DNA of 64,000 bases from an uncultured Maribacter sp. (GTDB lineage: Bacteria > Bacteroidota > Bacteroidia > Flavobacteriales > Flavobacteriaceae). Position 1 is the stretch's first letter; each line of letters opens with the position of its first letter. Shown here piece by piece: positions 1 through 64,000 of this stretch. The stretch spans positions 186,001 through 250,000 of the forward strand of contig CANLTE010000003.1 in assembly GCA_947493885.1 (NCBI GenBank), in the 5' to 3' direction. The translations under genes were made by a program, and so were the position numbers. The notes under the pieces were generated by a model. The model had not been told where the DNA came from. It saw only the letters and a program-made list of their open reading frames with translations, and did not search any database.

Positions 1-2
1 AA

Positions 3-350
3 GTAGATTCTTTAGCTACAATAACACTTACCAAGTATAGTCCAAATCATTTAACATATCGTTCTAATAATAGTCATTCTGGGGTAGCAGTTTTTTCCGA
101 AATGTATTATGAAAATGGTTGGAATGCCTATATAGATGGAAAACCAGTTGATCATTTTAAGGTAAACTATACGCTAAGAGGGTTAAAAGTTCCAGCAGGA
201 AAGCATTCAATAGTTTTTAAATTTGAACCAAACATTGTTAAAGAAGGTAGTTCAATAGCCTTAGCAAGTTCAATTTCTTTAGGAGTTTTAATTTTAATTG
301 GAATAGGTTTTACATTTTGGCGTTCTAAACAGGGAGAAGAAAAAGAATGA
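3..350 (+). CDS. C-terminal end of a YfhO-like membrane protein (partial)
   Basis: The reading frame is open from base 3 and runs into the window, so the N-terminus lies upstream; the ATG at 102 is internal. The visible part has a short beta-rich periplasmic segment (EMYYENGWNAYIDGK, near base 100-145) typical of the end of YfhO-family multi-pass proteins, then one hydrophobic helix (SIALASSISLGVLILIGIG) and a charged cytoplasmic tail. YfhO proteins are thought to help glycosylate cell-envelope polymers. The stop overlaps the next ATG by 4 bases, which suggests one operon with the glycosyltransferase and flippase. The family call rests on the C-terminal motif only. Confidence 0.6.
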   Translation, partial: VDSLATITLTKYSPNHLTYRSNNSHSGVAVFSEMYYENGWNAYIDGKPVDHFKVNYTLRGLKVPAGKHSIVFKFEPNIVKEGSSIALASSISLGVLILIGIGFTFWRSKQGEEKE

Positions 351-1618
351 AAAAAGTACTCATCATTGCTTATTATTGGCCTCCAGCAGGTGGACCAGGA
401 GTGCAGCGGTGGTTGAAATTTATAAAATATTTAAGGGATTTTAATGTTGAACCTGTATTGTACATTCCTGAAAATCCGCATTATCCAATTCAAGATGAAA
501 CTTTGATTGGTGAAATTCCCTTAGACCTAAAAATTTATAGGCATCCTATTTTTGAACCCTATAAGGCTGCAAGTGTTTTTTCTTCTAAAAAAACAAAACG
601 AATTAGTTCTGGTATAATCCAAGCCAAAAAGCAATCTACATTAGAAAAACTTTTTTTGTGGATTAGAGGAAATTTATTTATTCCAGACGCTCGTAAATTC
701 TGGATAAAGCCATCTGTTAATCGCCTTACTAAAATTATTAGTCAAGAACAAATAGACACCGTAATTACAACGGGACCACCTCACAGCGTTCATTTAATAG
801 GTCTGCATCTAAAAATGCAACTACAAATAAAATGGATTACAGATTTTAGAGACCCATGGACAACAATTGGTTACCATAAAAAATTAAAATTAACCCAATG
901 GGCCGCCATTAAGCATAAAAAGTTAGAAAAAAGTGTTTTAACTAATGCAGATACCATTATTGTAACTAGTCCGAGTACCAAAATAGAATTTGAATCTTTA
1001 ACTAATAAACCAGTGGTATTAATTACCAATGGGTATGATACGGATTTTAAAAGTGATATTACTCTAGATCAAAAGTTTACACTTTCTCATATTGGTTCTT
1101 TGCTTACAGGACGTAATCCTCATAATTTATGGCAGGTGTTAATGGAGCTTGTTGATGAGAATGAGGATTTTAGAAATTCTTTTAAGCTTCAATTAATAGG
1201 AGTGGTTAGTAAAGATGTTCTCGAAACTGTATACAAATATGGGTTAGAGAAATGGACAGATGTTTTAGGGTATCAGACCCACAAAAATGCCATAAAACAG
1301 CAGCAAAAGTCTCAAGCGCTGCTTCTTGTAGAAATTAATTCTGAGGAAACTAAAGGCATAATTCCTGGTAAATTGTTTGAGTATATGGCAGCAAACAGAC
1401 CAATATTAGGTTTAGGACCTAAAAATTGGGATGTAGACGCTATTATTAGCTCAACTAAATCAGGAGTTACATTCACGTATGATCAAAAAGCTGAATTAAA
1501 AACAGTACTTTTAAAATGGTTTGAAGCTTTTAAATTAGGTGAGTTACAAAACAAACCGGAAAACTTAACGGCATACAGCAGACGTGAATTAACTCGTAAA
1601 TTGGTTAAAAACCTCTAA
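347..1618 (+). CDS. Glycosyltransferase, GT-B fold (GT4-like)
   Basis: This 423-residue protein is predicted to transfer sugars in surface-polysaccharide synthesis at the cytoplasmic face. Residues 9-22 hold the Y-W-P-P-x-G-G-x-G-x-Q-R-W loop seen at the start of many GT4 enzymes. The C-terminal half has a nucleotide-sugar-binding region near residues 340-360 (IIPGKLFEYMAANRPILGLG), where the E-Y of a GT-B family usually contacts the donor sugar. It starts 4 bases inside the preceding gene, and its stop shares one base with the next ATG, so the three genes are very likely translated together. The donor and acceptor sugars cannot be told. Confidence 0.85.
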   Translation: MKKVLIIAYYWPPAGGPGVQRWLKFIKYLRDFNVEPVLYIPENPHYPIQDETLIGEIPLDLKIYRHPIFEPYKAASVFSSKKTKRISSGIIQAKKQSTLEKLFLWIRGNLFIPDARKFWIKPSVNRLTKIISQEQIDTVITTGPPHSVHLIGLHLKMQLQIKWITDFRDPWTTIGYHKKLKLTQWAAIKHKKLEKSVLTNADTIIVTSPSTKIEFESLTNKPVVLITNGYDTDFKSDITLDQKFTLSHIGSLLTGRNPHNLWQVLMELVDENEDFRNSFKLQLIGVVSKDVLETVYKYGLEKWTDVLGYQTHKNAIKQQQKSQALLLVEINSEETKGIIPGKLFEYMAANRPILGLGPKNWDVDAIISSTKSGVTFTYDQKAELKTVLLKWFEAFKLGELQNKPENLTAYSRRELTRKLVKNL

Positions 1619-3081
1619 TGGGAATTGTATTTAAACAATCATTTAAAAATACTGTAATTACATATTTAGGCTTTGCAGTAGGAGCAGTAAATGTACTTTT
1701 TTTGTACACCAATTTTCTGTCTGAGGACAACTATGGTTTGGTGGCAGTAATACTTTCTATAGCGTCTATTTTAATGCCCGTACTTGCTTTTGGTGTGCCT
1801 AATACTATAGTAAAGTTTTATAGTGGTTATAGCAGCCAAAAGGTTGCAAATGGTTTTTTAACCCTGATGCTACTTTTGCCATTGGTTGTAATTATTCCTG
1901 GAGCACTATGTATTTACTTTTTTTATGAAGAAATAGGTTCCTTTTTGTCAAAGGAAAATCCAATTGTAGAAAGTTATATATGGTACATTTTTTTAATAGG
2001 AATGTCCATGGCTTATTTTGAGATTCTTTATGGATGGGCTAGGGTTAATATGAAAACTGTCTTCGGAAACTTTATGAAAGAAGTTTTTAGTAGGGTGGGA
2101 GCTACCGCACTTTTGTTATTATTACACTTTAATGCTATTGATTTAAGTCAATTTTTTAAAGGAATGGTGATTGTGTATATGCTACGTGTGATTATTATGA
2201 AAATATATGCTTATTGGGTTAAAAAACCAAAATTGGTTTTTGAGTTTCCAGACAACACCAAGCAAATATTAACATATAGCGCGCTGATTATTCTTGGCGG
2301 CTCTACTGCAATAATTTTACTAGAGGTAGATAAGGTTATGCTAAATCAATTTGTGGAGATTAAGAATGTCGCTTATTATAGTGTTGCGGGGTTTATTGCT
2401 GCTGTTATTGCTGTTCCTGCACGTTCTATGCATCAAATTACTTACCCATTAACCGCTAAAATTTTAAATAATCAAGACTCCAAGGCTTTAAAAAGCATTT
2501 ATCAAAAAACATCATTAAACTTGTTTATAATTGCGGGGCTTATTTTTTTACTAATTATTTTGAATTTACACGATTTATATAAGCTGTTACCAAAACCGTA
2601 TAGTAATGGGTTTTTAATTGTTTTTTGGATTGGTTTAGCAAAGGTTTATGATGCGGTGCTGGGAAACAACAATGCTATTCTGTACAACTCTAATTACTAT
2701 AAAATAATTTTGATGCTTGGAGTATTTTTAGCTGTAATTACCATACTGTTTAATTTATGGCTTATTCCTATTTATGGCATAAAAGGTGCTGCAATAGCAA
2801 GTTTTTCTGCTTTTTTTATTTACAATACGTTAAAGTTACTTTATGTAAAGCTTAAGTTTGGTATTTTTCCTTTTACAAAAGCAACTGTAAAAGTTATGGC
2901 CTTGTTGTTTGTGTGTTCTGTATTTTTTTATGTTGAATTAGACGCTCACCCTTTAGTAAATATTGCTATAAAAAGTTTGATGGTAACGTTGCTATATTTA
3001 ATTGCTATACATAAATTTCAGATATCGCCTGATATAAACGCAGTTATCAAAAGTGCAGGTACGAAAATTAAACGAAATTAG
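1618..3081 (+). CDS. Polysaccharide flippase (Wzx/MATE-like)
   Basis: This 487-residue protein is almost entirely hydrophobic helices (about 12-14 membrane segments by eye) with short charged loops, the layout of the MOP superfamily that flips lipid-linked oligosaccharides across the inner membrane. The N-terminal GIVFKQSFKNTVITYLG and an internal GVPNTIVKFYSGY region (about residues 60-75) match the flavobacterial Wzx-like type. It overlaps the glycosyltransferase stop by one base. No polymerase or ligase is visible in the window, so the pathway cannot be completed here. Confidence 0.85.
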   Translation: MGIVFKQSFKNTVITYLGFAVGAVNVLFLYTNFLSEDNYGLVAVILSIASILMPVLAFGVPNTIVKFYSGYSSQKVANGFLTLMLLLPLVVIIPGALCIYFFYEEIGSFLSKENPIVESYIWYIFLIGMSMAYFEILYGWARVNMKTVFGNFMKEVFSRVGATALLLLLHFNAIDLSQFFKGMVIVYMLRVIIMKIYAYWVKKPKLVFEFPDNTKQILTYSALIILGGSTAIILLEVDKVMLNQFVEIKNVAYYSVAGFIAAVIAVPARSMHQITYPLTAKILNNQDSKALKSIYQKTSLNLFIIAGLIFLLIILNLHDLYKLLPKPYSNGFLIVFWIGLAKVYDAVLGNNNAILYNSNYYKIILMLGVFLAVITILFNLWLIPIYGIKGAAIASFSAFFIYNTLKLLYVKLKFGIFPFTKATVKVMALLFVCSVFFYVELDAHPLVNIAIKSLMVTLLYLIAIHKFQISPDINAVIKSAGTKIKRN

Positions 3082-3242
3082 TGAGTTTTTTTGTTGTTAA
3101 ATAGTTGTTGATAAATGGAAAAGTAATTCCGTTTTTTTTATTCCTATATTTTTATCTTTAAGTGATGGATGTTATACGTCGATTATAAGATTACTTTCAT
3201 CCTTAGATAAAACAAACAATAACCAACCAACTAGTCCCAATT

Positions 3243-3701
3243 ATGAAAAACAGTTTTATTTTAAGTTTACTAATCCTTTTTTTTATTTCTACGTTAAGTA
3301 TTGAAGCTCAAGAATTAACAATGAACTCTGCCTTTAGTAATTATAAATATTACTCAGGTGAAAATAGAATAAGTGAAAGCCAATTACATTCTCTTTTATC
3401 ACAAAATCCTATTTCTGATAACTATTGGAAATCCTCAAAAACTTTTAATAAACTTTCATGGGCTGCTATTGGAAGTGAAGTTGTTTTCGGAATCTGGGAA
3501 ATTACAGATAATACTGTAGGGAACGATAATATAACGCGAACAGGCATTTTTGGTTCGCTAGCTGCGGCGATAACTTTTTCAATAATTTCTCATCATAAAA
3601 AGAAAAAAGCATTAAAAAGTTATAATGATGGCGTAGAAACTACATCAAATTTCCAGATAAAACCATCAAATTCTGGTGTGGGTATAACATTTCAGTTCTA
3701 A
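3243..3701 (+). CDS. Secreted protein of unknown function
   Basis: A 152-residue protein with a clear N-terminal signal peptide (basic MKN, hydrophobic core to about residue 20, cleavage near IEAQE). The mature part holds a hydrophobic stretch (GIFGSLAAAITFSIIS, about residues 98-113), a basic KKKKALK segment, and ends in a phenylalanine (GVGITFQF). A final F after a beta-like strand is common in Bacteroidota outer-membrane proteins, but the protein is too short to be a typical barrel. It is separated by about 160 bp from the polysaccharide genes and looks like its own transcription unit. I do not recognise the family. Confidence 0.65.
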   Translation: MKNSFILSLLILFFISTLSIEAQELTMNSAFSNYKYYSGENRISESQLHSLLSQNPISDNYWKSSKTFNKLSWAAIGSEVVFGIWEITDNTVGNDNITRTGIFGSLAAAITFSIISHHKKKKALKSYNDGVETTSNFQIKPSNSGVGITFQF

Positions 3702-3756
3702 ATAATGGGCTTATAATTTTAAAAGAAGCCATATGATGAATATGGTTTTTGTGTTT

Positions 3757-4326
3757 ATGAAAACTCAATTAAAAACCTATTTAAACAAATATGTTCAATT
3801 CACGGAACAAGAAATAGATATAATTTTCAATCATCTTATTGTAGAAAATTTCAAAAAAAAGGAGTTTTTACTTCCACAAAATGCCATATGTAAACGCAGA
3901 TATTTTATTATTGAAGGTCTTGTAAGATTGTTTTATATAGATGCCAATGGCGTTGAAAAAACTGTTTTATTTGGCGTAGAAAATTGGTGGATAACCAATT
4001 TGGATAGTTTTGTAAAAGAAATACCTTCGGAAAAGATGATTCAGGCTTTGGAAAATACTGTTGTACTAAGCATTACCAGGGAAGAATTAGAAAAATTGTA
4101 TAGATTGGTGCCTAAACTGGAAAGAGCTTTTAGAAAGATTACCGAAAACATGTTGATTTCTATTCAGAGAAAAGATGAAGTTTTCATGAAAAAATCAAGT
4201 AGAGAAAGATATTCAAATTTAATAAGGCAAATACCAGATTTTGCTAATAGAGTACCTCAATATATGATTGCCTCATACTTAGGCATTTCTCCTGAATATT
4301 TAAGTGAGCTTCGAAAACAGGATTAG
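3757..4326 (+). CDS. Crp/Fnr-family transcriptional regulator (first of three)
   Basis: The protein has an N-terminal cyclic-nucleotide-binding-like beta roll (about residues 20-115 of the shortened form) and a short C-terminal helix-turn-helix whose recognition part reads YMIASYLGISPEYLSELRKQ. The open frame extends up to 3733, but the first eight codons (MMNMVFVF) are unlike relatives; the ATG at 3757 (MKTQLKTYL) gives about 189 residues, close to the other two copies in the window at 43440 and 60019. The effector is unknown and no cysteines for an Fe-S cluster are visible. The AhpD-like gene directly downstream is the likely target. Confidence 0.8.
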   Translation: MKTQLKTYLNKYVQFTEQEIDIIFNHLIVENFKKKEFLLPQNAICKRRYFIIEGLVRLFYIDANGVEKTVLFGVENWWITNLDSFVKEIPSEKMIQALENTVVLSITREELEKLYRLVPKLERAFRKITENMLISIQRKDEVFMKKSSRERYSNLIRQIPDFANRVPQYMIASYLGISPEYLSELRKQD

Positions 4327-4370
4327 TGATTTCTTAAGATTTCCTAATGAAATAAGGGGTATCCAGAACG

Positions 4371-4378
4371 TACATTTG
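4371..4378 (+). promoter_or_regulatory. -7 promoter element TACATTTG
   Basis: TACATTTG is an exact match to the Bacteroidota -7 consensus TAnnTTTG, 20 bp ahead of the ATG at 4398. An imperfect inverted repeat lies upstream (TTTC at 4330-4333 and GAAA at 4349-4352), at about the position expected for an activator such as the Crp/Fnr protein just before it. The -33 box is not clear. Confidence 0.5.
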
Positions 4379-4397
4379 TTTCAAATAAAAAAGAATT

Positions 4398-4853
4398 ATG
4401 GAACAAATTAAATTTACCGATATTCCACAGGGAATGCTTGAAAAGTTGCGTGATATTGAGTCTTTTATTGAAAATTCAGGAATCAGTAAAAAATTAAATA
4501 CGCTTATAAAATTAAGAGTTTCACAAGTTAATGGCTGCGCATATTGTGTAGATATGCATCATAAAGAGTTAAAGCATTTAAAAGAAACGGAGCTGCGGCT
4601 ATCCTCGTTATGTGTTTGGCGAGAAACACATTATTTTAGTGATGTAGAAATTGTTGTTTTGGATTATGCTGAAGAATTAACGCAATTAAAAAATGGTTCA
4701 ATTAAAAAGAATGTCTATAACAGTTTACTTGATTTTTTTAGTAAGCATGAAATATGTTATTTAACACTAATTATAACACAAGCCAATACCTGGAATAGAC
4801 TCATGAAAAGTTTTAATTTTGTACCTGGAAATTATAAAGTTCAAAGCGTGTAG
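4398..4853 (+). CDS. Carboxymuconolactone decarboxylase-family (AhpD-like) protein
   Basis: A 151-residue all-helical protein with the AhpD core motif C-x-x-C-x-x-x-H (C47, C50, H54, in NGCAYCVDMHHKEL). In this family the two cysteines form a redox-active pair used in alkylhydroperoxidase-type reactions; the presence of both makes a peroxidase or disulfide role more likely than a decarboxylase. It follows the Crp/Fnr gene with its own TACATTTG promoter, a pairing common in flavobacteria, so regulation by that protein is likely. The substrate is unknown. Confidence 0.85.
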   Translation: MEQIKFTDIPQGMLEKLRDIESFIENSGISKKLNTLIKLRVSQVNGCAYCVDMHHKELKHLKETELRLSSLCVWRETHYFSDVEIVVLDYAEELTQLKNGSIKKNVYNSLLDFFSKHEICYLTLIITQANTWNRLMKSFNFVPGNYKVQSV

Positions 4854-4974
4854 TAAAGAATAATTGGTTTAAAATAGTTGTTTTAATATATGTTAATTAA
4901 TATTTGTAATGTATTGTTATCCAGTGTTTAATAAACCTTGTTTTAAAGCTTTAGTTTTGAGTTATAATTGTTTA

Positions 4975-5014
4975 ACAAAAATAGTAACCCCATGGCAAAC
5001 CACTACCATGGGGC
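4975..5014 (-). terminator. Rho-independent terminator of the basic secreted protein gene
   Basis: CCCCATGG (4988-4995) and CCATGGGG (5006-5013) form an 8-bp perfect stem with a 10-base loop. Read on the minus strand the stem is followed by TTACTATTTTTG, a T-rich tail, so it ends transcription of the minus-strand gene that stops at 5044. Confidence 0.75.
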
Positions 5015-5043
5015 TAAACAACTAACCAACCTAAAAACTATTT

Positions 5044-6261
5044 TTATTGCCTTCTGCTACTTCTAGTTGTGGCTCTAGAATTTCCTCTTGAAACAACTCT
5101 ATTTGAAGACTTCATTGTATTACCTCTTCTTTGTGTTACTGCGCTTCTATTTCTAGTTGATGCGTTTCCAGAAGATGAACGTTGAACGTTACTTCTTCTA
5201 GGGGTTACACTTTTATTTGTTCTTTGCACAGTTCTTTTTGTTACTTCTCTACGTTGAACTGGTCTTCTTGAAACTTCTTTTTTTACCGTTCTGGTTGTTC
5301 TGGTAACATTTCTGTTATTGTTTCTAGAAACTGGCTCTCTGTATGTTTTTGTTCTTTTTATGGTAGTGCTACGTGGTGTTCTGGTCACTTCTCTTTTAGT
5401 AACAGTATTACCAGTATTGTTTCTTACCGTGCGGTTATTTCTAACCACATTTTTATTATTTTTTCTATACGTGGTAGACCTATTTTCAACACGGTTGTTT
5501 CTACCATTGTTTTTATAACTTCTACTTGATCTAGAATCGGTAGCTCTTGTAATACCGTTATTTCTTCTGTAATTGTCTCTTACACTTACTCTACGGTCAT
5601 TTCTATATACCTTAGCTCTATCCTTTCTAACTTTATTATGCTTGTACGTATGACCAATTTTTGCATAAGACCTTCTGTGGTTATATCTATAAGGATTATA
5701 GTAAGTATATCTTACAGGACTATAAAACCTTCTGTATGGACGATTAAATACTAAACTAAATTCTATAGCAGGTCTTAAAAAGAACCTGTGAAAAGGTCTA
5801 TAAATATATCTTCTGTTGTAATGATTTATATATCCAGTATGGTAATCGTAAAAACCATTACGATTGTAATATACATACATACCACCTAAGCGGTTAACTC
5901 TTCCATTTCTATAAGAAATAAATACATCACCTATTTCAGAAACGCGACCATAATTATCATAAAATACAGGAACATTTTCTACTTGAACAACAGCTCCGTA
6001 GTCATCATATTGAGCAAATGGACTATAATCAAATCCAGAGTTAAACGTAACACCTGTGTTACACTGTCCAATTCTATTTGCGATGTAGAAATCGAATTCA
6101 CCATCAGGATAAACTGAGAATGTAATGCCATTTTCAACAAAAATAAAAGAGTTGTTGTATCGATAAGCATTGCGAGTTGCAACCTTATCATCTATTGTAC
6201 TGGCTATGATACTGGAAGTACCAATAACAAACGCCGTAATAAGGAGTACTAATTTTTTCAT
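5044..6261 (-). CDS. Secreted, strongly basic Arg/Asn/Thr-rich protein of unknown function
   Basis: The 405-residue product has a signal peptide (MKKLVLLITAFVIGTSSIIAS). Residues about 25-190 are rich in Tyr, Asn, Gly and Phe with repeating turn-strand patterns (for example YNRNGFYDYHTGYIN), and the half after about residue 190 is a low-complexity basic tail dominated by R, N, T, S and K. This layout is seen in flavobacterial envelope proteins of unknown role; the tail might bind polyanions such as nucleic acid or polysaccharide, but that is a guess. It is a single gene with its own terminator. Confidence 0.7.
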   Translation of the reverse strand: MKKLVLLITAFVIGTSSIIASTIDDKVATRNAYRYNNSFIFVENGITFSVYPDGEFDFYIANRIGQCNTGVTFNSGFDYSPFAQYDDYGAVVQVENVPVFYDNYGRVSEIGDVFISYRNGRVNRLGGMYVYYNRNGFYDYHTGYINHYNRRYIYRPFHRFFLRPAIEFSLVFNRPYRRFYSPVRYTYYNPYRYNHRRSYAKIGHTYKHNKVRKDRAKVYRNDRRVSVRDNYRRNNGITRATDSRSSRSYKNNGRNNRVENRSTTYRKNNKNVVRNNRTVRNNTGNTVTKREVTRTPRSTTIKRTKTYREPVSRNNNRNVTRTTRTVKKEVSRRPVQRREVTKRTVQRTNKSVTPRRSNVQRSSSGNASTRNRSAVTQRRGNTMKSSNRVVSRGNSRATTRSSRRQ

Positions 6262-6376
6262 GATATAAGGTTTTAAATTTTAAATGCAACTATTTACATT
6301 CGGTAAGTATATACCAAACAGCGTGCCAAAAAAATTAAAACTTATATATCATTCTGATTATCAAGGCAATAATTCT

Positions 6377-9154
6377 CTATAATTTTTCTCTGAGATAATT
6401 TGCAGTAAAAGATTGATTGTTTTTTATTATTTCCTCTGGTGTTCCTTGCGCAATTAATTGCCCTCCTTTATCACCACCTTCTAGTCCTAAATCTATAATA
6501 TAGTCTGCACATTTAATTAATTCTATATTGTGCTCAATGACAACAATGGAATGCCCTCTTTCTAATAAAGCATAAAAGGAAGCAAGTAATTTATTGATAT
6601 CATGAAAATGAAGTCCAGTGGTAGGTTCATCAAAAATGAACAAAGCTTTATCTTTTGTATTCCCTTTTACCAAAAACGATGCAAGTTTTATACGTTGTGC
6701 TTCACCTCCTGATAAAGTAGAAGATGATTGCCCTAATGTTACATAACCCAAGCCGACATCCTGTAGAGGCTTTAATTTATTTGTGATTTTAGTTTGCGCG
6801 TTAGTTTCAAAAAATGAAATTGCATTATCAATGGTCATATTTAAAACATCATCAATACTAGCATCAGCAAATTTAACCTCTAAAACCTCTTTTTTAAAGC
6901 GTTTTCCATGGCAAGTATCACACTCGAGATGAACATCTGCCATAAATTGCATTTCCACTGTGATTTCACCTTCGCCCTTACATTTTTCACAGCGACCTCC
7001 GTCCACGTTAAAAGAAAAATGTTTTGCTTGATATGCTCTTATTTTGCTAAGTTTTTGTGAAGCGAATAAGGCTCTAATATCATCATATGCTTTAATATAT
7101 GTAACAGGATTAGAACGCGAAGATCTACCAATTGGATTTTGATTAACAAATTCAATATGCTTTATAGATTGGTATTTTCCTTCTACTGAGGTAAATTGCC
7201 CAGCTTTTTCTCCATAACCACCAACTTCTTTTAGAACAATAGGATATAGCAATTTTTTAACCAAAGTACTTTTACCGCTGCCAGATACTCCAGTGACAAC
7301 GGTGAGCATATTTAAGGGAAAAGTAACATCAATATTTTTTAAATTATTTTCACGAGCCCCTTTAATATCAATGGTATTTTTGATAGGTCTTCTTTTTTTG
7401 GGCAACTCAATAGCCTTACTTCCATTTAAATACTGAGCAGTTAAAGAAGTAGAGTTTAAAATCTCTTTTAGAGAACCATGAGCAACAACTTCTCCACCAA
7501 AAGTTCCCGCTTCGGGGCCTATGTCAATAACTTCATCTGCCGCTTTCATAATATCTTCATCATGTTCAACAACAATTACGGTATTACCTAAATCTCTTAA
7601 GGATTGTAATACTTGTATTAAGTTTTCTGTATCCTTAGGATGAAGTCCTATACTTGGCTCATCAAGAATATACATAGAGCCAACTAAACTGCTACCCAAT
7701 GAAGTGGCTAAATTAATTCGCTGACTTTCTCCTCCTGAAAGAGTATTAGATTTTCTATTTAATGTTAAATAATTAAGTCCGACTTTGTCTAAGAATTCAA
7801 GACGAGTATTTATTTCTTTGAGTAAGCGTTTTGCTATTTGAGAATCGTGTTTGCTTAGGGTGAGGTTATTAAAAAATAAGGATATATCTTCAATGGATAA
7901 ACCTACTAATTCAGAAATAGATTTTCCGTTTACCTTAACATTATTCGTTTCTTTACGCAAGCGCTTACCGTTACAATCATGGCATTTTGTTTTGCCACGA
8001 TATCTGGAGAGCATAACCCTATTTTGAATTTTATAACTTTTTTCCTCGAGCATAGCAAAAAATCCATTTAATCCCAGAAAGTGATTATTACCGTCCCAAA
8101 CAAGACTTTTTTGTTCTTCGGTTAACTCATACCAAGGTTTATGTATTGGGAAATCAAATTTATAAGCAGAATTAACAAGCTCATCTTTATACCAGCCCAT
8201 GCTTTCACCTCGCCAAGGGAAAATTGCATTTTCATAAATCGATAACCCTGTATTTGGAATTACCAAATCTTCATCAATTCCAATAACATCTCCATAGCCC
8301 TCACATTTTGGACAGGCTCCATACGGATTATTGAAGCTAAACAAATGCACATTAGGCTCTAAAAACTGAATACCATCCAACTCAAAATTATTGCTAAAAT
8401 GCGTTTCAGAATTGTCTTCTAGTTTTTCTATAATACATTCACCTTTGCCTTCAAAAAAAGCAGTGTCAACGGCATTAGCTAGCCTATTGTAAAAATCTTC
8501 ATCATTCTTTGTTATGATTCGATCTACTACTAAATGAAACTTTTTACCAATAGTTTTCGGTACAGCATCAATTCGTAATACTTCTCCCTGATATTTAATT
8601 CTAGCATACCCTTGTTTAGATAGTAGTTCTAAGGATTTTATGGAATCTCTATCTTCACGGATTACTATTGGGGCTAAGAGCAACAGTTTAGTATTCTCCT
8701 CAAATGTTTTAACATGACTAATAACATCAGAAACAGTATGCTTTTTAACTTCCTCACCCGAAACTGGAGAAATGGTTTTTCCAATACGGGCGTACAATAA
8801 CTTAATATAGTCATATATTTCTGTTGTTGTGCCAACCGTAGATCTTGGATTTGTAGAGTTCACTTTTTGCTCAATAGCAATGGCTGGAGCAATTCCTTTT
8901 ATATAATCTACTTTGGGTTTATTTAATTTTCCTAAAAATTGTCTGGCATAAGAAGAAAGACTTTCAACATATCTTCGTTGTCCCTCTGCATACAATGTAT
9001 CAAAAGCTAAACTGGACTTTCCTGATCCTGATAATCCAGTAATTACAACTAATTTGTTGCGAGGTATTACTACATCAATATTTTTTAAATTATGAAGTTG
9101 AGCACCCTTAATGATAATATTTTCTTTAGGGTTTATATCTGCAAGTGTTGTCAT
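6377..9154 (-). CDS. uvrA: Excinuclease ABC subunit A
   Basis: The 925-residue protein scans DNA for lesions and loads UvrB in nucleotide excision repair. Both ABC modules are complete: Walker A motifs GLSGSGKSSLAF (about residue 40) and GVSGSGKSTLV (about 630), signature sequences TLSGGESQRINLA and TLSGGEAQRIKLA, and Walker B ILDEPSIGLHP and FDEPTTGLHF. Both zinc sites are intact (C-P-K-C with C-H-D-C; C-E-K-C with C-D-T-C). The length is normal. It is a monocistronic minus-strand gene facing away from the sigma cassettes. Confidence 0.97.
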   Translation of the reverse strand: MTTLADINPKENIIIKGAQLHNLKNIDVVIPRNKLVVITGLSGSGKSSLAFDTLYAEGQRRYVESLSSYARQFLGKLNKPKVDYIKGIAPAIAIEQKVNSTNPRSTVGTTTEIYDYIKLLYARIGKTISPVSGEEVKKHTVSDVISHVKTFEENTKLLLLAPIVIREDRDSIKSLELLSKQGYARIKYQGEVLRIDAVPKTIGKKFHLVVDRIITKNDEDFYNRLANAVDTAFFEGKGECIIEKLEDNSETHFSNNFELDGIQFLEPNVHLFSFNNPYGACPKCEGYGDVIGIDEDLVIPNTGLSIYENAIFPWRGESMGWYKDELVNSAYKFDFPIHKPWYELTEEQKSLVWDGNNHFLGLNGFFAMLEEKSYKIQNRVMLSRYRGKTKCHDCNGKRLRKETNNVKVNGKSISELVGLSIEDISLFFNNLTLSKHDSQIAKRLLKEINTRLEFLDKVGLNYLTLNRKSNTLSGGESQRINLATSLGSSLVGSMYILDEPSIGLHPKDTENLIQVLQSLRDLGNTVIVVEHDEDIMKAADEVIDIGPEAGTFGGEVVAHGSLKEILNSTSLTAQYLNGSKAIELPKKRRPIKNTIDIKGARENNLKNIDVTFPLNMLTVVTGVSGSGKSTLVKKLLYPIVLKEVGGYGEKAGQFTSVEGKYQSIKHIEFVNQNPIGRSSRSNPVTYIKAYDDIRALFASQKLSKIRAYQAKHFSFNVDGGRCEKCKGEGEITVEMQFMADVHLECDTCHGKRFKKEVLEVKFADASIDDVLNMTIDNAISFFETNAQTKITNKLKPLQDVGLGYVTLGQSSSTLSGGEAQRIKLASFLVKGNTKDKALFIFDEPTTGLHFHDINKLLASFYALLERGHSIVVIEHNIELIKCADYIIDLGLEGGDKGGQLIAQGTPEEIIKNNQSFTANYLREKL

Positions 9155-9273
9155 AATAGTGAATAGATTTACAAAGATACAATACCAATTTTCTTTTCAT
9201 CATAATTTAAGTATAACATAAGCCTAATCAATCTTCATTTTAAACATTTTTTTAAAACATATTTAATTTTACA

Positions 9274-9281
9274 TATATTTG
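9274..9281 (+). promoter_or_regulatory. -7 promoter element TATATTTG ahead of the first sigma cassette
   Basis: TATATTTG matches TAnnTTTG exactly. It lies about 120 bp ahead of the ATG at 9402, so the mRNA would have an untranslated leader of more than 100 bases, long enough for post-transcriptional control. A clear -33 box is not seen. Confidence 0.45.
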
Positions 9282-9401
9282 TAACATAACAAAACGAGGA
9301 AAGCCTATAGCGTAAAATTACTTTTTAAAAATTTAGAATAGTAACCCCACTAGGTCTTATTGTATAATAAGGTCTCTATTTTAACCTTAAAAAGTAAAGC
9401 T

Positions 9402-9986
9402 ATGAAACAACTACAACTCGATGATTCAGTATTAGTTAAGAATTATATTAACGGAGATGAAAGAGCTCTAGAAACACTACTGAATAAACATAATCAACGT
9501 CTTACTGGATTTATATATTCAAAAGTTGGTGACCGCGAGGTAACCGAAGATATTTTTCAAGATACATTTATGAAAGTTATAAGAACACTTAAAAGAGGTG
9601 CTTATAATGAAGAAGGCAAATTTTTACCCTGGGTTATGAGAATTGCACATAACCTTATTATTGACCACTTCAGAAAAAATAAGAGAATGCCTATGCTAAA
9701 AGGGGCGGATAGTATGAATTTGTTTGCACTTATTAGTGATGAAAAATTAAATATTGAAGGCCAAATTATAAAAAAGCAAATAGATTCAGAATTAACAACT
9801 CTCATTAAGGAGCTTCCTGAAGACCAACAAGAGGTTATTTCAATGCGTATGTATAGAGATATGAGTTTTAAAGAAATATCTGAGTGCACAGGAGTTAGTA
9901 TTAACACTGCTCTTGGAAGAATGCGCTATGCCTTAATTAATTTAAGAAAGCTCGTAGACCAGAATAATATAGTTTTAACGAATTAA
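9402..9986 (+). CDS. ECF-type RNA polymerase sigma factor, copy 1
   Basis: About 194 residues with the two sigma-70 core regions: region 2 (LLNKHNQRLTGFIYSKVGD, then DIFQDTFMKV and WVMRIAHNLIIDHFRKNKR) and region 4 (LPEDQQEVISMRMYRDMSFKEIS, then GVSINTALGRMRYALINLRK). The frame is open from 9360, but the ATG at 9402 (MKQLQLDDS) aligns with the start of the paralogue at 10498, so it is taken as the start. No membrane anti-sigma gene follows; instead a small gene at 10060 does. The regulon is unknown; strong similarity to copy 2 points to a tandem duplication. Confidence 0.88.
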   Translation: MKQLQLDDSVLVKNYINGDERALETLLNKHNQRLTGFIYSKVGDREVTEDIFQDTFMKVIRTLKRGAYNEEGKFLPWVMRIAHNLIIDHFRKNKRMPMLKGADSMNLFALISDEKLNIEGQIIKKQIDSELTTLIKELPEDQQEVISMRMYRDMSFKEISECTGVSINTALGRMRYALINLRKLVDQNNIVLTN

Positions 9987-10059
9987 TCTGCTAAAGGTCG
10001 AACGATTTTATTACATTTAATGCTTCTGCGTTCTACTATTGAAACAACAACGAAGTATT

Positions 10060-10206
10060 ATGGAAAAAATTTACGCTAAAAAAAATATAGAGAAATGTAA
10101 ACTAGTTAAAACAAAACCTGAAACAATTCAGTTTTTACTTAACTATTCTAAATCTTTAGATATAACCGAGGCACAGGGTATAAAGTTTGAAACAAATATG
10201 AATTAA
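10060..10206 (+). CDS. Small conserved protein paired with sigma factor, copy 1
   Basis: A 48-residue open frame starting MEKIYAKKN, followed by a strong terminator. It is accepted as a gene because a second small frame in the same position behind the paralogous sigma factor (11151) encodes a related protein: both begin MEKIY, both hold ETIQFL-x-x-YSK in the middle (residues about 25-35) and both end with a KF-containing segment. The protein is lysine-rich and has no membrane segment. A role as cytoplasmic anti-sigma or sigma partner is inferred from position only. Confidence 0.75.
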   Translation: MEKIYAKKNIEKCKLVKTKPETIQFLLNYSKSLDITEAQGIKFETNMN

Positions 10207-10232
10207 GTTATTCATTATAACAACTATATAGT

Positions 10233-10275
10233 AGAGACCCGCTATTCTGAATAAGAATAGCGGGTCTCTTTTTAC
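10233..10275 (+). terminator. Strong Rho-independent terminator after sigma cassette 1
   Basis: A perfect 16-bp stem (10233-10248 with 10254-10269; arms AGAGACCCGCTATTCT and its complement), a 5-base loop and a following TTTTT run. It separates the two sigma cassettes into independent transcription units. Confidence 0.92.
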
Positions 10276-10497
10276 CCACAATATTACTTCAATTGTGACC
10301 TTCGGGTAACTATAATTTCTAGGCTTTATTGTATTGAAAAATATAAAATGATGGTTTCACATCAAAAAATATGGGTTTTACAACATACTTTTTTGTGCAG
10401 GAGGCCTTTTACATAGTTTTATATCATAATTAACAAACACAATTTAATTAATCATTAACAATAGGCCTAAGTCTTAAACCAAAAATTAAGTATCACT

Positions 10498-11079
10498 ATG
10501 GAATTACAAATCGAAGATTCAGAATTAGTAAGAGATTATATCAGCGGCGACGAAAAAGCTCTTGAAATTTTAATAAACAAGCATAATCAACGTATTACTA
10601 GTTTTATTTATTCCAAAGTTTTAGATAGAGATGTTACAGAAGATATTTTTCAAGATACCTTTATTAAAGTAATAAAAACATTAAAGAAAGGTAACTATAG
10701 TGAAGAAGGGAAGTTTTTACCATGGGTAATGCGAATTTCACATAATTTAATTATTGACTACTTCAGAAAAAATAAGAGAATGCCAATGTTTGAAGGCAGT
10801 GATGATTTTAATATTTTTTCTGTAATAGGTGATGATAAGTTAAATGCTGAAAAGCAAATTATTAAAGATCAAATTAGTAGCGACCTAAGAGTATTGGTTG
10901 AAGAATTGCCAGATGACCAGAAAGAAGTTTTATTAATGCGTATTTATAAAGACATGAGTTTTAAGGAAATTTCAGAAAATACTGGAGTTAGCATTAATAC
11001 CGCATTAGGAAGAATGCGTTACGCTTTAATCAACCTTAGAAAAATTATTGAGAAGCATAACATTGTTTTAACAAGTTAG
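10498..11079 (+). CDS. ECF-type RNA polymerase sigma factor, copy 2
   Basis: A 193-residue sigma factor that aligns end to end, without gaps apart from one residue at the start, with copy 1. Regions 2 and 4 are nearly unchanged (DIFQDTFIKV, KFLPWVMRISHNLIIDYFRKNKR; FKEISENTGVSINTALGRMRY). Most differences fall in the linker between them (about residues 100-130, FEGSDDFNIFSVIGDDK against LKGADSMNLFALISDEK). The conserved region 4 suggests both recognise the same or very similar -35 elements, while the linker may receive different signals. It has its own leader and its own small downstream gene. Confidence 0.9.
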   Translation: MELQIEDSELVRDYISGDEKALEILINKHNQRITSFIYSKVLDRDVTEDIFQDTFIKVIKTLKKGNYSEEGKFLPWVMRISHNLIIDYFRKNKRMPMFEGSDDFNIFSVIGDDKLNAEKQIIKDQISSDLRVLVEELPDDQKEVLLMRIYKDMSFKEISENTGVSINTALGRMRYALINLRKIIEKHNIVLTS

Positions 11080-11150
11080 AAACATAAAAAATATATACTA
11101 ACAATATTTCCTTTTTGGCTGCGTTATCTTGTTATAACAATGCTATAAAT

Positions 11151-11294
11151 ATGGAAAAAATTTACTCTGATTACCAAAAATCTTCGAAAAGTATTAAGGC
11201 TAGTGCTGAAACTATTCAGTTTTTAGTAAGTTATTCTAAAGCTGTTTATTATGTAGAGCACAAAAACATGAAATTTGTAAACATATTAAATTAA
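11151..11294 (+). CDS. Small conserved protein paired with sigma factor, copy 2
   Basis: A 47-residue open frame (MEKIYSDYQ at the start) 71 bp behind the second sigma factor. It matches the 48-residue product at 10060 at MEKIY and at the central ETIQFL-x-x-YSK block, while the nucleotide sequence has diverged at third positions, which argues for selection on the protein. No signal peptide or membrane helix. Function unknown; see findings. Confidence 0.75.
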   Translation: MEKIYSDYQKSSKSIKASAETIQFLVSYSKAVYYVEHKNMKFVNILN

Positions 11295-11302
11295 TATAGT
11301 AG

Positions 11303-11332
11303 AAGCCCTATTTTAGGGTTTTCTTGTTTTTG
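11303..11332. terminator. Weak hairpin between sigma cassette 2 and nth
   Basis: GCCCTA / TAGGGT-type short stem with a TTTTCTTGTTTTTG tail on the plus strand, overlapping the last codons of nth, which ends at 11308 on the other strand. It could end both converging transcripts. The stem is short. Confidence 0.4.
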
Positions 11333-11973
11333 TAATATTCATCTATTACGGATTTCCTGCCAACAGTTTTTGTGATAATATCTTTTTCTAAGTCCCAACC
11401 TCTAGCTGGGGAGTAGTCTCTACCATACCATATGATTTGTAGATGCAAGTCATTCCACAATTCTTTTGGAAATAATCGTTTTGCATCTTTTTCAGTTTGC
11501 ACAACATTTTTTCCATTGCTAAGCCCCCATCTATACATTAGCCTATGAATATGTGTATCTACAGGAAATGCAGGTATACCAAAAGCTTGAGAAACCACGA
11601 CGCTGGCCGTTTTATGTCCAACTCCAGGAAACTCTTCTAGCAATTCTATTTCCCTAGGTACAACACCATTATATTTTTCAATCAGTATTTTTGACAAACC
11701 ATGTATTCCTTTTGCCTTCATAGGAGAAAGACCTACAGGTTTTATAATTTCTTGAATTTCTTCAACAGATAGTTTTACCATGTCATAAGGATTGTCTGCT
11801 TTTTCAAATAACAATGGCGTAATTAAATTAACCCTAACATCTGTACTTTGAGCAGACATCAATACTGCTATTAATAATGTATATGGGTCTTTATGACTTA
11901 AGGGTACAGGTATAGTTGGATATAAATCTTGTAACGTGTTAATGGTAAATTGTATCTTTTCGGCTTTAGTCAT
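11308..11973 (-). CDS. nth: Endonuclease III-like DNA glycosylase lacking the Fe-S cluster
   Basis: A base-excision repair glycosylase/lyase of the HhH-GPD family. Numbering from the longest frame (start 11994, 228 residues): helix-hairpin-helix GVGHK with catalytic lysine K128 and catalytic aspartate D146 (in PVDTHIHR) are present. The C-terminal four-cysteine loop that holds the 4Fe-4S cluster in E. coli Nth is absent: the stretch after WYGRDYSPARGWD has no cysteine. I take the ATG at residue 8 (MTKAEKI, base 11973) as the start because the longest frame would leave only 10 bp to the divergent bcp start; the longer form is possible. Confidence 0.88.
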   Translation of the reverse strand: MTKAEKIQFTINTLQDLYPTIPVPLSHKDPYTLLIAVLMSAQSTDVRVNLITPLLFEKADNPYDMVKLSVEEIQEIIKPVGLSPMKAKGIHGLSKILIEKYNGVVPREIELLEEFPGVGHKTASVVVSQAFGIPAFPVDTHIHRLMYRWGLSNGKNVVQTEKDAKRLFPKELWNDLHLQIIWYGRDYSPARGWDLEKDIITKTVGRKSVIDEYYKNKKTLK

Positions 11974-12004
11974 ATTTTTGTTTAATTTGTTCAAAATTTA
12001 ATTT

Positions 12005-12457
12005 ATGAAAACACTTAAAGTGGGAGATAAAGTTCCTGGATTTTCAGGAAAAGATCAAGATGGTAATATTATTAATTTATCAGATTATATAGGTCAAAAG
12101 TTAATAGTTTTTTTCTATCCTAAAGCGAATACTCCTGGGTGTATTGTTGAAGCATGTAACCTTCGCGATAACTATAAGCTATTGCAAGAAAAAGGTTATT
12201 CGTTATTGGGAGTTAGTGCTGATTCGCAAAAGAGACAATCTAATTTTAAAAATAAGTATAACTTTCCATTTCCACTCTTAGCAGATGAAGATCACACTGT
12301 GTTAAACATTTTTGGTGTTTGGGGCCCAAAGAAGTTTATGGGGCGAGAATTTGATGGAATTCATAGAAAAACTTTTTTAATAGATGAAGAAGGTGAAATT
12401 TTTAAAGTTATAGATAAAGTTAAAACCAAAAACCACGCTGATCAAATAATGGAATAA
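12005..12457 (+). CDS. bcp: Thioredoxin-dependent peroxiredoxin, BCP type
   Basis: A 150-residue peroxiredoxin that reduces hydroperoxides using thioredoxin. Residues 36-53 hold the active site F-F-Y-P-K-A-N-T-P-G-C with peroxidatic C46, and C51 five residues on is the resolving cysteine of the BCP (PrxQ) subgroup. T43 and the distant arginine-rich region complete the usual pocket. It diverges from nth, so a DNA-repair gene and a peroxide-scavenging gene share one short control region. Confidence 0.95.
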   Translation: MKTLKVGDKVPGFSGKDQDGNIINLSDYIGQKLIVFFYPKANTPGCIVEACNLRDNYKLLQEKGYSLLGVSADSQKRQSNFKNKYNFPFPLLADEDHTVLNIFGVWGPKKFMGREFDGIHRKTFLIDEEGEIFKVIDKVKTKNHADQIME

Positions 12458-12560
12458 TATCTTACCGTCCAAACCCCTATGAATGCTGAAATTTAATAGG
12501 TAAAAACTGCATTTTCATGGCATTATAGTGGCTTTAATTTAGGCTCTGTTTTGAAATAAA

Positions 12561-12601
12561 TTTTAGCAGTTTTTTTGATTTTATAAAAAAAACTGCTAAA
12601 A
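12561..12601. repeat. Long A/T hairpin upstream of the FecI-type sigma gene
   Basis: TTTTAGCAGTTTTTTT (12561-12576) and AAAAAAACTGCTAAAA (12586-12601) are perfect reverse complements of 16 bp around a loop of about 9 bases. The T-tract is inside the stem rather than after it, so it is not a classical terminator. It ends about 50 bp before the sigma gene start and may act on bcp transcript ends or as a leader structure. Confidence 0.6.
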
Positions 12602-12651
12602 TTATCTTAAATTAATCAATATTTGGTCGTATTATTGAACAATTGTCATAA

Positions 12652-13224
12652 ATGAAAATGGTTTTTGAATCTCCAATTAATGCTAATTCAATTAAAATTG
12701 AGCAGTCTCAAAATGAAGAACTGTTTGATGTTTTATACGATTTGTATTATCAGAAATTATACATTTTTGCATATTCATATATTTCTTCAAAAGAAGATGC
12801 TGAAGAAATAATTCAAGACGTTTTTGTTAAACTCTGGAAAAACAAAAACAAACTTTCCTCTGTTTCCAATATTACTGGTTACATTTATACAATAACCAGA
12901 AACAGCTGCTTAGACTTTTTACGAGCAAAGAAAAATGTATTAGCCATTGAGTCTAATATGTTACAACAACAAAACCTTTTAAATTTACATGCCTTATCTG
13001 ATGATCCATCTAGCTTAATTATAGAAAAAGAACTAGAAGCTCAAATAATGATGGAAATCAGCAAACTTCCAGAGAAGTGCAGAATGGTATTTGTGAAAAG
13101 TAGAATAGAAGGTTTAAAGCACAAAGAGATTGCTGAAGATTTAGAAATTTCCACAAGGACTATAGAGAACCACATTTCAAAAGCGTTAAGAGTATTAAAA
13201 AAACGCTTTAAAGATTTTTTTTAA
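12652..13224 (+). CDS. ECF sigma factor, FecI type (Bacteroidota expansion family)
   Basis: The 190-residue sigma factor has region 2 (LYYQKLYIFAYSYISSKEDAEEIIQDVFVKLWKNK, residues about 27-62; only part quoted: EEIIQDVFVKLW) and region 4 (LPEKCRMVFVKSRIEG then HKEIAEDLEISTRTIENH). This is the type that pairs with a FecR anti-sigma and an STN-bearing TonB-dependent transporter, and those two genes follow directly (68 bp, then 84 bp). It should activate the downstream susC-susD operon when the outer-membrane receptor is occupied. It is only distantly related to the sigma pair at 9.4-11.1 kb. Start could also be the ATG at 12658. Confidence 0.93.
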   Translation: MKMVFESPINANSIKIEQSQNEELFDVLYDLYYQKLYIFAYSYISSKEDAEEIIQDVFVKLWKNKNKLSSVSNITGYIYTITRNSCLDFLRAKKNVLAIESNMLQQQNLLNLHALSDDPSSLIIEKELEAQIMMEISKLPEKCRMVFVKSRIEGLKHKEIAEDLEISTRTIENHISKALRVLKKRFKDFF

Positions 13225-13291
13225 AAAAACAGATTTAGAGTAGGGGATACATTTAAATTATACGTCTATATAAAAAAGACTGTTAATTAAA

Positions 13292-14224
13292 ATGAATAAA
13301 AAGGATATATCTAAGCTAGTTGAAGGGCGCCTTGACAATTCCAAAAAAAAGGAGGTCATAGATTCTTTGCTCAAAAATCCTAAACTACAGAAAGAATACC
13401 AAAAAGAAAAAGCTAAACATGTAGCAAGTATGATTGGAGGTGACTTTAATAAAAAACCAAAGAACCCAAAAATTTATGTTAAGCTATTTAAGTATGCTGC
13501 ATTATTTGCTATGCTTGTTTCTGTTGGTTTTATCATAAATGATAATGCTAAAAATGAAAGTGTTGTTGAGAATAAAATGACTTTGGTAACAACTTCTATA
13601 GGGGAAAAGAAAGAAGTTGTTTTATCTGATGGAACAATTGTTACCGTAAATTCTAATAGTGCATTATCATATCCAACAAGTTTTATTGGATCTACTAGGG
13701 AGGTGGTTTTAAAAGGAGAAGCTTTTTTTGATGTAACAGAAAATAAAGAAATGCCGTTTATTGTAAAAACAAATGAAGGCATGGATATAAAAGTGCTCGG
13801 AACAACTTTTAATGTAAAATCATATCCTGAAGATTCTAATATAGAAACAACATTGGTTACTGGTAAAGTAGAAGTAGTAGAAAGGAGTGACAATAAAACT
13901 GTATTTCTTTACCCATCACAAAGAGCTACTTATGTTAAAAATGATGACCAGCTTATAATCGATAAAGTAGATACCGAAAATTACGTCTCATGGAAAGACG
14001 GAAAACTAATTTATGATGAAACACCTTTAAGAGAAGTAATCAAAGGACTGGAAAGAATGTATGATATAACTTTTCAAGTTAAGTCGGAAGAAATTCTCGA
14101 TTATAAATTTAAAGGGACTTTTGACAACTTAAGTATTGAACAAGCAATAGATTTATTTGAACTATCATCACCTATAAAAGGAACCTTAAAAAACAACAAT
14201 GTAACGCTAGACGTTCAAAAATAA
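13292..14224 (+). CDS. FecR-family anti-sigma factor
   Basis: A 310-residue single-pass inner-membrane protein. The N-terminal cytoplasmic part (1-60) should bind the sigma factor; a membrane helix covers about residues 64-82 (KYAALFAMLVSVGFII); the periplasmic FecR domain runs from about 95 to 195 (VLKGEAFFDVTENKEMPFIVKT); a C-terminal DUF4974 domain follows (about 235-305, DETPLREVIKGLERMYDI), the part that contacts the STN domain of the transporter. Length and domain order are normal for the family. It receives the signal from the SusC protein encoded next. Confidence 0.93.
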   Translation: MNKKDISKLVEGRLDNSKKKEVIDSLLKNPKLQKEYQKEKAKHVASMIGGDFNKKPKNPKIYVKLFKYAALFAMLVSVGFIINDNAKNESVVENKMTLVTTSIGEKKEVVLSDGTIVTVNSNSALSYPTSFIGSTREVVLKGEAFFDVTENKEMPFIVKTNEGMDIKVLGTTFNVKSYPEDSNIETTLVTGKVEVVERSDNKTVFLYPSQRATYVKNDDQLIIDKVDTENYVSWKDGKLIYDETPLREVIKGLERMYDITFQVKSEEILDYKFKGTFDNLSIEQAIDLFELSSPIKGTLKNNNVTLDVQK

Positions 14225-14256
14225 AAGGGAAAGTGCTGTAACACTTCCCCTTTAGG
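14224..14256 (+). terminator. Possible attenuating hairpin between fecR and susC
   Basis: AAAGGGAAAGTG and CACTTCCCCTTT pair over 12 positions with one mismatch, just after the fecR stop. The tail is only weakly T-rich (TTTAGGC), so it may attenuate rather than stop transcription, giving susC-susD separate control. Confidence 0.4.
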
Positions 14257-14307
14257 CTATTATTTAGCTTAATTAAATAAGTAAATAACTTAAACTAACT
14301 CAAAATT

Positions 14308-17300
14308 ATGAAAAAAAAGACAAATTTTTTTTCAAAAATCCCTTTATTCCGGATTATGAAAATTTACATGGTATTGACATGTTTTACTTTGATTAAAGTT
14401 TTTGCGTCAGACTTAAACGCTCAAAGTATTTCATTGGACATTTCCAATGCTAAATTGAAGAAAATTCTAACTGAAATTGAAAACAAAAGCAGTTATAGTT
14501 TTTTCTACAATAGCAGCATTGTTAATGTTAATCGAAAAGCATCGGTTAAGGTGCAAAATGTTTCTGTAGACGATGCATTGGACTTATTGTTAAGTAATAC
14601 TGAAATTGATTTTTCCTTTGTAAGGAATCAAATTATTCTATTTCCCAAGAACAACCCAGAACTTAAGAGGAAAATAGAAAATTTGCTTGCTAAGAATGAA
14701 AAGCAAAACCCATTAACTCTTACTCCCGAGAAGATTAATGATATATTGATTGCATCTTTACAAGAGACAATTACAGGTGTCGTTGTGGATGAAAATGGAG
14801 TTCCTGTTCCTGGAGCAAGTGTTGTTGTAAAAAACTCAACCACAGGTACAGCAACCGATTTTGATGGTAATTTTACTCTAGATGCTCCTTCAGATGCAAT
14901 CTTGGTGGTAAGCTATTTAGGATATAAAACTACAGAGGTAGCTGTTAATAATCAGAGTCAATTAACTATAACAATGCAAGAGGATACAGCCTTATTAGAT
15001 GAAGTTGTTGTTGTAGGTTATGGTACTCAGAAAAAAGCAACAGTAACTGGTGCCGTTACAGCGGTAAAAGGAGCCGTATTAGAAGACTCCCCTGCAATTA
15101 GTGTTTCTAATTCATTGGCAGGTCGTTTACCGGGTGTTGTTATTATTCAACAAAGTGGAGAGCCAGGTAATGATGAGTCTACAATTACTATTAGAGGTAA
15201 CAATACTTTTGGAAATAGTGATCCATTGTATGTAATTGATGGAATTCCTGATAGAGCAGGAGGTATTGGGCGAATAAATCCAAACGATATCGAAAATATC
15301 TCAGTTTTAAAGGATGCATCTGCCGCCATATATGGAGCAAGAGCTGCAAATGGTGCTATACTAATTACTACTAAACAAGGTAACTCAGGAAAAACAACGG
15401 TAACATATAATGGTGATTTTGGTTTAAATCAGCCTACATTTGTTCCGGATTTAGCAAGTTCTTCAGAATATGTAGATATAAGAAATGAGTTGCCTATCTA
15501 TAGTTTGCCGTCAAGTGAATGGTCTGCTGCTTCTGCTGCACTCGCCTCTTCAGGAACGTATACTCCAAATGACCCTGACGCTGCTGCAATAAATGCTCCT
15601 TTTAGTCCAGAGGATGTTGAAGGTTATCGTAATGGGGCTGATCCTTATTTATACCCTGATACGGATTGGTTTGATGCTGTTTTTAAAGATTGGGCTTACC
15701 AAACTAAACATAATATTACTATTTCTGGAGGAGGTGAAAAAGTAAAAATGTTCGGCTCTATTGGATATACAGATCAAGAGGGTATTTATAAAAATTCGAG
15801 CAATAGATATCAACAATATGACGCTAGACTTAATACTACAGCAACGATTAACGATTACATTTCTGCTAAGATTGGGGTTGCATATCGTCAGGAAAAAAGA
15901 AGTTTTCCAACAGAAAGTGCTGATGCCATTTTTAGAATGATTATGCGTGGTAAACCTACTGATGTTGCAGTTTGGCCTACAGGAGAACCTGGACCAGATA
16001 TTGAAAATGGTCAACAACCTGTTGTTATCTCCACCAATGCCACTGGATATGATAGAAGAGATACAAACATTTTACAGTTTACATCATCTGTAGATATTAC
16101 TAATCCTTGGGTAGATGGTTTAAAGTTAACTTTATTATCAGCTGTAGATCAAAGATTTTTAAGTAGTAAATTATGGGAAACGCCTTGGGATTTATATACT
16201 TTGGATAGGGATAATTATATTGCTACTGGTGTACCAACATTGTCTGGAGCTCAACGGTCATCATTTACTTCACCACAGTTAAGTCAGGTGCAGATAAATG
16301 ATTTAGATATTAACCTTACAGCCCTATTAGGTTATGATCGAACCTTTGGAGATCATACACTTAATGTTTTGGCTGGTGTAACTAAGGAAACCAGAAATTC
16401 CAAATTTTTACAAGCCAGCAGATTAAATTACCTTTCTCCGTTAATAGATCAGTTAATAGCTGGAGGTGAAGATGGAAAGGAAAACTCAGGATTTGAGATA
16501 GATAACAACAGATTGGGGTATTATGGACGTTTTCAATATAATTATAAAGAAAAATATTTGGCTGAGTTTATTTGGAGATATGATGCCTCATTTATTTTTC
16601 CAGAAAATTCTAGATATGGATTTTTTCCAGGGTTTCTTGCTGGATGGAATGTATCCAGCGAAGATTGGTTTAATGTAAGTTTTATTAATGACTTAAAGCT
16701 AAGAGGTTCTTATGGTGAAATGGGTAACGATGAGGTTCAGCTGAGAGGCGAAAGTTCTACTTTTGCATTTTTAAATTTATATGAATTTGGAAGATATCCT
16801 TTAGGTGGTGCTGTTCAAACTACTTTATCTGAACCGCTTTTAGCAAATCCTGATTTTACATGGGAAAGAGCTAAAAACATAAACCTTGGATTAGATGCAA
16901 GACTTTTTGAAAATAAAGTTAGTGTAGTTTTTGAATATTTTAGAAATAATAGAAATAGCATTCTAATTGATAATCAAGGATCAATTCCACAATCTTCTGG
17001 TATTGTAAATCGTTTACCGCCTGTAAATGCGGGAGAGGTTTCTAATAAAGGTTTTGAATTTGCTGTACATTATTTCGGAGGTAATAGTGATGGTTTCGAG
17101 TATGATTTTGGAATTAATGGTGGTTTGGCAAATAATACAATTGATTTTCTTGATGAGGTTGGTGGAAGACCTGGTTATCAAAACCAAGAGGGTAAGCCCA
17201 TTGGAGCTCATTTTGTATATGAGTCGGATGGAGTTTTCTTGGATCAAGCAGAAATAGACGCTAACAATATAGATTATAGTGCATTGACTCCTACTTTGCG

Positions 17301-17883
17301 TCCAGGAGATATGAAGTTTAGAGATGTTAATAATGACAACGTTATAAATGATTTAGACCAAGTGCGTATGGATGAAAGTGAGACGCCAACCTTTAATTTT
17401 GGAGCAACTTTTAAGGCCTCTTACAAAAATTTTGATTTTTCTATGCTATTGCAAGGAGCTACTGGTGCTTCCAGAAGAATTTATACAGAGTCTGGAGATA
17501 TAGGTAACTATTTAAAATATAGTTATGACAACAGATGGAGTATTGATAATCCAAGTAGTGCTCACCCAAGATTAGCAAGTAGAGCTGATGCTTATTATGC
17601 TAGTACCAGTGGTGGTGGACCTAATGATAGATCATTTGGTAATAACACTTATTTTCTATTTGATAAGGATTATATGCGTTTAAAGAACGTAAGATTATCA
17701 TATAATTTTCCATCTGATTTAATTGAGCCTTTTGGTTTGTCAAAATTTAAGGTTTATGTAAGTGGATTAAACTTAGTGACTTTTGCTAAGAATAAAATTT
17801 ATGACCCAGAACTTAACCAAGGTAATGGTAGAGTATATCCATTAGCAAGGGTAATTAATACGGGGATTAGCTTAACATTTTAA
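14308..17883 (+). CDS. SusC/RagA-type TonB-dependent outer-membrane transporter with STN domain
   Basis: An 1191-residue outer-membrane protein. Order of parts: signal peptide (cleavage near LNAQ, residue 38); STN signalling domain (about 42-115, with LKKILTEIENKSSYSFFYN); an unusually long linker; carboxypeptidase-regulatory-like domain (about 155-230, TGVVVDENGVPVPGASVVVKN); the SusC hallmark D-E-V-V-V-V-G-Y-G-T (about 231-240); plug (to about 360, IRGNNTFGNSDPLYVIDGIP, DASAAIYGARAANGAILITTK); then the beta barrel ending in phenylalanine (GISLTF). The STN domain makes it both transporter and sensor for the FecR/sigma pair upstream. Substrate not predictable from this. Confidence 0.97.
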   Translation: MKKKTNFFSKIPLFRIMKIYMVLTCFTLIKVFASDLNAQSISLDISNAKLKKILTEIENKSSYSFFYNSSIVNVNRKASVKVQNVSVDDALDLLLSNTEIDFSFVRNQIILFPKNNPELKRKIENLLAKNEKQNPLTLTPEKINDILIASLQETITGVVVDENGVPVPGASVVVKNSTTGTATDFDGNFTLDAPSDAILVVSYLGYKTTEVAVNNQSQLTITMQEDTALLDEVVVVGYGTQKKATVTGAVTAVKGAVLEDSPAISVSNSLAGRLPGVVIIQQSGEPGNDESTITIRGNNTFGNSDPLYVIDGIPDRAGGIGRINPNDIENISVLKDASAAIYGARAANGAILITTKQGNSGKTTVTYNGDFGLNQPTFVPDLASSSEYVDIRNELPIYSLPSSEWSAASAALASSGTYTPNDPDAAAINAPFSPEDVEGYRNGADPYLYPDTDWFDAVFKDWAYQTKHNITISGGGEKVKMFGSIGYTDQEGIYKNSSNRYQQYDARLNTTATINDYISAKIGVAYRQEKRSFPTESADAIFRMIMRGKPTDVAVWPTGEPGPDIENGQQPVVISTNATGYDRRDTNILQFTSSVDITNPWVDGLKLTLLSAVDQRFLSSKLWETPWDLYTLDRDNYIATGVPTLSGAQRSSFTSPQLSQVQINDLDINLTALLGYDRTFGDHTLNVLAGVTKETRNSKFLQASRLNYLSPLIDQLIAGGEDGKENSGFEIDNNRLGYYGRFQYNYKEKYLAEFIWRYDASFIFPENSRYGFFPGFLAGWNVSSEDWFNVSFINDLKLRGSYGEMGNDEVQLRGESSTFAFLNLYEFGRYPLGGAVQTTLSEPLLANPDFTWERAKNINLGLDARLFENKVSVVFEYFRNNRNSILIDNQGSIPQSSGIVNRLPPVNAGEVSNKGFEFAVHYFGGNSDGFEYDFGINGGLANNTIDFLDEVGGRPGYQNQEGKPIGAHFVYESDGVFLDQAEIDANNIDYSALTPTLRPGDMKFRDVNNDNVINDLDQVRMDESETPTFNFGATFKASYKNFDFSMLLQGATGASRRIYTESGDIGNYLKYSYDNRWSIDNPSSAHPRLASRADAYYASTSGGGPNDRSFGNNTYFLFDKDYMRLKNVRLSYNFPSDLIEPFGLSKFKVYVSGLNLVTFAKNKIYDPELNQGNGRVYPLARVINTGISLTF

Positions 17884-17893
17884 TTAATTAGTT

Positions 17894-19777
17894 ATGAAAA
17901 AAAGAATATTACTAGGAATTATTTCCGCAGCTATATTGGCAGTGTCATGTAATGATGATTACTTAAATATAGCACCTAAAGATGAAAGAGCTTCATCAGA
18001 TATAACATGGGCAGATGGAGCATTGTCTCAGGCCTTTGTGTTTGGAATATATGCTTCATTAGGTAATGCAGGCTTCGAAGAGGAAGGGCTTTCGGTTTTA
18101 ACTGATGAGGCCATGTTTACACACTCTAATAGAGGAATAAATATTTTTAATGAAGGAACTTCTGCACCAGGTTCACTAGGCAATACAAGAATTATTCCGA
18201 CATGGAATGAATTGTATTCGGCAATAAGAGATACGAATATTGCTATTGAAAATTTACCTGAAGCAACCTTTGATGATGCTGTGTTAAAAGAAACTTTATT
18301 AGGAGAAAGCTACTTTTTAAGAGCTTATTACTATCAACAATTGTTAAGGTACTTTGGTGGTGTTCCATTAGTAGATCGAACGTATGACTTGAATGAAGAT
18401 TACGACCTTGCAAGGAGTTCTTTTGAAGAAACTGTTGGCTTTATTGTAAACGATTTAGATCAGGCAGCTTCAATGCTAGATGGAAAAACTAGAGTAGCAG
18501 GAAGGGCAAGTAGAATTGCTGCTATGGCGTTGAAGGCAAGAGTATTACTTTATGCAGCAAGTGACTTGCATGATGCAGCTACTGCTGGAAATAACTCTTC
18601 GGTATTAGGAAGTTTTTCAGATATTAATTTGGTAGCTATATCAACTGGAAGTCAAGCTGAGCGTTGGACAACCGCTAAAGATGCGGCAAAAGCTGTTTTA
18701 GATGAGGCAGCAGGAACATATGGTTATAAATTTGGACTTACGTCTCCAGTAACTGCAGAGGAAGGTAGGGAAAACTATATTTCATTAGCCTTAGGTGGTG
18801 GTAGCGCAGTTGGTGATACTGACGCTGCAAGTGATTTAATTTGGGAACGTACTCATTCGGAATTATATGTTGAGGAAAATGAATGGCCTTTAGGTGGGAT
18901 AAATGTCGGTGTTAATAATGGTCCTAATGGGTACCATAACTGGGCAGGAAATACACCTATTCAACAGTTGGTTGATGATTACGAAATGATGGATGGTTCT
19001 AAATTTGATTGGAATAATGCAACTCATGCTGCAGACCCTTTCGCTGATAGAGATCCTAGATTTTATGGTACTGTACTTTATGATGGTGCAGATTGGAAGC
19101 CTAGGCCAGATGATGTACTCAGTTTTGATACTGCAGATCAGGTTCAAACAGGTTCTTATGATGATGGCTCTGGAGGAACTATTGCTGGTGTTGACACAAG
19201 ACAATCACCAGTTGAAGATTGGAATGGCAGTAGAACCGGATACTATGTGAGAAAATTTATTGACCCAGATGCAGCTTTGGTAGACAACAGATCTAATGCG
19301 CAATTAGTACCTTGGCCATTTATCAGATATACAGAAGTTGTTTTGAACTATGTTGAAGCATGTATAGAAACAGGAGATGAAGCGGAAGCATTGGACTGGT
19401 TAAATCAGATTAGGTATAGAGTTGGTATGCCTGCCATTGCAGATACTGGTGATGCTCTTCGAGATAGATATAGAAACGAGAGACGTGTGGAACTTGCATA
19501 TGAAGAACATAGATTTTTTGATGCAAGACGTTGGATGATTGCTCAGGAAACCTTAGGAAGAGGAATAAAAGTAATGCAGGCAGCTGCAACTTTAAAGCCA
19601 GGAGCAACACCTCATGTACCGTACAGACATGATAAGGCAGTATATGATTATACCTATACAGTTGTTAATAATACAGATATTGAAACTAGAACATGGGATG
19701 ATAAAATGTATTATAGAGCAATTGAATCTGATGAAATAAGTAAAAACTCTTTATTAGTACAGAATCCAGGTTATTAA
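17894..19777 (+). CDS. SusD/RagB-type surface lipoprotein
   Basis: A 627-residue lipoprotein partner that caps the SusC barrel and binds the substrate outside the cell. The lipobox is AAILAVSC with C19, followed by NDDYLN typical of SusD. The TPR-like helical core is clear (WNELYSAIRDTNIAIENL about residue 105-122; ESYFLRAYYYQQLLRYFGGVPLV about 140-160), and the C-terminal part has the family ERRVELAYEEHRFFDARRW motif (about 530-550). It begins 10 bp after susC, so the two are co-expressed. Confidence 0.96.
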   Translation: MKKRILLGIISAAILAVSCNDDYLNIAPKDERASSDITWADGALSQAFVFGIYASLGNAGFEEEGLSVLTDEAMFTHSNRGINIFNEGTSAPGSLGNTRIIPTWNELYSAIRDTNIAIENLPEATFDDAVLKETLLGESYFLRAYYYQQLLRYFGGVPLVDRTYDLNEDYDLARSSFEETVGFIVNDLDQAASMLDGKTRVAGRASRIAAMALKARVLLYAASDLHDAATAGNNSSVLGSFSDINLVAISTGSQAERWTTAKDAAKAVLDEAAGTYGYKFGLTSPVTAEEGRENYISLALGGGSAVGDTDAASDLIWERTHSELYVEENEWPLGGINVGVNNGPNGYHNWAGNTPIQQLVDDYEMMDGSKFDWNNATHAADPFADRDPRFYGTVLYDGADWKPRPDDVLSFDTADQVQTGSYDDGSGGTIAGVDTRQSPVEDWNGSRTGYYVRKFIDPDAALVDNRSNAQLVPWPFIRYTEVVLNYVEACIETGDEAEALDWLNQIRYRVGMPAIADTGDALRDRYRNERRVELAYEEHRFFDARRWMIAQETLGRGIKVMQAAATLKPGATPHVPYRHDKAVYDYTYTVVNNTDIETRTWDDKMYYRAIESDEISKNSLLVQNPGY

Positions 19778-19808
19778 TATAGTTTGAGATTATGTTAGTT
19801 TTTTTAGT

Positions 19809-19840
19809 AAAATCTACCCTTTTTTAGGGTAGATTTTTTT
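19809..19840 (+). terminator. Terminator or attenuator after susD
   Basis: A perfect 12-bp stem (AAAATCTACCCT with AGGGTAGATTTT), a TTTTT loop and a further T run. It lies between susD and the FG-GAP lipoprotein gene, so the genes downstream may be expressed by read-through or from a promoter of their own. Confidence 0.85.
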
Positions 19841-19853
19841 ACATTGTATGTAT

Positions 19854-22800
19854 ATGAAAATTAAGAATAAATGCCTCTTTTGGATAATTCCATTCGTTTA
19901 TCTAGGATTACATTCTAGTTGCAATCACCAAGAAAAAAGTGCCAAATTAGAAAAGGAAAAGAATCCGAAAGTCAAGTTGTTTGCACTTTTATCTCCTGAT
20001 TCTACAAATGTTTATTTTGAAAACCACTTGCAAGAAAACATGAATGTAAATGTTTTAATGTATGAGTATTTATACAATGGTGGTGGAGTAGCAGCTGGCG
20101 ATTTCAATGATGATAACAAAATAGACCTTTATTTCACTTCTAATTTAGAAGAAAACAAACTTTACCTAAATCAAGGTAATTTTAAGTTTAAAGATGTTAC
20201 AAAGGAATCTAATACCTCTGGAAGAAAAGGGCCATGGAAAACTGGTGTTACTTCCGTTGATGTAAACGGAGATGGCAAACTGGATATCTATGTTTGTTAT
20301 TCAGGAGCGCTACCAGAAGCTAAAAGAAAAAATCAACTATTTATAAACCAAGGGAACAAAAATGGTATTCCATACTTTGAGGACGAAAGTGAAAAATACG
20401 GACTAGCTAGTGCGGCATTTAGTAACCAAGCTCATTTTTTTGATTATGATCATGATGGAGATTTAGATGCACTTTTGCTAAATCATAATCCAAAATCTTT
20501 ACCAGTTCTAAACGAAATAACAACTGCTAAAACTTTAAAAATTGCCGATTCTTTACGGGGTCTGCGCCTATATCAACAGAATAATGGCATATTTAAAGAT
20601 ATTACTGAAGATTCTGGAATTAGCGGCTCTTCTTTAAGTTATGGCCTTGGTTTATGTATTAGTGATGTTAACAATGATGGCTGGGTAGATTTTTATGTGT
20701 CAAATGACTATACCATACCAGATTACCTATACATTAACAATAAAGATGGTACGTTTTCTGATAAAATTGCTGAAAGCATGGGGCATATCAGTCATTTTTC
20801 AATGGGAAATAACATTGTTGACATTAATAATGATGGTTGGCAAGATATTTTCACATTGGATATGCTTCCTGAAGATAATCAACGCCAAAAATTATTACTA
20901 GCGCCAGACAACTATGAAAAATTCGATCTAAATATTAGAAGCGGTTTCCATTCGCAATATATGCGTAATATGCTTCAGTTAAATAATGGAAATGGCACGT
21001 TCAGTGAAATTGGTCAATTTGCAGGAATATCTAATACAGATTGGAGTTGGGCCCCACTTTTTGCGGATTTTAATAATGATGGTTGGAAGGATTTATTTGT
21101 ATCCAACGGTTATTTTAGAGATTATACCAATTTAGATTTTATTAATTATATGGAAAATTACGTCCAATCCAAGGGTAGATTAAAAAGAGAGGACGTTCTT
21201 GAAATAATAAAAAAAATGCCTTCTTCTGATATTCATAACTATATGTTTATCAATAATAAAGGAATTAGCTTTAGAGATAAAACATTAGATTTTGGTATGG
21301 ACGAAGCATCCAATAGTAATGGAGCTGCCTATGCTGATTTGGATAATGATGGTGATTTAGATTTAATTGTTAATAACATAAATAAACCTGCATTTATTTA
21401 TGAAAATAAATCTCCTTTATCCAATAGCAGTTATCTAAAAATAAAATTAGAAGGAGTAGATAAAAATACAAGTGGTATAGGTTCTAAGGTTGTTTTGTAC
21501 AATAATGGCAAACAGCAGAACGTTGAACAAATTTCTACTAGGGGGTATTTATCTACAGTATCTAACATTCTTCATTTTGGTTTAGGGAATATTAAAGTGG
21601 TTGACTCTCTTCATGTTTTATGGAATACTGGTAAACAACAAAGTTTATATCAAGTTAATACAAATCAGCTGCTTACTTTAAAAGAATCCGAAGCTAGTAT
21701 TATTAAGTACAAGAAAAACAGTGTTGCAACTGTTTTCAATGAAATTAAATCTCCAATATCTCACAAGAATATTAGTTTAGAAATTAACGATTTTAAAAGA
21801 CAACCTTTATTATTAAGTGAATTTTCACATCAAGGTACAATTGTAAAAAAAGAGGATGTTAATAGTGATGGAAGAGAAGATGTGTTCGTTGGAGGAGAAA
21901 AAGGACAAGCGTCTAAAATATATCTCCAAACAGCTGGGAATAAATTTTCAAAAATACACATAGAAGATTTTGAAAAGGATAAAGAATTTATAGATAGTGA
22001 TGTCGTTTTTCTGGATGCAAATTTAGATGGAAATCAGGATATTTACATTGCTAGTGGAGGTTATCATGACTATGAAGAGAATTCTGAACTGCTGCAGGAT
22101 AGATTATACTATGGAGATGGAAAAGGTAGCTTTGCAAAAGTAAATAATACTATCCCAAATGTGAGGGGAAGTAAAGGATGTATAGCGTCAAATGACATAA
22201 ACCAAGATGGTTATATGGATTTATTTATTGGAGGAAGAGTTGTTCCTGGAAGATATCCTGAAGCTCCTCAAAGTTTTTTCTTGTTAAATGATGGAAAAGG
22301 AAATTTCATAAACAAAACCAATAGTATATCAAAAGAAGTAAAACATTTAGGAATGATTACTGATGCCACTTGGGTTGATATTAATGGCGATTCGGTTGAA
22401 GATTTAATACTAGTTGGAGAATGGATGCCAATAAAAATATTTATTAATGAAAACGGAAAACTTGTAGATAAAACCGACGATTACTTTAAAAAAGAATATA
22501 AAGGTTGGTGGAATACTATAGCTGTAAACGATTTTAACAAAGATGGTAAGCTTGATTTTATGATAGGTAATATTGGAAATAACTCCCAATTTAAAGTGAG
22601 TCATAAGGAACCAGCAGAAATGTATTATGGTGATTATGATAAAAATGGTGCAGTGGACCCCTTATTTTGTTATTACGTTCAAGGAAAAAGTTACCCCTAC
22701 TTAACAAGAGGAGAGTTATTGGGGCAATTAGGTAGTTTACGGTCTAAATTTAGTTCTTACGAAAGCTATTCACAGGCAACAATCAAAGATGTTTTGAGTG

Positions 22801-23195
22801 CCGAACAACTAAAAGCATCAAATAAGCTTGAAATGAATCATGATGTAACCTCACTTTTTTTAAGCAACCCTGATGGCTCTTATGAACTGGCAAGTTTACC
22901 AAAAGAATCTCAGTTTTCCAATATAAACACCATCCAAACAATAGATGTTAATTCAGATGGCAATGATGATGTTTTACTCTTCGGAAATAACAATCACTAT
23001 AAATTACGACTTGGAAAATCAGATGCTAATTATGGTGTTTTACTTATGGGAGATGGTAAGGGTAATTTTGAATATATAAATCAAATAAAATCAGGTTTTA
23101 ATGTTAAAGGAGAAGTAAGTAGTAGTATCATGATAAACAATTTACTGTTTCTTGGACTTCAAAACGATGAATTAAAAGCATATAAACTTAATTAA
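19854..23195 (+). CDS. Giant FG-GAP/VCBS-repeat lipoprotein with ASPIC/UnbV domain
   Basis: About 1113 residues. The lipobox ends LGLHSSC (C about residue 25 from the ATG at 19854; an ATG at 19848 is two codons earlier). At least thirteen calcium-binding-type loops of the pattern D-x-N-x-D-G-x-x-D-(L/I) are visible (for example DVNGDGKLDIYV, DFNNDGWKDLFV, DINQDGYMDLFI), expected to fold as two beta propellers, with an ASPIC/UnbV domain between them (about residues 540-615, GIGSKVVLYNNGK, HFGLGN). It should sit on the cell surface. Function unknown; gene order links it to the SusC/SusD pair and to the haloperoxidase that starts 3 bp after it. Confidence 0.9.
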   Translation: MKIKNKCLFWIIPFVYLGLHSSCNHQEKSAKLEKEKNPKVKLFALLSPDSTNVYFENHLQENMNVNVLMYEYLYNGGGVAAGDFNDDNKIDLYFTSNLEENKLYLNQGNFKFKDVTKESNTSGRKGPWKTGVTSVDVNGDGKLDIYVCYSGALPEAKRKNQLFINQGNKNGIPYFEDESEKYGLASAAFSNQAHFFDYDHDGDLDALLLNHNPKSLPVLNEITTAKTLKIADSLRGLRLYQQNNGIFKDITEDSGISGSSLSYGLGLCISDVNNDGWVDFYVSNDYTIPDYLYINNKDGTFSDKIAESMGHISHFSMGNNIVDINNDGWQDIFTLDMLPEDNQRQKLLLAPDNYEKFDLNIRSGFHSQYMRNMLQLNNGNGTFSEIGQFAGISNTDWSWAPLFADFNNDGWKDLFVSNGYFRDYTNLDFINYMENYVQSKGRLKREDVLEIIKKMPSSDIHNYMFINNKGISFRDKTLDFGMDEASNSNGAAYADLDNDGDLDLIVNNINKPAFIYENKSPLSNSSYLKIKLEGVDKNTSGIGSKVVLYNNGKQQNVEQISTRGYLSTVSNILHFGLGNIKVVDSLHVLWNTGKQQSLYQVNTNQLLTLKESEASIIKYKKNSVATVFNEIKSPISHKNISLEINDFKRQPLLLSEFSHQGTIVKKEDVNSDGREDVFVGGEKGQASKIYLQTAGNKFSKIHIEDFEKDKEFIDSDVVFLDANLDGNQDIYIASGGYHDYEENSELLQDRLYYGDGKGSFAKVNNTIPNVRGSKGCIASNDINQDGYMDLFIGGRVVPGRYPEAPQSFFLLNDGKGNFINKTNSISKEVKHLGMITDATWVDINGDSVEDLILVGEWMPIKIFINENGKLVDKTDDYFKKEYKGWWNTIAVNDFNKDGKLDFMIGNIGNNSQFKVSHKEPAEMYYGDYDKNGAVDPLFCYYVQGKSYPYLTRGELLGQLGSLRSKFSSYESYSQATIKDVLSAEQLKASNKLEMNHDVTSLFLSNPDGSYELASLPKESQFSNINTIQTIDVNSDGNDDVLLFGNNNHYKLRLGKSDANYGVLLMGDGKGNFEYINQIKSGFNVKGEVSSSIMINNLLFLGLQNDELKAYKLN

Positions 23196-23197
23196 GA

Positions 23198-24535
23198 ATG
23201 AAAATTAAAAATTATAGATTTTGGTCTATGGCCCTTTTGTGGATAATAATCATGGGTTGTACTAGAAAAAGTAATATTATTTCAAAAGAAGATGTGGCTA
23301 TTGAATGGTCAAAAATGAGTTTATTTATCACACAATATACGCCTTCAAATTCGCCCACATTTGCTTCTAGAGCATTTGGTTATATTGGTTTAACCATGTA
23401 CGAATCTATTGTGAATGGATATGATACGCACAATTCTCTTTCTGGTCAGTTAAACGAATTATCAAATCTACCAAAACCAATTGACGGAAAGGAATATAAT
23501 TGGATTTTAGCATTAAACGCTGGTCAAGCTACAATTCTCAAAAACATCTATATTCAAACATCAGATGAAAATAAAATGAAAATTGACTCTTTAGAAAACG
23601 AAATAAAAACTTTGTATTCTGACCAAGATGGAGAGGTCGTTAATCGCTCAATATCTTATGGAAAATCAGTGGCAGAGGCAATTTTTAATTGGTCAAAAAC
23701 TGATGGAGGACATAGGGGGTATCTCTATAATTTTGACAAAGAGGCGGTGCATCCGAACAGACCTGGTTCATGGAAACCTCCACTGTTTGCACAGTCATTT
23801 AGTCATTATCCATTACACCCCCATTGGGGAGAAAACAGGACTTTTTTAAAAGAACATATGAATTTAGAAACTCCCTATATGATTCCCTATGATACAGTTC
23901 CAGAGTCTCCATATTATAAAGAGTTTTTAGAAGTTTATAAGAAAGATTTAGAACTTACTCAAGAAGAAAAAGAAGCTGCTATTTGGTGGGGAGATGACCC
24001 AGATGTAACTTTTACTCCTCCAGGGCATTCATATTATTTAGCAACCGTTGCCATTGAAAAATCAAAACCTGAGCTAATGAAAATAGCAGAAGTATATGCT
24101 AAAGTTAGTATTGCTGTAGCTGATTCTTTTATTAATTGTTGGAAATGGAAATATCACTTCTTTTCTGAAAGGCCTAATACTTTTATTCCTCAATATATTG
24201 ATAAAGAGTGGGAATCTTTTTGGCCAGACCCTCCTTTTCCTTGCTTTCCATCTGGTCATGCTATTAATGCTGGATCTTCAGCAACAGTTTTGGAAAATGA
24301 GTTTGGAGAAAATTTCAGTATTATAGATAGAGCTCATGAAGGTAGAGAACGAGATGAAGTAAGAGATACCGATTTTGTTATTCGTCATTTTAATTCCTTC
24401 AAGGAGGTTGCTCAAGAAACCGCTGATTCTCGTTTTTATGGAGGAATACATACCGCTCAAGATAACAATGTAGGTTTAGATGAAGGGGCTAAAATAGCCC
24501 AAAACGTTATTAATTTAAATTGGTACTCTAAATAG
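23198..24535 (+). CDS. Vanadium-type haloperoxidase / PAP2-superfamily lipoprotein
   Basis: A 445-residue protein with lipobox WIIIMGC. All three vanadate- or phosphate-binding motifs of the vanadium-haloperoxidase / PAP2 fold are present: K318-x6-R325-P, P351-S-G-H354, and S411-R412-x5-H418 (SRFYGGIH). In known haloperoxidases the last histidine binds vanadium and the PSGH histidine is the acid-base; they oxidise halide with hydrogen peroxide. The length (about 445) fits the bacterial haloperoxidase group rather than small PAP2 phosphatases. Halide preference cannot be read from the sequence, and phosphatase activity is not excluded. Tightly packed between two FG-GAP genes (2 and 5 bp gaps). 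Confidence 0.88.
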   Translation: MKIKNYRFWSMALLWIIIMGCTRKSNIISKEDVAIEWSKMSLFITQYTPSNSPTFASRAFGYIGLTMYESIVNGYDTHNSLSGQLNELSNLPKPIDGKEYNWILALNAGQATILKNIYIQTSDENKMKIDSLENEIKTLYSDQDGEVVNRSISYGKSVAEAIFNWSKTDGGHRGYLYNFDKEAVHPNRPGSWKPPLFAQSFSHYPLHPHWGENRTFLKEHMNLETPYMIPYDTVPESPYYKEFLEVYKKDLELTQEEKEAAIWWGDDPDVTFTPPGHSYYLATVAIEKSKPELMKIAEVYAKVSIAVADSFINCWKWKYHFFSERPNTFIPQYIDKEWESFWPDPPFPCFPSGHAINAGSSATVLENEFGENFSIIDRAHEGRERDEVRDTDFVIRHFNSFKEVAQETADSRFYGGIHTAQDNNVGLDEGAKIAQNVINLNWYSK

Positions 24536-24540
24536 TAATA

Positions 24541-26202
24541 ATGAATCGTTGTTTTATACTTGTTTTATTTTTTTTGAGTGTTGGTAGTTATGCTCAGAAT
24601 GGATTTACAGACATTACTCAGGAATCAGGAATTGATCATCAATTTATTGTTTATGAAGGTACTTTTGGAGGTGGTGCCGTCGCCTTTGATATTAACAACG
24701 ATGGTTTTGAAGATTTGTTTATTACAAGCGGAACTGCGGAGGATGTTTTGTATCTAAATAATGGAGACGGGACATTTAAAAATATATTCCAAAACTCTGG
24801 CTTAGAAATAACCAAAAATTATGTCACTCAAGCTGCGGTTAGTGCAGATGTAAATAAAGACGGATTTAGAGATTTATTTATCACTACCATAAATACTATG
24901 GATAGCACTTCTGTAATTCCTAGAGCTAAAAACCTTTTATTTTTAAATAATGGTGATTTGACTTTTAAGGATGCTACTTCCCAATTTGGTTTAGATCAGT
25001 TTAATTCTTTCAGTACAGGTGCAAGTTTTGGAGATGTAAATGCTGACGGCTACCCAGATTTATATGTTGGAAATTATTTTGTTGAGTTTACGGGGAAACT
25101 TGGAATTTTAAAAGATGCCACCATTGCGAGTGCTAATCAAACATCAAAAGATTACCTTTTTATTAATAAAGAGGGAAAATATTTTAATAATGAATATGAA
25201 GAATACAATTTAGGGCATAAAGGCTTCGGTTTTGGAGGCGTATTTACAGATTATAATAATGATGGGAATCAAGATATTATTGTGAACAACGATTTTGGCT
25301 ACAAAGCTGTTCCTAATTTTTTATACGAGAATAAGTCCTTTTGGGATGAATTTAAAGATGTAAGTAAGCAGCACGAAATGGATTTAAAGATGAATGCAAT
25401 GGGAGCAGCTGTGGGTGACTTTGATTCTGATGGCTTTCTTGATTATTTTATAACCAATATTAAGTTTAATTTTTTAATGCATAATAAGGGTGAGGGAACC
25501 CCTTTTATTAATGTCGCAAAAGAAAAAGGTGCCTACAATTTTGCTATAAGCTGGGGAGCAAATTTTGCTGACTTTGATCATGATTTGGATTTAGATTTAT
25601 ATGTATCCAATGGAGACTTAAATCCTAATTGTACTCCAATGGCTAACTTCTATTATGAAAATGATGATGCATCTTTTATTGAAGTCGCTAGCTTAAAAAA
25701 TATTAATGACCCTGGTATTGGTCGTGGTTCGGTTACTTTTGATATGGATAACGATGGAGACTTAGATTTATTAGTGGTTAACCAAAAACCTATTTATAGT
25801 TATCACGCATCATCGGTAACTAAATTGTTTAGAAATGATAATACAGAAGGTAATTGGTTAAAGGTTGAATTAAAAGGAAATAAATCGGATACTAATGGAA
25901 TAGGAGCAAGAGTAGAAGTCACTGCTGGTGATAAACATTTAATAAGAGAAATTGACGGAGGAAACTCCAGTCACATGTCTCAAAATTCGGTTATTGCTCA
26001 CTTTGGACTAGCCAATATTGAATCCATTGATGAAATATTAGTAGTCTGGCCCGGAGGAAAAAAACAGGCTTTAGAAAATCCTTCAGTTAATAGTTTAGTT
26101 ACAATTACCGAAATAGAGGGTAAAAATTTTAGTATTTGGTATTTACTCATATTAGTTCCTATTGCTTTCTTCATAATTCGATTTATAAAAAATATAAAGT
26201 GA
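24541..26202 (+). CDS. CRTAC1-like FG-GAP/ASPIC-UnbV protein with C-terminal membrane helix
   Basis: A 553-residue secreted protein: signal peptide (to about residue 19, GSYAQ), one seven-bladed-type propeller with repeats such as DINNDGFEDLFI, DVNKDGFRDLFI, DVNADGYPDLYV and DMDNDGDLDLLV, then an ASPIC/UnbV domain (about 440-510, NGIGARVEVTAGDK, HFGLANIESIDEILVVWPGGKKQ). Unlike the larger lipoprotein it ends with a hydrophobic helix (IWYLLILVPIAFFIIRFI) and a basic tail (KNIK), which would anchor it in a membrane or serve as a sorting signal. It is the second propeller protein around the haloperoxidase. Confidence 0.9.
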   Translation: MNRCFILVLFFLSVGSYAQNGFTDITQESGIDHQFIVYEGTFGGGAVAFDINNDGFEDLFITSGTAEDVLYLNNGDGTFKNIFQNSGLEITKNYVTQAAVSADVNKDGFRDLFITTINTMDSTSVIPRAKNLLFLNNGDLTFKDATSQFGLDQFNSFSTGASFGDVNADGYPDLYVGNYFVEFTGKLGILKDATIASANQTSKDYLFINKEGKYFNNEYEEYNLGHKGFGFGGVFTDYNNDGNQDIIVNNDFGYKAVPNFLYENKSFWDEFKDVSKQHEMDLKMNAMGAAVGDFDSDGFLDYFITNIKFNFLMHNKGEGTPFINVAKEKGAYNFAISWGANFADFDHDLDLDLYVSNGDLNPNCTPMANFYYENDDASFIEVASLKNINDPGIGRGSVTFDMDNDGDLDLLVVNQKPIYSYHASSVTKLFRNDNTEGNWLKVELKGNKSDTNGIGARVEVTAGDKHLIREIDGGNSSHMSQNSVIAHFGLANIESIDEILVVWPGGKKQALENPSVNSLVTITEIEGKNFSIWYLLILVPIAFFIIRFIKNIK

Positions 26203-26206
26203 TTTA

Positions 26207-27808
26207 ATGAAAAACTTCAGAATAACCTTCTTTTTTTTAATCACTTCTTTCGTCCTTTTTTCCCAAGATGTTAATTACGTCACAGGGAAGTTGGTTGATT
26301 TTAATACACAAGAGTCAATTCCATATGCCACGATACGCTTCAAAGAAAAGGCAATTGGAGTAATTACCAATTTAGAGGGGGATTTTAGAATTCCTAAGAG
26401 TTACTTGAGCAAGAAAATAGTACTTTCTATTTCATCTCTGGGATATGAAAGTTTAGAAGTAAAAATGTCTGAATTAGCCCAAAATGAAATTAATATTATC
26501 AGACTTAAGGAAGAAGCTATTTCTCTAAATGAGGCTATAGTTATTGCTAAAGACAAAAAAAAACTTAATGCTAAAAAAATAGTTAAAAAGGCTATAAAAG
26601 CAATTCCTAATAATTATTCTATTTCAGCATTTACTTTAACTGGTTATTATCGGGATTATCAGCTAGATAAAGACATGTATGTGAATTTAAATGAAGCTTT
26701 ATTGGAAGTTTTTGATGGCGGTTTTAATTCAAAAGATTCTGAAACCATAAAAGTTCTGCTTAGAGAATATAGATCAAACAATGATTTTAAAATAGATTCT
26801 TTATCACGTCAAGGTTATAATTATAGTACTGGACAAAAAACTATTAAAAACGCTTATATAAATGGGTATGGTGGTAACGAATTTATTATACTGAGAGCTC
26901 ATGATGCCATAAGAAATTATAAGATTGGGTCGTACAATTTTGTTGATATAATGAAGTTGGATTTTGTTGGCAATCATACTTTCTTTTTACATAATTCAAT
27001 ATCCGTTAACGGTGAGCAATTATATGTAATTCATTTTCGAAAAAGTCATAAGAACTTTAAAGCTAAAGGGAAATTATACATATCTAAAAAAGATTTTGCA
27101 ATCCATAATATGGAATATTCGATGTATAATATTAATGACAAAACTAAAAAGCAGATAGGAGATTTTATTAAAACTAAAACAAGTAAAGAGATTGATGAAC
27201 AGTTAATTTTTAAAGTAATTACTGAATATAGAAGGGTTGATGATAAAATGTATTTAAACTATATATCCTTTCAAAATAACTTTGAATTAGTGCTACCACC
27301 TATATTTAAAGTATTGGATGTTGTTGTTAATATTAAAAGAAAATGTATTGAAGTTAAATTTAATCAGCAACCTGAAAGTTTAAGTGCCCATCTAAAAGAC
27401 AACTACTTAGTTAAGTATAAAAACAAAACACTAAATTTAAAACCAATTGATCTAGATTTAAAGAAAAATGCCGTGTTTTTACACCCCGACCTAAATGAAG
27501 AAGAATTAGAAAAAATGATAGAATTTTTCCTCAAAGTCTCTGGAAAAAAGAATGAACTATCGCAGCTTTTAGATGTAAAAGTTCACAATATTTATAGTAA
27601 TAGCGGGAACCTTATTCATCAAAGAAAAAGAAAAAATTATTATCAGCACCGGGAGTTTTTTGTTCAACAAATTAGCAGGAAAGGTAAACTTCCATTAAAT
27701 GAACAATTTATGGATTTAAACAAGCCTATTTATAATAATAATATTAATAACGTTTCCGAAAATATTGATTATTGGATGAATACTCCATTATTGTCCAACA
27801 AAAACTAA
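26207..27808 (+). CDS. Carboxypeptidase-regulatory-like domain protein, envelope
   Basis: A 533-residue protein with a signal peptide (to about residue 20), then a CarboxypepD_reg-like beta-sandwich (about 23-105, VTGKLVDFNTQESIPYATI). The segment after it (EEAISLNEAIVIAKDKKKLNAKKIVKKAI) and the middle region (TGYYRDYQ, EALLEVFDGG) match a flavobacterial group of envelope proteins of unknown role. The rest is mixed alpha/beta and rich in K and N, without a barrel-like pattern. It follows the CRTAC1-like gene by 4 bp and is the last gene of the tight cluster before a 160-bp gap. Confidence 0.75.
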   Translation: MKNFRITFFFLITSFVLFSQDVNYVTGKLVDFNTQESIPYATIRFKEKAIGVITNLEGDFRIPKSYLSKKIVLSISSLGYESLEVKMSELAQNEINIIRLKEEAISLNEAIVIAKDKKKLNAKKIVKKAIKAIPNNYSISAFTLTGYYRDYQLDKDMYVNLNEALLEVFDGGFNSKDSETIKVLLREYRSNNDFKIDSLSRQGYNYSTGQKTIKNAYINGYGGNEFIILRAHDAIRNYKIGSYNFVDIMKLDFVGNHTFFLHNSISVNGEQLYVIHFRKSHKNFKAKGKLYISKKDFAIHNMEYSMYNINDKTKKQIGDFIKTKTSKEIDEQLIFKVITEYRRVDDKMYLNYISFQNNFELVLPPIFKVLDVVVNIKRKCIEVKFNQQPESLSAHLKDNYLVKYKNKTLNLKPIDLDLKKNAVFLHPDLNEEELEKMIEFFLKVSGKKNELSQLLDVKVHNIYSNSGNLIHQRKRKNYYQHREFFVQQISRKGKLPLNEQFMDLNKPIYNNNINNVSENIDYWMNTPLLSNKN

Positions 27809-27970
27809 TTTTATCATTATTTAACCGTAAAATATTTTCCGCTAGTGATATGTTTTCTTCCCAATATAATGCTAGTTTTATTGTTTATTAAAAGGATAAT
27901 ATAAGGTATAGAATTATAAAATTAGTTTGTTATTTTTATTCATCACTTCATATATAACACCTTATAAACA

Positions 27971-29686
27971 ATGACTTCTTCTGAAAAATATTTTTCAATT
28001 TCAGTAAACATATTTTTTTTAACATTAACATTTTATACAGGGTTATCTCAAACTATACCTTATCTAAAAAAAGAGCTAAATAAAACGCAACTAATTGTTG
28101 ATGATAAGCCCTTTTTAATCTTAGGAGGAGAATTCTCTAATTCCATAAGCGGAAGTATTGAGCATATGTCTCCAACTTCAGAGCCATATCCCCGAAAAAA
28201 GTATACTATGGTAAATGGTAGCCTCGGCAATGATAGTAGTAAAAATATGGATTATGATGGTTCCGTATGGAATCAAATGAAGGACTTAAATGTAAATACA
28301 GCTCTAGTGGCTATTTCATGGGAAATGATAGAACCTGAAGAAGGCAAGTTTGATTTTTCTGTAGTGGATGCAATTTTAAAAGGAGCTAGAGAAAAAAATA
28401 TTAAAATAATTCCACTGTGGTTTGGGTCTTGGAAAAATGGAATGTCTAGCTATGTGCCCTTATGGGTTAAAAAGGACTATAAACGTTTTCCTAGAAGTAA
28501 AACAAAAAAGAGTGGTAGTGTTGAAGTGTTATCTCCATTTAGCGTAGAAGCCAGAAATGCCGATGCTAAAGCTTTTGCCGCCTTAATGAAGCATATTAAA
28601 AAAAATGATAGTAATCATAGAACAGTAATTATGGTTCAAGTAGAGAATGAAGTAGGCTTGTTAGATGATTCCAGAGATCGTTCTACTGTTGCAAACAAAC
28701 TGTTTAATAGTGAAGTCCCTAATGATTTAATGAACTACTTAGTTAACAATAGAAAAGTATTAATGCCACAATTAAAGGAAATGTGGACGTTAATGGGAAG
28801 CAAAAAGTCAGGAAGTTGGTCGCAAGTTTTTGGTTCTAGTATTTGGACTGATTTGGTTTTTACCTCTTGGCATTATGCTAACTACATGAACTATGTTGCT
28901 AAAGCGGGTAAAAATGAATATAACTTACCCATGTTTGTTAATGCGTGGCTAGAGTATGAAGATAGGCCAAACCCTGGTGGTTTTCCTACAGGCGGTCCAT
29001 TACCTAGGGTAAAAGATATTTGGAAATCGGGTGCTCCAGATATAGATTTTTTGAGTCCTGATATTTACGGGGGTGATTTTGTAAAATGGTGTAATGAATA
29101 TACATCTCAAGGAGACCCCTTATTTATTCCTGAAACTTGGTGGACAAAACCTGAGTATGTAGCCTATATGTTTTATGCAATTGGAAACTATAACACTTTA
29201 GGTGTTGCTCCCTTTGGTATAGATAGGGTTAACCCTAAAGAAGAACCCTTATTGGCTGAAATGTATAGTGCTGTAAATTATTTATCTAACGATATTAATG
29301 AGAACCAGGGGAATAAAGATAAAATGACCGCATTTTTACTTAATTCAGAAAAACCTTTTACTGAATTTAAAATGGGGGATTATTTGGTAAAAGCAGAATT
29401 ATACAAAAGAAGAGGTAGTTATAGAGTAGAGGATGCTTACGGTATAATTATTAGAACAGGAGCTAATGAATTTACAGTTACAGGTAGTAAGGCCGTTGTT
29501 AGCTTTAAATCTTTAGATAAAAAAAGTAAAGCAGGTATTGGTCCCGTAGATGAATATATTGAGTATGATGGGAATTGGATTAAGGGACGTAGGTTAGGAG
29601 GAGATGAAACTAATAGAGGTATTGGAGTATTTCTCCCAGTAGAAGGAATTGGTGTTCAAAAAGTAATAACTTACAAGTACAAATAA
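27971..29686 (+). CDS. Glycoside hydrolase, GH35-like with DUF5597
   Basis: A 571-residue secreted enzyme (signal peptide to about residue 28) with a clan GH-A (beta/alpha)8 barrel: substrate strand LIVDDKPFLILGGEFSNS, then VNTALVAISWEMIEPEEGKFDF. The acid/base is predicted as E227 in QVENEVG (after N226) and the nucleophile as E388 in PETWW. The C-terminal 130 residues form the DUF5597 beta-sandwich. Such proteins act as beta-galactosidases or related exo-enzymes in flavobacterial polysaccharide loci. It lies 160 bp behind the cluster, so it may share or lack its control. Confidence 0.85.
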   Translation: MTSSEKYFSISVNIFFLTLTFYTGLSQTIPYLKKELNKTQLIVDDKPFLILGGEFSNSISGSIEHMSPTSEPYPRKKYTMVNGSLGNDSSKNMDYDGSVWNQMKDLNVNTALVAISWEMIEPEEGKFDFSVVDAILKGAREKNIKIIPLWFGSWKNGMSSYVPLWVKKDYKRFPRSKTKKSGSVEVLSPFSVEARNADAKAFAALMKHIKKNDSNHRTVIMVQVENEVGLLDDSRDRSTVANKLFNSEVPNDLMNYLVNNRKVLMPQLKEMWTLMGSKKSGSWSQVFGSSIWTDLVFTSWHYANYMNYVAKAGKNEYNLPMFVNAWLEYEDRPNPGGFPTGGPLPRVKDIWKSGAPDIDFLSPDIYGGDFVKWCNEYTSQGDPLFIPETWWTKPEYVAYMFYAIGNYNTLGVAPFGIDRVNPKEEPLLAEMYSAVNYLSNDINENQGNKDKMTAFLLNSEKPFTEFKMGDYLVKAELYKRRGSYRVEDAYGIIIRTGANEFTVTGSKAVVSFKSLDKKSKAGIGPVDEYIEYDGNWIKGRRLGGDETNRGIGVFLPVEGIGVQKVITYKYK

Positions 29687-29690
29687 AATT

Positions 29691-29720
29691 AAAAAGGGTT
29701 AGTAATTACTAACCCTTTTT
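29691..29720. terminator. Bidirectional terminator
   Basis: A perfect 30-base palindrome with AAAAAGGGTTAGTAA as left arm and its complement as right arm, giving T runs on both strands. It lies between the converging glycosidase gene (plus) and the minus-strand gene at 29742-31214. Confidence 0.9.
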
Positions 29721-29741
29721 ATATAGAATATTCTTTTAGAG

Positions 29742-31214
29742 CTACTTTTTTGAACTACTTTTTACCTCAATTTCGTTCTTTTTAGCAAATAAATTTCTTT
29801 CTTTTATCATTTCTGCAATTCCCTCTGGTAACATTTCTTCCCATCCATCTTCTCCTTTGATAATTTTTTTCAACACATCTCTTGAGAATATGTGCATAAT
29901 ATCTGGGTCGTAATCTATAATATCCATTACTTTTCCATTATACTTGAAAAACTTGTACAACTCCTTCATTCTTGGATGTACCCTAACATTATTACTTGTC
30001 ATTATCTGACCTGTTTCAGCATTTTTCATTGGATACAAATAAACCTGAAGGTCTTTAAAGAAAAGTTTACCAAAAGCTTCCAATATCCCTCCGCTTAAAT
30101 GTCTATAGTATTTTTCATCAAAAATATCTACCAAATTATTAACCCCCATGGTTAATCCAATACGAGCTTTGGTATAATTATTAAAATATTCAACTAATTT
30201 ATAATACTCCTGAAATTTAGAAATCATTACCGAATGGCCTAAAGAACATAATAGTTCAGCCCTATCCATAAAATCTTGTTCATCTATTTCCCCAGATCCA
30301 GCTTTTAAGTTTGCTAGCGTAATTTCAAAAACAACAATGGTTTTTTCTTCTTCAACCGTTTGATCTCTAATAAATATATCTAGAGATTTTTGAAACATAT
30401 CAACATTAACCTTGGTAACGGGTCTAAAACTACCCCTTAGCGCAAGAATGTTCTTTTTGTACAATACTGCCGCAGGAAGCAAGTTATTTCCATCAGGGCC
30501 AAACATAACGGCATCTGTCATATCATTTTTAATAAGCTGCAAGCTCATTAACCGGTTGTCTACATTTTTAAAATTTGGTCCTGAAAAATTAACCATGTCA
30601 ATCTCTAAAGTATCTTTATCAATATGATCATAAAGATATCTCAACAGATTTTTGGGTTTATGATACTTGTAAAAGGCACCATAAATAAGATTTACCCCTA
30701 GAATTCCCAAAGTTTCTTGTTGTAAGCGAGCTTCATTTTGTTTAAAACGAATATGAAGTACAATCTCATCATATTCTTTTTGATTAGGTTCTAGTTCAAA
30801 ACGAATTCCGACCCAACCATGTCCCTTATATCTTTTAGAAAAATCAATTGTGGCCACCGTATTGGCATAAGAGAAAAACAATCGGTCAGGATTATGGTCT
30901 CTGCTAATGCGCTCTTCCATTAAACGCATTTCATGCTCCAGCATCGTTTTTAAGCGTGCCTGAGAAACGTAACGCCCATCAGCTTCTGCTCCGTATATAG
31001 CATCACTAAAATCCTTGTCATAAGCACTCATAGCTTTTGCAATTGTACCTGAAGCACCACCCGACCTAAAAAAATGCCTGGCAGTCTCTTGTCCAGCACC
31101 AATTTCGGCAAATGTTCCGTAAATATCTGGATTTAGGTTAATCCTTAGTGTTTTGGCTTTTATTGAAGGTATGTTTTCAAATACTGACTCCTTTTTCTTA
31201 AGTACTGAGGACAT
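29742..31214 (-). CDS. Conserved protein of unknown function (490 residues)
   Basis: A soluble-looking protein with no signal peptide or clear membrane helix. Conserved-looking blocks include LRINLNPDIYGTFAEIGAGQETARHFF (residues about 24-50; key residues G-A-G-Q-E) and GASGTIAKAMSAYDKDFSDAIYG. Related full-length proteins occur widely in flavobacteria under conflicting names, so I assign no activity. The glycine-rich GAGQE and SGGASGT stretches could bind a nucleotide. Single gene, divergent from the metallo-hydrolase. Confidence 0.75.
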   Translation of the reverse strand: MSSVLKKKESVFENIPSIKAKTLRINLNPDIYGTFAEIGAGQETARHFFRSGGASGTIAKAMSAYDKDFSDAIYGAEADGRYVSQARLKTMLEHEMRLMEERISRDHNPDRLFFSYANTVATIDFSKRYKGHGWVGIRFELEPNQKEYDEIVLHIRFKQNEARLQQETLGILGVNLIYGAFYKYHKPKNLLRYLYDHIDKDTLEIDMVNFSGPNFKNVDNRLMSLQLIKNDMTDAVMFGPDGNNLLPAAVLYKKNILALRGSFRPVTKVNVDMFQKSLDIFIRDQTVEEEKTIVVFEITLANLKAGSGEIDEQDFMDRAELLCSLGHSVMISKFQEYYKLVEYFNNYTKARIGLTMGVNNLVDIFDEKYYRHLSGGILEAFGKLFFKDLQVYLYPMKNAETGQIMTSNNVRVHPRMKELYKFFKYNGKVMDIIDYDPDIMHIFSRDVLKKIIKGEDGWEEMLPEGIAEMIKERNLFAKKNEIEVKSSSKK

Positions 31215-31281
31215 AGTATGATTTTATGTTTGCTTTTAACAAAAGTAGTGAGATTCCTTTACTAAGTAAACAAATATGTTA

Positions 31282-31289
31282 TAAATTTG
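31282..31289 (+). promoter_or_regulatory. -7 element TAAATTTG ahead of the metallo-hydrolase
   Basis: Exact match to TAnnTTTG, only 12 bp ahead of the first possible start codon, so the transcript would have a very short leader or none. Confidence 0.5.
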
Positions 31290-31307
31290 AATTAAATCAA
31301 TTTGCAT

Positions 31308-32072
31308 TTGAAAGTTACTTTTTTGGGTACAGGCACATCGCAAGGCATTCCAGTTATTGGAAGTGAGCACCCTGTATGTTTAAGCTCTAACACTAAGGAT
31401 AAAAGATTGCGTAGTTCCGTACTTATTTCCTGGAAAGAATATAATTATGTAATTGATTGTGGTCCAGATTTTAGGCAGCAAATGCTTACTCATAATGTCA
31501 CAAAATTACATGGAATATTGTTTACACATGAGCATGCGGATCATACGGCGGGAATAGATGATATTCGTCCTTTTTTCTTTAGACAAGGGGACATTCCTAT
31601 TTATGCCCATGAACGTGTTTTATACTCATTAAAAAAACGTTTTGACTATATTTTTGCAGATGAACATCGTTATCCTGGAGCTCCTGCTGTCCAAATCAAC
31701 GAAATAAAAAACAATACCCCCTTTACACTTGGAAGCAAGAAAATTATACCGATTGAAGTGCTGCATAACAGGTTACAGGTATTTGGATATCGAATAGAAA
31801 ACTTCACCTATTTAACGGATGTGAAAACAATAAGTGATATTGAAATAGAGAAAATTAAAAATTCTGATGTTTTAGTTATAAATGCATTACGGGAGGAGCC
31901 TCACCATTCTCATTTAAATTTAACTGAAGCTTTAGCACTTGTTGAAAAAATTAATCCGCAAAAAGCGTATTTCACACATATAAGTCATTTGTTAGGTTTT
32001 CATGAAGAGGTAGAAAAAAAACTTCCAAAAAATGTACATTTGGCGTATGATAATTTAGTACTAGAATTATAG
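31308..32072 (+). CDS. MBL-fold metallo-hydrolase (PhnP/cyclic-phosphodiesterase-like)
   Basis: About 254 residues of the metallo-beta-lactamase fold. The metal site T-H-E-H-A-D-H is complete (H76, H78, D80, H81 counted from the TTG at 31302), with the N-terminal FLGTGTSQGIPVIG strand typical of the phosphoribosyl cyclic phosphate phosphodiesterase (PhnP) group, a later TDVKTI and HLNLTEAL region. The start is a TTG; the one at 31308 (MKVTFLGTG) matches relatives, and 31302 is possible. The small TM protein follows by 4 bp. Confidence 0.85.
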   Translation: MKVTFLGTGTSQGIPVIGSEHPVCLSSNTKDKRLRSSVLISWKEYNYVIDCGPDFRQQMLTHNVTKLHGILFTHEHADHTAGIDDIRPFFFRQGDIPIYAHERVLYSLKKRFDYIFADEHRYPGAPAVQINEIKNNTPFTLGSKKIIPIEVLHNRLQVFGYRIENFTYLTDVKTISDIEIEKIKNSDVLVINALREEPHHSHLNLTEALALVEKINPQKAYFTHISHLLGFHEEVEKKLPKNVHLAYDNLVLEL

Positions 32073-32076
32073 TTTC

Positions 32077-32571
32077 ATGAAAAATAAAATATTTATATAC
32101 TTATTTGCTTTTATTTCATTGGTTTGTCTGTATCTGTTTGTTAGCAGTGGAAATCTTGCTAAATCTACGAATACCACTATAGGTAAACTTAAGAATGAAA
32201 TAATTAAACTTCAAGATTCTGTACAAGGAGCGCAGCTGAAAGCTTTAGAAATGCAATATTTTTCTCTTGAGAATAATGATGATGCCTTAGCATATTATGA
32301 TCATTTGAACATTAAAAATCCAAATGAATATATCTCCGATAAATTATTGGAAACTAATGAGAAAAAAGGTGATAACCCTTTGGTACCTTATGAAGGTATG
32401 GAAAACTCCTTTAAAATCAACAAGATAAAAATACTTAACCACAAGTGGATTATTGCCGATTTTTCAGATGGAAAATATTGGGGAGAAGTTTTGGTTAAAT
32501 ACGAATTAAAAGATGATTTATCTGTAGATTTTACACTCATGGATCATTTACTCTATACCAGAAGTAATTAA
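32077..32571 (+). CDS. Membrane-anchored protein of unknown function
   Basis: A 164-residue protein with one N-terminal membrane helix (FIYLFAFISLVCLYLFVSS), then a heptad-like coiled-coil (about 30-60, KLKNEIIKLQDSVQGAQLKALEMQ) and a compact C-terminal domain (NKIKILNHKWIIADFSDGKYWGEVLVKYEL). It may be a signal-anchor protein facing the periplasm. Stop codons of this gene and the next, which converges, overlap in TTAA at 32568-32571. Co-transcribed with the metallo-hydrolase by spacing. Confidence 0.65.
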   Translation: MKNKIFIYLFAFISLVCLYLFVSSGNLAKSTNTTIGKLKNEIIKLQDSVQGAQLKALEMQYFSLENNDDALAYYDHLNIKNPNEYISDKLLETNEKKGDNPLVPYEGMENSFKINKIKILNHKWIIADFSDGKYWGEVLVKYELKDDLSVDFTLMDHLLYTRSN

Positions 32572-33227
32572 ATTTTATCTTCTAACCACTTTTTAAACGC
32601 ATGAAAATTTTGTGGAGCCACTCCGTGACCAACAGGAAACTCTTCATAAACGTAATGTATTCCTAAACGCTTTAAAATGTCTGGAGCTTTTTGAGCCCAT
32701 TCTGGAGGAATTACCTGATCTACCTGACCATGAGATGCATAAATGTTTAACAAAGAGTGATTTTTTTCTTTGTAATTAGTCTCTAGAATACCTTCGTTAA
32801 TATAACCACTAAGGGCAACAACATTTTTAATTTTTTCTGGATAAGAAAGTGCAACCGCATAACTTAGAATGGTACCTTGACTAAAACCGAGTAATGTAAC
32901 ATTATTCTCATCTAAACCATATGCATTACATGCTTCGTCGATAAATTTTATGATTTTTTTTCTGGATTCAATGGCTTGTTCATCATCACTCCATTTACCA
33001 TGTAAATTATCAAAATTTATGGCATACCAGGCATGGCCAAAAGGTTGCATAGGGTAGGGAGCCTGCACTGAAATAATACAAAGTTTATTATTAAGTTCTG
33101 GAGCAAAAGAAAACAAGTCCTCCTCATTACTTCCGTACCCATGAAACATAAATAGTACAGGAGCTTTACCGTTGGTAATAGATGAAGGTTTAATGATATG
33201 TTTTAAAGAAAGCGGTGCAGTTGTCAT
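32568..33227 (-). CDS. Alpha/beta hydrolase, carboxylesterase type
   Basis: A 219-residue enzyme of the phospholipase/carboxylesterase (YpfH/EstB-like) group: oxyanion region FMFHGYGSNEEDLF (about residues 26-39), nucleophile elbow G-F-S-Q-G (about 113-117), then aspartate in HGQVDQVIPP and histidine in VGHGVAP. Likely cleaves small carboxylic or lipid esters in the cytoplasm. It starts 1 bp after the DUF4870-like gene, within the minus-strand group that begins with the BatA-type gene. Confidence 0.9.
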   Translation of the reverse strand: MTTAPLSLKHIIKPSSITNGKAPVLFMFHGYGSNEEDLFSFAPELNNKLCIISVQAPYPMQPFGHAWYAINFDNLHGKWSDDEQAIESRKKIIKFIDEACNAYGLDENNVTLLGFSQGTILSYAVALSYPEKIKNVVALSGYINEGILETNYKEKNHSLLNIYASHGQVDQVIPPEWAQKAPDILKRLGIHYVYEEFPVGHGVAPQNFHAFKKWLEDKI

Positions 33228-33228
33228 A

Positions 33229-33543
33229 TTATTGAATAAACGTAAACCATTTTTGAAAATAAGAACCTAAGATAGGCACAAGTTGCTTTTTGTATCCAAG
33301 TGCCCCAATAAATCCATAAACCCATAAAACAATATAGCATAGGTAAAGACCATAGAGACCATATTGATTATACCAAACACTTGAAAATAAGGCAAAAGCA
33401 TGAAACATTAAATGTAGTCCAAAAGCCTGTCTTGTATGAAAACGTGCAAATTCATTTTTAGGTTCTCGGTTCATTGTCATGGCAATAATAGCTCCAACAA
33501 TGGTCATATAAGATATTATAGCGGTAGTTTTTCCTTCTTGCAT
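33229..33543 (-). CDS. Small membrane protein, DUF4870-like
   Basis: A 104-residue protein with three hydrophobic helices and the motif N-E-F-A-R-F-H-T-R-Q-A-F-G (about residues 29-41), typical of DUF4870 (TIC20-like) proteins. No function is established for the family. Lies between the dihydroorotase relative and the esterase on the same strand. Confidence 0.8.
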   Translation of the reverse strand: MQEGKTTAIISYMTIVGAIIAMTMNREPKNEFARFHTRQAFGLHLMFHAFALFSSVWYNQYGLYGLYLCYIVLWVYGFIGALGYKKQLVPILGSYFQKWFTFIQ

Positions 33544-33606
33544 GGATTCTTAAATTTTAAGCAAGGTATATATTTTTAAAAAGTTTTAACGTAATCTAAA
33601 ATGAAA

Positions 33607-34860
33607 TTATAAAACCTTTTTATTCCCCAAAATTACTCCGTATACATTCCCTTTTAATCTTTTATTTAAAAACATACTGTTTTTTGAGGTTGAACTAATA
33701 TTAGAGTTATCAAAATCATATTCATAATCAGGATTAAAAAGTGTTATGTTAGCTTTTTCTCCTTCTTTAAAGTCAACGCCTTTTATTCCGTAACGCTCAC
33801 GTCCTTTAGTAAGTAGATCTACAGTGGTTTCCATATCAAAAATAGATTGCAGTGCTCCAAAAGCACTTTCTAGACCTATGGTTCCGTATTCAGCATTATC
33901 AAACTCCACTCTTTTATTCTCAATATTCATTGGAATGTGATCCGACGTAACAAAATCGATTACCCCGTCTTTTATCCCTTTAACAAGAGCCTTTACATCC
34001 TTTGATGTTCGTAGAGGAGGCGATACCTTATAATTGGTATCAAAATCATCTAAAACATCATCAATAAAAATTAAATTATGTATCGCTACACTACAACTAA
34101 CATTTAGTCCTTTTTTCTTGGCGTCTGCAATAAGTTTAACCGATTTTTCCGTAGATATTGTTGGAATATGTAGTTTACCCCCAGTATATTCTAGAATAAA
34201 CAAATCACGGGCTATTTGAAGCTCTTCGGATAAAGCCGGAATTCCCTTTAAACCTAATTTAGTTGATACCACTCCCTCATTAACTACACCTTTTCCTGCA
34301 ATTTTGGTATCTAAAGGAAAAGAATAAACAAGTCCATCAAAGTTTTGTGCATACTGCAATGCAATTTTAACCAGGTTAGCGTTGGATATTGAATGTTTAA
34401 AATCGTAGAAACCAACAGCACCAGCGTTATTCATATCAAACATTTCTGATAAATCATTTCCCTCCGCCTTCATGGTAAGGTTTCCTAATGGATATAGATT
34501 TGTAATTTGATTTTGTGAGGCATTTACCAAGAAGGTAATCGCCGAACTATTATCAACGCTAGGTATACTGTTTGGGTTAAGAACAATATCTGTAAATCCA
34601 CTTTTTGCAGCTGTTTTTAGACCATTACTTAAGGTTTCTCTTTCTTCATAACCAGGTTCTCCAAAAGAAACGCCGCTATCAAACCAACCAATGGAAACAT
34701 GTAAATTTTCTAAAGATATTACGTTGGTTTTGGGGCTGGCATCAATTTTAGTTGCTATTTTTTCTATAGTACCATTTTTAATTAAAATGTCTCTTTTTTT
34801 AAGATGCAAAGCGGCAGAGGCATTGTTTACTATTATGGCAGATTTTAGTAGTATTTCCAT
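33607..34860 (-). CDS. pyrC-like: Dihydroorotase-like protein with degenerate metal site (probable pseudoenzyme)
   Basis: A 417-residue amidohydrolase-fold protein of the class I/II dihydroorotase group. The normally invariant D-x-H-x-H-x-R-E-P-G at the start of the barrel reads D61-S-G-V-S-F-G-E-P-G here: both metal histidines and the substrate-binding arginine are replaced. HIPTIST keeps its histidine, AIHNL replaces TPHHL, and SDHIPM (about residue 305) keeps the aspartate but loses the second histidine. It is therefore unlikely to be catalytic. Known non-catalytic dihydroorotases support aspartate transcarbamoylase assembly; whether that applies here is inference. Overlaps no gene, 24 bp after the BatA-type gene. 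Confidence 0.85.
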   Translation of the reverse strand: MEILLKSAIIVNNASAALHLKKRDILIKNGTIEKIATKIDASPKTNVISLENLHVSIGWFDSGVSFGEPGYEERETLSNGLKTAAKSGFTDIVLNPNSIPSVDNSSAITFLVNASQNQITNLYPLGNLTMKAEGNDLSEMFDMNNAGAVGFYDFKHSISNANLVKIALQYAQNFDGLVYSFPLDTKIAGKGVVNEGVVSTKLGLKGIPALSEELQIARDLFILEYTGGKLHIPTISTEKSVKLIADAKKKGLNVSCSVAIHNLIFIDDVLDDFDTNYKVSPPLRTSKDVKALVKGIKDGVIDFVTSDHIPMNIENKRVEFDNAEYGTIGLESAFGALQSIFDMETTVDLLTKGRERYGIKGVDFKEGEKANITLFNPDYEYDFDNSNISSTSKNSMFLNKRLKGNVYGVILGNKKVL

Positions 34861-34883
34861 GGTGTTATACTTTCTAAATAATT

Positions 34884-36800
34884 TTACTTAATAATTTTTT
34901 GTATTAAAATTTCCAGACATGCAAATAGTAGCGCTCCAATAACAAACCATTTCCATAACTCGTTAATTGCATTATTAGCATTTAACACTCTAAATAGTTC
35001 TTTAACCGAGCTTTTAGACGAATTAGGAGCTATCTCTTGCATATTAGAATATATTAAATTGCTTTCTTCTCTAGAATGATTAAAACTAATGGTCTTAATG
35101 GTTTCGTCATCTTTTTTAACCTCATAAATTCCGTCTACAGAAGGGGTGTCTTTAAATGCCAAATTTACTCTATTAGAAAATGATTGCTGTTCCGGTATAA
35201 ACTCGTAATCATTTTTAGTAACCTTTAAAATATTGTCTTTTTCAATACTTACTGGAATATCAACATTAATAGTATTTCCCATTACTTGATAGAGGGCAGG
35301 TAATGCAAGACTATTTTTACCAATGTTATAAAAAGTAGGAACAATAAGTGGTGAATTTTTAAAGTTTGAATTTTCCTTGGAAATTGCTGCTGTAAAAAAA
35401 TACATTCTATTATTTCCTAATAAAAAAGGGGCATTATTTTCAAAAGAAAGCACCTTAGGTAATCTTGAATTTGTATTATAGTAAGAGGATACTTTTGGAT
35501 ATTGAAAATTAGTCACTTTTGAAGTAAAAACGTTTTTATACAACAAATGGTTAAAACTAATATTGGTGATATTGCGCTCCTCAGTAATCCTACTTCCATA
35601 GTTTATAGGGGTTAACGTTGAGGCAAATCGATTGTAAGAAGCTAAATCTGGATTTATACTTGGAATTAAAACTATACTTCCTCCATTATCATAAAACGAT
35701 TTTAAAACGGCATATAGTGAATTTGGGATGGATGAAAGTTCATTAATAACAATTAAATTCTGGTCCTCAATACTACTGTAATTTAATGTTTTTAGGGTTG
35801 TTGAATTAAAAATAAACTCGTCTCCGGTATAAATACGCTTTAGATAATTATGGTTAGTATCATCCCCAGAAATAGAGGTGACCCTAATTTTTTCTGTTTC
35901 TTCAATATTAAAGTAAAAGGTGTTGTCATAGGATAAACCTTCATCTTCAATTTTTAATATTCCTTTAATAGTCCGGTTTGCCGGAATGGTGAAAATTATT
36001 TTTGAAGAATTGCTTTTTGAGAATTTGGCAGCAGTTTTGGCTATAAGCTTTTCATCATTATAAAGAGAAACAGGAATACTTTCAACAGTTATGTTAGAGG
36101 TGAGGTTAACTGCTAACTGAAAATTATCATCTATTACATCTTCAATAAAAACGGAATCTATAGCAACATTTTTAATTTTATTTACCCTTTTTTGAACAAA
36201 ATACAAATTAGAATCTATTTCTTTTTTTAATATATTTCCTTGAAAATCAGATATTAAAACAACATTACTTAAAGTGTTATTTCTGTCTGATAAAAGGGTC
36301 CTTGCTTTTAGTGATGCCTCATTTAAATTTAGTTGTTTGGAGGAGTATTTAAGCTTTAATAAATCGTTCTTAATATCTTTTATGGTGACATTACGAAACA
36401 CTTTTTCATTGGTGAAAACGCTTATTTCATCATTGCTTGGCAAAGCTTTTAATACATCTTGTACCGCAGATTCTAGGAGTGTACTGCCATTAGTTTTTGC
36501 CTGCATACTAAAGGAATCATCCAAATATATAATAGTCTCTTGCTGCTGCAAGGCTGTTTTTTTTGCAAAAAAAGGCTGAGCAAAACTTACTATAATACAA
36601 GCATATATCGCTAACCTAGTAAAAAGTAATAACCATTTTTTTAAAGTATTACTTTTTCGGGATTCAGAAATTACTTTTTGTAGCAATTTTACATTAGTAA
36701 AAGGCGTTTTCTTAAATTTTCGGAGCTGAAAAAGATGAATTAAAATAGGAATTAATAGTAGAAGTAAGGCCCAAAGAAGTTCTGGATGTTTAAACTGCAT
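34884..36800 (-). CDS. BatA-domain membrane protein with von Willebrand-like region
   Basis: A 638-residue inner-membrane protein. It begins with the BatA/aerotolerance-type domain (residues 1-77, FKHPELLWALLLLLIPILIHLFQLRK, two helices), then a von Willebrand-type segment with a partial MIDAS start (YLDDSFSMQA, about 90-99), a long mixed region and a final helix (WKWFVIGALLFACLEILI). Such proteins occur in flavobacteria near MoxR/Bat systems, but no MoxR or BatB is visible here. Leads the minus-strand group ending with the esterase gene. Confidence 0.85.
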   Translation of the reverse strand: MQFKHPELLWALLLLLIPILIHLFQLRKFKKTPFTNVKLLQKVISESRKSNTLKKWLLLFTRLAIYACIIVSFAQPFFAKKTALQQQETIIYLDDSFSMQAKTNGSTLLESAVQDVLKALPSNDEISVFTNEKVFRNVTIKDIKNDLLKLKYSSKQLNLNEASLKARTLLSDRNNTLSNVVLISDFQGNILKKEIDSNLYFVQKRVNKIKNVAIDSVFIEDVIDDNFQLAVNLTSNITVESIPVSLYNDEKLIAKTAAKFSKSNSSKIIFTIPANRTIKGILKIEDEGLSYDNTFYFNIEETEKIRVTSISGDDTNHNYLKRIYTGDEFIFNSTTLKTLNYSSIEDQNLIVINELSSIPNSLYAVLKSFYDNGGSIVLIPSINPDLASYNRFASTLTPINYGSRITEERNITNISFNHLLYKNVFTSKVTNFQYPKVSSYYNTNSRLPKVLSFENNAPFLLGNNRMYFFTAAISKENSNFKNSPLIVPTFYNIGKNSLALPALYQVMGNTINVDIPVSIEKDNILKVTKNDYEFIPEQQSFSNRVNLAFKDTPSVDGIYEVKKDDETIKTISFNHSREESNLIYSNMQEIAPNSSKSSVKELFRVLNANNAINELWKWFVIGALLFACLEILIQKIIK

Positions 36801-36855
36801 TCCTTAATTTGATTTAACAAATATAATTAATAACTATTAAGAGCCACATAAAAAA

Positions 36856-37863
36856 TCAACAAAAGAAAAAATAATCTACGCCGGATAAATTACTTAAATT
36901 TTCAAAATAACTTTTAATTATAGCCTGTGCATCGACATTTGCCACAGTAATAATGCTTTGTGGATTTTTAATTTCTGATAGATGAGAAAAATGCATCATC
37001 ATAACACCGTAAATAGATTTACCTACCTTTTTAGGATTATCACATATCCATGTAAAAGGTACCTTTTTAGCTAATAACCCTTTGGCAATTTCTTTTCCTT
37101 TAGTTCCAGCACCCCAAACTACAAGCGGTCTGTTTTTGTCAAAATTTAATAATAAAAAATAATATAGTTTAATATCCAAAAAGTAATTTTGGGCATAGTG
37201 TTCACTGGTTCTTGAAGTTCTGGTGGGATAATCTCTCCACAAGTGTAAAACATTGTTACAAGGAATGCATTTTAATTTTTGTTCATAAAAACGAAAGGTA
37301 AGATCATAGTCCTCTGGGTATCTATTTGGATTAAAAGCATTACAAAGATTAAAATCCTCCCTAAAAACCATCCAACAAGGGGAAGGAATTACACATTCTT
37401 TGTAAATTTCAGTGTAATTAGTGCCTTCCTGCGTTAGCGAGTTCAGCCATTTTTCGTAACGCTCGTAACCATTACTAATTCCATTTTCAGAAAAATATTT
37501 AACCTTACCCACGGCGACATTTCCTTTTCCGTATTCCAATAATTTATCAACCATAACCCTAAGCTTATTGGAGGTCATTATATCATCAGAATCCATACGT
37601 GTTATTAAATCTCCACTGCATAGTGCATATGCCAAACGCAGTGCCTCAATAATTCCACTACCAGTATTATCGTAAACCTTTATGCGTTTATCTTCTTGAG
37701 AAAAGCTTTCTAAAATTTGTTTACTATCATCAAATGAAGTGTCATTTATTGCAATTACTTCCCAGTTTGTATATTCTTGTTTTATGATGGATGCAATACA
37801 TTCTTGAAGGTATTGTTCAGTGTTTTTAAAGGGAATTAAAATGCTAACAAGGGGCTGATTCAT
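36856..37863 (-). CDS. Family 2 glycosyltransferase with C-terminal Rossmann-like part
   Basis: A 335-residue GT-A fold enzyme: N-terminal VSILIPFKNTEQYLQECI, the D-D-T/S motif region (AINDTSFDDS), D-x-D at RMDSDD (about 92-97) for metal and donor binding, and a PEDYDLTFRF acceptor loop. After about residue 240 it changes to a different domain with a nucleotide-binding-like G-A-G-T-K-G (VVWGAGTKGKEIA), so it may be a fusion. Membrane helices are absent. Reads away from the tRNA. Confidence 0.85.
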   Translation of the reverse strand: MNQPLVSILIPFKNTEQYLQECIASIIKQEYTNWEVIAINDTSFDDSKQILESFSQEDKRIKVYDNTGSGIIEALRLAYALCSGDLITRMDSDDIMTSNKLRVMVDKLLEYGKGNVAVGKVKYFSENGISNGYERYEKWLNSLTQEGTNYTEIYKECVIPSPCWMVFREDFNLCNAFNPNRYPEDYDLTFRFYEQKLKCIPCNNVLHLWRDYPTRTSRTSEHYAQNYFLDIKLYYFLLLNFDKNRPLVVWGAGTKGKEIAKGLLAKKVPFTWICDNPKKVGKSIYGVMMMHFSHLSEIKNPQSIITVANVDAQAIIKSYFENLSNLSGVDYFFFC

Positions 37864-38023
37864 GCTTGCAATTTAGGATATTTTACTATTTTTTTAATGT
37901 AATATGGATTGACTTTCAAATATTTAATCACGAAGTGAAAATAAAATTTAAAAAAATCTTTACAGAGAAGAAAAAGCTTTCTATATTTGCACCCGCATTC
38001 AGGGAATACCTGATGAGACACTT

Positions 38024-38108
38024 GGAGAAATGGCAGAGTGGTCGAATGCGGCAGTCTTGAAAACTGTTGAGGGTCACACCTCCGGGGGTTCGAATCCCTC
38101 TTTCTCCG
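38024..38108 (+). tRNA. tRNA-Ser (anticodon UGA)
   Basis: 85 bases fold as a tRNA: acceptor stem GGAGAAA / TTTCTCC, D arm, anticodon stem GCAGT / ACTGT with loop CTTGAAA giving anticodon TGA, a long variable arm typical of serine tRNAs, and T arm with GGTTCGAATCC. The discriminator base is G and CCA is not encoded. Integrase genes often use the 3' end of such tRNAs as attachment site; see the neighbouring recombinase. Confidence 0.95.
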
Positions 38109-38131
38109 CTGGGAATTTACTAAATTCCACT

Positions 38132-38166
38132 AAAAACCCATAAACACTATGTTTATGGGTTTTTTT
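38132..38166 (+). terminator. Terminator after tRNA-Ser
   Basis: A 15-bp perfect stem (AAAAACCCATAAACA with its complement) around a CTA loop, followed by T's. Upstream, at 38112-38128, GGAATTTA-C-TAAATTCC forms a further palindrome. Confidence 0.9.
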
Positions 38167-38210
38167 AATTTTCCTAAATATCAAATAGTACTATATAATA
38201 TCAAATAAAA

Positions 38211-38348
38211 GGTGCGGTATTCGGTGCGTAAATTTTTATCTCAAAATACGTACCGAATTACATGTTAAGTATTGATATAAAGGTGTTTACGTGTAATTCG
38301 TGTTTTTAATTTTTGTACCTTTAATGGGAATAAAAATTACGCACCGAT
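38211..38348. repeat. Repeated (A/T)TCGGTGCGTAA-like sites before the recombinase gene
   Basis: TTCGGTGCGTAA at 38220-38231 (plus), ATTCGGTACGTA at 38247-38258 (minus), and ATCGGTGCGTAA at 38337-38348 (minus, running into the recombinase ATG at 38347). The first two form an imperfect inverted repeat. Candidate binding sites for the recombinase or an accessory factor, or an autoregulatory operator. Confidence 0.6.
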
Positions 38349-39591
38349 GCAAACAACATTCTCGGTCTTATTTTACCCTAGAGGTAACGACATCGATAAA
38401 AATGGTAATGCCCCTATTTATATGCGCATTACAGTAGACGGTAAACGAAGTGAATTTAGTATTAAGCGTAAGGTGCTTCTGACTAGATGGAATTCTGAAG
38501 GGGGAAAAGTTCGTGGAACTACTGCTAGTGTTCGTGAATTAAATAGGTATATGGATTCTATTAAGGCTAAGATTTATAAAATACACGAAACATTATCCGA
38601 CAACCAAGAATTAATAACGGCAGTTATTATAAAGAGTATTTACCAAGGTAAAGGGATAAAGCACAAGATGCTGCTTGAAATTTTTCAAAACCATAACGAC
38701 AAGATTGAACGTTTAGTAGGAAAAGAATTTGCCCCTGGCACAATAGAACGATATAAAACTGCCAAGAAGCACGTTGAAGATTATATAAACCTTGAATATA
38801 AAACTTCAGATATTCCTGTTAAGGATGTTGACCATAAATTTATTTCAGGATTAGAATATTATTTAAAGACAGAACGAAAGTGTGCGCATAATACGGCTAT
38901 TAAGTATGTGACCAATTTTAAGAAGATTGTCCGCATCGCTTTTGCAAATGATTGGATTCAAAAAGACCCTTTTTTAAATTGGAAAGCTAAGCTCAAAGTT
39001 GTAGAGCGTGAATTTTTAACAGAAGAAGAAATTCAAAAAATGGTCGAAAAAGAATTACATACTGAGCGTTTAGACCAAGTAAAGGACATATTTCTTTTTT
39101 CTTGCTTTACTGGACTGGCTTATGCTGATGTAAAAAAGCTTTCTCGCAATGATATTGTACTAGGTATAGATAGTGAAAAATGGATTAAAATAAAGCGCTC
39201 AAAAACCGATACTCGAAGTAGTATTCCTTTATTACCAACTGCTCTCGAAATATTGGATAAGTATAATGACCATCCAGATGTGTCAAATAAGCGTAGATTG
39301 CTTCCTGTTTTGAGCAACCAGAAAATGAATGCCTATCTCAAGGAAATAGCCATCTTATGCAAGATTCACAAAAATCTTACTTTTCATTTGGCAAGACACA
39401 CTTTTGCTACTACAGTAACATTATCTAATGGTGTACCTATTGAATCTGTAAGTAAAATGCTTGGTCATAAATCTTTAAGAACTACACAGCATTACGCAAA
39501 AATTTTGGATAGAAAGGTGAGTGATGATATGAAGATACTAAAGGCAAAAATGAAGGCTTCAGCTCTTGCAACAGAAAGAAAAATAAAATAG
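38347..39591 (+). CDS. int: Tyrosine recombinase (integrase)
   Basis: A 414-residue site-specific integrase with an N-terminal arm-binding part, a SAM-like core-binding domain (about 105-205) and a C-terminal catalytic domain. Catalytic residues visible: beta-strand lysine (KRSKTDTRSS), H-x-x-R in HLARHTFAT, LGH in MLGHKSLRTTQ, and the nucleophilic tyrosine in QHYAKI. The first catalytic arginine, normally in TGLR, is alanine (FTGLAYADV), as known for several Bacteroidota integrases including the one of CTnDOT. It lies 238 bp from tRNA-Ser, the likely integration site. Confidence 0.95.
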   Translation: MQTTFSVLFYPRGNDIDKNGNAPIYMRITVDGKRSEFSIKRKVLLTRWNSEGGKVRGTTASVRELNRYMDSIKAKIYKIHETLSDNQELITAVIIKSIYQGKGIKHKMLLEIFQNHNDKIERLVGKEFAPGTIERYKTAKKHVEDYINLEYKTSDIPVKDVDHKFISGLEYYLKTERKCAHNTAIKYVTNFKKIVRIAFANDWIQKDPFLNWKAKLKVVEREFLTEEEIQKMVEKELHTERLDQVKDIFLFSCFTGLAYADVKKLSRNDIVLGIDSEKWIKIKRSKTDTRSSIPLLPTALEILDKYNDHPDVSNKRRLLPVLSNQKMNAYLKEIAILCKIHKNLTFHLARHTFATTVTLSNGVPIESVSKMLGHKSLRTTQHYAKILDRKVSDDMKILKAKMKASALATERKIK

Positions 39592-39597
39592 AGGCTT

Positions 39598-40269
39598 CTA
39601 AAGAGGCATTCCATCATCCTTATGCTTATCACTTCTTAGCTTTTCTACATAGCCAGAAATTGGACTGGTCTTTTTCGGTTCTTTCAATTTAAAATCGTTT
39701 TTGGCAAAAATCTTTGCAATCATCTGCCAATTATCTGTTTTCCATTTTTTAGATTTAATGTAAGCGTGAAATTTTAACGCTTCTATCTCTGGCCAATTAT
39801 TTTTCTTAAAAAATAAAGCGACTTCACTTTCATTAAAAATAACCTTAGGCTGTTTATTAAAGTTTTCTTTTGTTTTATGTTTGTAAGAAGATACCAAATT
39901 TTGGCTGGGTTCTGGAACGAAGTTGGCCAAAATTTGGACTTCTTGTATACCAGTAGTTGTACCACTTTTGGGACAAGCTCTGGTCATCTTAATCTTTGAA
40001 CCTCTTGATGGATGATATGACGGATAATATTTTAAATATCCCCAGGCATCTAGGTCTCGTAAGTGATTATGATACGTTGTTTTTGATTTGATTTTTGCCC
40101 GTTCCATTATTAGCTCACGATTTATGGTAAGTGTCTCTTTGAAAAACTTTCGGTTCCATAAATGGAAAAACGCCAAGTACAAAGTTATATGCCCTTGTTT
40201 AATACGATTATCATTATTAAACATTTCCAAAACCGCATTAAGCTGTGTGATGTAGTTTACCTTCTCCAT
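39598..40269 (-). CDS. Mobile-element protein with winged-helix-like N-terminus
   Basis: A 223-residue protein whose first 100 residues resemble a replication/mobilization winged helix (LYLAFFHLWNRKFF; INRELIMERAKIKSKTTYHNHLRDLDAWGYLKYYPS; only key parts quoted), with a basic region and then a helical C-terminal part. The type accompanies BfmA-like genes in flavobacterial mobile elements and may help replicate or mobilize the element; the activity is not proven. Its ATG overlaps the stop of the gene before it by one base, so the two are translated together. Confidence 0.65.
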   Translation of the reverse strand: MEKVNYITQLNAVLEMFNNDNRIKQGHITLYLAFFHLWNRKFFKETLTINRELIMERAKIKSKTTYHNHLRDLDAWGYLKYYPSYHPSRGSKIKMTRACPKSGTTTGIQEVQILANFVPEPSQNLVSSYKHKTKENFNKQPKVIFNESEVALFFKKNNWPEIEALKFHAYIKSKKWKTDNWQMIAKIFAKNDFKLKEPKKTSPISGYVEKLRSDKHKDDGMPL

Positions 40270-40676
40270 TATTCATCAGTCCTCGGACTTTTGATTTCCC
40301 GAAAACGCACTTCTTTTATTTCTGGACGATTTTTTTCCAATATCAATTTCTGTTTAGGTGGTTCAGCTTGTTCAAAAAGAGATTGTAACATAGCTACAGT
40401 CGGTTTGGTTTGGTTCTTTTCAATGTCTTTCATTATTGCAATCATTCCATTCATTCGTTTCTTAATGAGTAATGAAATTCTCTTTTCTAAAGTTTCCATA
40501 TTTGGTCCCATTGACTCTGCTGGGGAAATACCGTTTTCTTGAAAAAAATCCATCATTACCAATAAGGTCATTGATTTTGAAAGTGACATTTCTTTGCAAA
40601 ACTTATTGAATTTATCTGCTACTGAAGCTTTTATGCTTAGGCTCTTAAATTTCTCTTTTTCATATCCTTTATCCAT
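40269..40676 (-). CDS. BfmA/BtgA-family mobilization protein
   Basis: A 135-residue basic protein with a ribbon-helix-helix-like N-terminal half (FKSLSIKASVADKFNKFCKEMSLSKSMTLLVMMDFF, of which SIKASVADKFNKF is the core) and a helical, basic C-terminal half. Proteins of this size and pattern assist the relaxase at oriT in mobilizable Bacteroides elements. Its start codon touches a TTTTTCCGTGAAAAA inverted repeat at 40676-40690, suggesting it controls its own gene. Confidence 0.75.
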   Translation of the reverse strand: MDKGYEKEKFKSLSIKASVADKFNKFCKEMSLSKSMTLLVMMDFFQENGISPAESMGPNMETLEKRISLLIKKRMNGMIAIMKDIEKNQTKPTVAMLQSLFEQAEPPKQKLILEKNRPEIKEVRFREIKSPRTDE

Positions 40677-40732
40677 TTTTCCGTGAAAAATTTGTTGTTT
40701 TTATTGGGTTGTGGGCGTTTTTCCGTGAAAAA
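40676..40732. promoter_or_regulatory. Two TTTTTC-CGT-GAAAAA inverted repeats
   Basis: The identical 15-base inverted repeat occurs at 40676-40690 and 40718-40732, 42 bp apart (about four helical turns). The first abuts the BfmA-like start codon on the minus strand. Likely operators for the mobilization protein or a relaxosome site. Confidence 0.7.
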
Positions 40733-41567
40733 CAATGCTTTAATTTTAAAACACAAAACAATCAATCGCTGTCAAGTATTGATTTTACTGGTGTTTTTAA
40801 AAAGCTTAATATCGTAACATCGCGCTAGCGTGTTACCCTCTTGCTATACAACCCTTCCATTTTATTTCATGGTTGCAGTACTTTATATCTAAAGCTAAAA
40901 AGCCTTTCAACTTAATTACTAACAGCTCTATTTTTTAAGAAAAATGTACCACACTTTTATACTATTCTTATAAAATAACTTGAAACGTTGATGTTTTTTT
41001 ATTCTGATTATAAGCATATTACCTCAAAATATAAGCCAATAATATATGGTGTCAATTGGCTTCAGTTAGTTGCCACAATGGCATTTATTCACATACTTAT
41101 TATATCTTGAGCGTTTTCCTTTTCATTTGGCTTAAAAATTAGAGATTTGATATGTTTTGATATTTTTCACTATCAAAGATTACGGATGTAATAGCCTTTG
41201 ATATTTCATATCACTTACTTCCCATAGCGCCATCGCCGTTACCTTTTCGGTAACCGACACTAAAATTGTGAGCGAGTAAGAACTTATAAAAGTGAGCGAG
41301 CGAACGGTTATGCAGTTCGTCTCGGGCAGAATTTTAAACTTTGAGAAGAAATAGGTTGTGGTAATCTTTTTGCCAAGCGAACGCTGTCGCTTTTTTTGCG
41401 ACTGGGTTCAAGATAATCTAGTGAACCTTTTTTCTCGGAATGAAGCTTTTCGCGAAATGTTGAGAAATGTGCAGAGTGGGTATTTAAGTCAGTACTTCAA
41501 TTCTAAATAATCAGAAAATTATAGTTTAAAATCTATTATTATCTTTATGGTGTTATAGTGATTTCTA
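40733..41567. other. Non-coding, hairpin-rich stretch of the mobile element (candidate oriT region)
   Basis: About 830 bases without a credible gene. It holds GTAACA...TGTTAC with a CGCTAGCG core (40814-40836), a GTTACC/GGTAAC hairpin (41238-41254), a direct repeat GTGAGCGAG at 41268-41276 and 41292-41300 (24-bp step), and a TTTCGCGAAA palindrome at 41448-41457. Such clusters near mobilization genes are candidates for oriT, but a nick site cannot be named from sequence. The base composition is less A+T-rich than its surroundings. Confidence 0.5.
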
Positions 41568-43382
41568 ATGAATTACCAATCCAATGATATACTTGCTATA
41601 GACAAATCCATTGCCGTATTACCTTTTGTGAATATGAGCAATAGTACTGATAATGAATATTTTTGTGACGGTCTTACGGAGGAAATTATCAATGCTCTGG
41701 CAAGAATTAAGGAATTGTCAGTTACTTCAAGAACCTCTTCATTTTACTTTAAAAACAAAAAAGTAACCTCACAAGAAATAAGAGAGCAACTAGGGGTATC
41801 TGTTTTTATTGAAGGAAGTATCAGAGTGTCGAAAGACACAATGAGAATTACGGTTCAGATGATAGATGCTCTTAATGATTTCCATTTTTGGTCAGAAACC
41901 TTTGATAGAAACCCAGAAGATGTTTTTGCTATTCAAGACGAAGTAAGTCTATTTATTGCCGAAAAGTTACGTGAACATATAGGTCATATTGAGATTGAAG
42001 ACAAATTAGTTGAGCCCATTGATGTGTCAATCCATATTTATAGAGAATATCTAAAAGGAAGATATTATTTAATGAAAATGGGGTATGAAAACACGGTTAA
42101 AGCAATTTCAATTTTTGAAAGTATTATCCAAAAAGCACCAAACTTTCCGAATGCATATATAGACATAAATCACGGCTACACCTATATGGGAGCTATGGGG
42201 CTGATGCCTGCTTTTGAAGGCTTTCAAAAAGCACAACCTTTTCTTAAAAAAGGGTTAGAACTTAATCCAAACCTGTATCGTTCGCAATTAAATTTATCTT
42301 GGATAGAATGTTGGCAAAATTGGAATTTAAAGAAGGCCTATTTGCACGCAAATAAAGCATTAGAAATTCAACCTGCCGATGAGATTTATCTTACTATTTC
42401 TAATTATTTAACGGTTGAGGGCAAATTAAATTCTGCTCATAATTATATTGATAAGGCCTTAGAACTCGACCCTTTCTCCCCAATGAATATTCATTACAAG
42501 GGCTTTTTATTATACCTTCAAGAAGATTACAATGAGGCACTGCCATACTTTCAAAAAGCGTTAGAGCTAAATCCCATTTTGCCATTTCCACCATTGTATA
42601 TTGGAGAATGCCTTTTATTTACAGATAAAAATCAGGAGGCATTAAATTATTATAAAGGGCTAAATGGTGTCTCCATAAACGATTTAACGCAATTAGGTGG
42701 AATCACTATTTGCTATGCAAAAATGGGTGACATTGAAAAATGTAATGAAAAGATTCGTGAGCTAGAATCTTACTTAACATCCGAAAAGATGGATAAGGCC
42801 TTCAATTTTTTAATTCTGGTAAATGTTTTATTAGGCAATTACGACAAGGCTTTAGAATGTATAGAGCAAGCTTTTGAAAACCACCTCCCCTTAATTTTGC
42901 TGTTGAACACTGAACCTATTCTAAAGCCAATAAAAAACCTTGAAAGATTTAAAAAAATAATGGTTCAGGCCATACCAGATAATAATAACTACAAATCACA
43001 AAAAAAATATAAGCAAACCTTATTGAGTGATGATGAAATTGAAAGACACGGTAATGCATTGAAGAAAATAATGAAAGAACATAAGTTGTACTTAAATCCA
43101 GATATATCTTTAAAAGATATTGCTTCTTATCTCGAACTTCCAACGAATTATGTCTCACAGCTTTTAAATCTGGGGTTTCAAAAAAACTTCTCTGAGTTTA
43201 TCAATACGTATCGAGTTGAAGAATTTAAACAGCGTGTCATATTAGAGGAAAATAAAGGTTTAACAATTATGGCGGTAGCTTACGATAGTGGTTTTAATTC
43301 TAAAACGGTGTTCAATACGTTTTTCAAAAAAATAGTAGGTACTACACCCAATTCTTATCTTAAAAAGAATAGAAAGAATTAA
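41568..43382 (+). CDS. TolB-like / TPR / AraC-HTH fusion regulator, copy 1
   Basis: A 604-residue cytoplasmic protein. N-terminal TolB-like domain (about 9-135, SIAVLPFVNMSNSTDNEYFCDGLTEEI; key IAVLPF and DGLTEEI), then TPR repeats (about 160-420, for example LNPNLYRSQLNLSWIE, FQKALELNP), and a C-terminal AraC-type helix-turn-helix (about 500-600, ISLKDIASYLELPTNYVSQLLN; LTIMAVAYDSGFNSKTVFNTFFKKIVGTTPNSY). In many bacteria the first two parts sit behind a class III cyclase domain; here the DNA-binding domain replaces the cyclase. Regulated genes unknown; likely among its neighbours. Confidence 0.88.
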   Translation: MNYQSNDILAIDKSIAVLPFVNMSNSTDNEYFCDGLTEEIINALARIKELSVTSRTSSFYFKNKKVTSQEIREQLGVSVFIEGSIRVSKDTMRITVQMIDALNDFHFWSETFDRNPEDVFAIQDEVSLFIAEKLREHIGHIEIEDKLVEPIDVSIHIYREYLKGRYYLMKMGYENTVKAISIFESIIQKAPNFPNAYIDINHGYTYMGAMGLMPAFEGFQKAQPFLKKGLELNPNLYRSQLNLSWIECWQNWNLKKAYLHANKALEIQPADEIYLTISNYLTVEGKLNSAHNYIDKALELDPFSPMNIHYKGFLLYLQEDYNEALPYFQKALELNPILPFPPLYIGECLLFTDKNQEALNYYKGLNGVSINDLTQLGGITICYAKMGDIEKCNEKIRELESYLTSEKMDKAFNFLILVNVLLGNYDKALECIEQAFENHLPLILLLNTEPILKPIKNLERFKKIMVQAIPDNNNYKSQKKYKQTLLSDDEIERHGNALKKIMKEHKLYLNPDISLKDIASYLELPTNYVSQLLNLGFQKNFSEFINTYRVEEFKQRVILEENKGLTIMAVAYDSGFNSKTVFNTFFKKIVGTTPNSYLKKNRKN

Positions 43383-43439
43383 TATTTTGAATAAGCACGA
43401 TTTGATTAGTTTCGAAAAAATAAGGTTACTTTAAACGCT

Positions 43440-44015
43440 ATGAAAGTAGAACGATTACAGAAAACCATCAACAAATACAATAGTCATTTGACCCAAAAAT
43501 CAGGTGCTGCCTTTGGGGCTTTATGTGATGAACATAATTTTAAAAAAGGAACAATTTTACTAAAGCTTAATCAGAGCGACAACGCAGAATACATTCTTTT
43601 GAAAGGTACTGCACGAACCTTTTTAGTAAATACAGAAGGGGAAGAAATTACGCTATATTTTTTCGAAGAGAATACTATTATTCCTCCTTACGTAACTCGT
43701 ACTGAAAACGGAAAATCCCTTTTGTATTGCGAAACATTGACCGATTGTACTTTTGCCAAAATGAATGCCGGACAATTCGAAAGTCTAATGATAGAGAATC
43801 TAGAAATCAGAGAATTTGGGAATACGGTACTGAGACAAGAACTTCTAAATAAAGTTCAGAAAGAAATAAGAATGGCCTCTTGGACCGCGAAACAACGTCT
43901 CGAACAATTTCGAAAAGATTTTTCAATGCTCGAAAACATTGTACCTCACCCAATGATAGCTTCTTATTTGGGCATTACCAATGTCTCTCTTAGCAGATTG
44001 CGAAAACAGGGCTGA
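43440..44015 (+). CDS. Crp/Fnr-family transcriptional regulator (second of three)
   Basis: A 191-residue regulator: cyclic-nucleotide-binding-like roll (about 30-115, AEYILLKGTARTFLVNTEGEEITLYFFEENTII in which ILLKGTARTF is the core) and a short C-terminal helix-turn-helix (IASYLGITNVSLSRLRKQ). No Fe-S cysteines at the N-terminus. It lies 57 bp behind the AraC fusion gene and 70 bp before a four-helix membrane protein, its likely target. A candidate reader of the GTTC-N14-GAAC sites in this region (see findings). Confidence 0.85.
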   Translation: MKVERLQKTINKYNSHLTQKSGAAFGALCDEHNFKKGTILLKLNQSDNAEYILLKGTARTFLVNTEGEEITLYFFEENTIIPPYVTRTENGKSLLYCETLTDCTFAKMNAGQFESLMIENLEIREFGNTVLRQELLNKVQKEIRMASWTAKQRLEQFRKDFSMLENIVPHPMIASYLGITNVSLSRLRKQG

Positions 44016-44085
44016 TTTACTTTTTATCATTTGTTAATGTAGCACCGAAATTTAGCCTGTTCCTTTGTAATCTAAAATCAATGTT

Positions 44086-44640
44086 ATGCAAAGGTTCGAA
44101 AAAATCATCAGAAAAAATCTTCAGGGTAATAAAGTCTTATTGCTCTTTATCACAACAACTTGTATTTATCTTATAATGGTTTTGATGACCATACCAAAGG
44201 TAATGTCCTATGGCAGTGGAATGCGGTTATTAGATATGATGCCCACTGGATATGACTTGGAATATGTGAATACTCTGTTTGAGGCTTTGGGTCAAGAAGG
44301 AAGAGAAGCATACCTACAAAAACAAATTCCTTTTGATATGATATATCCTGGTCTTTTTGCAATTACCTACAGCTTAATTTTGGCTTACTTCTTAAAGAAA
44401 ATAGATACGTTAAAAAGACCGTTTGTGTATCTCTGCATTTTACCTATTATAGTAGGGTTAATGGATTATGCAGAGAACTTTGGGATTATTTCAATACTAA
44501 ACACTTACCCAGAAATATCTAGTAGGGCTGTTACAATAACTGGTAGTTTCAGTCTTCTCAAGAGTATGAGTACTACCATTTTTTTTGTGATTTTATTTGT
44601 CGTTGTCATTGCATTTGGAATTAGAACCCTAAGAAAATGA
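44086..44640 (+). CDS. Membrane protein of unknown function, four helices
   Basis: A 184-residue protein with four hydrophobic helices (about 17-37, 85-105, 115-135, 152-180) and a conserved-looking loop after the first (KVMSYGSGMRLLDMMPTGYDLEYVNTLFEALG; G-S-G-M-R-L-L-D-M-M-P-x-G-Y is the core). The set GYD..YVNTLFEALG..GREAYL has been seen in bacterial membrane proteins without assigned function. Preceded by a TTCCTTTG -7-like element at 44060. Probably under control of the Crp/Fnr gene in front. Confidence 0.7.
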   Translation: MQRFEKIIRKNLQGNKVLLLFITTTCIYLIMVLMTIPKVMSYGSGMRLLDMMPTGYDLEYVNTLFEALGQEGREAYLQKQIPFDMIYPGLFAITYSLILAYFLKKIDTLKRPFVYLCILPIIVGLMDYAENFGIISILNTYPEISSRAVTITGSFSLLKSMSTTIFFVILFVVVIAFGIRTLRK

Positions 44641-44708
44641 GAGCCTTCAGTATAGCTAATACCAACTACTCTTATTAAAGTTCATTTTTCAGATTAAAAT
44701 ATAAATTA

Positions 44709-44759
44709 GTTCCGTTTTCTAAACACGAACTTTTTTCGACTAATCCTACTGTAAATTTG
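44709..44759 (+). promoter_or_regulatory. GTTC-N14-GAAC operator (44709-44730) and -7 element TAAATTTG (44752-44759)
   Basis: Inverted repeat ends GTTC and GAAC 14 bases apart; the GAAC starts exactly 25 bp before TAAATTTG. Same geometry at 48119 and 49454. Drives the small membrane protein at 44788. Confidence 0.65.
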
Positions 44760-44787
44760 TTTCATATTAATCGTAAAACGAAAAATT

Positions 44788-44952
44788 ATGAGAAAGACTA
44801 GAAAAATTATACCAGGAGCACGATTGGCATTCGGTATTATATTAGGTTGTATCGTTGGCTATTTAACTTTGAACACAGAAGTATGGTTTATTTTGGGTAT
44901 CGCTATTGGTGCTGCCTTAGAGTATGGAAACAAAAAAGCAACAACCAAATGA
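44788..44952 (+). CDS. Small glycine-rich membrane protein (54 residues)
   Basis: A short frame with a basic start (MRKTRKIIPGARL) and two membrane helices rich in glycine (AFGIILGCIVGYL and VWFILGIAIGAALEYG), then KKATTK. The hairpin-like layout resembles small glycine-zipper membrane proteins. It has its own operator and TAAATTTG promoter, and its stop overlaps an ATG (44949) in ATGA. Function unknown. Confidence 0.65.
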   Translation: MRKTRKIIPGARLAFGIILGCIVGYLTLNTEVWFILGIAIGAALEYGNKKATTK

Positions 44953-45065
44953 TAAGAGGAATAGTTAGATTTCTAGAGCCAACGGTGATTCCAATAAATG
45001 GTATGGAGCTAAAAGTATTGCAAGCCTATAGAAAATTTCATAACATCAACCTAATGAACTCATAA
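44949..45065 (+). CDS. Possible small protein translationally coupled to the one before
   Basis: A 38-residue frame (MIRGIVRFLEPTVIPINGM at the start) whose ATG overlaps the stop of the preceding small gene. No relatives recognised. Kept as a possible gene because of the ATGA overlap only. Confidence 0.35.
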   Translation: MIRGIVRFLEPTVIPINGMELKVLQAYRKFHNINLMNS

Positions 45066-45126
45066 GAGATTACGAAAGGTTTCAGTTTGTTAAATTTCCT
45101 TAAATTTAAGGCGAAGTCTTTTAAAA

Positions 45127-46920
45127 TTGAATTTATCGAGTTCTAACATAACATCCATTGACAAATCCATTGTCGTTTTACCGTTTAAAAATTTAAGTGG
45201 CGACCATAGTAACGACTATTTTTCAGATGGTATTACCGAAGAAATCATAAACGCACTCACCAAGATTGAAGGACTTAAAGTTACCGCTCGTACTTCTTCT
45301 TTCGCCTTCAAAAACAAGCCAACCGATATTAGAATTATTGGTAATGAGCTGGGAGTTACTAATGCGGTTGAAGGTAGTATTCGTATTGCCAAAGAACGTA
45401 TTAGGATTTCGGCTCAGTTAACTCGAACAGACACCGGTTTTTTATTGTGGTCTGAAAAGTTTGACCGAAAGTTAGATGATGTTTTTGAACTTCAGGATGA
45501 AATAAGTCTTTTGATTGCTGATAAAATTCGCGAGAACTTTGGTCATATTGAGATTGAGGATTCTCTTGCAGAAGTTCAAACAGAAAATCTAACTTCATAT
45601 CAATGGTATTTAAGAGGACGGTATTATCAACTTACTTGGAACTTAGATAATATGGAAAAGGCCATAGCATTTTTTGAAAAAGCAACAGATTTTGATAGTT
45701 CCTATGCTGACCCAGTTGTATCTATTGGATGGTGTTATGCTATTATTGCAAGTTGGGGGCATATTGATAGAAAAAAGGGCCTGGAAAAAGCTAATTTATA
45801 TCTCGACAAAGGACTGAAGATGAATCCCCACTCGTATACCGGGTACTTTGGTAAAGCAACCATAAGTTTTTGGGGGAATTGGCAATTTGAAAAAGGTTTT
45901 CAGGAATTGCAACTTTGTTTAAAGGAAAACCCACATTTTTCAGAAGGAAGGGAAGGACTTGCCGAACTTCTCACTGCTACAGGTTTTTTTGAAAAAGCAG
46001 CTGAAGAAACAGAGCAGATTTTAAAAATCAATCCGCTTTCACCAAATCATTATTACACAAAAGGTAATTTACACTATCTGCAAGGCGACTTTAAAACTGC
46101 ACTTTCGTGTTTTGAAAGTTCCTTGAAACTTGACAACAGTTTTGATTTAAGTAGACACCTGAGAGTAGCCTGCTTATTGTTCCTTGGAGACAAAGAAGAA
46201 ACATTGAGATATGCTAAATCTTTCTTAAACGATAAGGTTGTGACGATTGTTGAAGCAATTTTTAATTCTGTGAATAAGAACCAAGTTCCGGAGTATGACA
46301 AAAGTTTAGTGTCGGAAAATCTAAATTTAATGGTGTATTGGGATTTCTATTATCTCGTACATTGTCAAAAAACAGATGAAGCTTTAGAACGACTAAGGCA
46401 AATGGTAGAACAACGTATCGGGCAAATCATAAACTTTCAATTCGACCCGTTCTTAGAGCCATTGAGAAATACATTGGTTTTCAAAGAAATGCAAAAAGCT
46501 GTTTTTGGAAGTATTCAGCCATCTACCTTTGATATTGAAGCAAACAAAACAATTGAACTTCCAACTTTTACGCAAAAAGAATCTGATGAGCTTAAAAAAG
46601 CTTTAGACCAAACTCTTGGCCGCGAACAAGCGTTTCTTCGTACAGACTTATCGCTTCGTTCATTGGCTGAGGAACTAGCTATGCATCCTAATCGCTTATC
46701 AAAATTTATAAATGATTACCTCCAAACCAATTTTACAGAAATGGTAAATGGAAAGCGTTTGGAGCATTTTCAAAAGATAGCTTTGTTACCCGAAAATAGC
46801 CATTTGACCTTGTTAGGGTTGGCTTATGAAAGTGGGTTTAATTCTAAGACTGTGTTCAATACGTACTTTAAAAAAGTTGTAGGTGTAACACCCAAACAAT
46901 GGCTTAAGAATAATAAGTAA
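45127..46920 (+). CDS. TolB-like / TPR / AraC-HTH fusion regulator, copy 2
   Basis: A 597-residue paralogue of the protein at 41568, same domain order: TolB-like (IDKSIVVLPFKNLSGDHSNDYFSDGITEEI, key IVVLPF and DGITEEI), TPR (about 150-400), AraC-type helix-turn-helix (about 500-590, LSLRSLAEELAMHPNRLSKFIN; LTLLGLAYESGFNSKTVFNTYFKKVVGVTPKQW). It starts with TTG at 45127; alignment with copy 1 (DKSIxVLPF) supports that start. It converges on the class III cyclase gene with 12 bp between the stops. Confidence 0.88.
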   Translation: MNLSSSNITSIDKSIVVLPFKNLSGDHSNDYFSDGITEEIINALTKIEGLKVTARTSSFAFKNKPTDIRIIGNELGVTNAVEGSIRIAKERIRISAQLTRTDTGFLLWSEKFDRKLDDVFELQDEISLLIADKIRENFGHIEIEDSLAEVQTENLTSYQWYLRGRYYQLTWNLDNMEKAIAFFEKATDFDSSYADPVVSIGWCYAIIASWGHIDRKKGLEKANLYLDKGLKMNPHSYTGYFGKATISFWGNWQFEKGFQELQLCLKENPHFSEGREGLAELLTATGFFEKAAEETEQILKINPLSPNHYYTKGNLHYLQGDFKTALSCFESSLKLDNSFDLSRHLRVACLLFLGDKEETLRYAKSFLNDKVVTIVEAIFNSVNKNQVPEYDKSLVSENLNLMVYWDFYYLVHCQKTDEALERLRQMVEQRIGQIINFQFDPFLEPLRNTLVFKEMQKAVFGSIQPSTFDIEANKTIELPTFTQKESDELKKALDQTLGREQAFLRTDLSLRSLAEELAMHPNRLSKFINDYLQTNFTEMVNGKRLEHFQKIALLPENSHLTLLGLAYESGFNSKTVFNTYFKKVVGVTPKQWLKNNK

Positions 46921-46932
46921 GCAACTCTTTAT

Positions 46933-48054
46933 TTAGATTGTCTTAGTGGTCTTATCTATTGATGACTGACGAATAGCAAAAATCTTAATAGATTGTGTTT
47001 TTCCTTTCAAGGCTTTAGTGCCTAAATCTTTTATGGAGTAATTATCTGAAAAATCAAGCTTTCGCGAAAGCGGTTCAGAAATTAAGAAATCTTCTTTTAA
47101 TTCCGTAGTTAATCCTAGAATCCTTGCTGTGGTATTGAGTACATCGCCCGTAAAGAAAATGTCTTTTTTTAATGCGTCTATTTCACCTGTAGTTACTTCG
47201 CCAAAGTGTAATGCTGCTTTAAAATCTGGGAGTTTTCCATATCGTTTTTCAAACTTATTTTTCTGGTTTTGTAAGGCGGTTTTCATTTCAATAAAACATC
47301 GAATACATCGGTTGTCTTTTAAACCGTTTTCTAGTCTCCAGGTAATGACAATCTCATCTCCCACATATTGATAGACTTCCCCGTAATTCTTGATGATAGC
47401 ATCAGAAAAACTTTGGTAGTAGTCTTTGAGTAATTTGAAGTAGTTTTTATGACCTAGTTTTTCAGCAATAGTGGTACTGTCCTTCATATCTACAAACATA
47501 AAGATGCGGTTTTCATCTACGGGTTTATGGTAGCGGCCTGTAAAGAAATTATATAAGATGTTTTGACCTAGATTCTCGCTTACTTCGGCATAAATTAATG
47601 AGACTAATAGTGAAAATAACAATTGCACCCAAGTGCTTACGTGCGTTATGCTGGTAAAGAATTGGACATATTGATTCCAGACGGATTTACTGAAAACTGA
47701 TTCTTTAGATACAATGCTGGCAGCTATCAAGTAAAGTATAAAAACCAGAATAAAAAGTACTGTTGTGTACAGCAGAAACTTACCTATAATTTTTTTTGGA
47801 AAGCTTTGATTGGCAAAAAGCTTATTGACTACAAATACCTCAATCGCACCGACTAAGCAGCCCACTATAAAAACACTTACAGAGGAAAATACAAAAATGG
47901 CTGGTGTAATGGGTATCACCCATTCATCCACTTGTGATTGGTCTGCCAACACAGCATAGTCTGACCATAACAATAGTAATGAAATAGCAAGCCAAATGAT
48001 TCCAAAGGGAAGTATGCGTTTAAGATAATATTTGTTTTTGGCTGATAGTGACAT
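46933..48054 (-). CDS. Membrane-bound class III adenylate/guanylate cyclase
   Basis: Four to five hydrophobic helices in the first 190 residues, then a class III cyclase domain (about the last 190): metal aspartates in FMFVDMKDSTT and YVGDEIVITW, substrate/transition-state residues N and R in TGDVLNTTARILG, and the HFGEVTTGEI strand. All key residues are present, so it should make cAMP or another cyclic nucleotide. The frame extends to 48159, but the first 35 codons lie in the divergent regulatory region; the ATG at 48054 (MSLSAKNKYYLK) is the more likely start. It fits with Crp-type regulators in the window. Confidence 0.85.
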   Translation of the reverse strand: MSLSAKNKYYLKRILPFGIIWLAISLLLLWSDYAVLADQSQVDEWVIPITPAIFVFSSVSVFIVGCLVGAIEVFVVNKLFANQSFPKKIIGKFLLYTTVLFILVFILYLIAASIVSKESVFSKSVWNQYVQFFTSITHVSTWVQLLFSLLVSLIYAEVSENLGQNILYNFFTGRYHKPVDENRIFMFVDMKDSTTIAEKLGHKNYFKLLKDYYQSFSDAIIKNYGEVYQYVGDEIVITWRLENGLKDNRCIRCFIEMKTALQNQKNKFEKRYGKLPDFKAALHFGEVTTGEIDALKKDIFFTGDVLNTTARILGLTTELKEDFLISEPLSRKLDFSDNYSIKDLGTKALKGKTQSIKIFAIRQSSIDKTTKTI

Positions 48055-48097
48055 TATTACAAAGGAATCAAACTTTAAAATCAATTCATAGTAAAAA

Positions 48098-48169
48098 GTT
48101 CTGATTCTCATTCTATAGGTTCTGATTTTCATTTCAGAACGACTGCCTTTCCTTTCCAAAGCATCTTTG
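48098..48169 (+). promoter_or_regulatory. Duplicated GTTC-type operator and -7 element CATCTTTG
   Basis: GTTCTGA...TCAGAAC (48119-48140) is a 22-bp inverted repeat; a half-site-like copy, GTTCTGATTCTCATT, starts 21 bp earlier (48098). GAAC is 25 bp ahead of CATCTTTG (48162-48169). Controls the NmrA-like gene at 48190; the divergent cyclase may share it. Confidence 0.7.
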
Positions 48170-48189
48170 TACCATTAAATCAAATAGAA

Positions 48190-49074
48190 ATGTTACAAAA
48201 TAGAAATAACAACAAAATCCTTCTTGCAGGAGGCACGGGTTATTTAGGAAGTCATATTGCAGAAGCTATTGTCGCACGAGGATTATCCGCAAGAATGCTT
48301 ACGCGAAAGAAAGAAAAGCTTCAAAAATACCAGTCTGAAAAGATAGAAATAATGGAAGCTACGGTTACTGAACCCAATACGCTTTCAAGAAGTTGTGAAA
48401 ACATCGATACCGTCATTTCTACCATCGGCATTACACGCCAAAAAGATGGATTCACCTATCAGGATGTAGATTATCAAGCTAATTTGAATCTACTTCGGGA
48501 AGCGCAAAGAGCTGGGGTGAGAAAGTTCATTTACGTCTCTGCCATCAATGGAGATAAGCATCGCGATTTAAAGATTTTTGAGGCCAAAGAAGCCTTTGTA
48601 GATGAGTTGAAAAAGTCTGGATTACAATACACGGTAATGCGACCGAATGGCTTTTTCTCAGATATGAAAGACTTTCTTCAAATGGCAAGTAAAGGGCGCG
48701 TGTTCCTCTTCGGAAATGGAGAACAATTGATGAATCCGATTCACGGAGCCGATTTGGCAGAAATTATTTTGAATATGATTGATGACCCTACCAATGAATG
48801 TTCTGTAGGTGGACCAGACGTGCTTACACAAAATGAAATTGCAGAACTCGCATTCGATGCTCTTGGCAGAGTGCCCAATATTTGGCATCTGCCTGATTGG
48901 GTGAGACGTTTCAGCCTTTGGTTGATAGGCACTTTCACTTCCATTGAGACCTATGGACCCATTGAGTTCTTCCTGACCTTGATGGCCAATGATAACGTGG
49001 CAACGCGCTACGGAACGCATAAAATAAGAGACTTCTATTTCGAGGAAGCAAAAACTAATCAAAATATAAAGTGA
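48190..49074 (+). CDS. NAD(P)-binding oxidoreductase, NmrA/atypical SDR type
   Basis: A 294-residue Rossmann protein: G-G-T-G-Y-L-G (residues 14-20, ILLAGGTGYLGSHI), then TVISTIGITRQKDGF and FIYVSAINGD (the S-A-x-N region of the atypical SDR/NmrA group). The Y-x-x-x-K catalytic pair of classical SDRs is not in its usual place, so it may act as a sensor or a quinone/flavin-type reductase rather than a dehydrogenase. Transcription starts from a CATCTTTG promoter 21 bp upstream of the ATG. The DUF983 gene follows with overlapping stop/start. Confidence 0.85.
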   Translation: MLQNRNNNKILLAGGTGYLGSHIAEAIVARGLSARMLTRKKEKLQKYQSEKIEIMEATVTEPNTLSRSCENIDTVISTIGITRQKDGFTYQDVDYQANLNLLREAQRAGVRKFIYVSAINGDKHRDLKIFEAKEAFVDELKKSGLQYTVMRPNGFFSDMKDFLQMASKGRVFLFGNGEQLMNPIHGADLAEIILNMIDDPTNECSVGGPDVLTQNEIAELAFDALGRVPNIWHLPDWVRRFSLWLIGTFTSIETYGPIEFFLTLMANDNVATRYGTHKIRDFYFEEAKTNQNIK

Positions 49075-49421
49075 TGATACAGAAAATGTTAAGTAATAAG
49101 TGTCCCAATTGTGATAAAGGACATATTTATGAAGAGAAGAATATCTATTTCAATTTTAGAAAACCAAAAATGAACAAAAGTTGTTCGCATTGCGGATTTG
49201 CTTTTGAAAAAGAACCTGGATTTTTCTTTGGGGCAATGTATGTCAGTTATGCGCTTGGAATCGGCGAAGCAGTAGCTGTGTTTATCATCGGAACAATCTT
49301 TTTTGAAAACACATTCGATTTGAAGATTCTTCCTTGGATAGCCATTACCATTCTTTTACTATCCTCATTTAATATGCGAATGGCAAGAATCATTTGGATT
49401 TATCTAATGAAGGGAGTTTGA
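49074..49421 (+). CDS. DUF983 zinc-ribbon membrane protein
   Basis: About 115 residues (a GTG at 49071 is possible; the ATG at 49074 overlaps the previous TGA). It begins with a zinc ribbon of two cysteine pairs (CPNC and CSHC, about residues 12-15 and 37-40), then two membrane helices (about 55-80 and 88-108). DUF983 proteins are of unknown function and often linked to cytochrome oxidase or envelope maintenance. Confidence 0.9.
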   Translation: MIQKMLSNKCPNCDKGHIYEEKNIYFNFRKPKMNKSCSHCGFAFEKEPGFFFGAMYVSYALGIGEAVAVFIIGTIFFENTFDLKILPWIAITILLLSSFNMRMARIIWIYLMKGV

Positions 49422-49453
49422 AGCTTTTTAAATCTCGATTATCGAGTAAAAAA

Positions 49454-49504
49454 GTTCGGATTTACATTCCAGAACGACTGGCGACCTAATCCGTCGCATC
49501 TTTG
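49454..49504 (+). promoter_or_regulatory. GTTC-N14-GAAC operator (49454-49475) and -7 element CATCTTTG (49497-49504)
   Basis: GTTCGGATTTACATTCCAGAAC; GAAC starts 25 bp before CATCTTTG. The flank GAACGACTG is shared with the 48119 operator. A CTCGATTATCGAG palindrome lies upstream (49435-49447). Controls the 49551 gene and probably those after it. Confidence 0.7.
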
Positions 49505-49550
49505 AAACATCAAATTACAAGAGTTTATTCATCAACAAAATCAATCCAGT

Positions 49551-49841
49551 ATGAAAACAGATTTTTATTTACTCGCTACGTACGTGAAAGAGCCGCAACT
49601 CTTCGCAATACAACCGCATTTAGATGCTATCGTAGGAAAGGGACAATGGAATTTTGACCTTGAGGATTGTGACAAGGTATTGCGATTGCATTGCAACTAT
49701 AGCACAAAAGAAAAGGTGATTCGTTTTCTTGACCGAAACGAACTTTTTGACAAAGAGTTTCACTATTTAGAAAGTGAGCAATACGCACACATCGGTAAAG
49801 TAAGACCGCTCTCGGTTTACAATATTCCCATAAACGCTTAA
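49551..49841 (+). CDS. Small protein of unknown function, redox operon leader gene
   Basis: A 96-residue soluble protein without signal peptide or membrane helix; charged and mixed (MKTDFYLLATYVKEPQLF at the start; C at about 44 and 52). Looks like a compact alpha/beta domain. First gene of a likely operon with the MDR and NQO-like enzymes (gaps of 11 bp and an overlap). Family not recognised. Confidence 0.6.
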   Translation: MKTDFYLLATYVKEPQLFAIQPHLDAIVGKGQWNFDLEDCDKVLRLHCNYSTKEKVIRFLDRNELFDKEFHYLESEQYAHIGKVRPLSVYNIPINA

Positions 49842-49852
49842 ACCTATCAAAA

Positions 49853-50791
49853 ATGAAAGCAGTAGTATATTCTAAATATGGCGCACCAGAAGTTTTACAA
49901 CTAAAGGAACTGGATAAGCCAGTACCCAAGCCGAATGAAATTTTGGTAAAAGTAATGGCAACTTCGGTTACCGCTGGTGACGTTCGCTTACGAGCTTCAG
50001 ATTTTCCACCACTATTTTGGTTACCCGCAAGATTGATTTTTGGATTGTTCCGTCCCAAAAAGCAAATCTTAGGTCACGAATGGTCTGGAGTCATTGAGCA
50101 ATTAGGTAGCAAGGTATCAAAGTTTAAGGTTGGCGATGAAGTATTTGGCACCACCACTATGTTGAAGACAGGAGCCTATGCCGAATATATGTGTATTCCT
50201 GAACATTGGAGTCAAGGCGTGGTCATCAAAAAACCAAAACAGCTTTCTCACAAAGAAGCTGCGGTATTACCCATTGGTAGTATGACAGCACTTTTTTTGC
50301 TTCAAAAAGCAAACATTCAGAGAGACCAAAAGGTGCTTATCTACGGAGCTTCGGGTAGTGTGGGAAGCTATGCAGTACAAATCGCCAATCATTTTGGTGC
50401 TCGTGTAACCGGAGTTTGTAGCGCAAGAAATATCAAGATGGTTGAACAACTAGGCGCGGAAACAGTAATCGATTACAAAACGCAAGATTACAGCCAATCA
50501 TCAATCAGCTACGATATTGTATTTGATACCGTAGGTAAAACTTCGAAGTCAGCTGCTAAAAAGGTACTGAAGCATAATGGGAAATTCGTTTCCACAAAAA
50601 TGCTCACTAAAGAAAGTACAGAACTGCTTTTACAGGCCCGTCAATTGGCAGAAACGGGAAAAATAAAACCATTTATAGACAAAGAATACAACTTAGAAAA
50701 TATAGTTGAAACACATCGATATGTAGACTCTGGCAGAAAACGAGGGAATGTATCAGTAGTCGTCCATCATCAAAAAATAAACGAACAATGA
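49853..50791 (+). CDS. Zinc-free MDR-family NADPH:quinone-type oxidoreductase
   Basis: A 312-residue medium-chain reductase. N-terminal catalytic domain begins MKAVVYSKYGAPEVLQL and has GHEWSGVIEQLG; the NADPH-binding domain carries YGASGSVGSYAVQIA (about 165-179, G-x-x-G-x-x-G type) and the DYKTQDYS loop. The structural zinc cysteines of alcohol dehydrogenases are absent, as in quinone and enoyl reductases. Its stop and the next ATG overlap in 4 bases, giving coupling with an NQO-type enzyme. Confidence 0.9.
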   Translation: MKAVVYSKYGAPEVLQLKELDKPVPKPNEILVKVMATSVTAGDVRLRASDFPPLFWLPARLIFGLFRPKKQILGHEWSGVIEQLGSKVSKFKVGDEVFGTTTMLKTGAYAEYMCIPEHWSQGVVIKKPKQLSHKEAAVLPIGSMTALFLLQKANIQRDQKVLIYGASGSVGSYAVQIANHFGARVTGVCSARNIKMVEQLGAETVIDYKTQDYSQSSISYDIVFDTVGKTSKSAAKKVLKHNGKFVSTKMLTKESTELLLQARQLAETGKIKPFIDKEYNLENIVETHRYVDSGRKRGNVSVVVHHQKINEQ

Positions 50792-51366
50792 AAAAAGTAC
50801 TCATCATCAACGGACACCCAGATAAAGAAAGTTACAATTGGGCTTTGGCAGAAAGCTATAAGAAAGGAGCCATTTCGGGAAGTGCCTTAGTAAAGACCTT
50901 AAATCTTAGCGAATTGAATTTTGACCCCAATTTAAAATATGGATACAGAATTCCGTATGAGTTAGAACCCGATTTAAAAATGGCTATAGAAAAGATTAAA
51001 GAAGCAGAACACTTGGTTTGGGTGTTCCCGATGTGGTGGTACGGTTTGCCTGCTTTATTAAAAGGTTTTATTGACCGAACATTTTTACCAGGTATCACTT
51101 TTAAATATCAAAAAGGAAAATTGTTCCCAGATAAACTATTGAAGGGTAAAACAGCACGAATTATTGTAACTGCCGATACGGTAAGCTGGTACAATAGTTT
51201 GGTGATGAAAAATCCAGTAATCAATCAGTTTAAAAAAGGAGTCTTGGAATTCTGTGGTGTAAAACCAGTGAAGGTTGCATACTTGGCTGCGGTAAAAGAT
51301 TCCACAGAAAAACAACGAACGAAATGGCTTTCTAGAGTTAATCGCCTCGGAGTTAGTGTATCCTAA
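50788..51366 (+). CDS. NAD(P)H-quinone oxidoreductase, flavodoxin-like (NQO/KefF-type)
   Basis: A 192-residue flavodoxin-fold protein of the NQO1/YwrO/KefF family: phosphate-binding NGHPDKESYN (about residues 8-17), then HLVWVFPMWWYGLPALLKGFIDRTFLPG (key F-P-x-W-W and G-F-I-D-R), where FMN or FAD and quinone bind. Two-electron reduction of quinones is the usual role and would complement the MDR enzyme next to it. Confidence 0.92.
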   Translation: MKKVLIINGHPDKESYNWALAESYKKGAISGSALVKTLNLSELNFDPNLKYGYRIPYELEPDLKMAIEKIKEAEHLVWVFPMWWYGLPALLKGFIDRTFLPGITFKYQKGKLFPDKLLKGKTARIIVTADTVSWYNSLVMKNPVINQFKKGVLEFCGVKPVKVAYLAAVKDSTEKQRTKWLSRVNRLGVSVS

Positions 51367-51387
51367 AATAAGTCTTAAACACTTTTA

Positions 51388-51443
51388 GAACAAATCAGAC
51401 TTCCGCTCAAACAAGTGTTTTGAGCTTTACATCAGCAAATTTG
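51388..51443 (+). promoter_or_regulatory. Second-type redox promoter: GAACAAATCA box, GCTCAAA...TTTGAGC palindrome, -7 CAAATTTG
   Basis: GAACAAATCA at 51388 lies 48 bp ahead of CAAATTTG (51436). The palindrome at 51405-51425 is centred 21 bp ahead of it. The same boxes and spacings recur at 62414. Confidence 0.7.
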
Positions 51444-51472
51444 TATCAGTATTAATCAAAAAATAGAAAAAA

Positions 51473-52429
51473 ATGAAAAACATTTTAGCCTTTTCTGGAA
51501 GTAACAGTCCAGATTCCATTAACGAGAAATTAATCCAATCCGTAATTGAAAGATATCCGGAGTATGACATTAATTTAATAGACCTAAAGCAATTTGAAGC
51601 ACCAATTTATTCACCGAGTATTCAGGCAAAAAGTATTCCAAAACCCATTCAGGATTTGTATGCCATTTTTCAAGAAAGTGATGGCTTTATCATTGCTTCC
51701 CCAGAGCACAATGGTCTGCCAACAGCATTTTTAAAGAATACTTTCGATTGGCTCTCTGTATTCACACAACAATTCTTTGGGGAAAAACCAGTCTTGTTGC
51801 TTAGTACTTCACCTGGTGCCACAGGCGCACAAACGCAACTGGCTTTATTGGAAAAGTTAATCCCGATTTGGGGTGGAATTGTAAAAGCAAGGTACTCGTT
51901 GGGAAGTTTTAATGAGAACTTCGAGACTAACTACAATACTATAACCAACAAAGCGGAACTACAACTGTTAGACAAAGCATTGTTCGCTTTCGCGGAAGCG
52001 GAATATGAACCAAAGAAAACCAATGCGGAAGTTGTACAGTCCTACTTTGATGCTTTTCAAAAAGGAGACTTAGATGGGGTTCTTGATGTCTTTCATCCCG
52101 ACTGTTATATAGTAAGTGTGAAAGAAGAAGAACGATTAAAAGAACAATTGCACGGTATCTATCGCACCCGCAAGGAAGCGAGACAGTTTTTAAGGAACAT
52201 TGTATCGCTTTTTGAAACCAAAGAATTCATTGTTGATACAGTTCTAGAAGCGGGAGATAATTTGGTAGTCGCTAAAGGCACATTCTCGCATTTGGTGAGA
52301 AGCTCAGGAAAACTCTTTAACAGCAACTGGGTACAGCTTTGCGTTGTGGAAGATGAAATGATAAAAGAATATCGCTTTTACGAAGATTCTGCTGCGCTTA
52401 TTGAGGCATCTAACATTGAATATGCTTAA
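51473..52429 (+). CDS. FMN reductase fused to a SnoaL-like domain
   Basis: A 318-residue protein with two domains. Residues 1-175: NADPH-dependent FMN reductase fold (FSGSNSPDSINEKL, then PEHNGLPTAFLKNTFDWLS, TSPGATGAQTQ), close to the single-domain paralogue at 61781. Residues about 183-315: SnoaL/NTF2-like alpha-beta barrel (VVQSYFDAFQKGDLDGVLDVFHPDC), which in other proteins binds small hydrophobic molecules. The fusion suggests an azo/quinone/nitro-type reductase with an added binding domain. Substrate unknown. Confidence 0.88.
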   Translation: MKNILAFSGSNSPDSINEKLIQSVIERYPEYDINLIDLKQFEAPIYSPSIQAKSIPKPIQDLYAIFQESDGFIIASPEHNGLPTAFLKNTFDWLSVFTQQFFGEKPVLLLSTSPGATGAQTQLALLEKLIPIWGGIVKARYSLGSFNENFETNYNTITNKAELQLLDKALFAFAEAEYEPKKTNAEVVQSYFDAFQKGDLDGVLDVFHPDCYIVSVKEEERLKEQLHGIYRTRKEARQFLRNIVSLFETKEFIVDTVLEAGDNLVVAKGTFSHLVRSSGKLFNSNWVQLCVVEDEMIKEYRFYEDSAALIEASNIEYA

Positions 52430-52431
52430 AA

Positions 52432-53142
52432 GTGATACCAGCAGCAATACAACATCAATTTGAATTTTGGAGTCATATCGGTCAAGTGGGTGGATACTTT
52501 CATCAATATGAAGGATTTTCCAGTCTTTCCCCTAAAGATGCCACTTGGCCATCCAAAATATTCAACCTTAAAACGCACCATATTGAAAGGTTGAAAGGTG
52601 ATATTGAAAGATATAAGTTGACTAAGTCGGTCGCTGTTGCAGAAAATGAACACATCGAAGCACTTTTAAAAGCACAAGGACTTATCCAAACCTCTTCTGT
52701 GGAAGCAATGTCTATGATTGTCAATCAAGGAGTAAAATATACCGACTATGCAGAAATTGAAAAGGTGACAGACGTTTTTGGTGCAACAACTTTTGCAAAA
52801 ATCGCTTCAGACGTTTTTAGGTATTCTATTTACGAGAGCACCATAAGTCCATTAACACAAAGCGAAAAGGTTCAACTTTTTTTGGGAAAGCACAAAGCAA
52901 ATTATGTGAGTTGCGGGATTGTATTTCAGGATTCAAACGGAGATTCTGGATTGCATATGATTGGTGCTCTACAAGAATATCGTGGATTGGGTTTGGGAAA
53001 GAAAATGACCGAACATTTACTTTCTACTGAACTTAGAAATGGTAGTAAAAACATCCATCTGGTAGCTTCAAAATTAGGAGCACCTATCTATCATAAACTT
53101 GGTTTTCAAAACCACGGATATTTAAAATCATACAGTATCTAA
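52432..53142 (+). CDS. GNAT-family N-acetyltransferase
   Basis: A 236-residue protein starting with GTG two bases after the preceding stop. The C-terminal half carries the GNAT core: a strand HMIGALQEY followed by the acetyl-CoA loop R-G-L-G-L-G-K-K-M (about residues 184-192). The N-terminal half (FWSHIGQVGGYFHQYEGF) is a divergent substrate region. Translationally linked to the FMN reductase fusion. Acceptor unknown. Confidence 0.85.
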   Translation: MIPAAIQHQFEFWSHIGQVGGYFHQYEGFSSLSPKDATWPSKIFNLKTHHIERLKGDIERYKLTKSVAVAENEHIEALLKAQGLIQTSSVEAMSMIVNQGVKYTDYAEIEKVTDVFGATTFAKIASDVFRYSIYESTISPLTQSEKVQLFLGKHKANYVSCGIVFQDSNGDSGLHMIGALQEYRGLGLGKKMTEHLLSTELRNGSKNIHLVASKLGAPIYHKLGFQNHGYLKSYSI

Positions 53143-53152
53143 ATTAAAAATT

Positions 53153-53605
53153 ATGAAACCACTCATTGTACTTATTGTAAGTTTTGCTATCTCAATTTTA
53201 GCTATCAAAATCATCAAAAAAGAATATGATTTTGCTTTGTCTGCAAGAATAGCGATGGCCATAATGCTCGTTTTCACAGCCATTGGACACTTTGTATTCA
53301 CCAAGGGAATGACAATGATGATACCCGATTTTATTCCTTTTAAGGAGAGCTTTGTTCACTTTACAGGAATATTTGAAATCATTATGGCTGTTGGCCTTCT
53401 TATTCCAAAGTATCAGTCACTATCTGGTTGGGTACTCATCATTTTTCTATTGCTAATGTTACCAGCCAATATTTATGCTTCAGTACATAAAATAAATTAT
53501 CAAACAGGAACATTCGACGGACACGGTCTTGCTTATTTGTGGTTTAGAATTCCATTGCAAATTCTTTTTATAGCCTGGGCGTATATCAGTTCCATCCGAA
53601 TGTAA
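53153..53605 (+). CDS. DoxX-like membrane protein (first of two)
   Basis: A 150-residue protein with four hydrophobic helices and the loop IGHFVFTKGMTMMIPDFIPFKESFVHFTGIFEI (key P-D-F-I-P and H-x-T-G-I-F-E), the layout of DoxX/MauE-like proteins. Typical DoxX roles are thiosulfate:quinone oxidation or membrane redox balance, not provable here. It follows the GNAT gene by 10 bp. Confidence 0.75.
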   Translation: MKPLIVLIVSFAISILAIKIIKKEYDFALSARIAMAIMLVFTAIGHFVFTKGMTMMIPDFIPFKESFVHFTGIFEIIMAVGLLIPKYQSLSGWVLIIFLLLMLPANIYASVHKINYQTGTFDGHGLAYLWFRIPLQILFIAWAYISSIRM

Positions 53606-53628
53606 TACTACTAAAACCAAAACATATT

Positions 53629-54729
53629 ATGAAAACACTAGTCCTCATTTTAACAATATTCCCCTTCCTGCTCAATGCACAGGAAATTTCAGAACTTTTA
53701 CAGGAGAAACTTATTGATAGTACAGAAAACCCTGTTCACGGTATATCATTTCTTATTGAAAAAGATGGAAATGTGTTGGTCAATGAAGCTGTAGGGCAAC
53801 TTCAAAAAGACGGAGATGCTCTACAGGTAACAGACCAGTTTAGAATAGCTAGTAGCACCAAGACATTTACTGCAACTGTAATATTACAACTAGAAGAAGA
53901 AGGCAAGCTTTCCCTTTCAGATAACATCTATTCGTATTTAAAAGATATTGAATATTTAAGACTGGACGATTTTCATTGGTATGAGAATTCCGCTTTCGCG
54001 AGAGCAATAAGCATACAACAGTTGCTATCACACAAAAGTGGATTAGCTGATGTTTTCAATGACAAACAAGAAGAACTGTTGGGGCTGGTGATGCAAAACC
54101 CAGGACAACAGTATCTACCCAAAGATGTGGTTGATTGGTATTTTGAATTCGGGCTTCATAAAGAAGCAAAATTCAAACCGGGAGAAGGTTGGCATTATTC
54201 GGATATGAATTATGTACTACTCGGGTTATTGATTGAAAAGTTAGACCAAAAACCACTAGCGCAATCCATAAGAGACCGCATTCTCAAGCCCCTTGATTTA
54301 AAAGACACCTATTTAGAATATTATGAGAGTGCGAGAGACAGCAAACCTAGATTGCATCAGTACGTAGGCACCATCGATTTTAATAGTGTAAATACCTCTT
54401 TTGATTGGTCAGGTGGAGGGCTGGTCAGTACACATCAAGACGTAGCTACATTTATCAAGGCGCTGTTCAATGGAATGCTTATTTCTGAAAAGTCATTACA
54501 AAAAATGATAACCACGGAAGCAACTTTTGAAAACCACCTTCCCTATGGGCTTGGAGTCTATGAGTCTGTTTATAATGGCCAAACCTTCTATGGACATTAT
54601 GGCTTTTTTGGTACGTATATTGGCTATTGTCCAGATACCAAAACGGTATTGTCTTATTGCATCACTCAGGCAATGCCTTCTTTTAATGTGTATGAATTTG
54701 TAAATTACATTGTCGAAAATTCAAAATGA
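53629..54729 (+). CDS. Serine hydrolase, class C beta-lactamase fold
   Basis: A 366-residue secreted enzyme (signal peptide to about residue 17, LLNAQ). S75-x-x-K78 (SSTK), the Y-S-D in place of Y-x-N (about residue 193), and H-Y-G near the C-terminus are the three catalytic elements of the fold. The D for N change is frequent in esterase members, so this is more likely a peptidase or esterase than a penicillin-resistance enzyme. The stop overlaps the next ATG. Confidence 0.88.
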   Translation: MKTLVLILTIFPFLLNAQEISELLQEKLIDSTENPVHGISFLIEKDGNVLVNEAVGQLQKDGDALQVTDQFRIASSTKTFTATVILQLEEEGKLSLSDNIYSYLKDIEYLRLDDFHWYENSAFARAISIQQLLSHKSGLADVFNDKQEELLGLVMQNPGQQYLPKDVVDWYFEFGLHKEAKFKPGEGWHYSDMNYVLLGLLIEKLDQKPLAQSIRDRILKPLDLKDTYLEYYESARDSKPRLHQYVGTIDFNSVNTSFDWSGGGLVSTHQDVATFIKALFNGMLISEKSLQKMITTEATFENHLPYGLGVYESVYNGQTFYGHYGFFGTYIGYCPDTKTVLSYCITQAMPSFNVYEFVNYIVENSK

Positions 54730-55163
54730 ATATACGTAAATCCATAGCTATTTCTTTCTTTTTAATCGCCTTGGTGATGGGTGTTGTATTCTATTCATAT
54801 TTGAATTTTCCTGTAGGTTTAGAAGGGTATTTCACAAGGTCGTATTATGCCCAGTTTGGTGCGCTTGCCATTGCCATAGAATTGATAATCGCATCATATT
54901 ATTTGTTTCGGGGAAATAACAAAGCAAATTTCTATCTAGCACTATACGGTTTTACAGCTGTTTTGGATATACTATTTCATATCAGCGGTTTTCTCACCAG
55001 TAATGTTCCGATTTATGGAATGATTATGTTTGGAATCTGTGCTATCCTCTCCTTTTACATTTCATTTTCAAACTCTTTTAATTTAGGCAAGATATCCCTT
55101 TGGGGTGCCTTATTGAGCTTTGTAATGGGGAACGTTATTGAGTGGTTTTTTAATTTTAGTTGA
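54726..55163 (+). CDS. Membrane protein of unknown function (145 residues)
   Basis: Four hydrophobic helices, basic first residues, no motifs I recognise. ATG overlaps the preceding stop in ATGA, so it is co-translated with the serine hydrolase. Its last 54 bases overlap the end of the minus-strand gene at 55110. Confidence 0.65.
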   Translation: MNIRKSIAISFFLIALVMGVVFYSYLNFPVGLEGYFTRSYYAQFGALAIAIELIIASYYLFRGNNKANFYLALYGFTAVLDILFHISGFLTSNVPIYGMIMFGICAILSFYISFSNSFNLGKISLWGALLSFVMGNVIEWFFNFS

Positions 55164-55973
55164 ATAGTTTACACTATTACTTGATGTGTAAATAGCTTGA
55201 ATGGGAGTATCGAATTTTAGTTTATTTTCTCTTGAGTAAGGTAATGCCGTAATTACATAATGTCTCTCATTTTTATGTTTTTTATTATCACATACAAATT
55301 CATAATAAATGTGATTATCTGAAACCCAAGTAAGTTGGCTTTGGTCATTTACTAATGCATAATGCGGATTTTCATAATCTAGCTTTCCTTTTGCATTAAA
55401 ATGATATACGTGGCCTAAGATGATTATTTCCTCTCCTTTCTGAATCAAATAATTCCATCCAAATCCATCTCCTGTAAAACAAGTTTGAAAACCGATTATT
55501 TTAAAAAATTCATTAATTTCAAGATTAATTTCTTTGAATGAAAGCCAAAGATGTCTTACAGGCATCGATTTCCATTTACCACTCCATTCACCAGAAAATG
55601 TATTTAAAACATCTGAATCTTTTAAGGTTTTGGAAGGATGCTTTGATAGTTGCTTTATTGGATGTTTTACGTCTAGATGATGAATGAGTTTCTTTTCAAT
55701 TATTCTATTTAATTTTGATTGTTTTATATAATAAGATGACTGATGGAAATTGAAGGACTTTATCGCACCATTGTGAAAATAGGTTTCAAAGTTCTCTTGT
55801 GTCACTCCATATAATCTCATTTCTTCAGAAAACTTAAAAATTTCTTTGTAGTCCTTTGCCAACTGTAGGCTAAGCCTTGAATAATCTGACTCATTATTTA
55901 CAATATCGAATGGATTATTTAAAAAATAGGTCATTAATACTATCACTACCTTTATATAGATTTTAGTAATCAT
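55110..55973 (-). CDS. Protein of unknown function (287 residues)
   Basis: A soluble-looking protein with a hydrophobic N-terminus (KIYIKVVIVLMTYFL) that could be a signal anchor. The middle part has GEWSGKWKSMPVRHLWLSF and a conserved-looking QTCFTGDGFGWNYL; the C-terminal part is beta-rich. No family recognised. Stop region overlaps the convergent gene by 54 bp. Confidence 0.55.
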   Translation of the reverse strand: MITKIYIKVVIVLMTYFLNNPFDIVNNESDYSRLSLQLAKDYKEIFKFSEEMRLYGVTQENFETYFHNGAIKSFNFHQSSYYIKQSKLNRIIEKKLIHHLDVKHPIKQLSKHPSKTLKDSDVLNTFSGEWSGKWKSMPVRHLWLSFKEINLEINEFFKIIGFQTCFTGDGFGWNYLIQKGEEIIILGHVYHFNAKGKLDYENPHYALVNDQSQLTWVSDNHIYYEFVCDNKKHKNERHYVITALPYSRENKLKFDTPIQAIYTSSNSVNYSTKIKKPLNNVPHYKAQ

Positions 55974-55981
55974 AATTGATT

Positions 55982-56377
55982 TTAAGAGGTGATAATTTTT
56001 TTTGGTTGTGGCAATTTCCAGGATGTTCGTAAAATGATGAGAAGTAGAAGATTTTCAACAATTACAAAGAAAATGTTATCCATATCCGCTGATGGCAGTG
56101 TACTCAAAAAGCCCAAAGATGTAATTACCGCAGCAACAGTATTGTACCATTTGTTGGCCTTGTTTTTTAATATTCTTGATAAGAGTATCATAAGAATGGG
56201 TACTTGGGCCACAAAACCATAAAACAACATATTTATTTCCGGCACTTGAAGTGACATCATTTGTTCTATATAGCCTTCACGTAAAAACTCGTGTAGGTCT
56301 CTTACTATCATATTAAACAGTATGACAATCCATAAGGTAGATAGCAGTACTTTTGGGTCTATGTTTTTTGTGTTCAT
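55982..56377 (-). CDS. Small membrane protein, DUF6326-like
   Basis: A 131-residue protein with four hydrophobic helices and an early acidic loop (VRDLHEFLREGYIEQ, about 27-41). The order of a charged loop after the first helix and a final cytoplasmic tail resembles DUF6326. The match is from memory of the pattern only. Confidence 0.55.
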   Translation of the reverse strand: MNTKNIDPKVLLSTLWIVILFNMIVRDLHEFLREGYIEQMMSLQVPEINMLFYGFVAQVPILMILLSRILKNKANKWYNTVAAVITSLGFLSTLPSADMDNIFFVIVENLLLLIILRTSWKLPQPKKIITS

Positions 56378-56412
56378 AATGAATTATTTTATAGTTTGTT
56401 TGTTGTGAACCA

Positions 56413-57045
56413 TTAGTTTGCTTGTACTAAATTTTGAATGGTTATGAATTTTAAATCATCTATTACGGCATTAGATTGCCCCCAATAATAACTATCATCA
56501 CTGCCAGATATAATCTGAATGACAATAGTTAAATAATTACCCTTAGGAATTTCGTTGATATCTAAATGAAACCACTCAAATTGTGCTTCAGGCTTAGTTA
56601 TGTTTAGAATTGTGGCTTTTTCAGGAAGTATAATGGGAGTTTCATCCATTGAACTTTCAGAAGAAAAAACTGCAATGCGTAAAGTATCCTTAGCAGTATC
56701 AATATCTGAGCCTGAAAATTTATATCGCCCAACTAGTCGGAGGTTTTTTTTGTTTTGAGGAATTGGAAAACTTGTGATTATACTATTAGCTTGTGCATCA
56801 TATGTTCTGTGTAACGCCAAAGCATTTTCGTTGGCATCTGGTAAGTAATATTTGTACGCAAAACCGTGTCCATCATCTAGTCTTGAAACTTCATTTTTTG
56901 GATGCTCTTTCCAACCTACAGGAACGTCATAAGTGTGTTTGTTGGTGATAATGGTTTCAAATAGATTAAAGTCACCATTTGGAACTTCTATTTGCGCTAC
57001 CATTTCAAATGATACGCAGAGAATTAATAGTATTATTTTATACAT
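56413..57045 (-). CDS. Secreted beta-sandwich protein of unknown function
   Basis: About 210 residues from the ATG at 57045 (the frame is open to 57111, but the signal peptide MYKIILLILCVSFEMVAQ begins there). The mature part has alternating strands and a GWKEHP, SGSDIDTAKDTLRIAVF pattern like carbohydrate-binding or PCMD-type beta-sandwiches of flavobacteria, with an NAVIDDLKF end. Binding target unknown. Follows the 57139-57756 gene on the same strand. Confidence 0.6.
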   Translation of the reverse strand: MYKIILLILCVSFEMVAQIEVPNGDFNLFETIITNKHTYDVPVGWKEHPKNEVSRLDDGHGFAYKYYLPDANENALALHRTYDAQANSIITSFPIPQNKKNLRLVGRYKFSGSDIDTAKDTLRIAVFSSESSMDETPIILPEKATILNITKPEAQFEWFHLDINEIPKGNYLTIVIQIISGSDDSYYWGQSNAVIDDLKFITIQNLVQAN

Positions 57046-57138
57046 AATAAAGTATTTTGAAAGATTTTGTTTTGAATGCCAATTAGAAAGGCGAAAGGGA
57101 TGCAGTAACAAATTGCTAAGTGAGCTTTATTGGTTTCA

Positions 57139-57756
57139 TCAAAATTTATAGCCTATGAAAAACCAAAAATTGTTTACGAATTTATGAGCTGAAATTGTTG
57201 TATCTCCCCATTCTGTTTCTGGAATGTCATTAAAATAGTATCGAAACGGTATAGATATATTAGCATATAAATGCTTAAGACCAAATAACTTCTCTTTTCT
57301 ATAGCCAATGGCAAACCCGACCGTAGCAGTTTCATTTTCTAGGATGTTATCCGAAATAAGGTGATTGTATTCGTCCTTGACGTAGGCTATACTGCCACTG
57401 TAATAAAAATTCTTATGTTTTCCAAAATATCGGTCGTAGTATAATTCATAGATTCGGAAGTACCCTTCCACATTATTTCCATCTACAGCTGTAGATTCCC
57501 ATTTACTAGACAAGTGTCTTTCTGTTAGATTGACTTCCCCAATCATTAATCTTATTTGATTTTTATCATCGAAACGATAGCCTACCTCACCTGCAAAATT
57601 TTGAAACTTATTCATAGTCATTTCAAAGGTTTCATAACCAATAAAAAATGATGACCGGTCCTTGTCCTGAGCCTTAACTGAACTAGCTAGTAAGCAAATG
57701 ATAAACCCAACAATTATTTTGAATTTATTGCTAATTGAATTTGTTTTTTTAGTCAT
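57139..57756 (-). CDS. Outer-membrane-like secreted protein
   Basis: A 205-residue protein with signal peptide (KIIVGFIICLLASSVKAQ), then many amphipathic strands with aromatic ends (RSSFFIGYETFEM, YYSGSIAYVKDEYN, NFWFFIGYKF), ending in F: a small 8-strand-type barrel of the porin/OmpA-like kind. Upstream lies a TCTGC-type direct repeat pair (57854-57886) likely bound by the LytTR regulator. Confidence 0.65.
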   Translation of the reverse strand: MTKKTNSISNKFKIIVGFIICLLASSVKAQDKDRSSFFIGYETFEMTMNKFQNFAGEVGYRFDDKNQIRLMIGEVNLTERHLSSKWESTAVDGNNVEGYFRIYELYYDRYFGKHKNFYYSGSIAYVKDEYNHLISDNILENETATVGFAIGYRKEKLFGLKHLYANISIPFRYYFNDIPETEWGDTTISAHKFVNNFWFFIGYKF

Positions 57757-57853
57757 AATAAAAGATTTTAACCTGATAAAAGGTTGATTATGAGGTAAAT
57801 ATTAGCATATTCAAATGACTAAAAAATTGTATTATGCAAGGTCTGTATAGCTA

Positions 57854-57886
57854 TCTGCGAAATGGTCTTTTTAATCTGCAAAAGAT
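57854..57886 (-). promoter_or_regulatory. LytTR-type direct repeat pair, 21-bp period
   Basis: TCTGCGAAATGG and TCTGCAAAAGAT start 21 bp apart (57854, 57875), the period expected for LytTR-domain dimers. They lie about 100 bp ahead of the outer-membrane-like gene (start 57756, minus strand). A similar pair is at 59925-59957. Confidence 0.6.
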
Positions 57887-58020
57887 TTTGCTTTAAGAGC
57901 TGTTTTAAAAAAAAGTAATGGGGAATTCTGAAGTGGTTACCATAAATATCTCAGTGGTAAACCAATACTATAATTCTAACTTTTTAATTATATAGTGAAA
58001 AGGTATGATGCGCAAGTACC

Positions 58021-58060
58021 CAATAAAAAAGCGATTAGTTTCTAATTTGAAACTAATCGC
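58021..58060 (-). terminator. Terminator of the LytTR two-component operon
   Basis: GCGATTAGTTTC and its complement make a 12-bp perfect stem with a TAATTT loop; on the minus strand TTTTTTATTG follows. Located after the stop of the response regulator gene (58110). Confidence 0.9.
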
Positions 58061-58109
58061 CATATATGAAAACCCATTTACAGGCTTTGTTTTGTATTAT
58101 TTTATGAAA

Positions 58110-58808
58110 TCACCATTTACTGTTACTTATTTGCTCAAAAAAACTAGTTTTATACGTTTCTGAAATAGGAATGAGCTGGTCTGCAATTCTTATTCTATTT
58201 CTTTCTATGGAATCGATTTTACTTAAGGAAACCATATAGGATTTATGTACTCTACATACCAAATTGGGCGGTATAATTTGTTCAAATTCTTTGAAATTTT
58301 GCAAGGTCATAATCCTTTTATCAATGGTATGAATTCTTCGATAATCACGCATTCCTTCAATGTATAAAATATCTTGAAGGTTAATTTTCTCTAATCGATT
58401 CTCTGTCTTAACAAAAATAAATTCAGGAGTAGTATTTGTCCCTACTTTGTTTAAATTATCCAGAGCTTTATTAGCTGCTTGAAGAAATCTATTAAAAGTA
58501 AAAGGTTTTAGTAAGTAATCGGTAACGTTTAGCTCATAGCTTTTTAGTGCATATTCTTGGTAAGCCGTAGTAATGATTACTTGACTTTCTATTTTTGAAC
58601 TTTCTAGTAATTCTACTCCAGTTAACTCATCCATATTAATATCTAGAAAGAGGACATCTACTTTGTTAGCTTTAAGGTAAGCGAGACCATCTAATGCATT
58701 GTCAAAAGTTGCAGATACTGTAAGAAACGGTACTTTATGAGTGAACTCTTTGGTTCTCTCGAGCGCCAATGGTTCGTCTTCTATGATGATGCAGTTATAT
58801 TGTTTCAT
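58110..58808 (-). CDS. LytTR-family response regulator
   Basis: A 232-residue two-domain regulator. Receiver domain (1-120) with acidic pair E10-D11 and phospho-acceptor D56 (LFLDINMDE), plus the TTAY and LLKPF switch residues; C-terminal LytTR DNA-binding domain (about 135-230, RLEKINLQDILYIEGMRDYRRIHT in which DILYIEG is typical). Works with the kinase encoded 23 bp upstream on the same strand. The 21-bp repeat pairs nearby are its likely binding sites. Confidence 0.93.
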   Translation of the reverse strand: MKQYNCIIIEDEPLALERTKEFTHKVPFLTVSATFDNALDGLAYLKANKVDVLFLDINMDELTGVELLESSKIESQVIITTAYQEYALKSYELNVTDYLLKPFTFNRFLQAANKALDNLNKVGTNTTPEFIFVKTENRLEKINLQDILYIEGMRDYRRIHTIDKRIMTLQNFKEFEQIIPPNLVCRVHKSYMVSLSKIDSIERNRIRIADQLIPISETYKTSFFEQISNSKW

Positions 58809-58831
58809 TAGTGATGTGGTTCTTTATAAAA

Positions 58832-59860
58832 TCATTGACTAATCGATAATTCGACGCTGTATAATTCGTTTGCTTTTTCAACTTTTAAATTGTGTTTTTC
58901 AGGGTATAAAAGATTTAGTCTTCTTTCAATAAGCGTATTGCCCAAACCACTGTTTTCCTGACTTATTTTTCTATTTGGATTGAATTTGTTTTTACATTCA
59001 AATGCTACAGTTTCTTTACCTATAGTAATATTAATTGTAATTGCATTGTCTAACTTCTTATTAGTAGTATGCTTAAAAGCGTTTTCAATAAATGGAAGAA
59101 AAACCATTGGGGCAATAGTTTTACCTTCTGGTGAACCTATAATTTCAAAGTTTACATAGTTAGAATTTACTGTTCGTATTTTCTGCAGCGCAATGTACTT
59201 CTCAATATATTCAAGTTCTTTGGAGAGTAGAATTTTATCCGTTTTTGTTTCAAACAACATAAACCGCATAATATCGGACAGTTTGTTTAAGTAAGTAGAA
59301 GCCTCTTCTGCATTTTTAAGAATTAGAATATCAATATTGTTCAATGTATTAAACAAAAAATGTGGGTCTAGCTGCGATTTAACCAACGTCATCTCCATTT
59401 CGTGATTTTTTTGCTTCAATTCTTCTTTCAATTTTAATTCTTCGTACCAAGAAATAAACCCTTTAGTAATAAGAGCCACTACGCCAGTTGCAAGACAGAC
59501 AAAAGAACTGAAAATTATACCAACAATCATAGATTGTCCACGTTCCGTTAAGCTCTCTATCCCTAAGAAAATATAAATTAGAAGATTCCCCAATAAAGAT
59601 GCCCCAATTGCAAAAGACAGTGCATAAATAAAGGACAGTACAAATTTCTTTTCACGAATTTTTGGAAAGACAAGAAAATAGAATAAATAATAAGAAATAA
59701 CAGACGGAATTACCGTAAAATACAAAACTCTTTCTGTTGTTTCATCAACAATGGTATTATTATCCTCTCCTTGCAATGAAAGGACAACTAATACAATGGT
59801 TAAAACCAAATAACATAGCCAAAACCCAATATGTAATCCTATGATAATTGATTTTTTCAC
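58832..59860 (-). CDS. LytS-type sensor histidine kinase
   Basis: A 342-residue kinase with four N-terminal membrane helices (about 8-28, 45-65, 73-100, 110-133) and no large sensor domain, then the HisKA_7TM/His_kinase motif QLDPHFLFNTLNN with phospho-acceptor H167, followed by an ATPase part (FLPFIENAFKHTT; N-box) and G-L-G-N-T box. Signal may be membrane state or a small molecule. First gene of a two-gene operon with the response regulator. Confidence 0.92.
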   Translation of the reverse strand: MKKSIIIGLHIGFWLCYLVLTIVLVVLSLQGEDNNTIVDETTERVLYFTVIPSVISYYLFYFLVFPKIREKKFVLSFIYALSFAIGASLLGNLLIYIFLGIESLTERGQSMIVGIIFSSFVCLATGVVALITKGFISWYEELKLKEELKQKNHEMEMTLVKSQLDPHFLFNTLNNIDILILKNAEEASTYLNKLSDIMRFMLFETKTDKILLSKELEYIEKYIALQKIRTVNSNYVNFEIIGSPEGKTIAPMVFLPFIENAFKHTTNKKLDNAITINITIGKETVAFECKNKFNPNRKISQENSGLGNTLIERRLNLLYPEKHNLKVEKANELYSVELSISQ

Positions 59861-59924
59861 GATTATAAAATACTAAATAATTTTTAGCAAATATCAATTT
59901 ATTTATTACCCAGAAAAAAACCAT

Positions 59925-59957
59925 TCTGCAAATTGGAACTATTTATCTGCGAATTGG
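59925..59957. promoter_or_regulatory. LytTR-type direct repeat pair between kinase and Crp/Fnr genes
   Basis: TCTGCAAATTGG (59925-59936) and TCTGCGAATTGG (59946-59957) start 21 bp apart; a weaker TCTGCTAGTAAT begins at 59972. Placed to control both divergent genes. Confidence 0.65.
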
Positions 59958-60018
59958 GTCGAATTTTTAAATCTGCTAGTAATTATTTAAATTACTTTCA
60001 CTTAAACATCGTATGTAA

Positions 60019-60612
60019 TTGAATTATAAAGAATCTCATAAGCTTTTACTTAGCAATGTATCTCGGTTTATCAACTTAACTGAGTTAGAAAAGCAGAAAT
60101 ACATCTCTTTACTCACCGAAATAAAGGTGAAGAAGAAAGATTTTCTGATGCAAGCAGGAGAGATTACTAAGTATGAATATTTTATCATCAAAGGATGTTT
60201 GAAAGTGTATACTTTAGATGAGGAAGGCGCACCTCATATTTCAATGTTTGCTATTGAAGATTACTGGACTGGTGATTTGTCAAGCTTTATGACCAAGGAA
60301 CCTTCAAGATATTATATTAAAGCAACGGAACATTCAGAACTTCTGGGAATTTCGAGAGAGAATTATGATTTGTTGTTTCGAGAGATTCCAAAATTTGAAC
60401 GGTTTTATCGCATCTTATATCAAAAGTCTTTAATCAGTTATATCAGACGCTCAAACTACGGCATTTCTTTAACAGCTGAAGAACGATATTTAGAATTCAA
60501 AAAGAAATATCCACAAATTGTCAGTAGAATTACACAAAAAGACTTAGCCGCATATATTGGGATTACACCAGAATTTATGAGCAAAATAATTACAAAAGTC
60601 AACCGAACGTAA
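60019..60612 (+). CDS. Crp/Fnr-family transcriptional regulator (third of three), TTG start
   Basis: A 197-residue Crp/Fnr protein of the same build as the other two (beta roll about 30-115, KYEYFIIKGCLKVYTLDEEG; C-terminal helix-turn-helix LAAYIGITPEFMSKIITK). An in-frame TAA stands directly before base 60019 and no ATG or GTG follows until residue 41, so TTG is the start. Divergent from the LytTR operon and close to its repeat pair. The DoxX and FMN-reductase genes downstream are likely targets. Confidence 0.85.
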   Translation: MNYKESHKLLLSNVSRFINLTELEKQKYISLLTEIKVKKKDFLMQAGEITKYEYFIIKGCLKVYTLDEEGAPHISMFAIEDYWTGDLSSFMTKEPSRYYIKATEHSELLGISRENYDLLFREIPKFERFYRILYQKSLISYIRRSNYGISLTAEERYLEFKKKYPQIVSRITQKDLAAYIGITPEFMSKIITKVNRT

Positions 60613-60665
60613 AAGTCTTAAACTAGTTCATTTTTTTTCACGCTTCACCATCGCAATTTTGAAGT

Positions 60666-61310
60666 GTGAAAAAAGTAAAACTCATATCAACAGTCTTTAT
60701 AATTGGTTTTGTAAGCACTATACAAGCCCAATTCAACCTAATGGAACTGTTTTCTGGATTCGAGAAAACTGATTTCACATTACTCTCTAGTTATTCCATA
60801 AATGATACTAATACGCTAAGTGTTACTACCCTTGCTTTCTTCCAAAAATTCAGAGAAAAAGAAAATCAAATCTTTGATGAAGTAGGCGTACAACCTACAT
60901 TATTCTGGAATTTTAATGAGACTATATCCGTCGGACCTTCCCTATACTATAATAGTTTCGGAGGGTTTTCAGAAAGACTATCAGCTCAGTTCACCTTAAA
61001 GAATTCCAACGCTCTATTTATTGTTATTCCAACTGTAGCATATTCAGAAAAGAAACAGGCTAGTCAAGCCGAAATATTTGCCCAATTTCAATTAAGTAAA
61101 CCACTAACCGCAACTATTTCACTGTGGTTTAATGGTCAGTTTCTAACAGTTTGGGACAAATTTAAAACGCATTCCAGAAGCTTCCAACAATTACGTTTAG
61201 GTCTATCCTACAAAGGACATCAATTTGGACTTGGGGCAGATTTTGACCAATACGGACATAAACCTATTCAAAAATCCTCTTTCGGATTGTATTACCGTAA
61301 AACATTTTAA
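60666..61310 (+). CDS. Secreted outer-membrane-like protein, GTG start
   Basis: A 214-residue protein starting with GTG (signal peptide VKKVKLISTVFIIGFVSTIQAQ, cleavage near residue 21). The mature part has about ten amphipathic strands (for example LFWNFNETISVGPSLYYNSFGGF, with alternating hydrophobics) and ends GLYYRKTF, a barrel-like end. CAATTTTG ends only 4 bases ahead of the GTG, so the mRNA may be leaderless. Follows the Crp/Fnr gene by 53 bp. Confidence 0.7.
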   Translation: MKKVKLISTVFIIGFVSTIQAQFNLMELFSGFEKTDFTLLSSYSINDTNTLSVTTLAFFQKFREKENQIFDEVGVQPTLFWNFNETISVGPSLYYNSFGGFSERLSAQFTLKNSNALFIVIPTVAYSEKKQASQAEIFAQFQLSKPLTATISLWFNGQFLTVWDKFKTHSRSFQQLRLGLSYKGHQFGLGADFDQYGHKPIQKSSFGLYYRKTF

Positions 61311-61322
61311 ACCATACATATT

Positions 61323-61778
61323 ATGAAAAATCTATTCAAAAAATTAATTACGACACACCCTAATTTGGGATTTAGTATTGCACGTTTAACACTAGGGTTA
61401 GTCATATTTCCGCACGGCGCGCAAAAGTTATTAGGACTCTTCGGTGGATATGGCTATCAAGGTACGATGGAGTCATTGACTACCCAAATGGGTTTGCCAA
61501 GTATCGTAGCCTTCTCAGTTATAATTATTGAGTTTTTTGGTTCCATTTCATTGGTTCTTGGACTCTTCTCTAGGTTTTGGGCATTGTCACTTATTGGAAT
61601 GTTCTCGGGTATCATTTTCACAACCCAACTAGAACACGGATTTTTTATGAATTGGTTTGGCAACCAAGCAGGAGAAGGATTCGAGTATTCCCTACTAGTC
61701 ATTGGTTTAGCACTAACAATTCTAATAAATGGAAGTGGAAAATGGTCAATTGATTCTATAATCTTAAAAAATAAATAA
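61323..61778 (+). CDS. DoxX-family membrane protein (second of two)
   Basis: A 151-residue protein with four helices, typical DoxX start (SIARLTLGLVIFPHGAQKLLGLFGGYG; key R-L-x-L-G and G-x-x-K-L-x-G-x-F-G-G) and the ALSLIGMFSGIIF and GLALTILINGSGKWSID segments. DoxX proteins are linked to membrane redox reactions. Followed by the FMN reductase at 2 bp, suggesting joint function. Confidence 0.92.
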   Translation: MKNLFKKLITTHPNLGFSIARLTLGLVIFPHGAQKLLGLFGGYGYQGTMESLTTQMGLPSIVAFSVIIIEFFGSISLVLGLFSRFWALSLIGMFSGIIFTTQLEHGFFMNWFGNQAGEGFEYSLLVIGLALTILINGSGKWSIDSIILKNK

Positions 61779-61780
61779 TT

Positions 61781-62314
61781 ATGAAAAAAGTAATCACAAT
61801 TGCAGGTAGCAACAGTCAAAAATCCATCAACAAAATGCTCATAGAGTACACTGTCACGCTTCTGGAGGATGTGGAAATCTTGACCATTGATTTAAATGAT
61901 TATGTACTTCCCATCTATGGAGAGGACTTTGAAGCAGAGAATGGCATTCCAACCGCTGTGAAAAGATTGGACGAAATCATTGAGTCTGTAGATGGATTCA
62001 TCATCTCTTTAGCAGAGCATAATGGTTCATATTCAGCAGTTTTTAAAAATACGCTGGACTGGTTATCACGAGTAGCTATGAAAATTTGGAAAGAGAAACC
62101 TATGCTGCTTATGGCAACTTCACCCGGAGGAAGAGGCGGTGCAACTGTACTAAAAGCGGCAAATGCTTCTTTTCCATTTCTGGGAGCACGAATCATAGAA
62201 ACATATTCGTTGCCATCTTTTTATGACAAATTTAAGGATGGTGGAATTGTAGAAGAGCACTATAGAAAAGAGCTGGCAAATAAAGCAGTGGCATTTTCTA
62301 AAGAATTGGGCTAA
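61781..62314 (+). CDS. NADPH-dependent FMN reductase
   Basis: A 177-residue single-domain relative of the fusion at 51473: GSNSQKSINKML (phosphate loop, about 6-17), LAEHNGSYSAVFKNTLDWLS, TSPGGRGGAT. Reduces free flavin or a quinone-like acceptor with NADPH. The presence of two copies, one fused to SnoaL, suggests duplication within the accessory region. Confidence 0.92.
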   Translation: MKKVITIAGSNSQKSINKMLIEYTVTLLEDVEILTIDLNDYVLPIYGEDFEAENGIPTAVKRLDEIIESVDGFIISLAEHNGSYSAVFKNTLDWLSRVAMKIWKEKPMLLMATSPGGRGGATVLKAANASFPFLGARIIETYSLPSFYDKFKDGGIVEEHYRKELANKAVAFSKELG

Positions 62315-62413
62315 GATAACGGAACACAACTCTGGAAATTCCTTGATAAACTACATCAAGTTAATGAATAGAAATCCAGAGAGTTAGTCTTCGATTTACA
62401 CAATGCACTTTTC

Positions 62414-62469
62414 GAACAAATCATATTTCCGCTCGAATAAATTATTCGGAGTATATCTGCGCAACTTTG
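62414..62469 (+). promoter_or_regulatory. Second-type redox promoter: GAACAAATCA box, CTCGAATAA...TTATTCGGAG repeat, -7 CAACTTTG
   Basis: GAACAAATCA at 62414 lies 48 bp ahead of CAACTTTG (62462), as at 51388/51436. The imperfect inverted repeat is centred near 62441. Drives the cytochrome gene at 62499. Confidence 0.7.
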
Positions 62470-62498
62470 TACCATAATTAACAGTCAACCTTTTAAAA

Positions 62499-62867
62499 AT
62501 GAACACATTAGTAAAATTAATTGTTGCCACCTGTCTAGCAATTATAGCAGGACAAAATGACCCTCAGATATCATCTGATGGATATGAAGGTCTAGCGTAT
62601 GCAGGTCTATCTAAAGAAGACCCGATAGAGGAAAGAGCGTTTACGGTTCTTACAAACAAATGCAATGTCTGCCACGAAAATCGCAACCGCAGACGTGTCT
62701 TTACCGAGAACAATATGAACGGCTGGTCGAGTGATGTGTACAAGCAGGTATTCATAAAGAAACGAATGCCTAAGGGCAAGAAAATCAAACTCACCAGCGA
62801 AGAGTATCAAGATTTACTAACCTGGATATCATCCATAAAAAATAATGAAAATGGAAATCAACTTTAA
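62499..62867 (+). CDS. Small secreted c-type cytochrome
   Basis: A 122-residue protein with signal peptide (LVKLIVATCLAIIAG) and a heme-attachment motif C55-N-V-C58-H59. The region after it is charged (RNRRRVFTENN) and has KRMPKGKK (about 88-95) whose methionine is a possible second heme ligand. Related small heme proteins occur with DUF1772 or DoxX-type genes. Overlaps the next gene by 23 bp. Confidence 0.88.
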   Translation: MNTLVKLIVATCLAIIAGQNDPQISSDGYEGLAYAGLSKEDPIEERAFTVLTNKCNVCHENRNRRRVFTENNMNGWSSDVYKQVFIKKRMPKGKKIKLTSEEYQDLLTWISSIKNNENGNQL

Positions 62868-63345
62868 AATTATCGTATTGATGCTAGGCATCTTATTTAC
62901 AGGGCTTACGGCAGGATTATGTTTTACGTGGTCTAATGCCATAACCCCAGGAATCGGCAGACTGGATGATTTAGGGTTTCTGCAATCATTTCAGGCGATG
63001 AACCGAGCCATCATTAACCGCAGTTTTCTCATCACCTTTTTTGGGCCAGTAATACTACTATTCATCAATGCCTATTTGCATCGTAATGCACATCCCACGA
63101 CATTTTGGTCATTTATGCTAGCTGCTATTTTATTCTTAATAGGAATCGGATTGATAACGGTTTTCAAAAATGTACCGCTTAACGAACTGTTAGATAAAAC
63201 GGTTCTTGAAAACCTTTCGACTATTGAGCTTAAGGAACTACGAACCAAATTTGAGCAGCCTTGGAATCGTTGGCATATTCAGCGTACTATAGCCTCATTC
63301 ACATCATTCTCATTACTATTAATAGGCTTGATATATTCAAAATGA
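62845..63345 (+). CDS. DUF1772-family membrane protein
   Basis: A 166-residue protein with four helices and the loop SNAITPGIGRLDDLGFLQSFQAMNRAIINRSF (key P-G-I-G-x-L-D-D and F-Q-x-M-N-R), the hallmark of DUF1772 proteins related to anthrone oxygenase. Starts inside the cytochrome gene (62845 or ATG 62851), so it is co-translated with it. Confidence 0.9.
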   Translation: MKMEINFKIIVLMLGILFTGLTAGLCFTWSNAITPGIGRLDDLGFLQSFQAMNRAIINRSFLITFFGPVILLFINAYLHRNAHPTTFWSFMLAAILFLIGIGLITVFKNVPLNELLDKTVLENLSTIELKELRTKFEQPWNRWHIQRTIASFTSFSLLLIGLIYSK

Positions 63346-63386
63346 TACATCAAACAAAATATTCATTCATCAATAAACGAACAGTT

Positions 63387-63788
63387 ATGAAACTAACAAG
63401 AGCGATTAGCATTGGAATACTTATTTGGATAATCGGTGTGAGCCTATATGCATCTTCCTTTTATGTGTCACTTTTGGAAGATACAGAACAGCAAGCCAAT
63501 ATTTGGTTGTCGATAGTCATAGTCCCTGTGGTTTGGTTTGGAGCAAAACTCTATTATCGAAATAGTACTAGTACTCACGGATTGAGAGTAGGACTGATTT
63601 TCTTCATCATATCTGCAGTTTTAGATGCACTCATCACGGTGCCATTTACAGTTCTGCCTTATGGAGGTACATATTCTGACTTCTTTATCGATTTTGGGTT
63701 TTGGTTTATTGGACTAGAGTTCATTACAACCACAACTCTGTATTGGTATGTCAAAGTATTCAAAAAAAGGAGCATTCAACACATATAG
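63387..63788 (+). CDS. DUF5367-like membrane protein
   Basis: About 133 residues with four helices; the segment RNSTSTHGLRVGLIFFIISAVLDALITVPF and PYGGTYSDFF matches the DUF5367 pattern. The frame is open from 63261, inside the DUF1772 gene, but the ATG at 63387 (MKLTRAISIGILIW) gives the usual length and membrane start. Function unknown. Confidence 0.8.
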   Translation: MKLTRAISIGILIWIIGVSLYASSFYVSLLEDTEQQANIWLSIVIVPVVWFGAKLYYRNSTSTHGLRVGLIFFIISAVLDALITVPFTVLPYGGTYSDFFIDFGFWFIGLEFITTTTLYWYVKVFKKRSIQHI

Positions 63789-63859
63789 TATAAAAAATAA
63801 TATCAAAAATCCTCATAATATTAGAGGAGAAATTAATATCAATTTAAAAACAAAGAAAA

Positions 63860-64000
63860 ATGAAAACAGAAAACATTTTAGTTATTGGAGGAACTGGAAA
63901 AACAGGAAAACGAGTGGTTCACCTTTTGGAAGAATTAGGACATAACGTGCGAATAGGTTCACGTAGTGCATCGCCAGCATTTGATTGGCATCAGCCTGAA
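63860..64000 (+). CDS. NmrA-like NAD(P)-binding oxidoreductase (partial)
   Basis: The first 47 codons of a Rossmann protein: ILVIGGTGKTGKRVV (G-G-T-G-x-T-G, about residues 8-17) with the RIGSRSASPAFDW segment of the NmrA/TMR-like group. The gene runs out of the window. Confidence 0.85.
   Translation, partial: MKTENILVIGGTGKTGKRVVHLLEELGHNVRIGSRSASPAFDWHQPE

Follow-up and report, generated by a model that had tools for sequence, protein, structure and literature searches.

The window, i.e. the whole 64,000-nucleotide stretch of DNA that was analysed, contains a plus-strand cluster in which adjacent susC and susD genes, as in a SusCD uptake locus, are followed by genes for an FG-GAP/UnbV lipoprotein (FGGAP), a vanadium-haloperoxidase-family lipoprotein (VHPO) and a second FG-GAP/UnbV protein (CRTAC) (Table 1). 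Every gene named in the first-pass annotation was open at its position on this strand, and Pfam or NCBIfam matched its family; the 533-aa CarbopepD_reg_2 gene was absent from that annotation. The spacing of 2–5 bp described earlier applies from FGGAP onward (FGGAP–VHPO 2 bp, VHPO–CRTAC 5 bp, CRTAC–533-aa gene 4 bp) but not upstream, where SusC–SusD and SusD–FGGAP are separated by 10 and 70 bp. A further 162 bp separate the 533-aa gene from the GH35 gene.

Table 1. Genes of the locus, in coordinates of the window
Feature	Coordinates	Strand	Basis
FecI-type ECF sigma factor (TIGR02985), local regulator	12652..13224	+	Pfam/NCBIfam
Anti-sigma factor, FecR type (FecR + FecR_C)	13292..14224	+	Pfam/NCBIfam
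SusC with N-terminal STN domain and plug (TIGR04056, 910.8 bits)	14308..17883	+	Pfam/NCBIfam
SusD lipoprotein (SusD_RagB); N terminus C-NDDYL resembles export signal	17894..19777	+	Pfam + sequence
FGGAP, FG-GAP/UnbV lipoprotein, 1115 aa; FG-GAP_3 (7 stretches) + UnbV_ASPIC	19848..23195	+	Pfam
VHPO, vanadium-haloperoxidase-family lipoprotein, 445 aa; PAP2 in Pfam	23198..24535	+	Pfam, motifs, fold
CRTAC, CRTAC1-like FG-GAP/UnbV protein, 553 aa; FG-GAP_3 (5 stretches) + UnbV_ASPIC	24541..26202	+	Pfam
CarbopepD_reg_2 protein, 533 aa, local addition	26207..27808	+	Pfam
GH35-family beta-galactosidase-like enzyme, local addition; Glyco_hydro_42 + DUF5597, NCBIfam GH35_fam	27971..29686	+	Pfam/NCBIfam

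Orthologous loci were compared in 72 fetched stretches. The exact order SusC-SusD-FGGAP-VHPO-CRTAC was found in 49 of the 51 loci with sufficient flank (at least 8.5 kb upstream and at least 1.5 kb downstream). Where there was room, FGGAP lay immediately upstream of VHPO in 61/64 loci (median gap 2 bp) and CRTAC immediately downstream in 64/68 (median gap −13 bp). As this gene order recurs in most of the 72 loci, it reflects more than chance. The earlier coupling of the enzyme to an uptake system depended on the block being conserved together with SusCD, and this is what the neighbourhood comparison found. The carriers are marine and freshwater Bacteroidota genera. Flavihumibacter and Sediminibacterium, which are freshwater or soil genera, are among them (L050 with an altered order), and thus the proposed link to algae or to sea water rich in halogens in particular is not supported. 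Our literature searches yielded no paper on such SusCD-haloperoxidase loci, in agreement with the statement that their role is not established.

The remaining genes are not part of this conserved unit. The FecI-FecR-SusCD signalling set is complete in the window (ECF sigma factor, FecR and STN-bearing transporter); however, FecR was present in only 7 of the 72 ortholog loci, many of which end early upstream, and FecI and FecR were rejected as unit members because they occur in a minority of loci. In 19/72 loci, a GntR/Peripla_BP_3-type regulator is encoded upstream of SusC. Among the 72 ortholog loci and 80 survey loci described below, the GH35 gene had a match only in L052, a locus from near the same species as the window. 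The 533-aa gene was likewise matched in L052 alone, so both were rejected, and the glycosidase does lie outside the tight group as first described. The conserved unit therefore has no carbohydrate-active enzyme, and the glycoside hydrolases downstream differ between lineages, which sets it apart from a strict polysaccharide utilization locus (PUL). Downstream genes common to 21–23 loci were treated as neighbourhood shared among close relatives; by eye, these look like a TetR-like regulator and TolC, HlyD and RND efflux genes.

The three ion-binding motifs reported for VHPO (K318-x6-R325-P, PSGH354 and SR412-x5-H418) are all present. Across 54 aligned sequences, that of the window included, K318, R325, S352, G353, H354, R412 and H418 do not vary, and in a wider alignment the VHPO ligand set (Lys, Arg, Ser-Gly-His, Arg, His) is kept in 21/21 block rows, with P326 kept in only 16. 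These motifs by themselves cannot separate a VHPO from a phosphatase. In a search of PDB sequences, the window protein matched the iodoperoxidase 4cit with E 4.4e-50 (35% identity over 367 aligned residues). When the 54-row profile was used, all 15 matches at E<=0.1 were VHPOs or the VHPO homolog NapH3, and none was a phosphatase. The AF2 model (pLDDT 86.9) also had 4cit as its best fold match (E 1e-20, TMq 0.74, 425 columns), and all 17 fold matches at E<=0.001 were VHPOs or their homologs. Acid phosphatases begin at E 6.8e-3, with a TMq of about 0.3 and some 230 aligned columns, i.e. about half the length, and algal bromoperoxidases were weak matches (E 1.8e-2 or more). The model thus has the full-length helical VHPO fold rather than that of a class A acid phosphatase, which has ~220 residues and no extra helical domain. 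We conclude that sequence kin and predicted fold both back the vanadium-haloperoxidase-type assignment.

One alternative is that the enzyme does not serve the cell as a haloperoxidase. It could instead act as a phosphatase through the same oxyanion site, or as a NapH3-like rearrangement catalyst, on a phosphorylated or oxygenated compound brought in by SusCD. PSGH together with His-x3-Asp is present in 21/21 block rows, whereas among the 37 other rows linked to FG-GAP genes the Pro of PSGH is found in 11 and Asp422 in 1; Asp422 is also present in 17/39 stand-alone rows. Acid phosphatases and fungal chloroperoxidase share the motif that Asp422 completes, and the conservation of this residue would count against the haloperoxidase chemistry that we prefer below. 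In addition, the fold matches include NapH3 and the phosphate-intermediate form of apo-chloroperoxidase (3bb0), Pfam gives PAP2 only, and NCBIfam gave no match for the window protein. Against this stand the VHPO kinship in sequence and fold, the half-length acid phosphatase matches, and the title of iodoperoxidase borne by the nearest relative of solved structure. On balance we regard a phosphatase or NapH3-like activity as unlikely, although it is the alternative to which we give most weight.

Localization was examined using the acidic surface-export signal of Bacteroidota lipoproteins, as described in PMC5080379 and here carried over to Maribacter. Scored as at least two acidic residues at +2 to +6 after the lipid Cys, and leaving out rows without a recognised Cys (SusD 1/53, FGGAP 3/58, VHPO 2/67), the signal was present in 38/52 SusD, 8/55 FGGAP and 19/65 VHPO rows. 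The window VHPO (TRKSN after the Cys) has no acidic residue at these positions and thus lacks the mark of a surface-exposed lipoprotein, and the window FGGAP has no clear export signal. Six SusC-SusD-FGGAP triads elsewhere in the same genome show a weaker contrast (3/5 SusD vs 2/6 FGGAP). The C terminus of CRTAC is a transmembrane segment with a basic tail in 62/66, from which this protein is predicted to be anchored in the inner membrane and to face the periplasm. These predictions do not support the earlier surface or extracellular placement, and we favour a periplasmic one, in which the enzyme probably acts on imported material at the inner side of the outer membrane. The 19 VHPO rows that do carry an export-like signal count against this placement.

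A further alternative, close to the view of the first-pass annotation, is a surface enzyme consuming peroxide to make hypohalous acid or iodine, whether for defence, detoxification of algal organohalogens or iodine accumulation, with SusCD just a neighbour. The upregulation of Zobellia vIPO3 with A. nodosum, as reported in PMC9296495, is in line with such a role. However, most VHPO and FGGAP rows lack a clear export signal, the enzyme is almost strictly linked to one SusCD pair, and the carriers include the freshwater or soil genera. We consider this the least likely of the explanations. The predicted periplasmic site would suit a phosphatase or NapH3-like catalyst better than it would a hypohalite producer. 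A diffusible hypohalous acid made inside the cell's own periplasm would be self-harming, which counts against the reading that we prefer.

FGGAP and CRTAC both have FG-GAP repeats, which are usually calcium-binding, followed by UnbV_ASPIC, as in CRTAC1/ASPIC proteins. In the AF2 model of FGGAP, strand-rich stretches flank the UnbV_ASPIC domain on both sides and apparently form two propellers; the best PDB fold match is murine CRTAC1. To VHPO kin outside the block we applied a survey of 80 loci, hand-picked from the best matches (about half of the listed rows, with some genomes represented several times), and for 37/79 non-block genes found an FG-GAP gene on the same strand no more than three genes away, spanning 10/16 families and 20/38 genera. 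Opposite-strand FG-GAP genes (L155, L196) were not scored as linked. Three of the 80 stretches had no VHPO call: L182 covers a neighbouring stretch only, and the gene was missed in ORF calling in L171 and L200. Two FGGAP matches lie just ahead of the VHPO match in the L171 genome, which was excluded from the count. By a rough estimate (151 matches in 40 genomes, assuming 4000 genes per genome and six neighbour slots), a giant FGGAP neighbour is expected by chance in roughly 0.6%, although this background counts giant FGGAP at E<=1e-60 only and the linkage rule admits weaker FG-GAP genes too. A tree in which every FG-linked row, those of the block among them, falls into a single clade was rejected (p-AU 9e-7), and therefore the linkage was gained or lost repeatedly.

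This recurrence raises the possibility that the enzyme targets, or is held by, the FG-GAP/UnbV proteins, SusCD being secondary and the VHPO–FG-GAP pair a module plugged into various uptake systems. Of the 37 linked genes, 14 also have SusD within a distance of five genes, and the other 23 (of 79) do not. One of these 23 loci is 4cit-like: its gene, which shares 98.8% identity with 4cit over 425 residues, sits behind three tandem FGGAP genes with gaps of 0–7 bp. The repeated change in linkage and a CRTAC-VHPO fusion in the window's own genome also favour such a module. We nevertheless consider it quite unlikely, as the six own-genome triads have no VHPO, indicating that FGGAP has a role with SusCD alone, and a single gain with many losses may also be compatible with the tree. 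The fusion was rejected as a general type: among 17 matching genomes of the class, only the own genome matched the whole query, and profiles found no FG-GAP signal in six fusion-match regions from six other genomes, two of whose ORFs were cut by the stretch.

The genes around the block give a hint that its cargo is a galactoside. GalK, GalT, GlpD, LacZ or GH36 genes lie near 9/72 block loci and 0/80 survey loci; three of the latter are themselves block loci, also without these genes. The genome's sole GlpD match adjoins the block in 3/40 genomes. GalK is beside it in 4/40 (two from one genus group and two with the same gene set), and 7/40 genomes have a second GalK match. The window itself has no galactose or glycerol cargo gene apart from GH35. 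At other VHPO loci, GH65 (8 survey loci, 0/72 block loci) and the MIP and FGGY genes of L169 point to different sugars. The hint was drawn post hoc from few independent lineages, and we treat this cargo as no more than a lead.

Taken together, we tentatively favour, at somewhat less than even confidence, an uptake-and-processing operon in which a periplasmic VHPO modifies imported cargo, likely by oxidation with vanadate and peroxide. SusD, as the surface lid, and SusC, as the outer-membrane transporter, would pass bulky cargo of the glycoside type into the periplasm. In this compartment the VHPO, an outer-membrane lipoprotein, would lie near the two FG-GAP/UnbV proteins, with FGGAP at the outer and CRTAC at the inner membrane, and would alter the cargo chemically, most likely by an oxidation dependent on vanadate and peroxide. 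The conserved gene order, the fold and ligand set of the VHPO and the recurrent linkage of its kin to FG-GAP genes, the 4cit-like gene and the own-genome fusion among them, speak for this model; the periplasmic side is predicted from sequence. We infer that the enzyme acts on the cargo, that it does so by a peroxidative reaction and that galactose, and perhaps also glycerol, is part of the cargo. In our sample, the nearest relatives of the block enzyme are stand-alone genes with neither FG-GAP nor SusCD beside them, which counts against this operon model. A broader proposal, which we find rather doubtful, is that VHPO-family enzymes of Bacteroidota, the crystallised Zobellia iodoperoxidase included, are largely dedicated to CRTAC1-type propeller partners as a periplasmic oxidative module, which in the block would be tied to one SusCD pair and act on cargo of the galactosyl-glycerol type, for example the head group of a galactolipid.

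The FG-GAP/UnbV linkage is a recurrent genetic setting for bacterial haloperoxidases of unclear purpose, and one VHPO subfamily nearly always accompanies a SusC-SusD pair. This opens the role of the enzyme to growth, localisation and pull-down tests and supplies a candidate partner for the CRTAC1-like proteins of bacteria. It could also mean that vanadium or phosphatase-type chemistry has a place in nutrient uptake rather than in defence or natural-product synthesis.

Among known systems, the vanadium iodoperoxidase of Zobellia galactanivorans (4cit, 4usz) is of the same family, has the same ligand set and is the top sequence and fold match; a gene nearly identical to it also follows FGGAP genes. 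The block enzyme differs in its limited identity, its PSGH and Asp422, its association with SusCD and its separate clade. Fungal chloroperoxidase, bacterial VCPO and NapH3, which belong to biosynthetic or secreted contexts, share the fold (E 9.3e-12 to 3.4e-9) and the oxyanion-site residues, but are only 14–18% identical in structural alignment. Like a PUL, the block has a SusC-SusD pair followed by lipoproteins and, in some lineages, a GH2, GH36, GH92-GH28-GH115 or sulfatase gene downstream; unlike a PUL, its core enzyme is a VHPO-family protein. The own-genome triads share the three leading genes, with FGGAP proteins 37–42% identical to that of the window, but lack both VHPO and CRTAC and have GH2 or hybrid two-component sensor genes downstream in 4/6. 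Finally, cartilage acidic protein 1 (CRTAC1, 9etn) shares the FG-GAP and UnbV/ASPIC domains of FGGAP and CRTAC, and no other PDB sequence matched either protein at E<=0.001, whereas the bacterial forms are a lipoprotein with apparently two propellers (FGGAP) or membrane-anchored (CRTAC).

The locus runs from FecI to a GH35/GH42-type enzyme, and its coordinates give successive intergenic gaps of 67, 83, 10, 70, 2, 5, 4 and 162 bp. The three motifs that the first-pass annotation had reported for the vanadium-haloperoxidase (VHPO)-family lipoprotein are exact in the protein.

Features of the locus and of related stretches (L-numbers denote fetched loci, each in its own coordinates)
Feature	Coordinates	Strand	Content
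Whole gene set	12652-29686	+	9 genes, FecI to glycosidase
Genes 1-4, in order		+	FecI, FecR, SusC with STN, SusD
Genes 5-7, in order		+	1115-aa FG-GAP/UnbV protein (FGGAP), 445-aa VHPO-family protein, 553-aa CRTAC1-like protein (CRTAC)
Genes 8-9, in order		+	533-aa CarbopepD_reg_2 protein, GH35/GH42-type enzyme
5' of FecI	9360-9986		ECF sigma gene
5' of FecI	10498-11079		ECF sigma gene
5' of FecI	11308-11994	-	HhH-GPD DNA repair gene
5' of FecI	12005-12457		AhpC/TSA-family peroxiredoxin
L236	7979-19356		tight tandem, VHPO as fourth gene
L106 (window's own genome)	8130-12164	-	natural 1344-aa fusion, FG-GAP/UnbV part and divergent VHPO part
L169	3713-14235		consecutive FGGAP, GH65, VHPO, MFS transporter, MIP-family channel, FGGY kinase

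Named genomes were scanned for orthologs using exact peptide words of the window VHPO, and the scan is therefore biased to close relatives. It yielded 72 loci, with titles including Flavobacteriaceae, Saprospiraceae, Cyclobacteriaceae, Chitinophagaceae, Spirosomataceae and others; the VHPO of an uncultured Maribacter (L052) was 97% identical to that of the window, pointing to Maribacter as the probable genus of the window. Among the 51 loci whose flanks reached 8.5 kb or more upstream and 1.5 kb or more downstream, 49 carried the genes for SusC, SusD, FGGAP, VHPO and CRTAC (the block) in this order on one strand. The other two kept the block genes in rearranged form, with divergent SusCD in L040 and VHPO-CRTAC ahead of FGGAP in L050. 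FGGAP was immediately upstream of VHPO in 61/64 loci with room (exceptions L043, L050 and L054), and CRTAC immediately downstream in 64/68 (exceptions L043, L054, L061 and L074). A separate phylum sample contained VHPO kin in 85 of 395 genomes (E ≤ 1e-10). The whole block was present at all three matches above 700 bits, the window's own genome aside, and the next four (478-536 bits; three genomes) were stand-alone. We conclude that the proposed SusCD-haloperoxidase locus is real: it is a SusCD variant that includes a VHPO-family enzyme and is conserved widely, its scope exceeding what the first-pass annotation could see. In a paper collection with few subscription titles, no title or abstract opening described a locus combining a VHPO with SusD, SusC, FG-GAP, VCBS, UnbV, CRTAC1 or PUL, and an earlier description may exist.

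The block sequences formed one clade in the VHPO tree (21 rows, SH-aLRT 99) and again their own clade in a FastTree tree of FGGAP (19 rows). The nearest sampled relatives of the block VHPO clade were stand-alone, without FG-GAP or SusCD; 4cit, the Zobellia galactanivorans iodoperoxidase, and the other FG-linked rows lay elsewhere. A single clade of all 58 FG-linked VHPO rows was rejected (p-AU 9e-7). FG-GAP linkage requires at least nine changes on this tree, and these could be gains or losses.

Linkage was also surveyed in 80 stretches around VHPO-kin matches, about half of the rows listed. These held 82 VHPO-kin genes, three of them block genes, with the window genome's paralog as an extra. 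Counting FG-GAP genes on the same strand within three genes and SusD within five, 37 of the 79 non-block genes were FG-GAP-linked, 14 of these also with SusD, across 10/16 families and 20/38 genera. Giant FGGAP matches numbered 151 in 40 survey genomes, and the chance expectation is therefore about 0.6% by our estimate, which assumes 4000 genes in each genome and six neighbouring positions. Not every family showed the link: it was absent from non-block genes of families f10 (0/8), f5 (0/6), f23 (0/4), f28 (0/3), f7 (0/1) and f34 (0/1), and low in f19 (2/7) and f4 (3/13). The L236 VHPO, 98.8% identical to 4cit as measured on its copy in L199, is taken to be the Zobellia iodoperoxidase gene or a near copy; it comes directly after three FGGAP genes, called as ORFs with lengths of 1116, 1119 and 1101 aa. 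No FG-GAP neighbour was found for the 4cit-type paralog of the window's own genome (L105; 71.5% identity to 4cit).

Other arrangements were seen. The VHPO part of the L106 fusion (DUF6851 and weak VCPO_2nd; a type IX sorting tail is present) was matched by itself in 16 other genomes among 198 class genomes searched. In L180, L212, L214 and L220, a VHPO gene of 443-456 aa is paired with a divergent one of 510-552 aa. In the last three loci the partners are separated by one or two further genes (312-369 aa), and the two such genes in L220 had no Pfam match. By eye, the L169 channel and kinase are GlpF/GlpK-like. In family f25 (L172, L185, L186, L188, L194 and L216), genes of 202-274 and 327-328 aa follow an FGGAP-VHPO pair, and those of L172 encode HmuY-like and PaaA/PaaC-like proteins. 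The window's own genome has six more SusC-SusD-FGGAP triads without VHPO (L107-L112), four with GH2 genes or hybrid two-component sensors downstream.

No CAZyme is present in the conserved core from SusC to CRTAC. Flanking genes vary by lineage: LacZ-type GH2 (6 loci), GH36 (2), GalK (4), GalT (1), GlpD (3), DUF1080 (8), GH92-GH28-GH115 (L045) and a sulfatase (L070). GalK, GalT, GlpD, LacZ and GH36, pooled, were near 9/72 block loci versus 0/80 survey loci, a comparison in which queries came from block loci, flank lengths differ and three survey loci are block loci. GlpD, with a single match per genome in 40 genomes, adjoins the block in three; L042 has GlpD, GH36 and LacZ consecutively, and L077 has GalK, LacZ and GlpD. 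As a lead only, genes combined in this way would fit an alpha- and beta-linked galactosyl-glycerol cargo.

In Bacteroidota, lipoproteins exposed at the cell surface have acidic residues directly after the lipid Cys, and SusD proteins of F. johnsoniae give the consensus SDDFE (PMC5080379). Taking at least two acidic residues at +2 to +6 as export-signal-like, we found such N termini in 38/52 block SusD rows (NDDYL in the window), and they were mostly absent from FGGAP (8/55) and VHPO (19/65). The contrast was weaker in the own-genome triads (SusD, 3/5 with a recognised Cys; FGGAP, 2/6). A C-terminal hydrophobic segment of CRTAC exceeded our cut-off in 62/66 rows, most with a basic tail, and was at or slightly below it in the other four. 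As VHPO and FGGAP mostly lack the signal and CRTAC has this segment, all three are predicted on the periplasmic side, although the signal was tested in Capnocytophaga (PMC5080379) and may not hold for Maribacter. The VHPO-family protein, which the first-pass annotation had placed at the surface, is thus probably on the opposite side of the outer membrane.

A PDB sequence search with the single VHPO sequence matched 4cit/4usz alone (E 4.4e-50), and a 54-row profile matched 15 sequences, every one VHPO or NapH3. The AlphaFold2 model (pLDDT 86.9, pTM 0.88) matched 4cit in structure search (E 1e-20, TMq 0.74), followed by chloroperoxidases, NapH3 and another halogenase (E 9.3e-12 to 3.4e-9) and, more weakly, by acid phosphatases (from 6.8e-3) and algal bromoperoxidases (from 1.8e-2). 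No block row deviates at any of the seven ligand residues. Simple transfer of function from 4cit is disfavoured because identity is 35% across 367 residues and because Asp422 occurs in 21/21 block, 1/37 FG-linked and 17/39 stand-alone rows. The FGGAP model (pLDDT 82.6) has strands at about 80-520 and 660-1115, flanking the UnbV region (543-610, Pfam), and we read it as two putative propellers. Lower-ranked PDB matches were other propeller proteins with low TM-scores, and the best match was murine CRTAC1 (E 2.3e-25, TMt 0.69).
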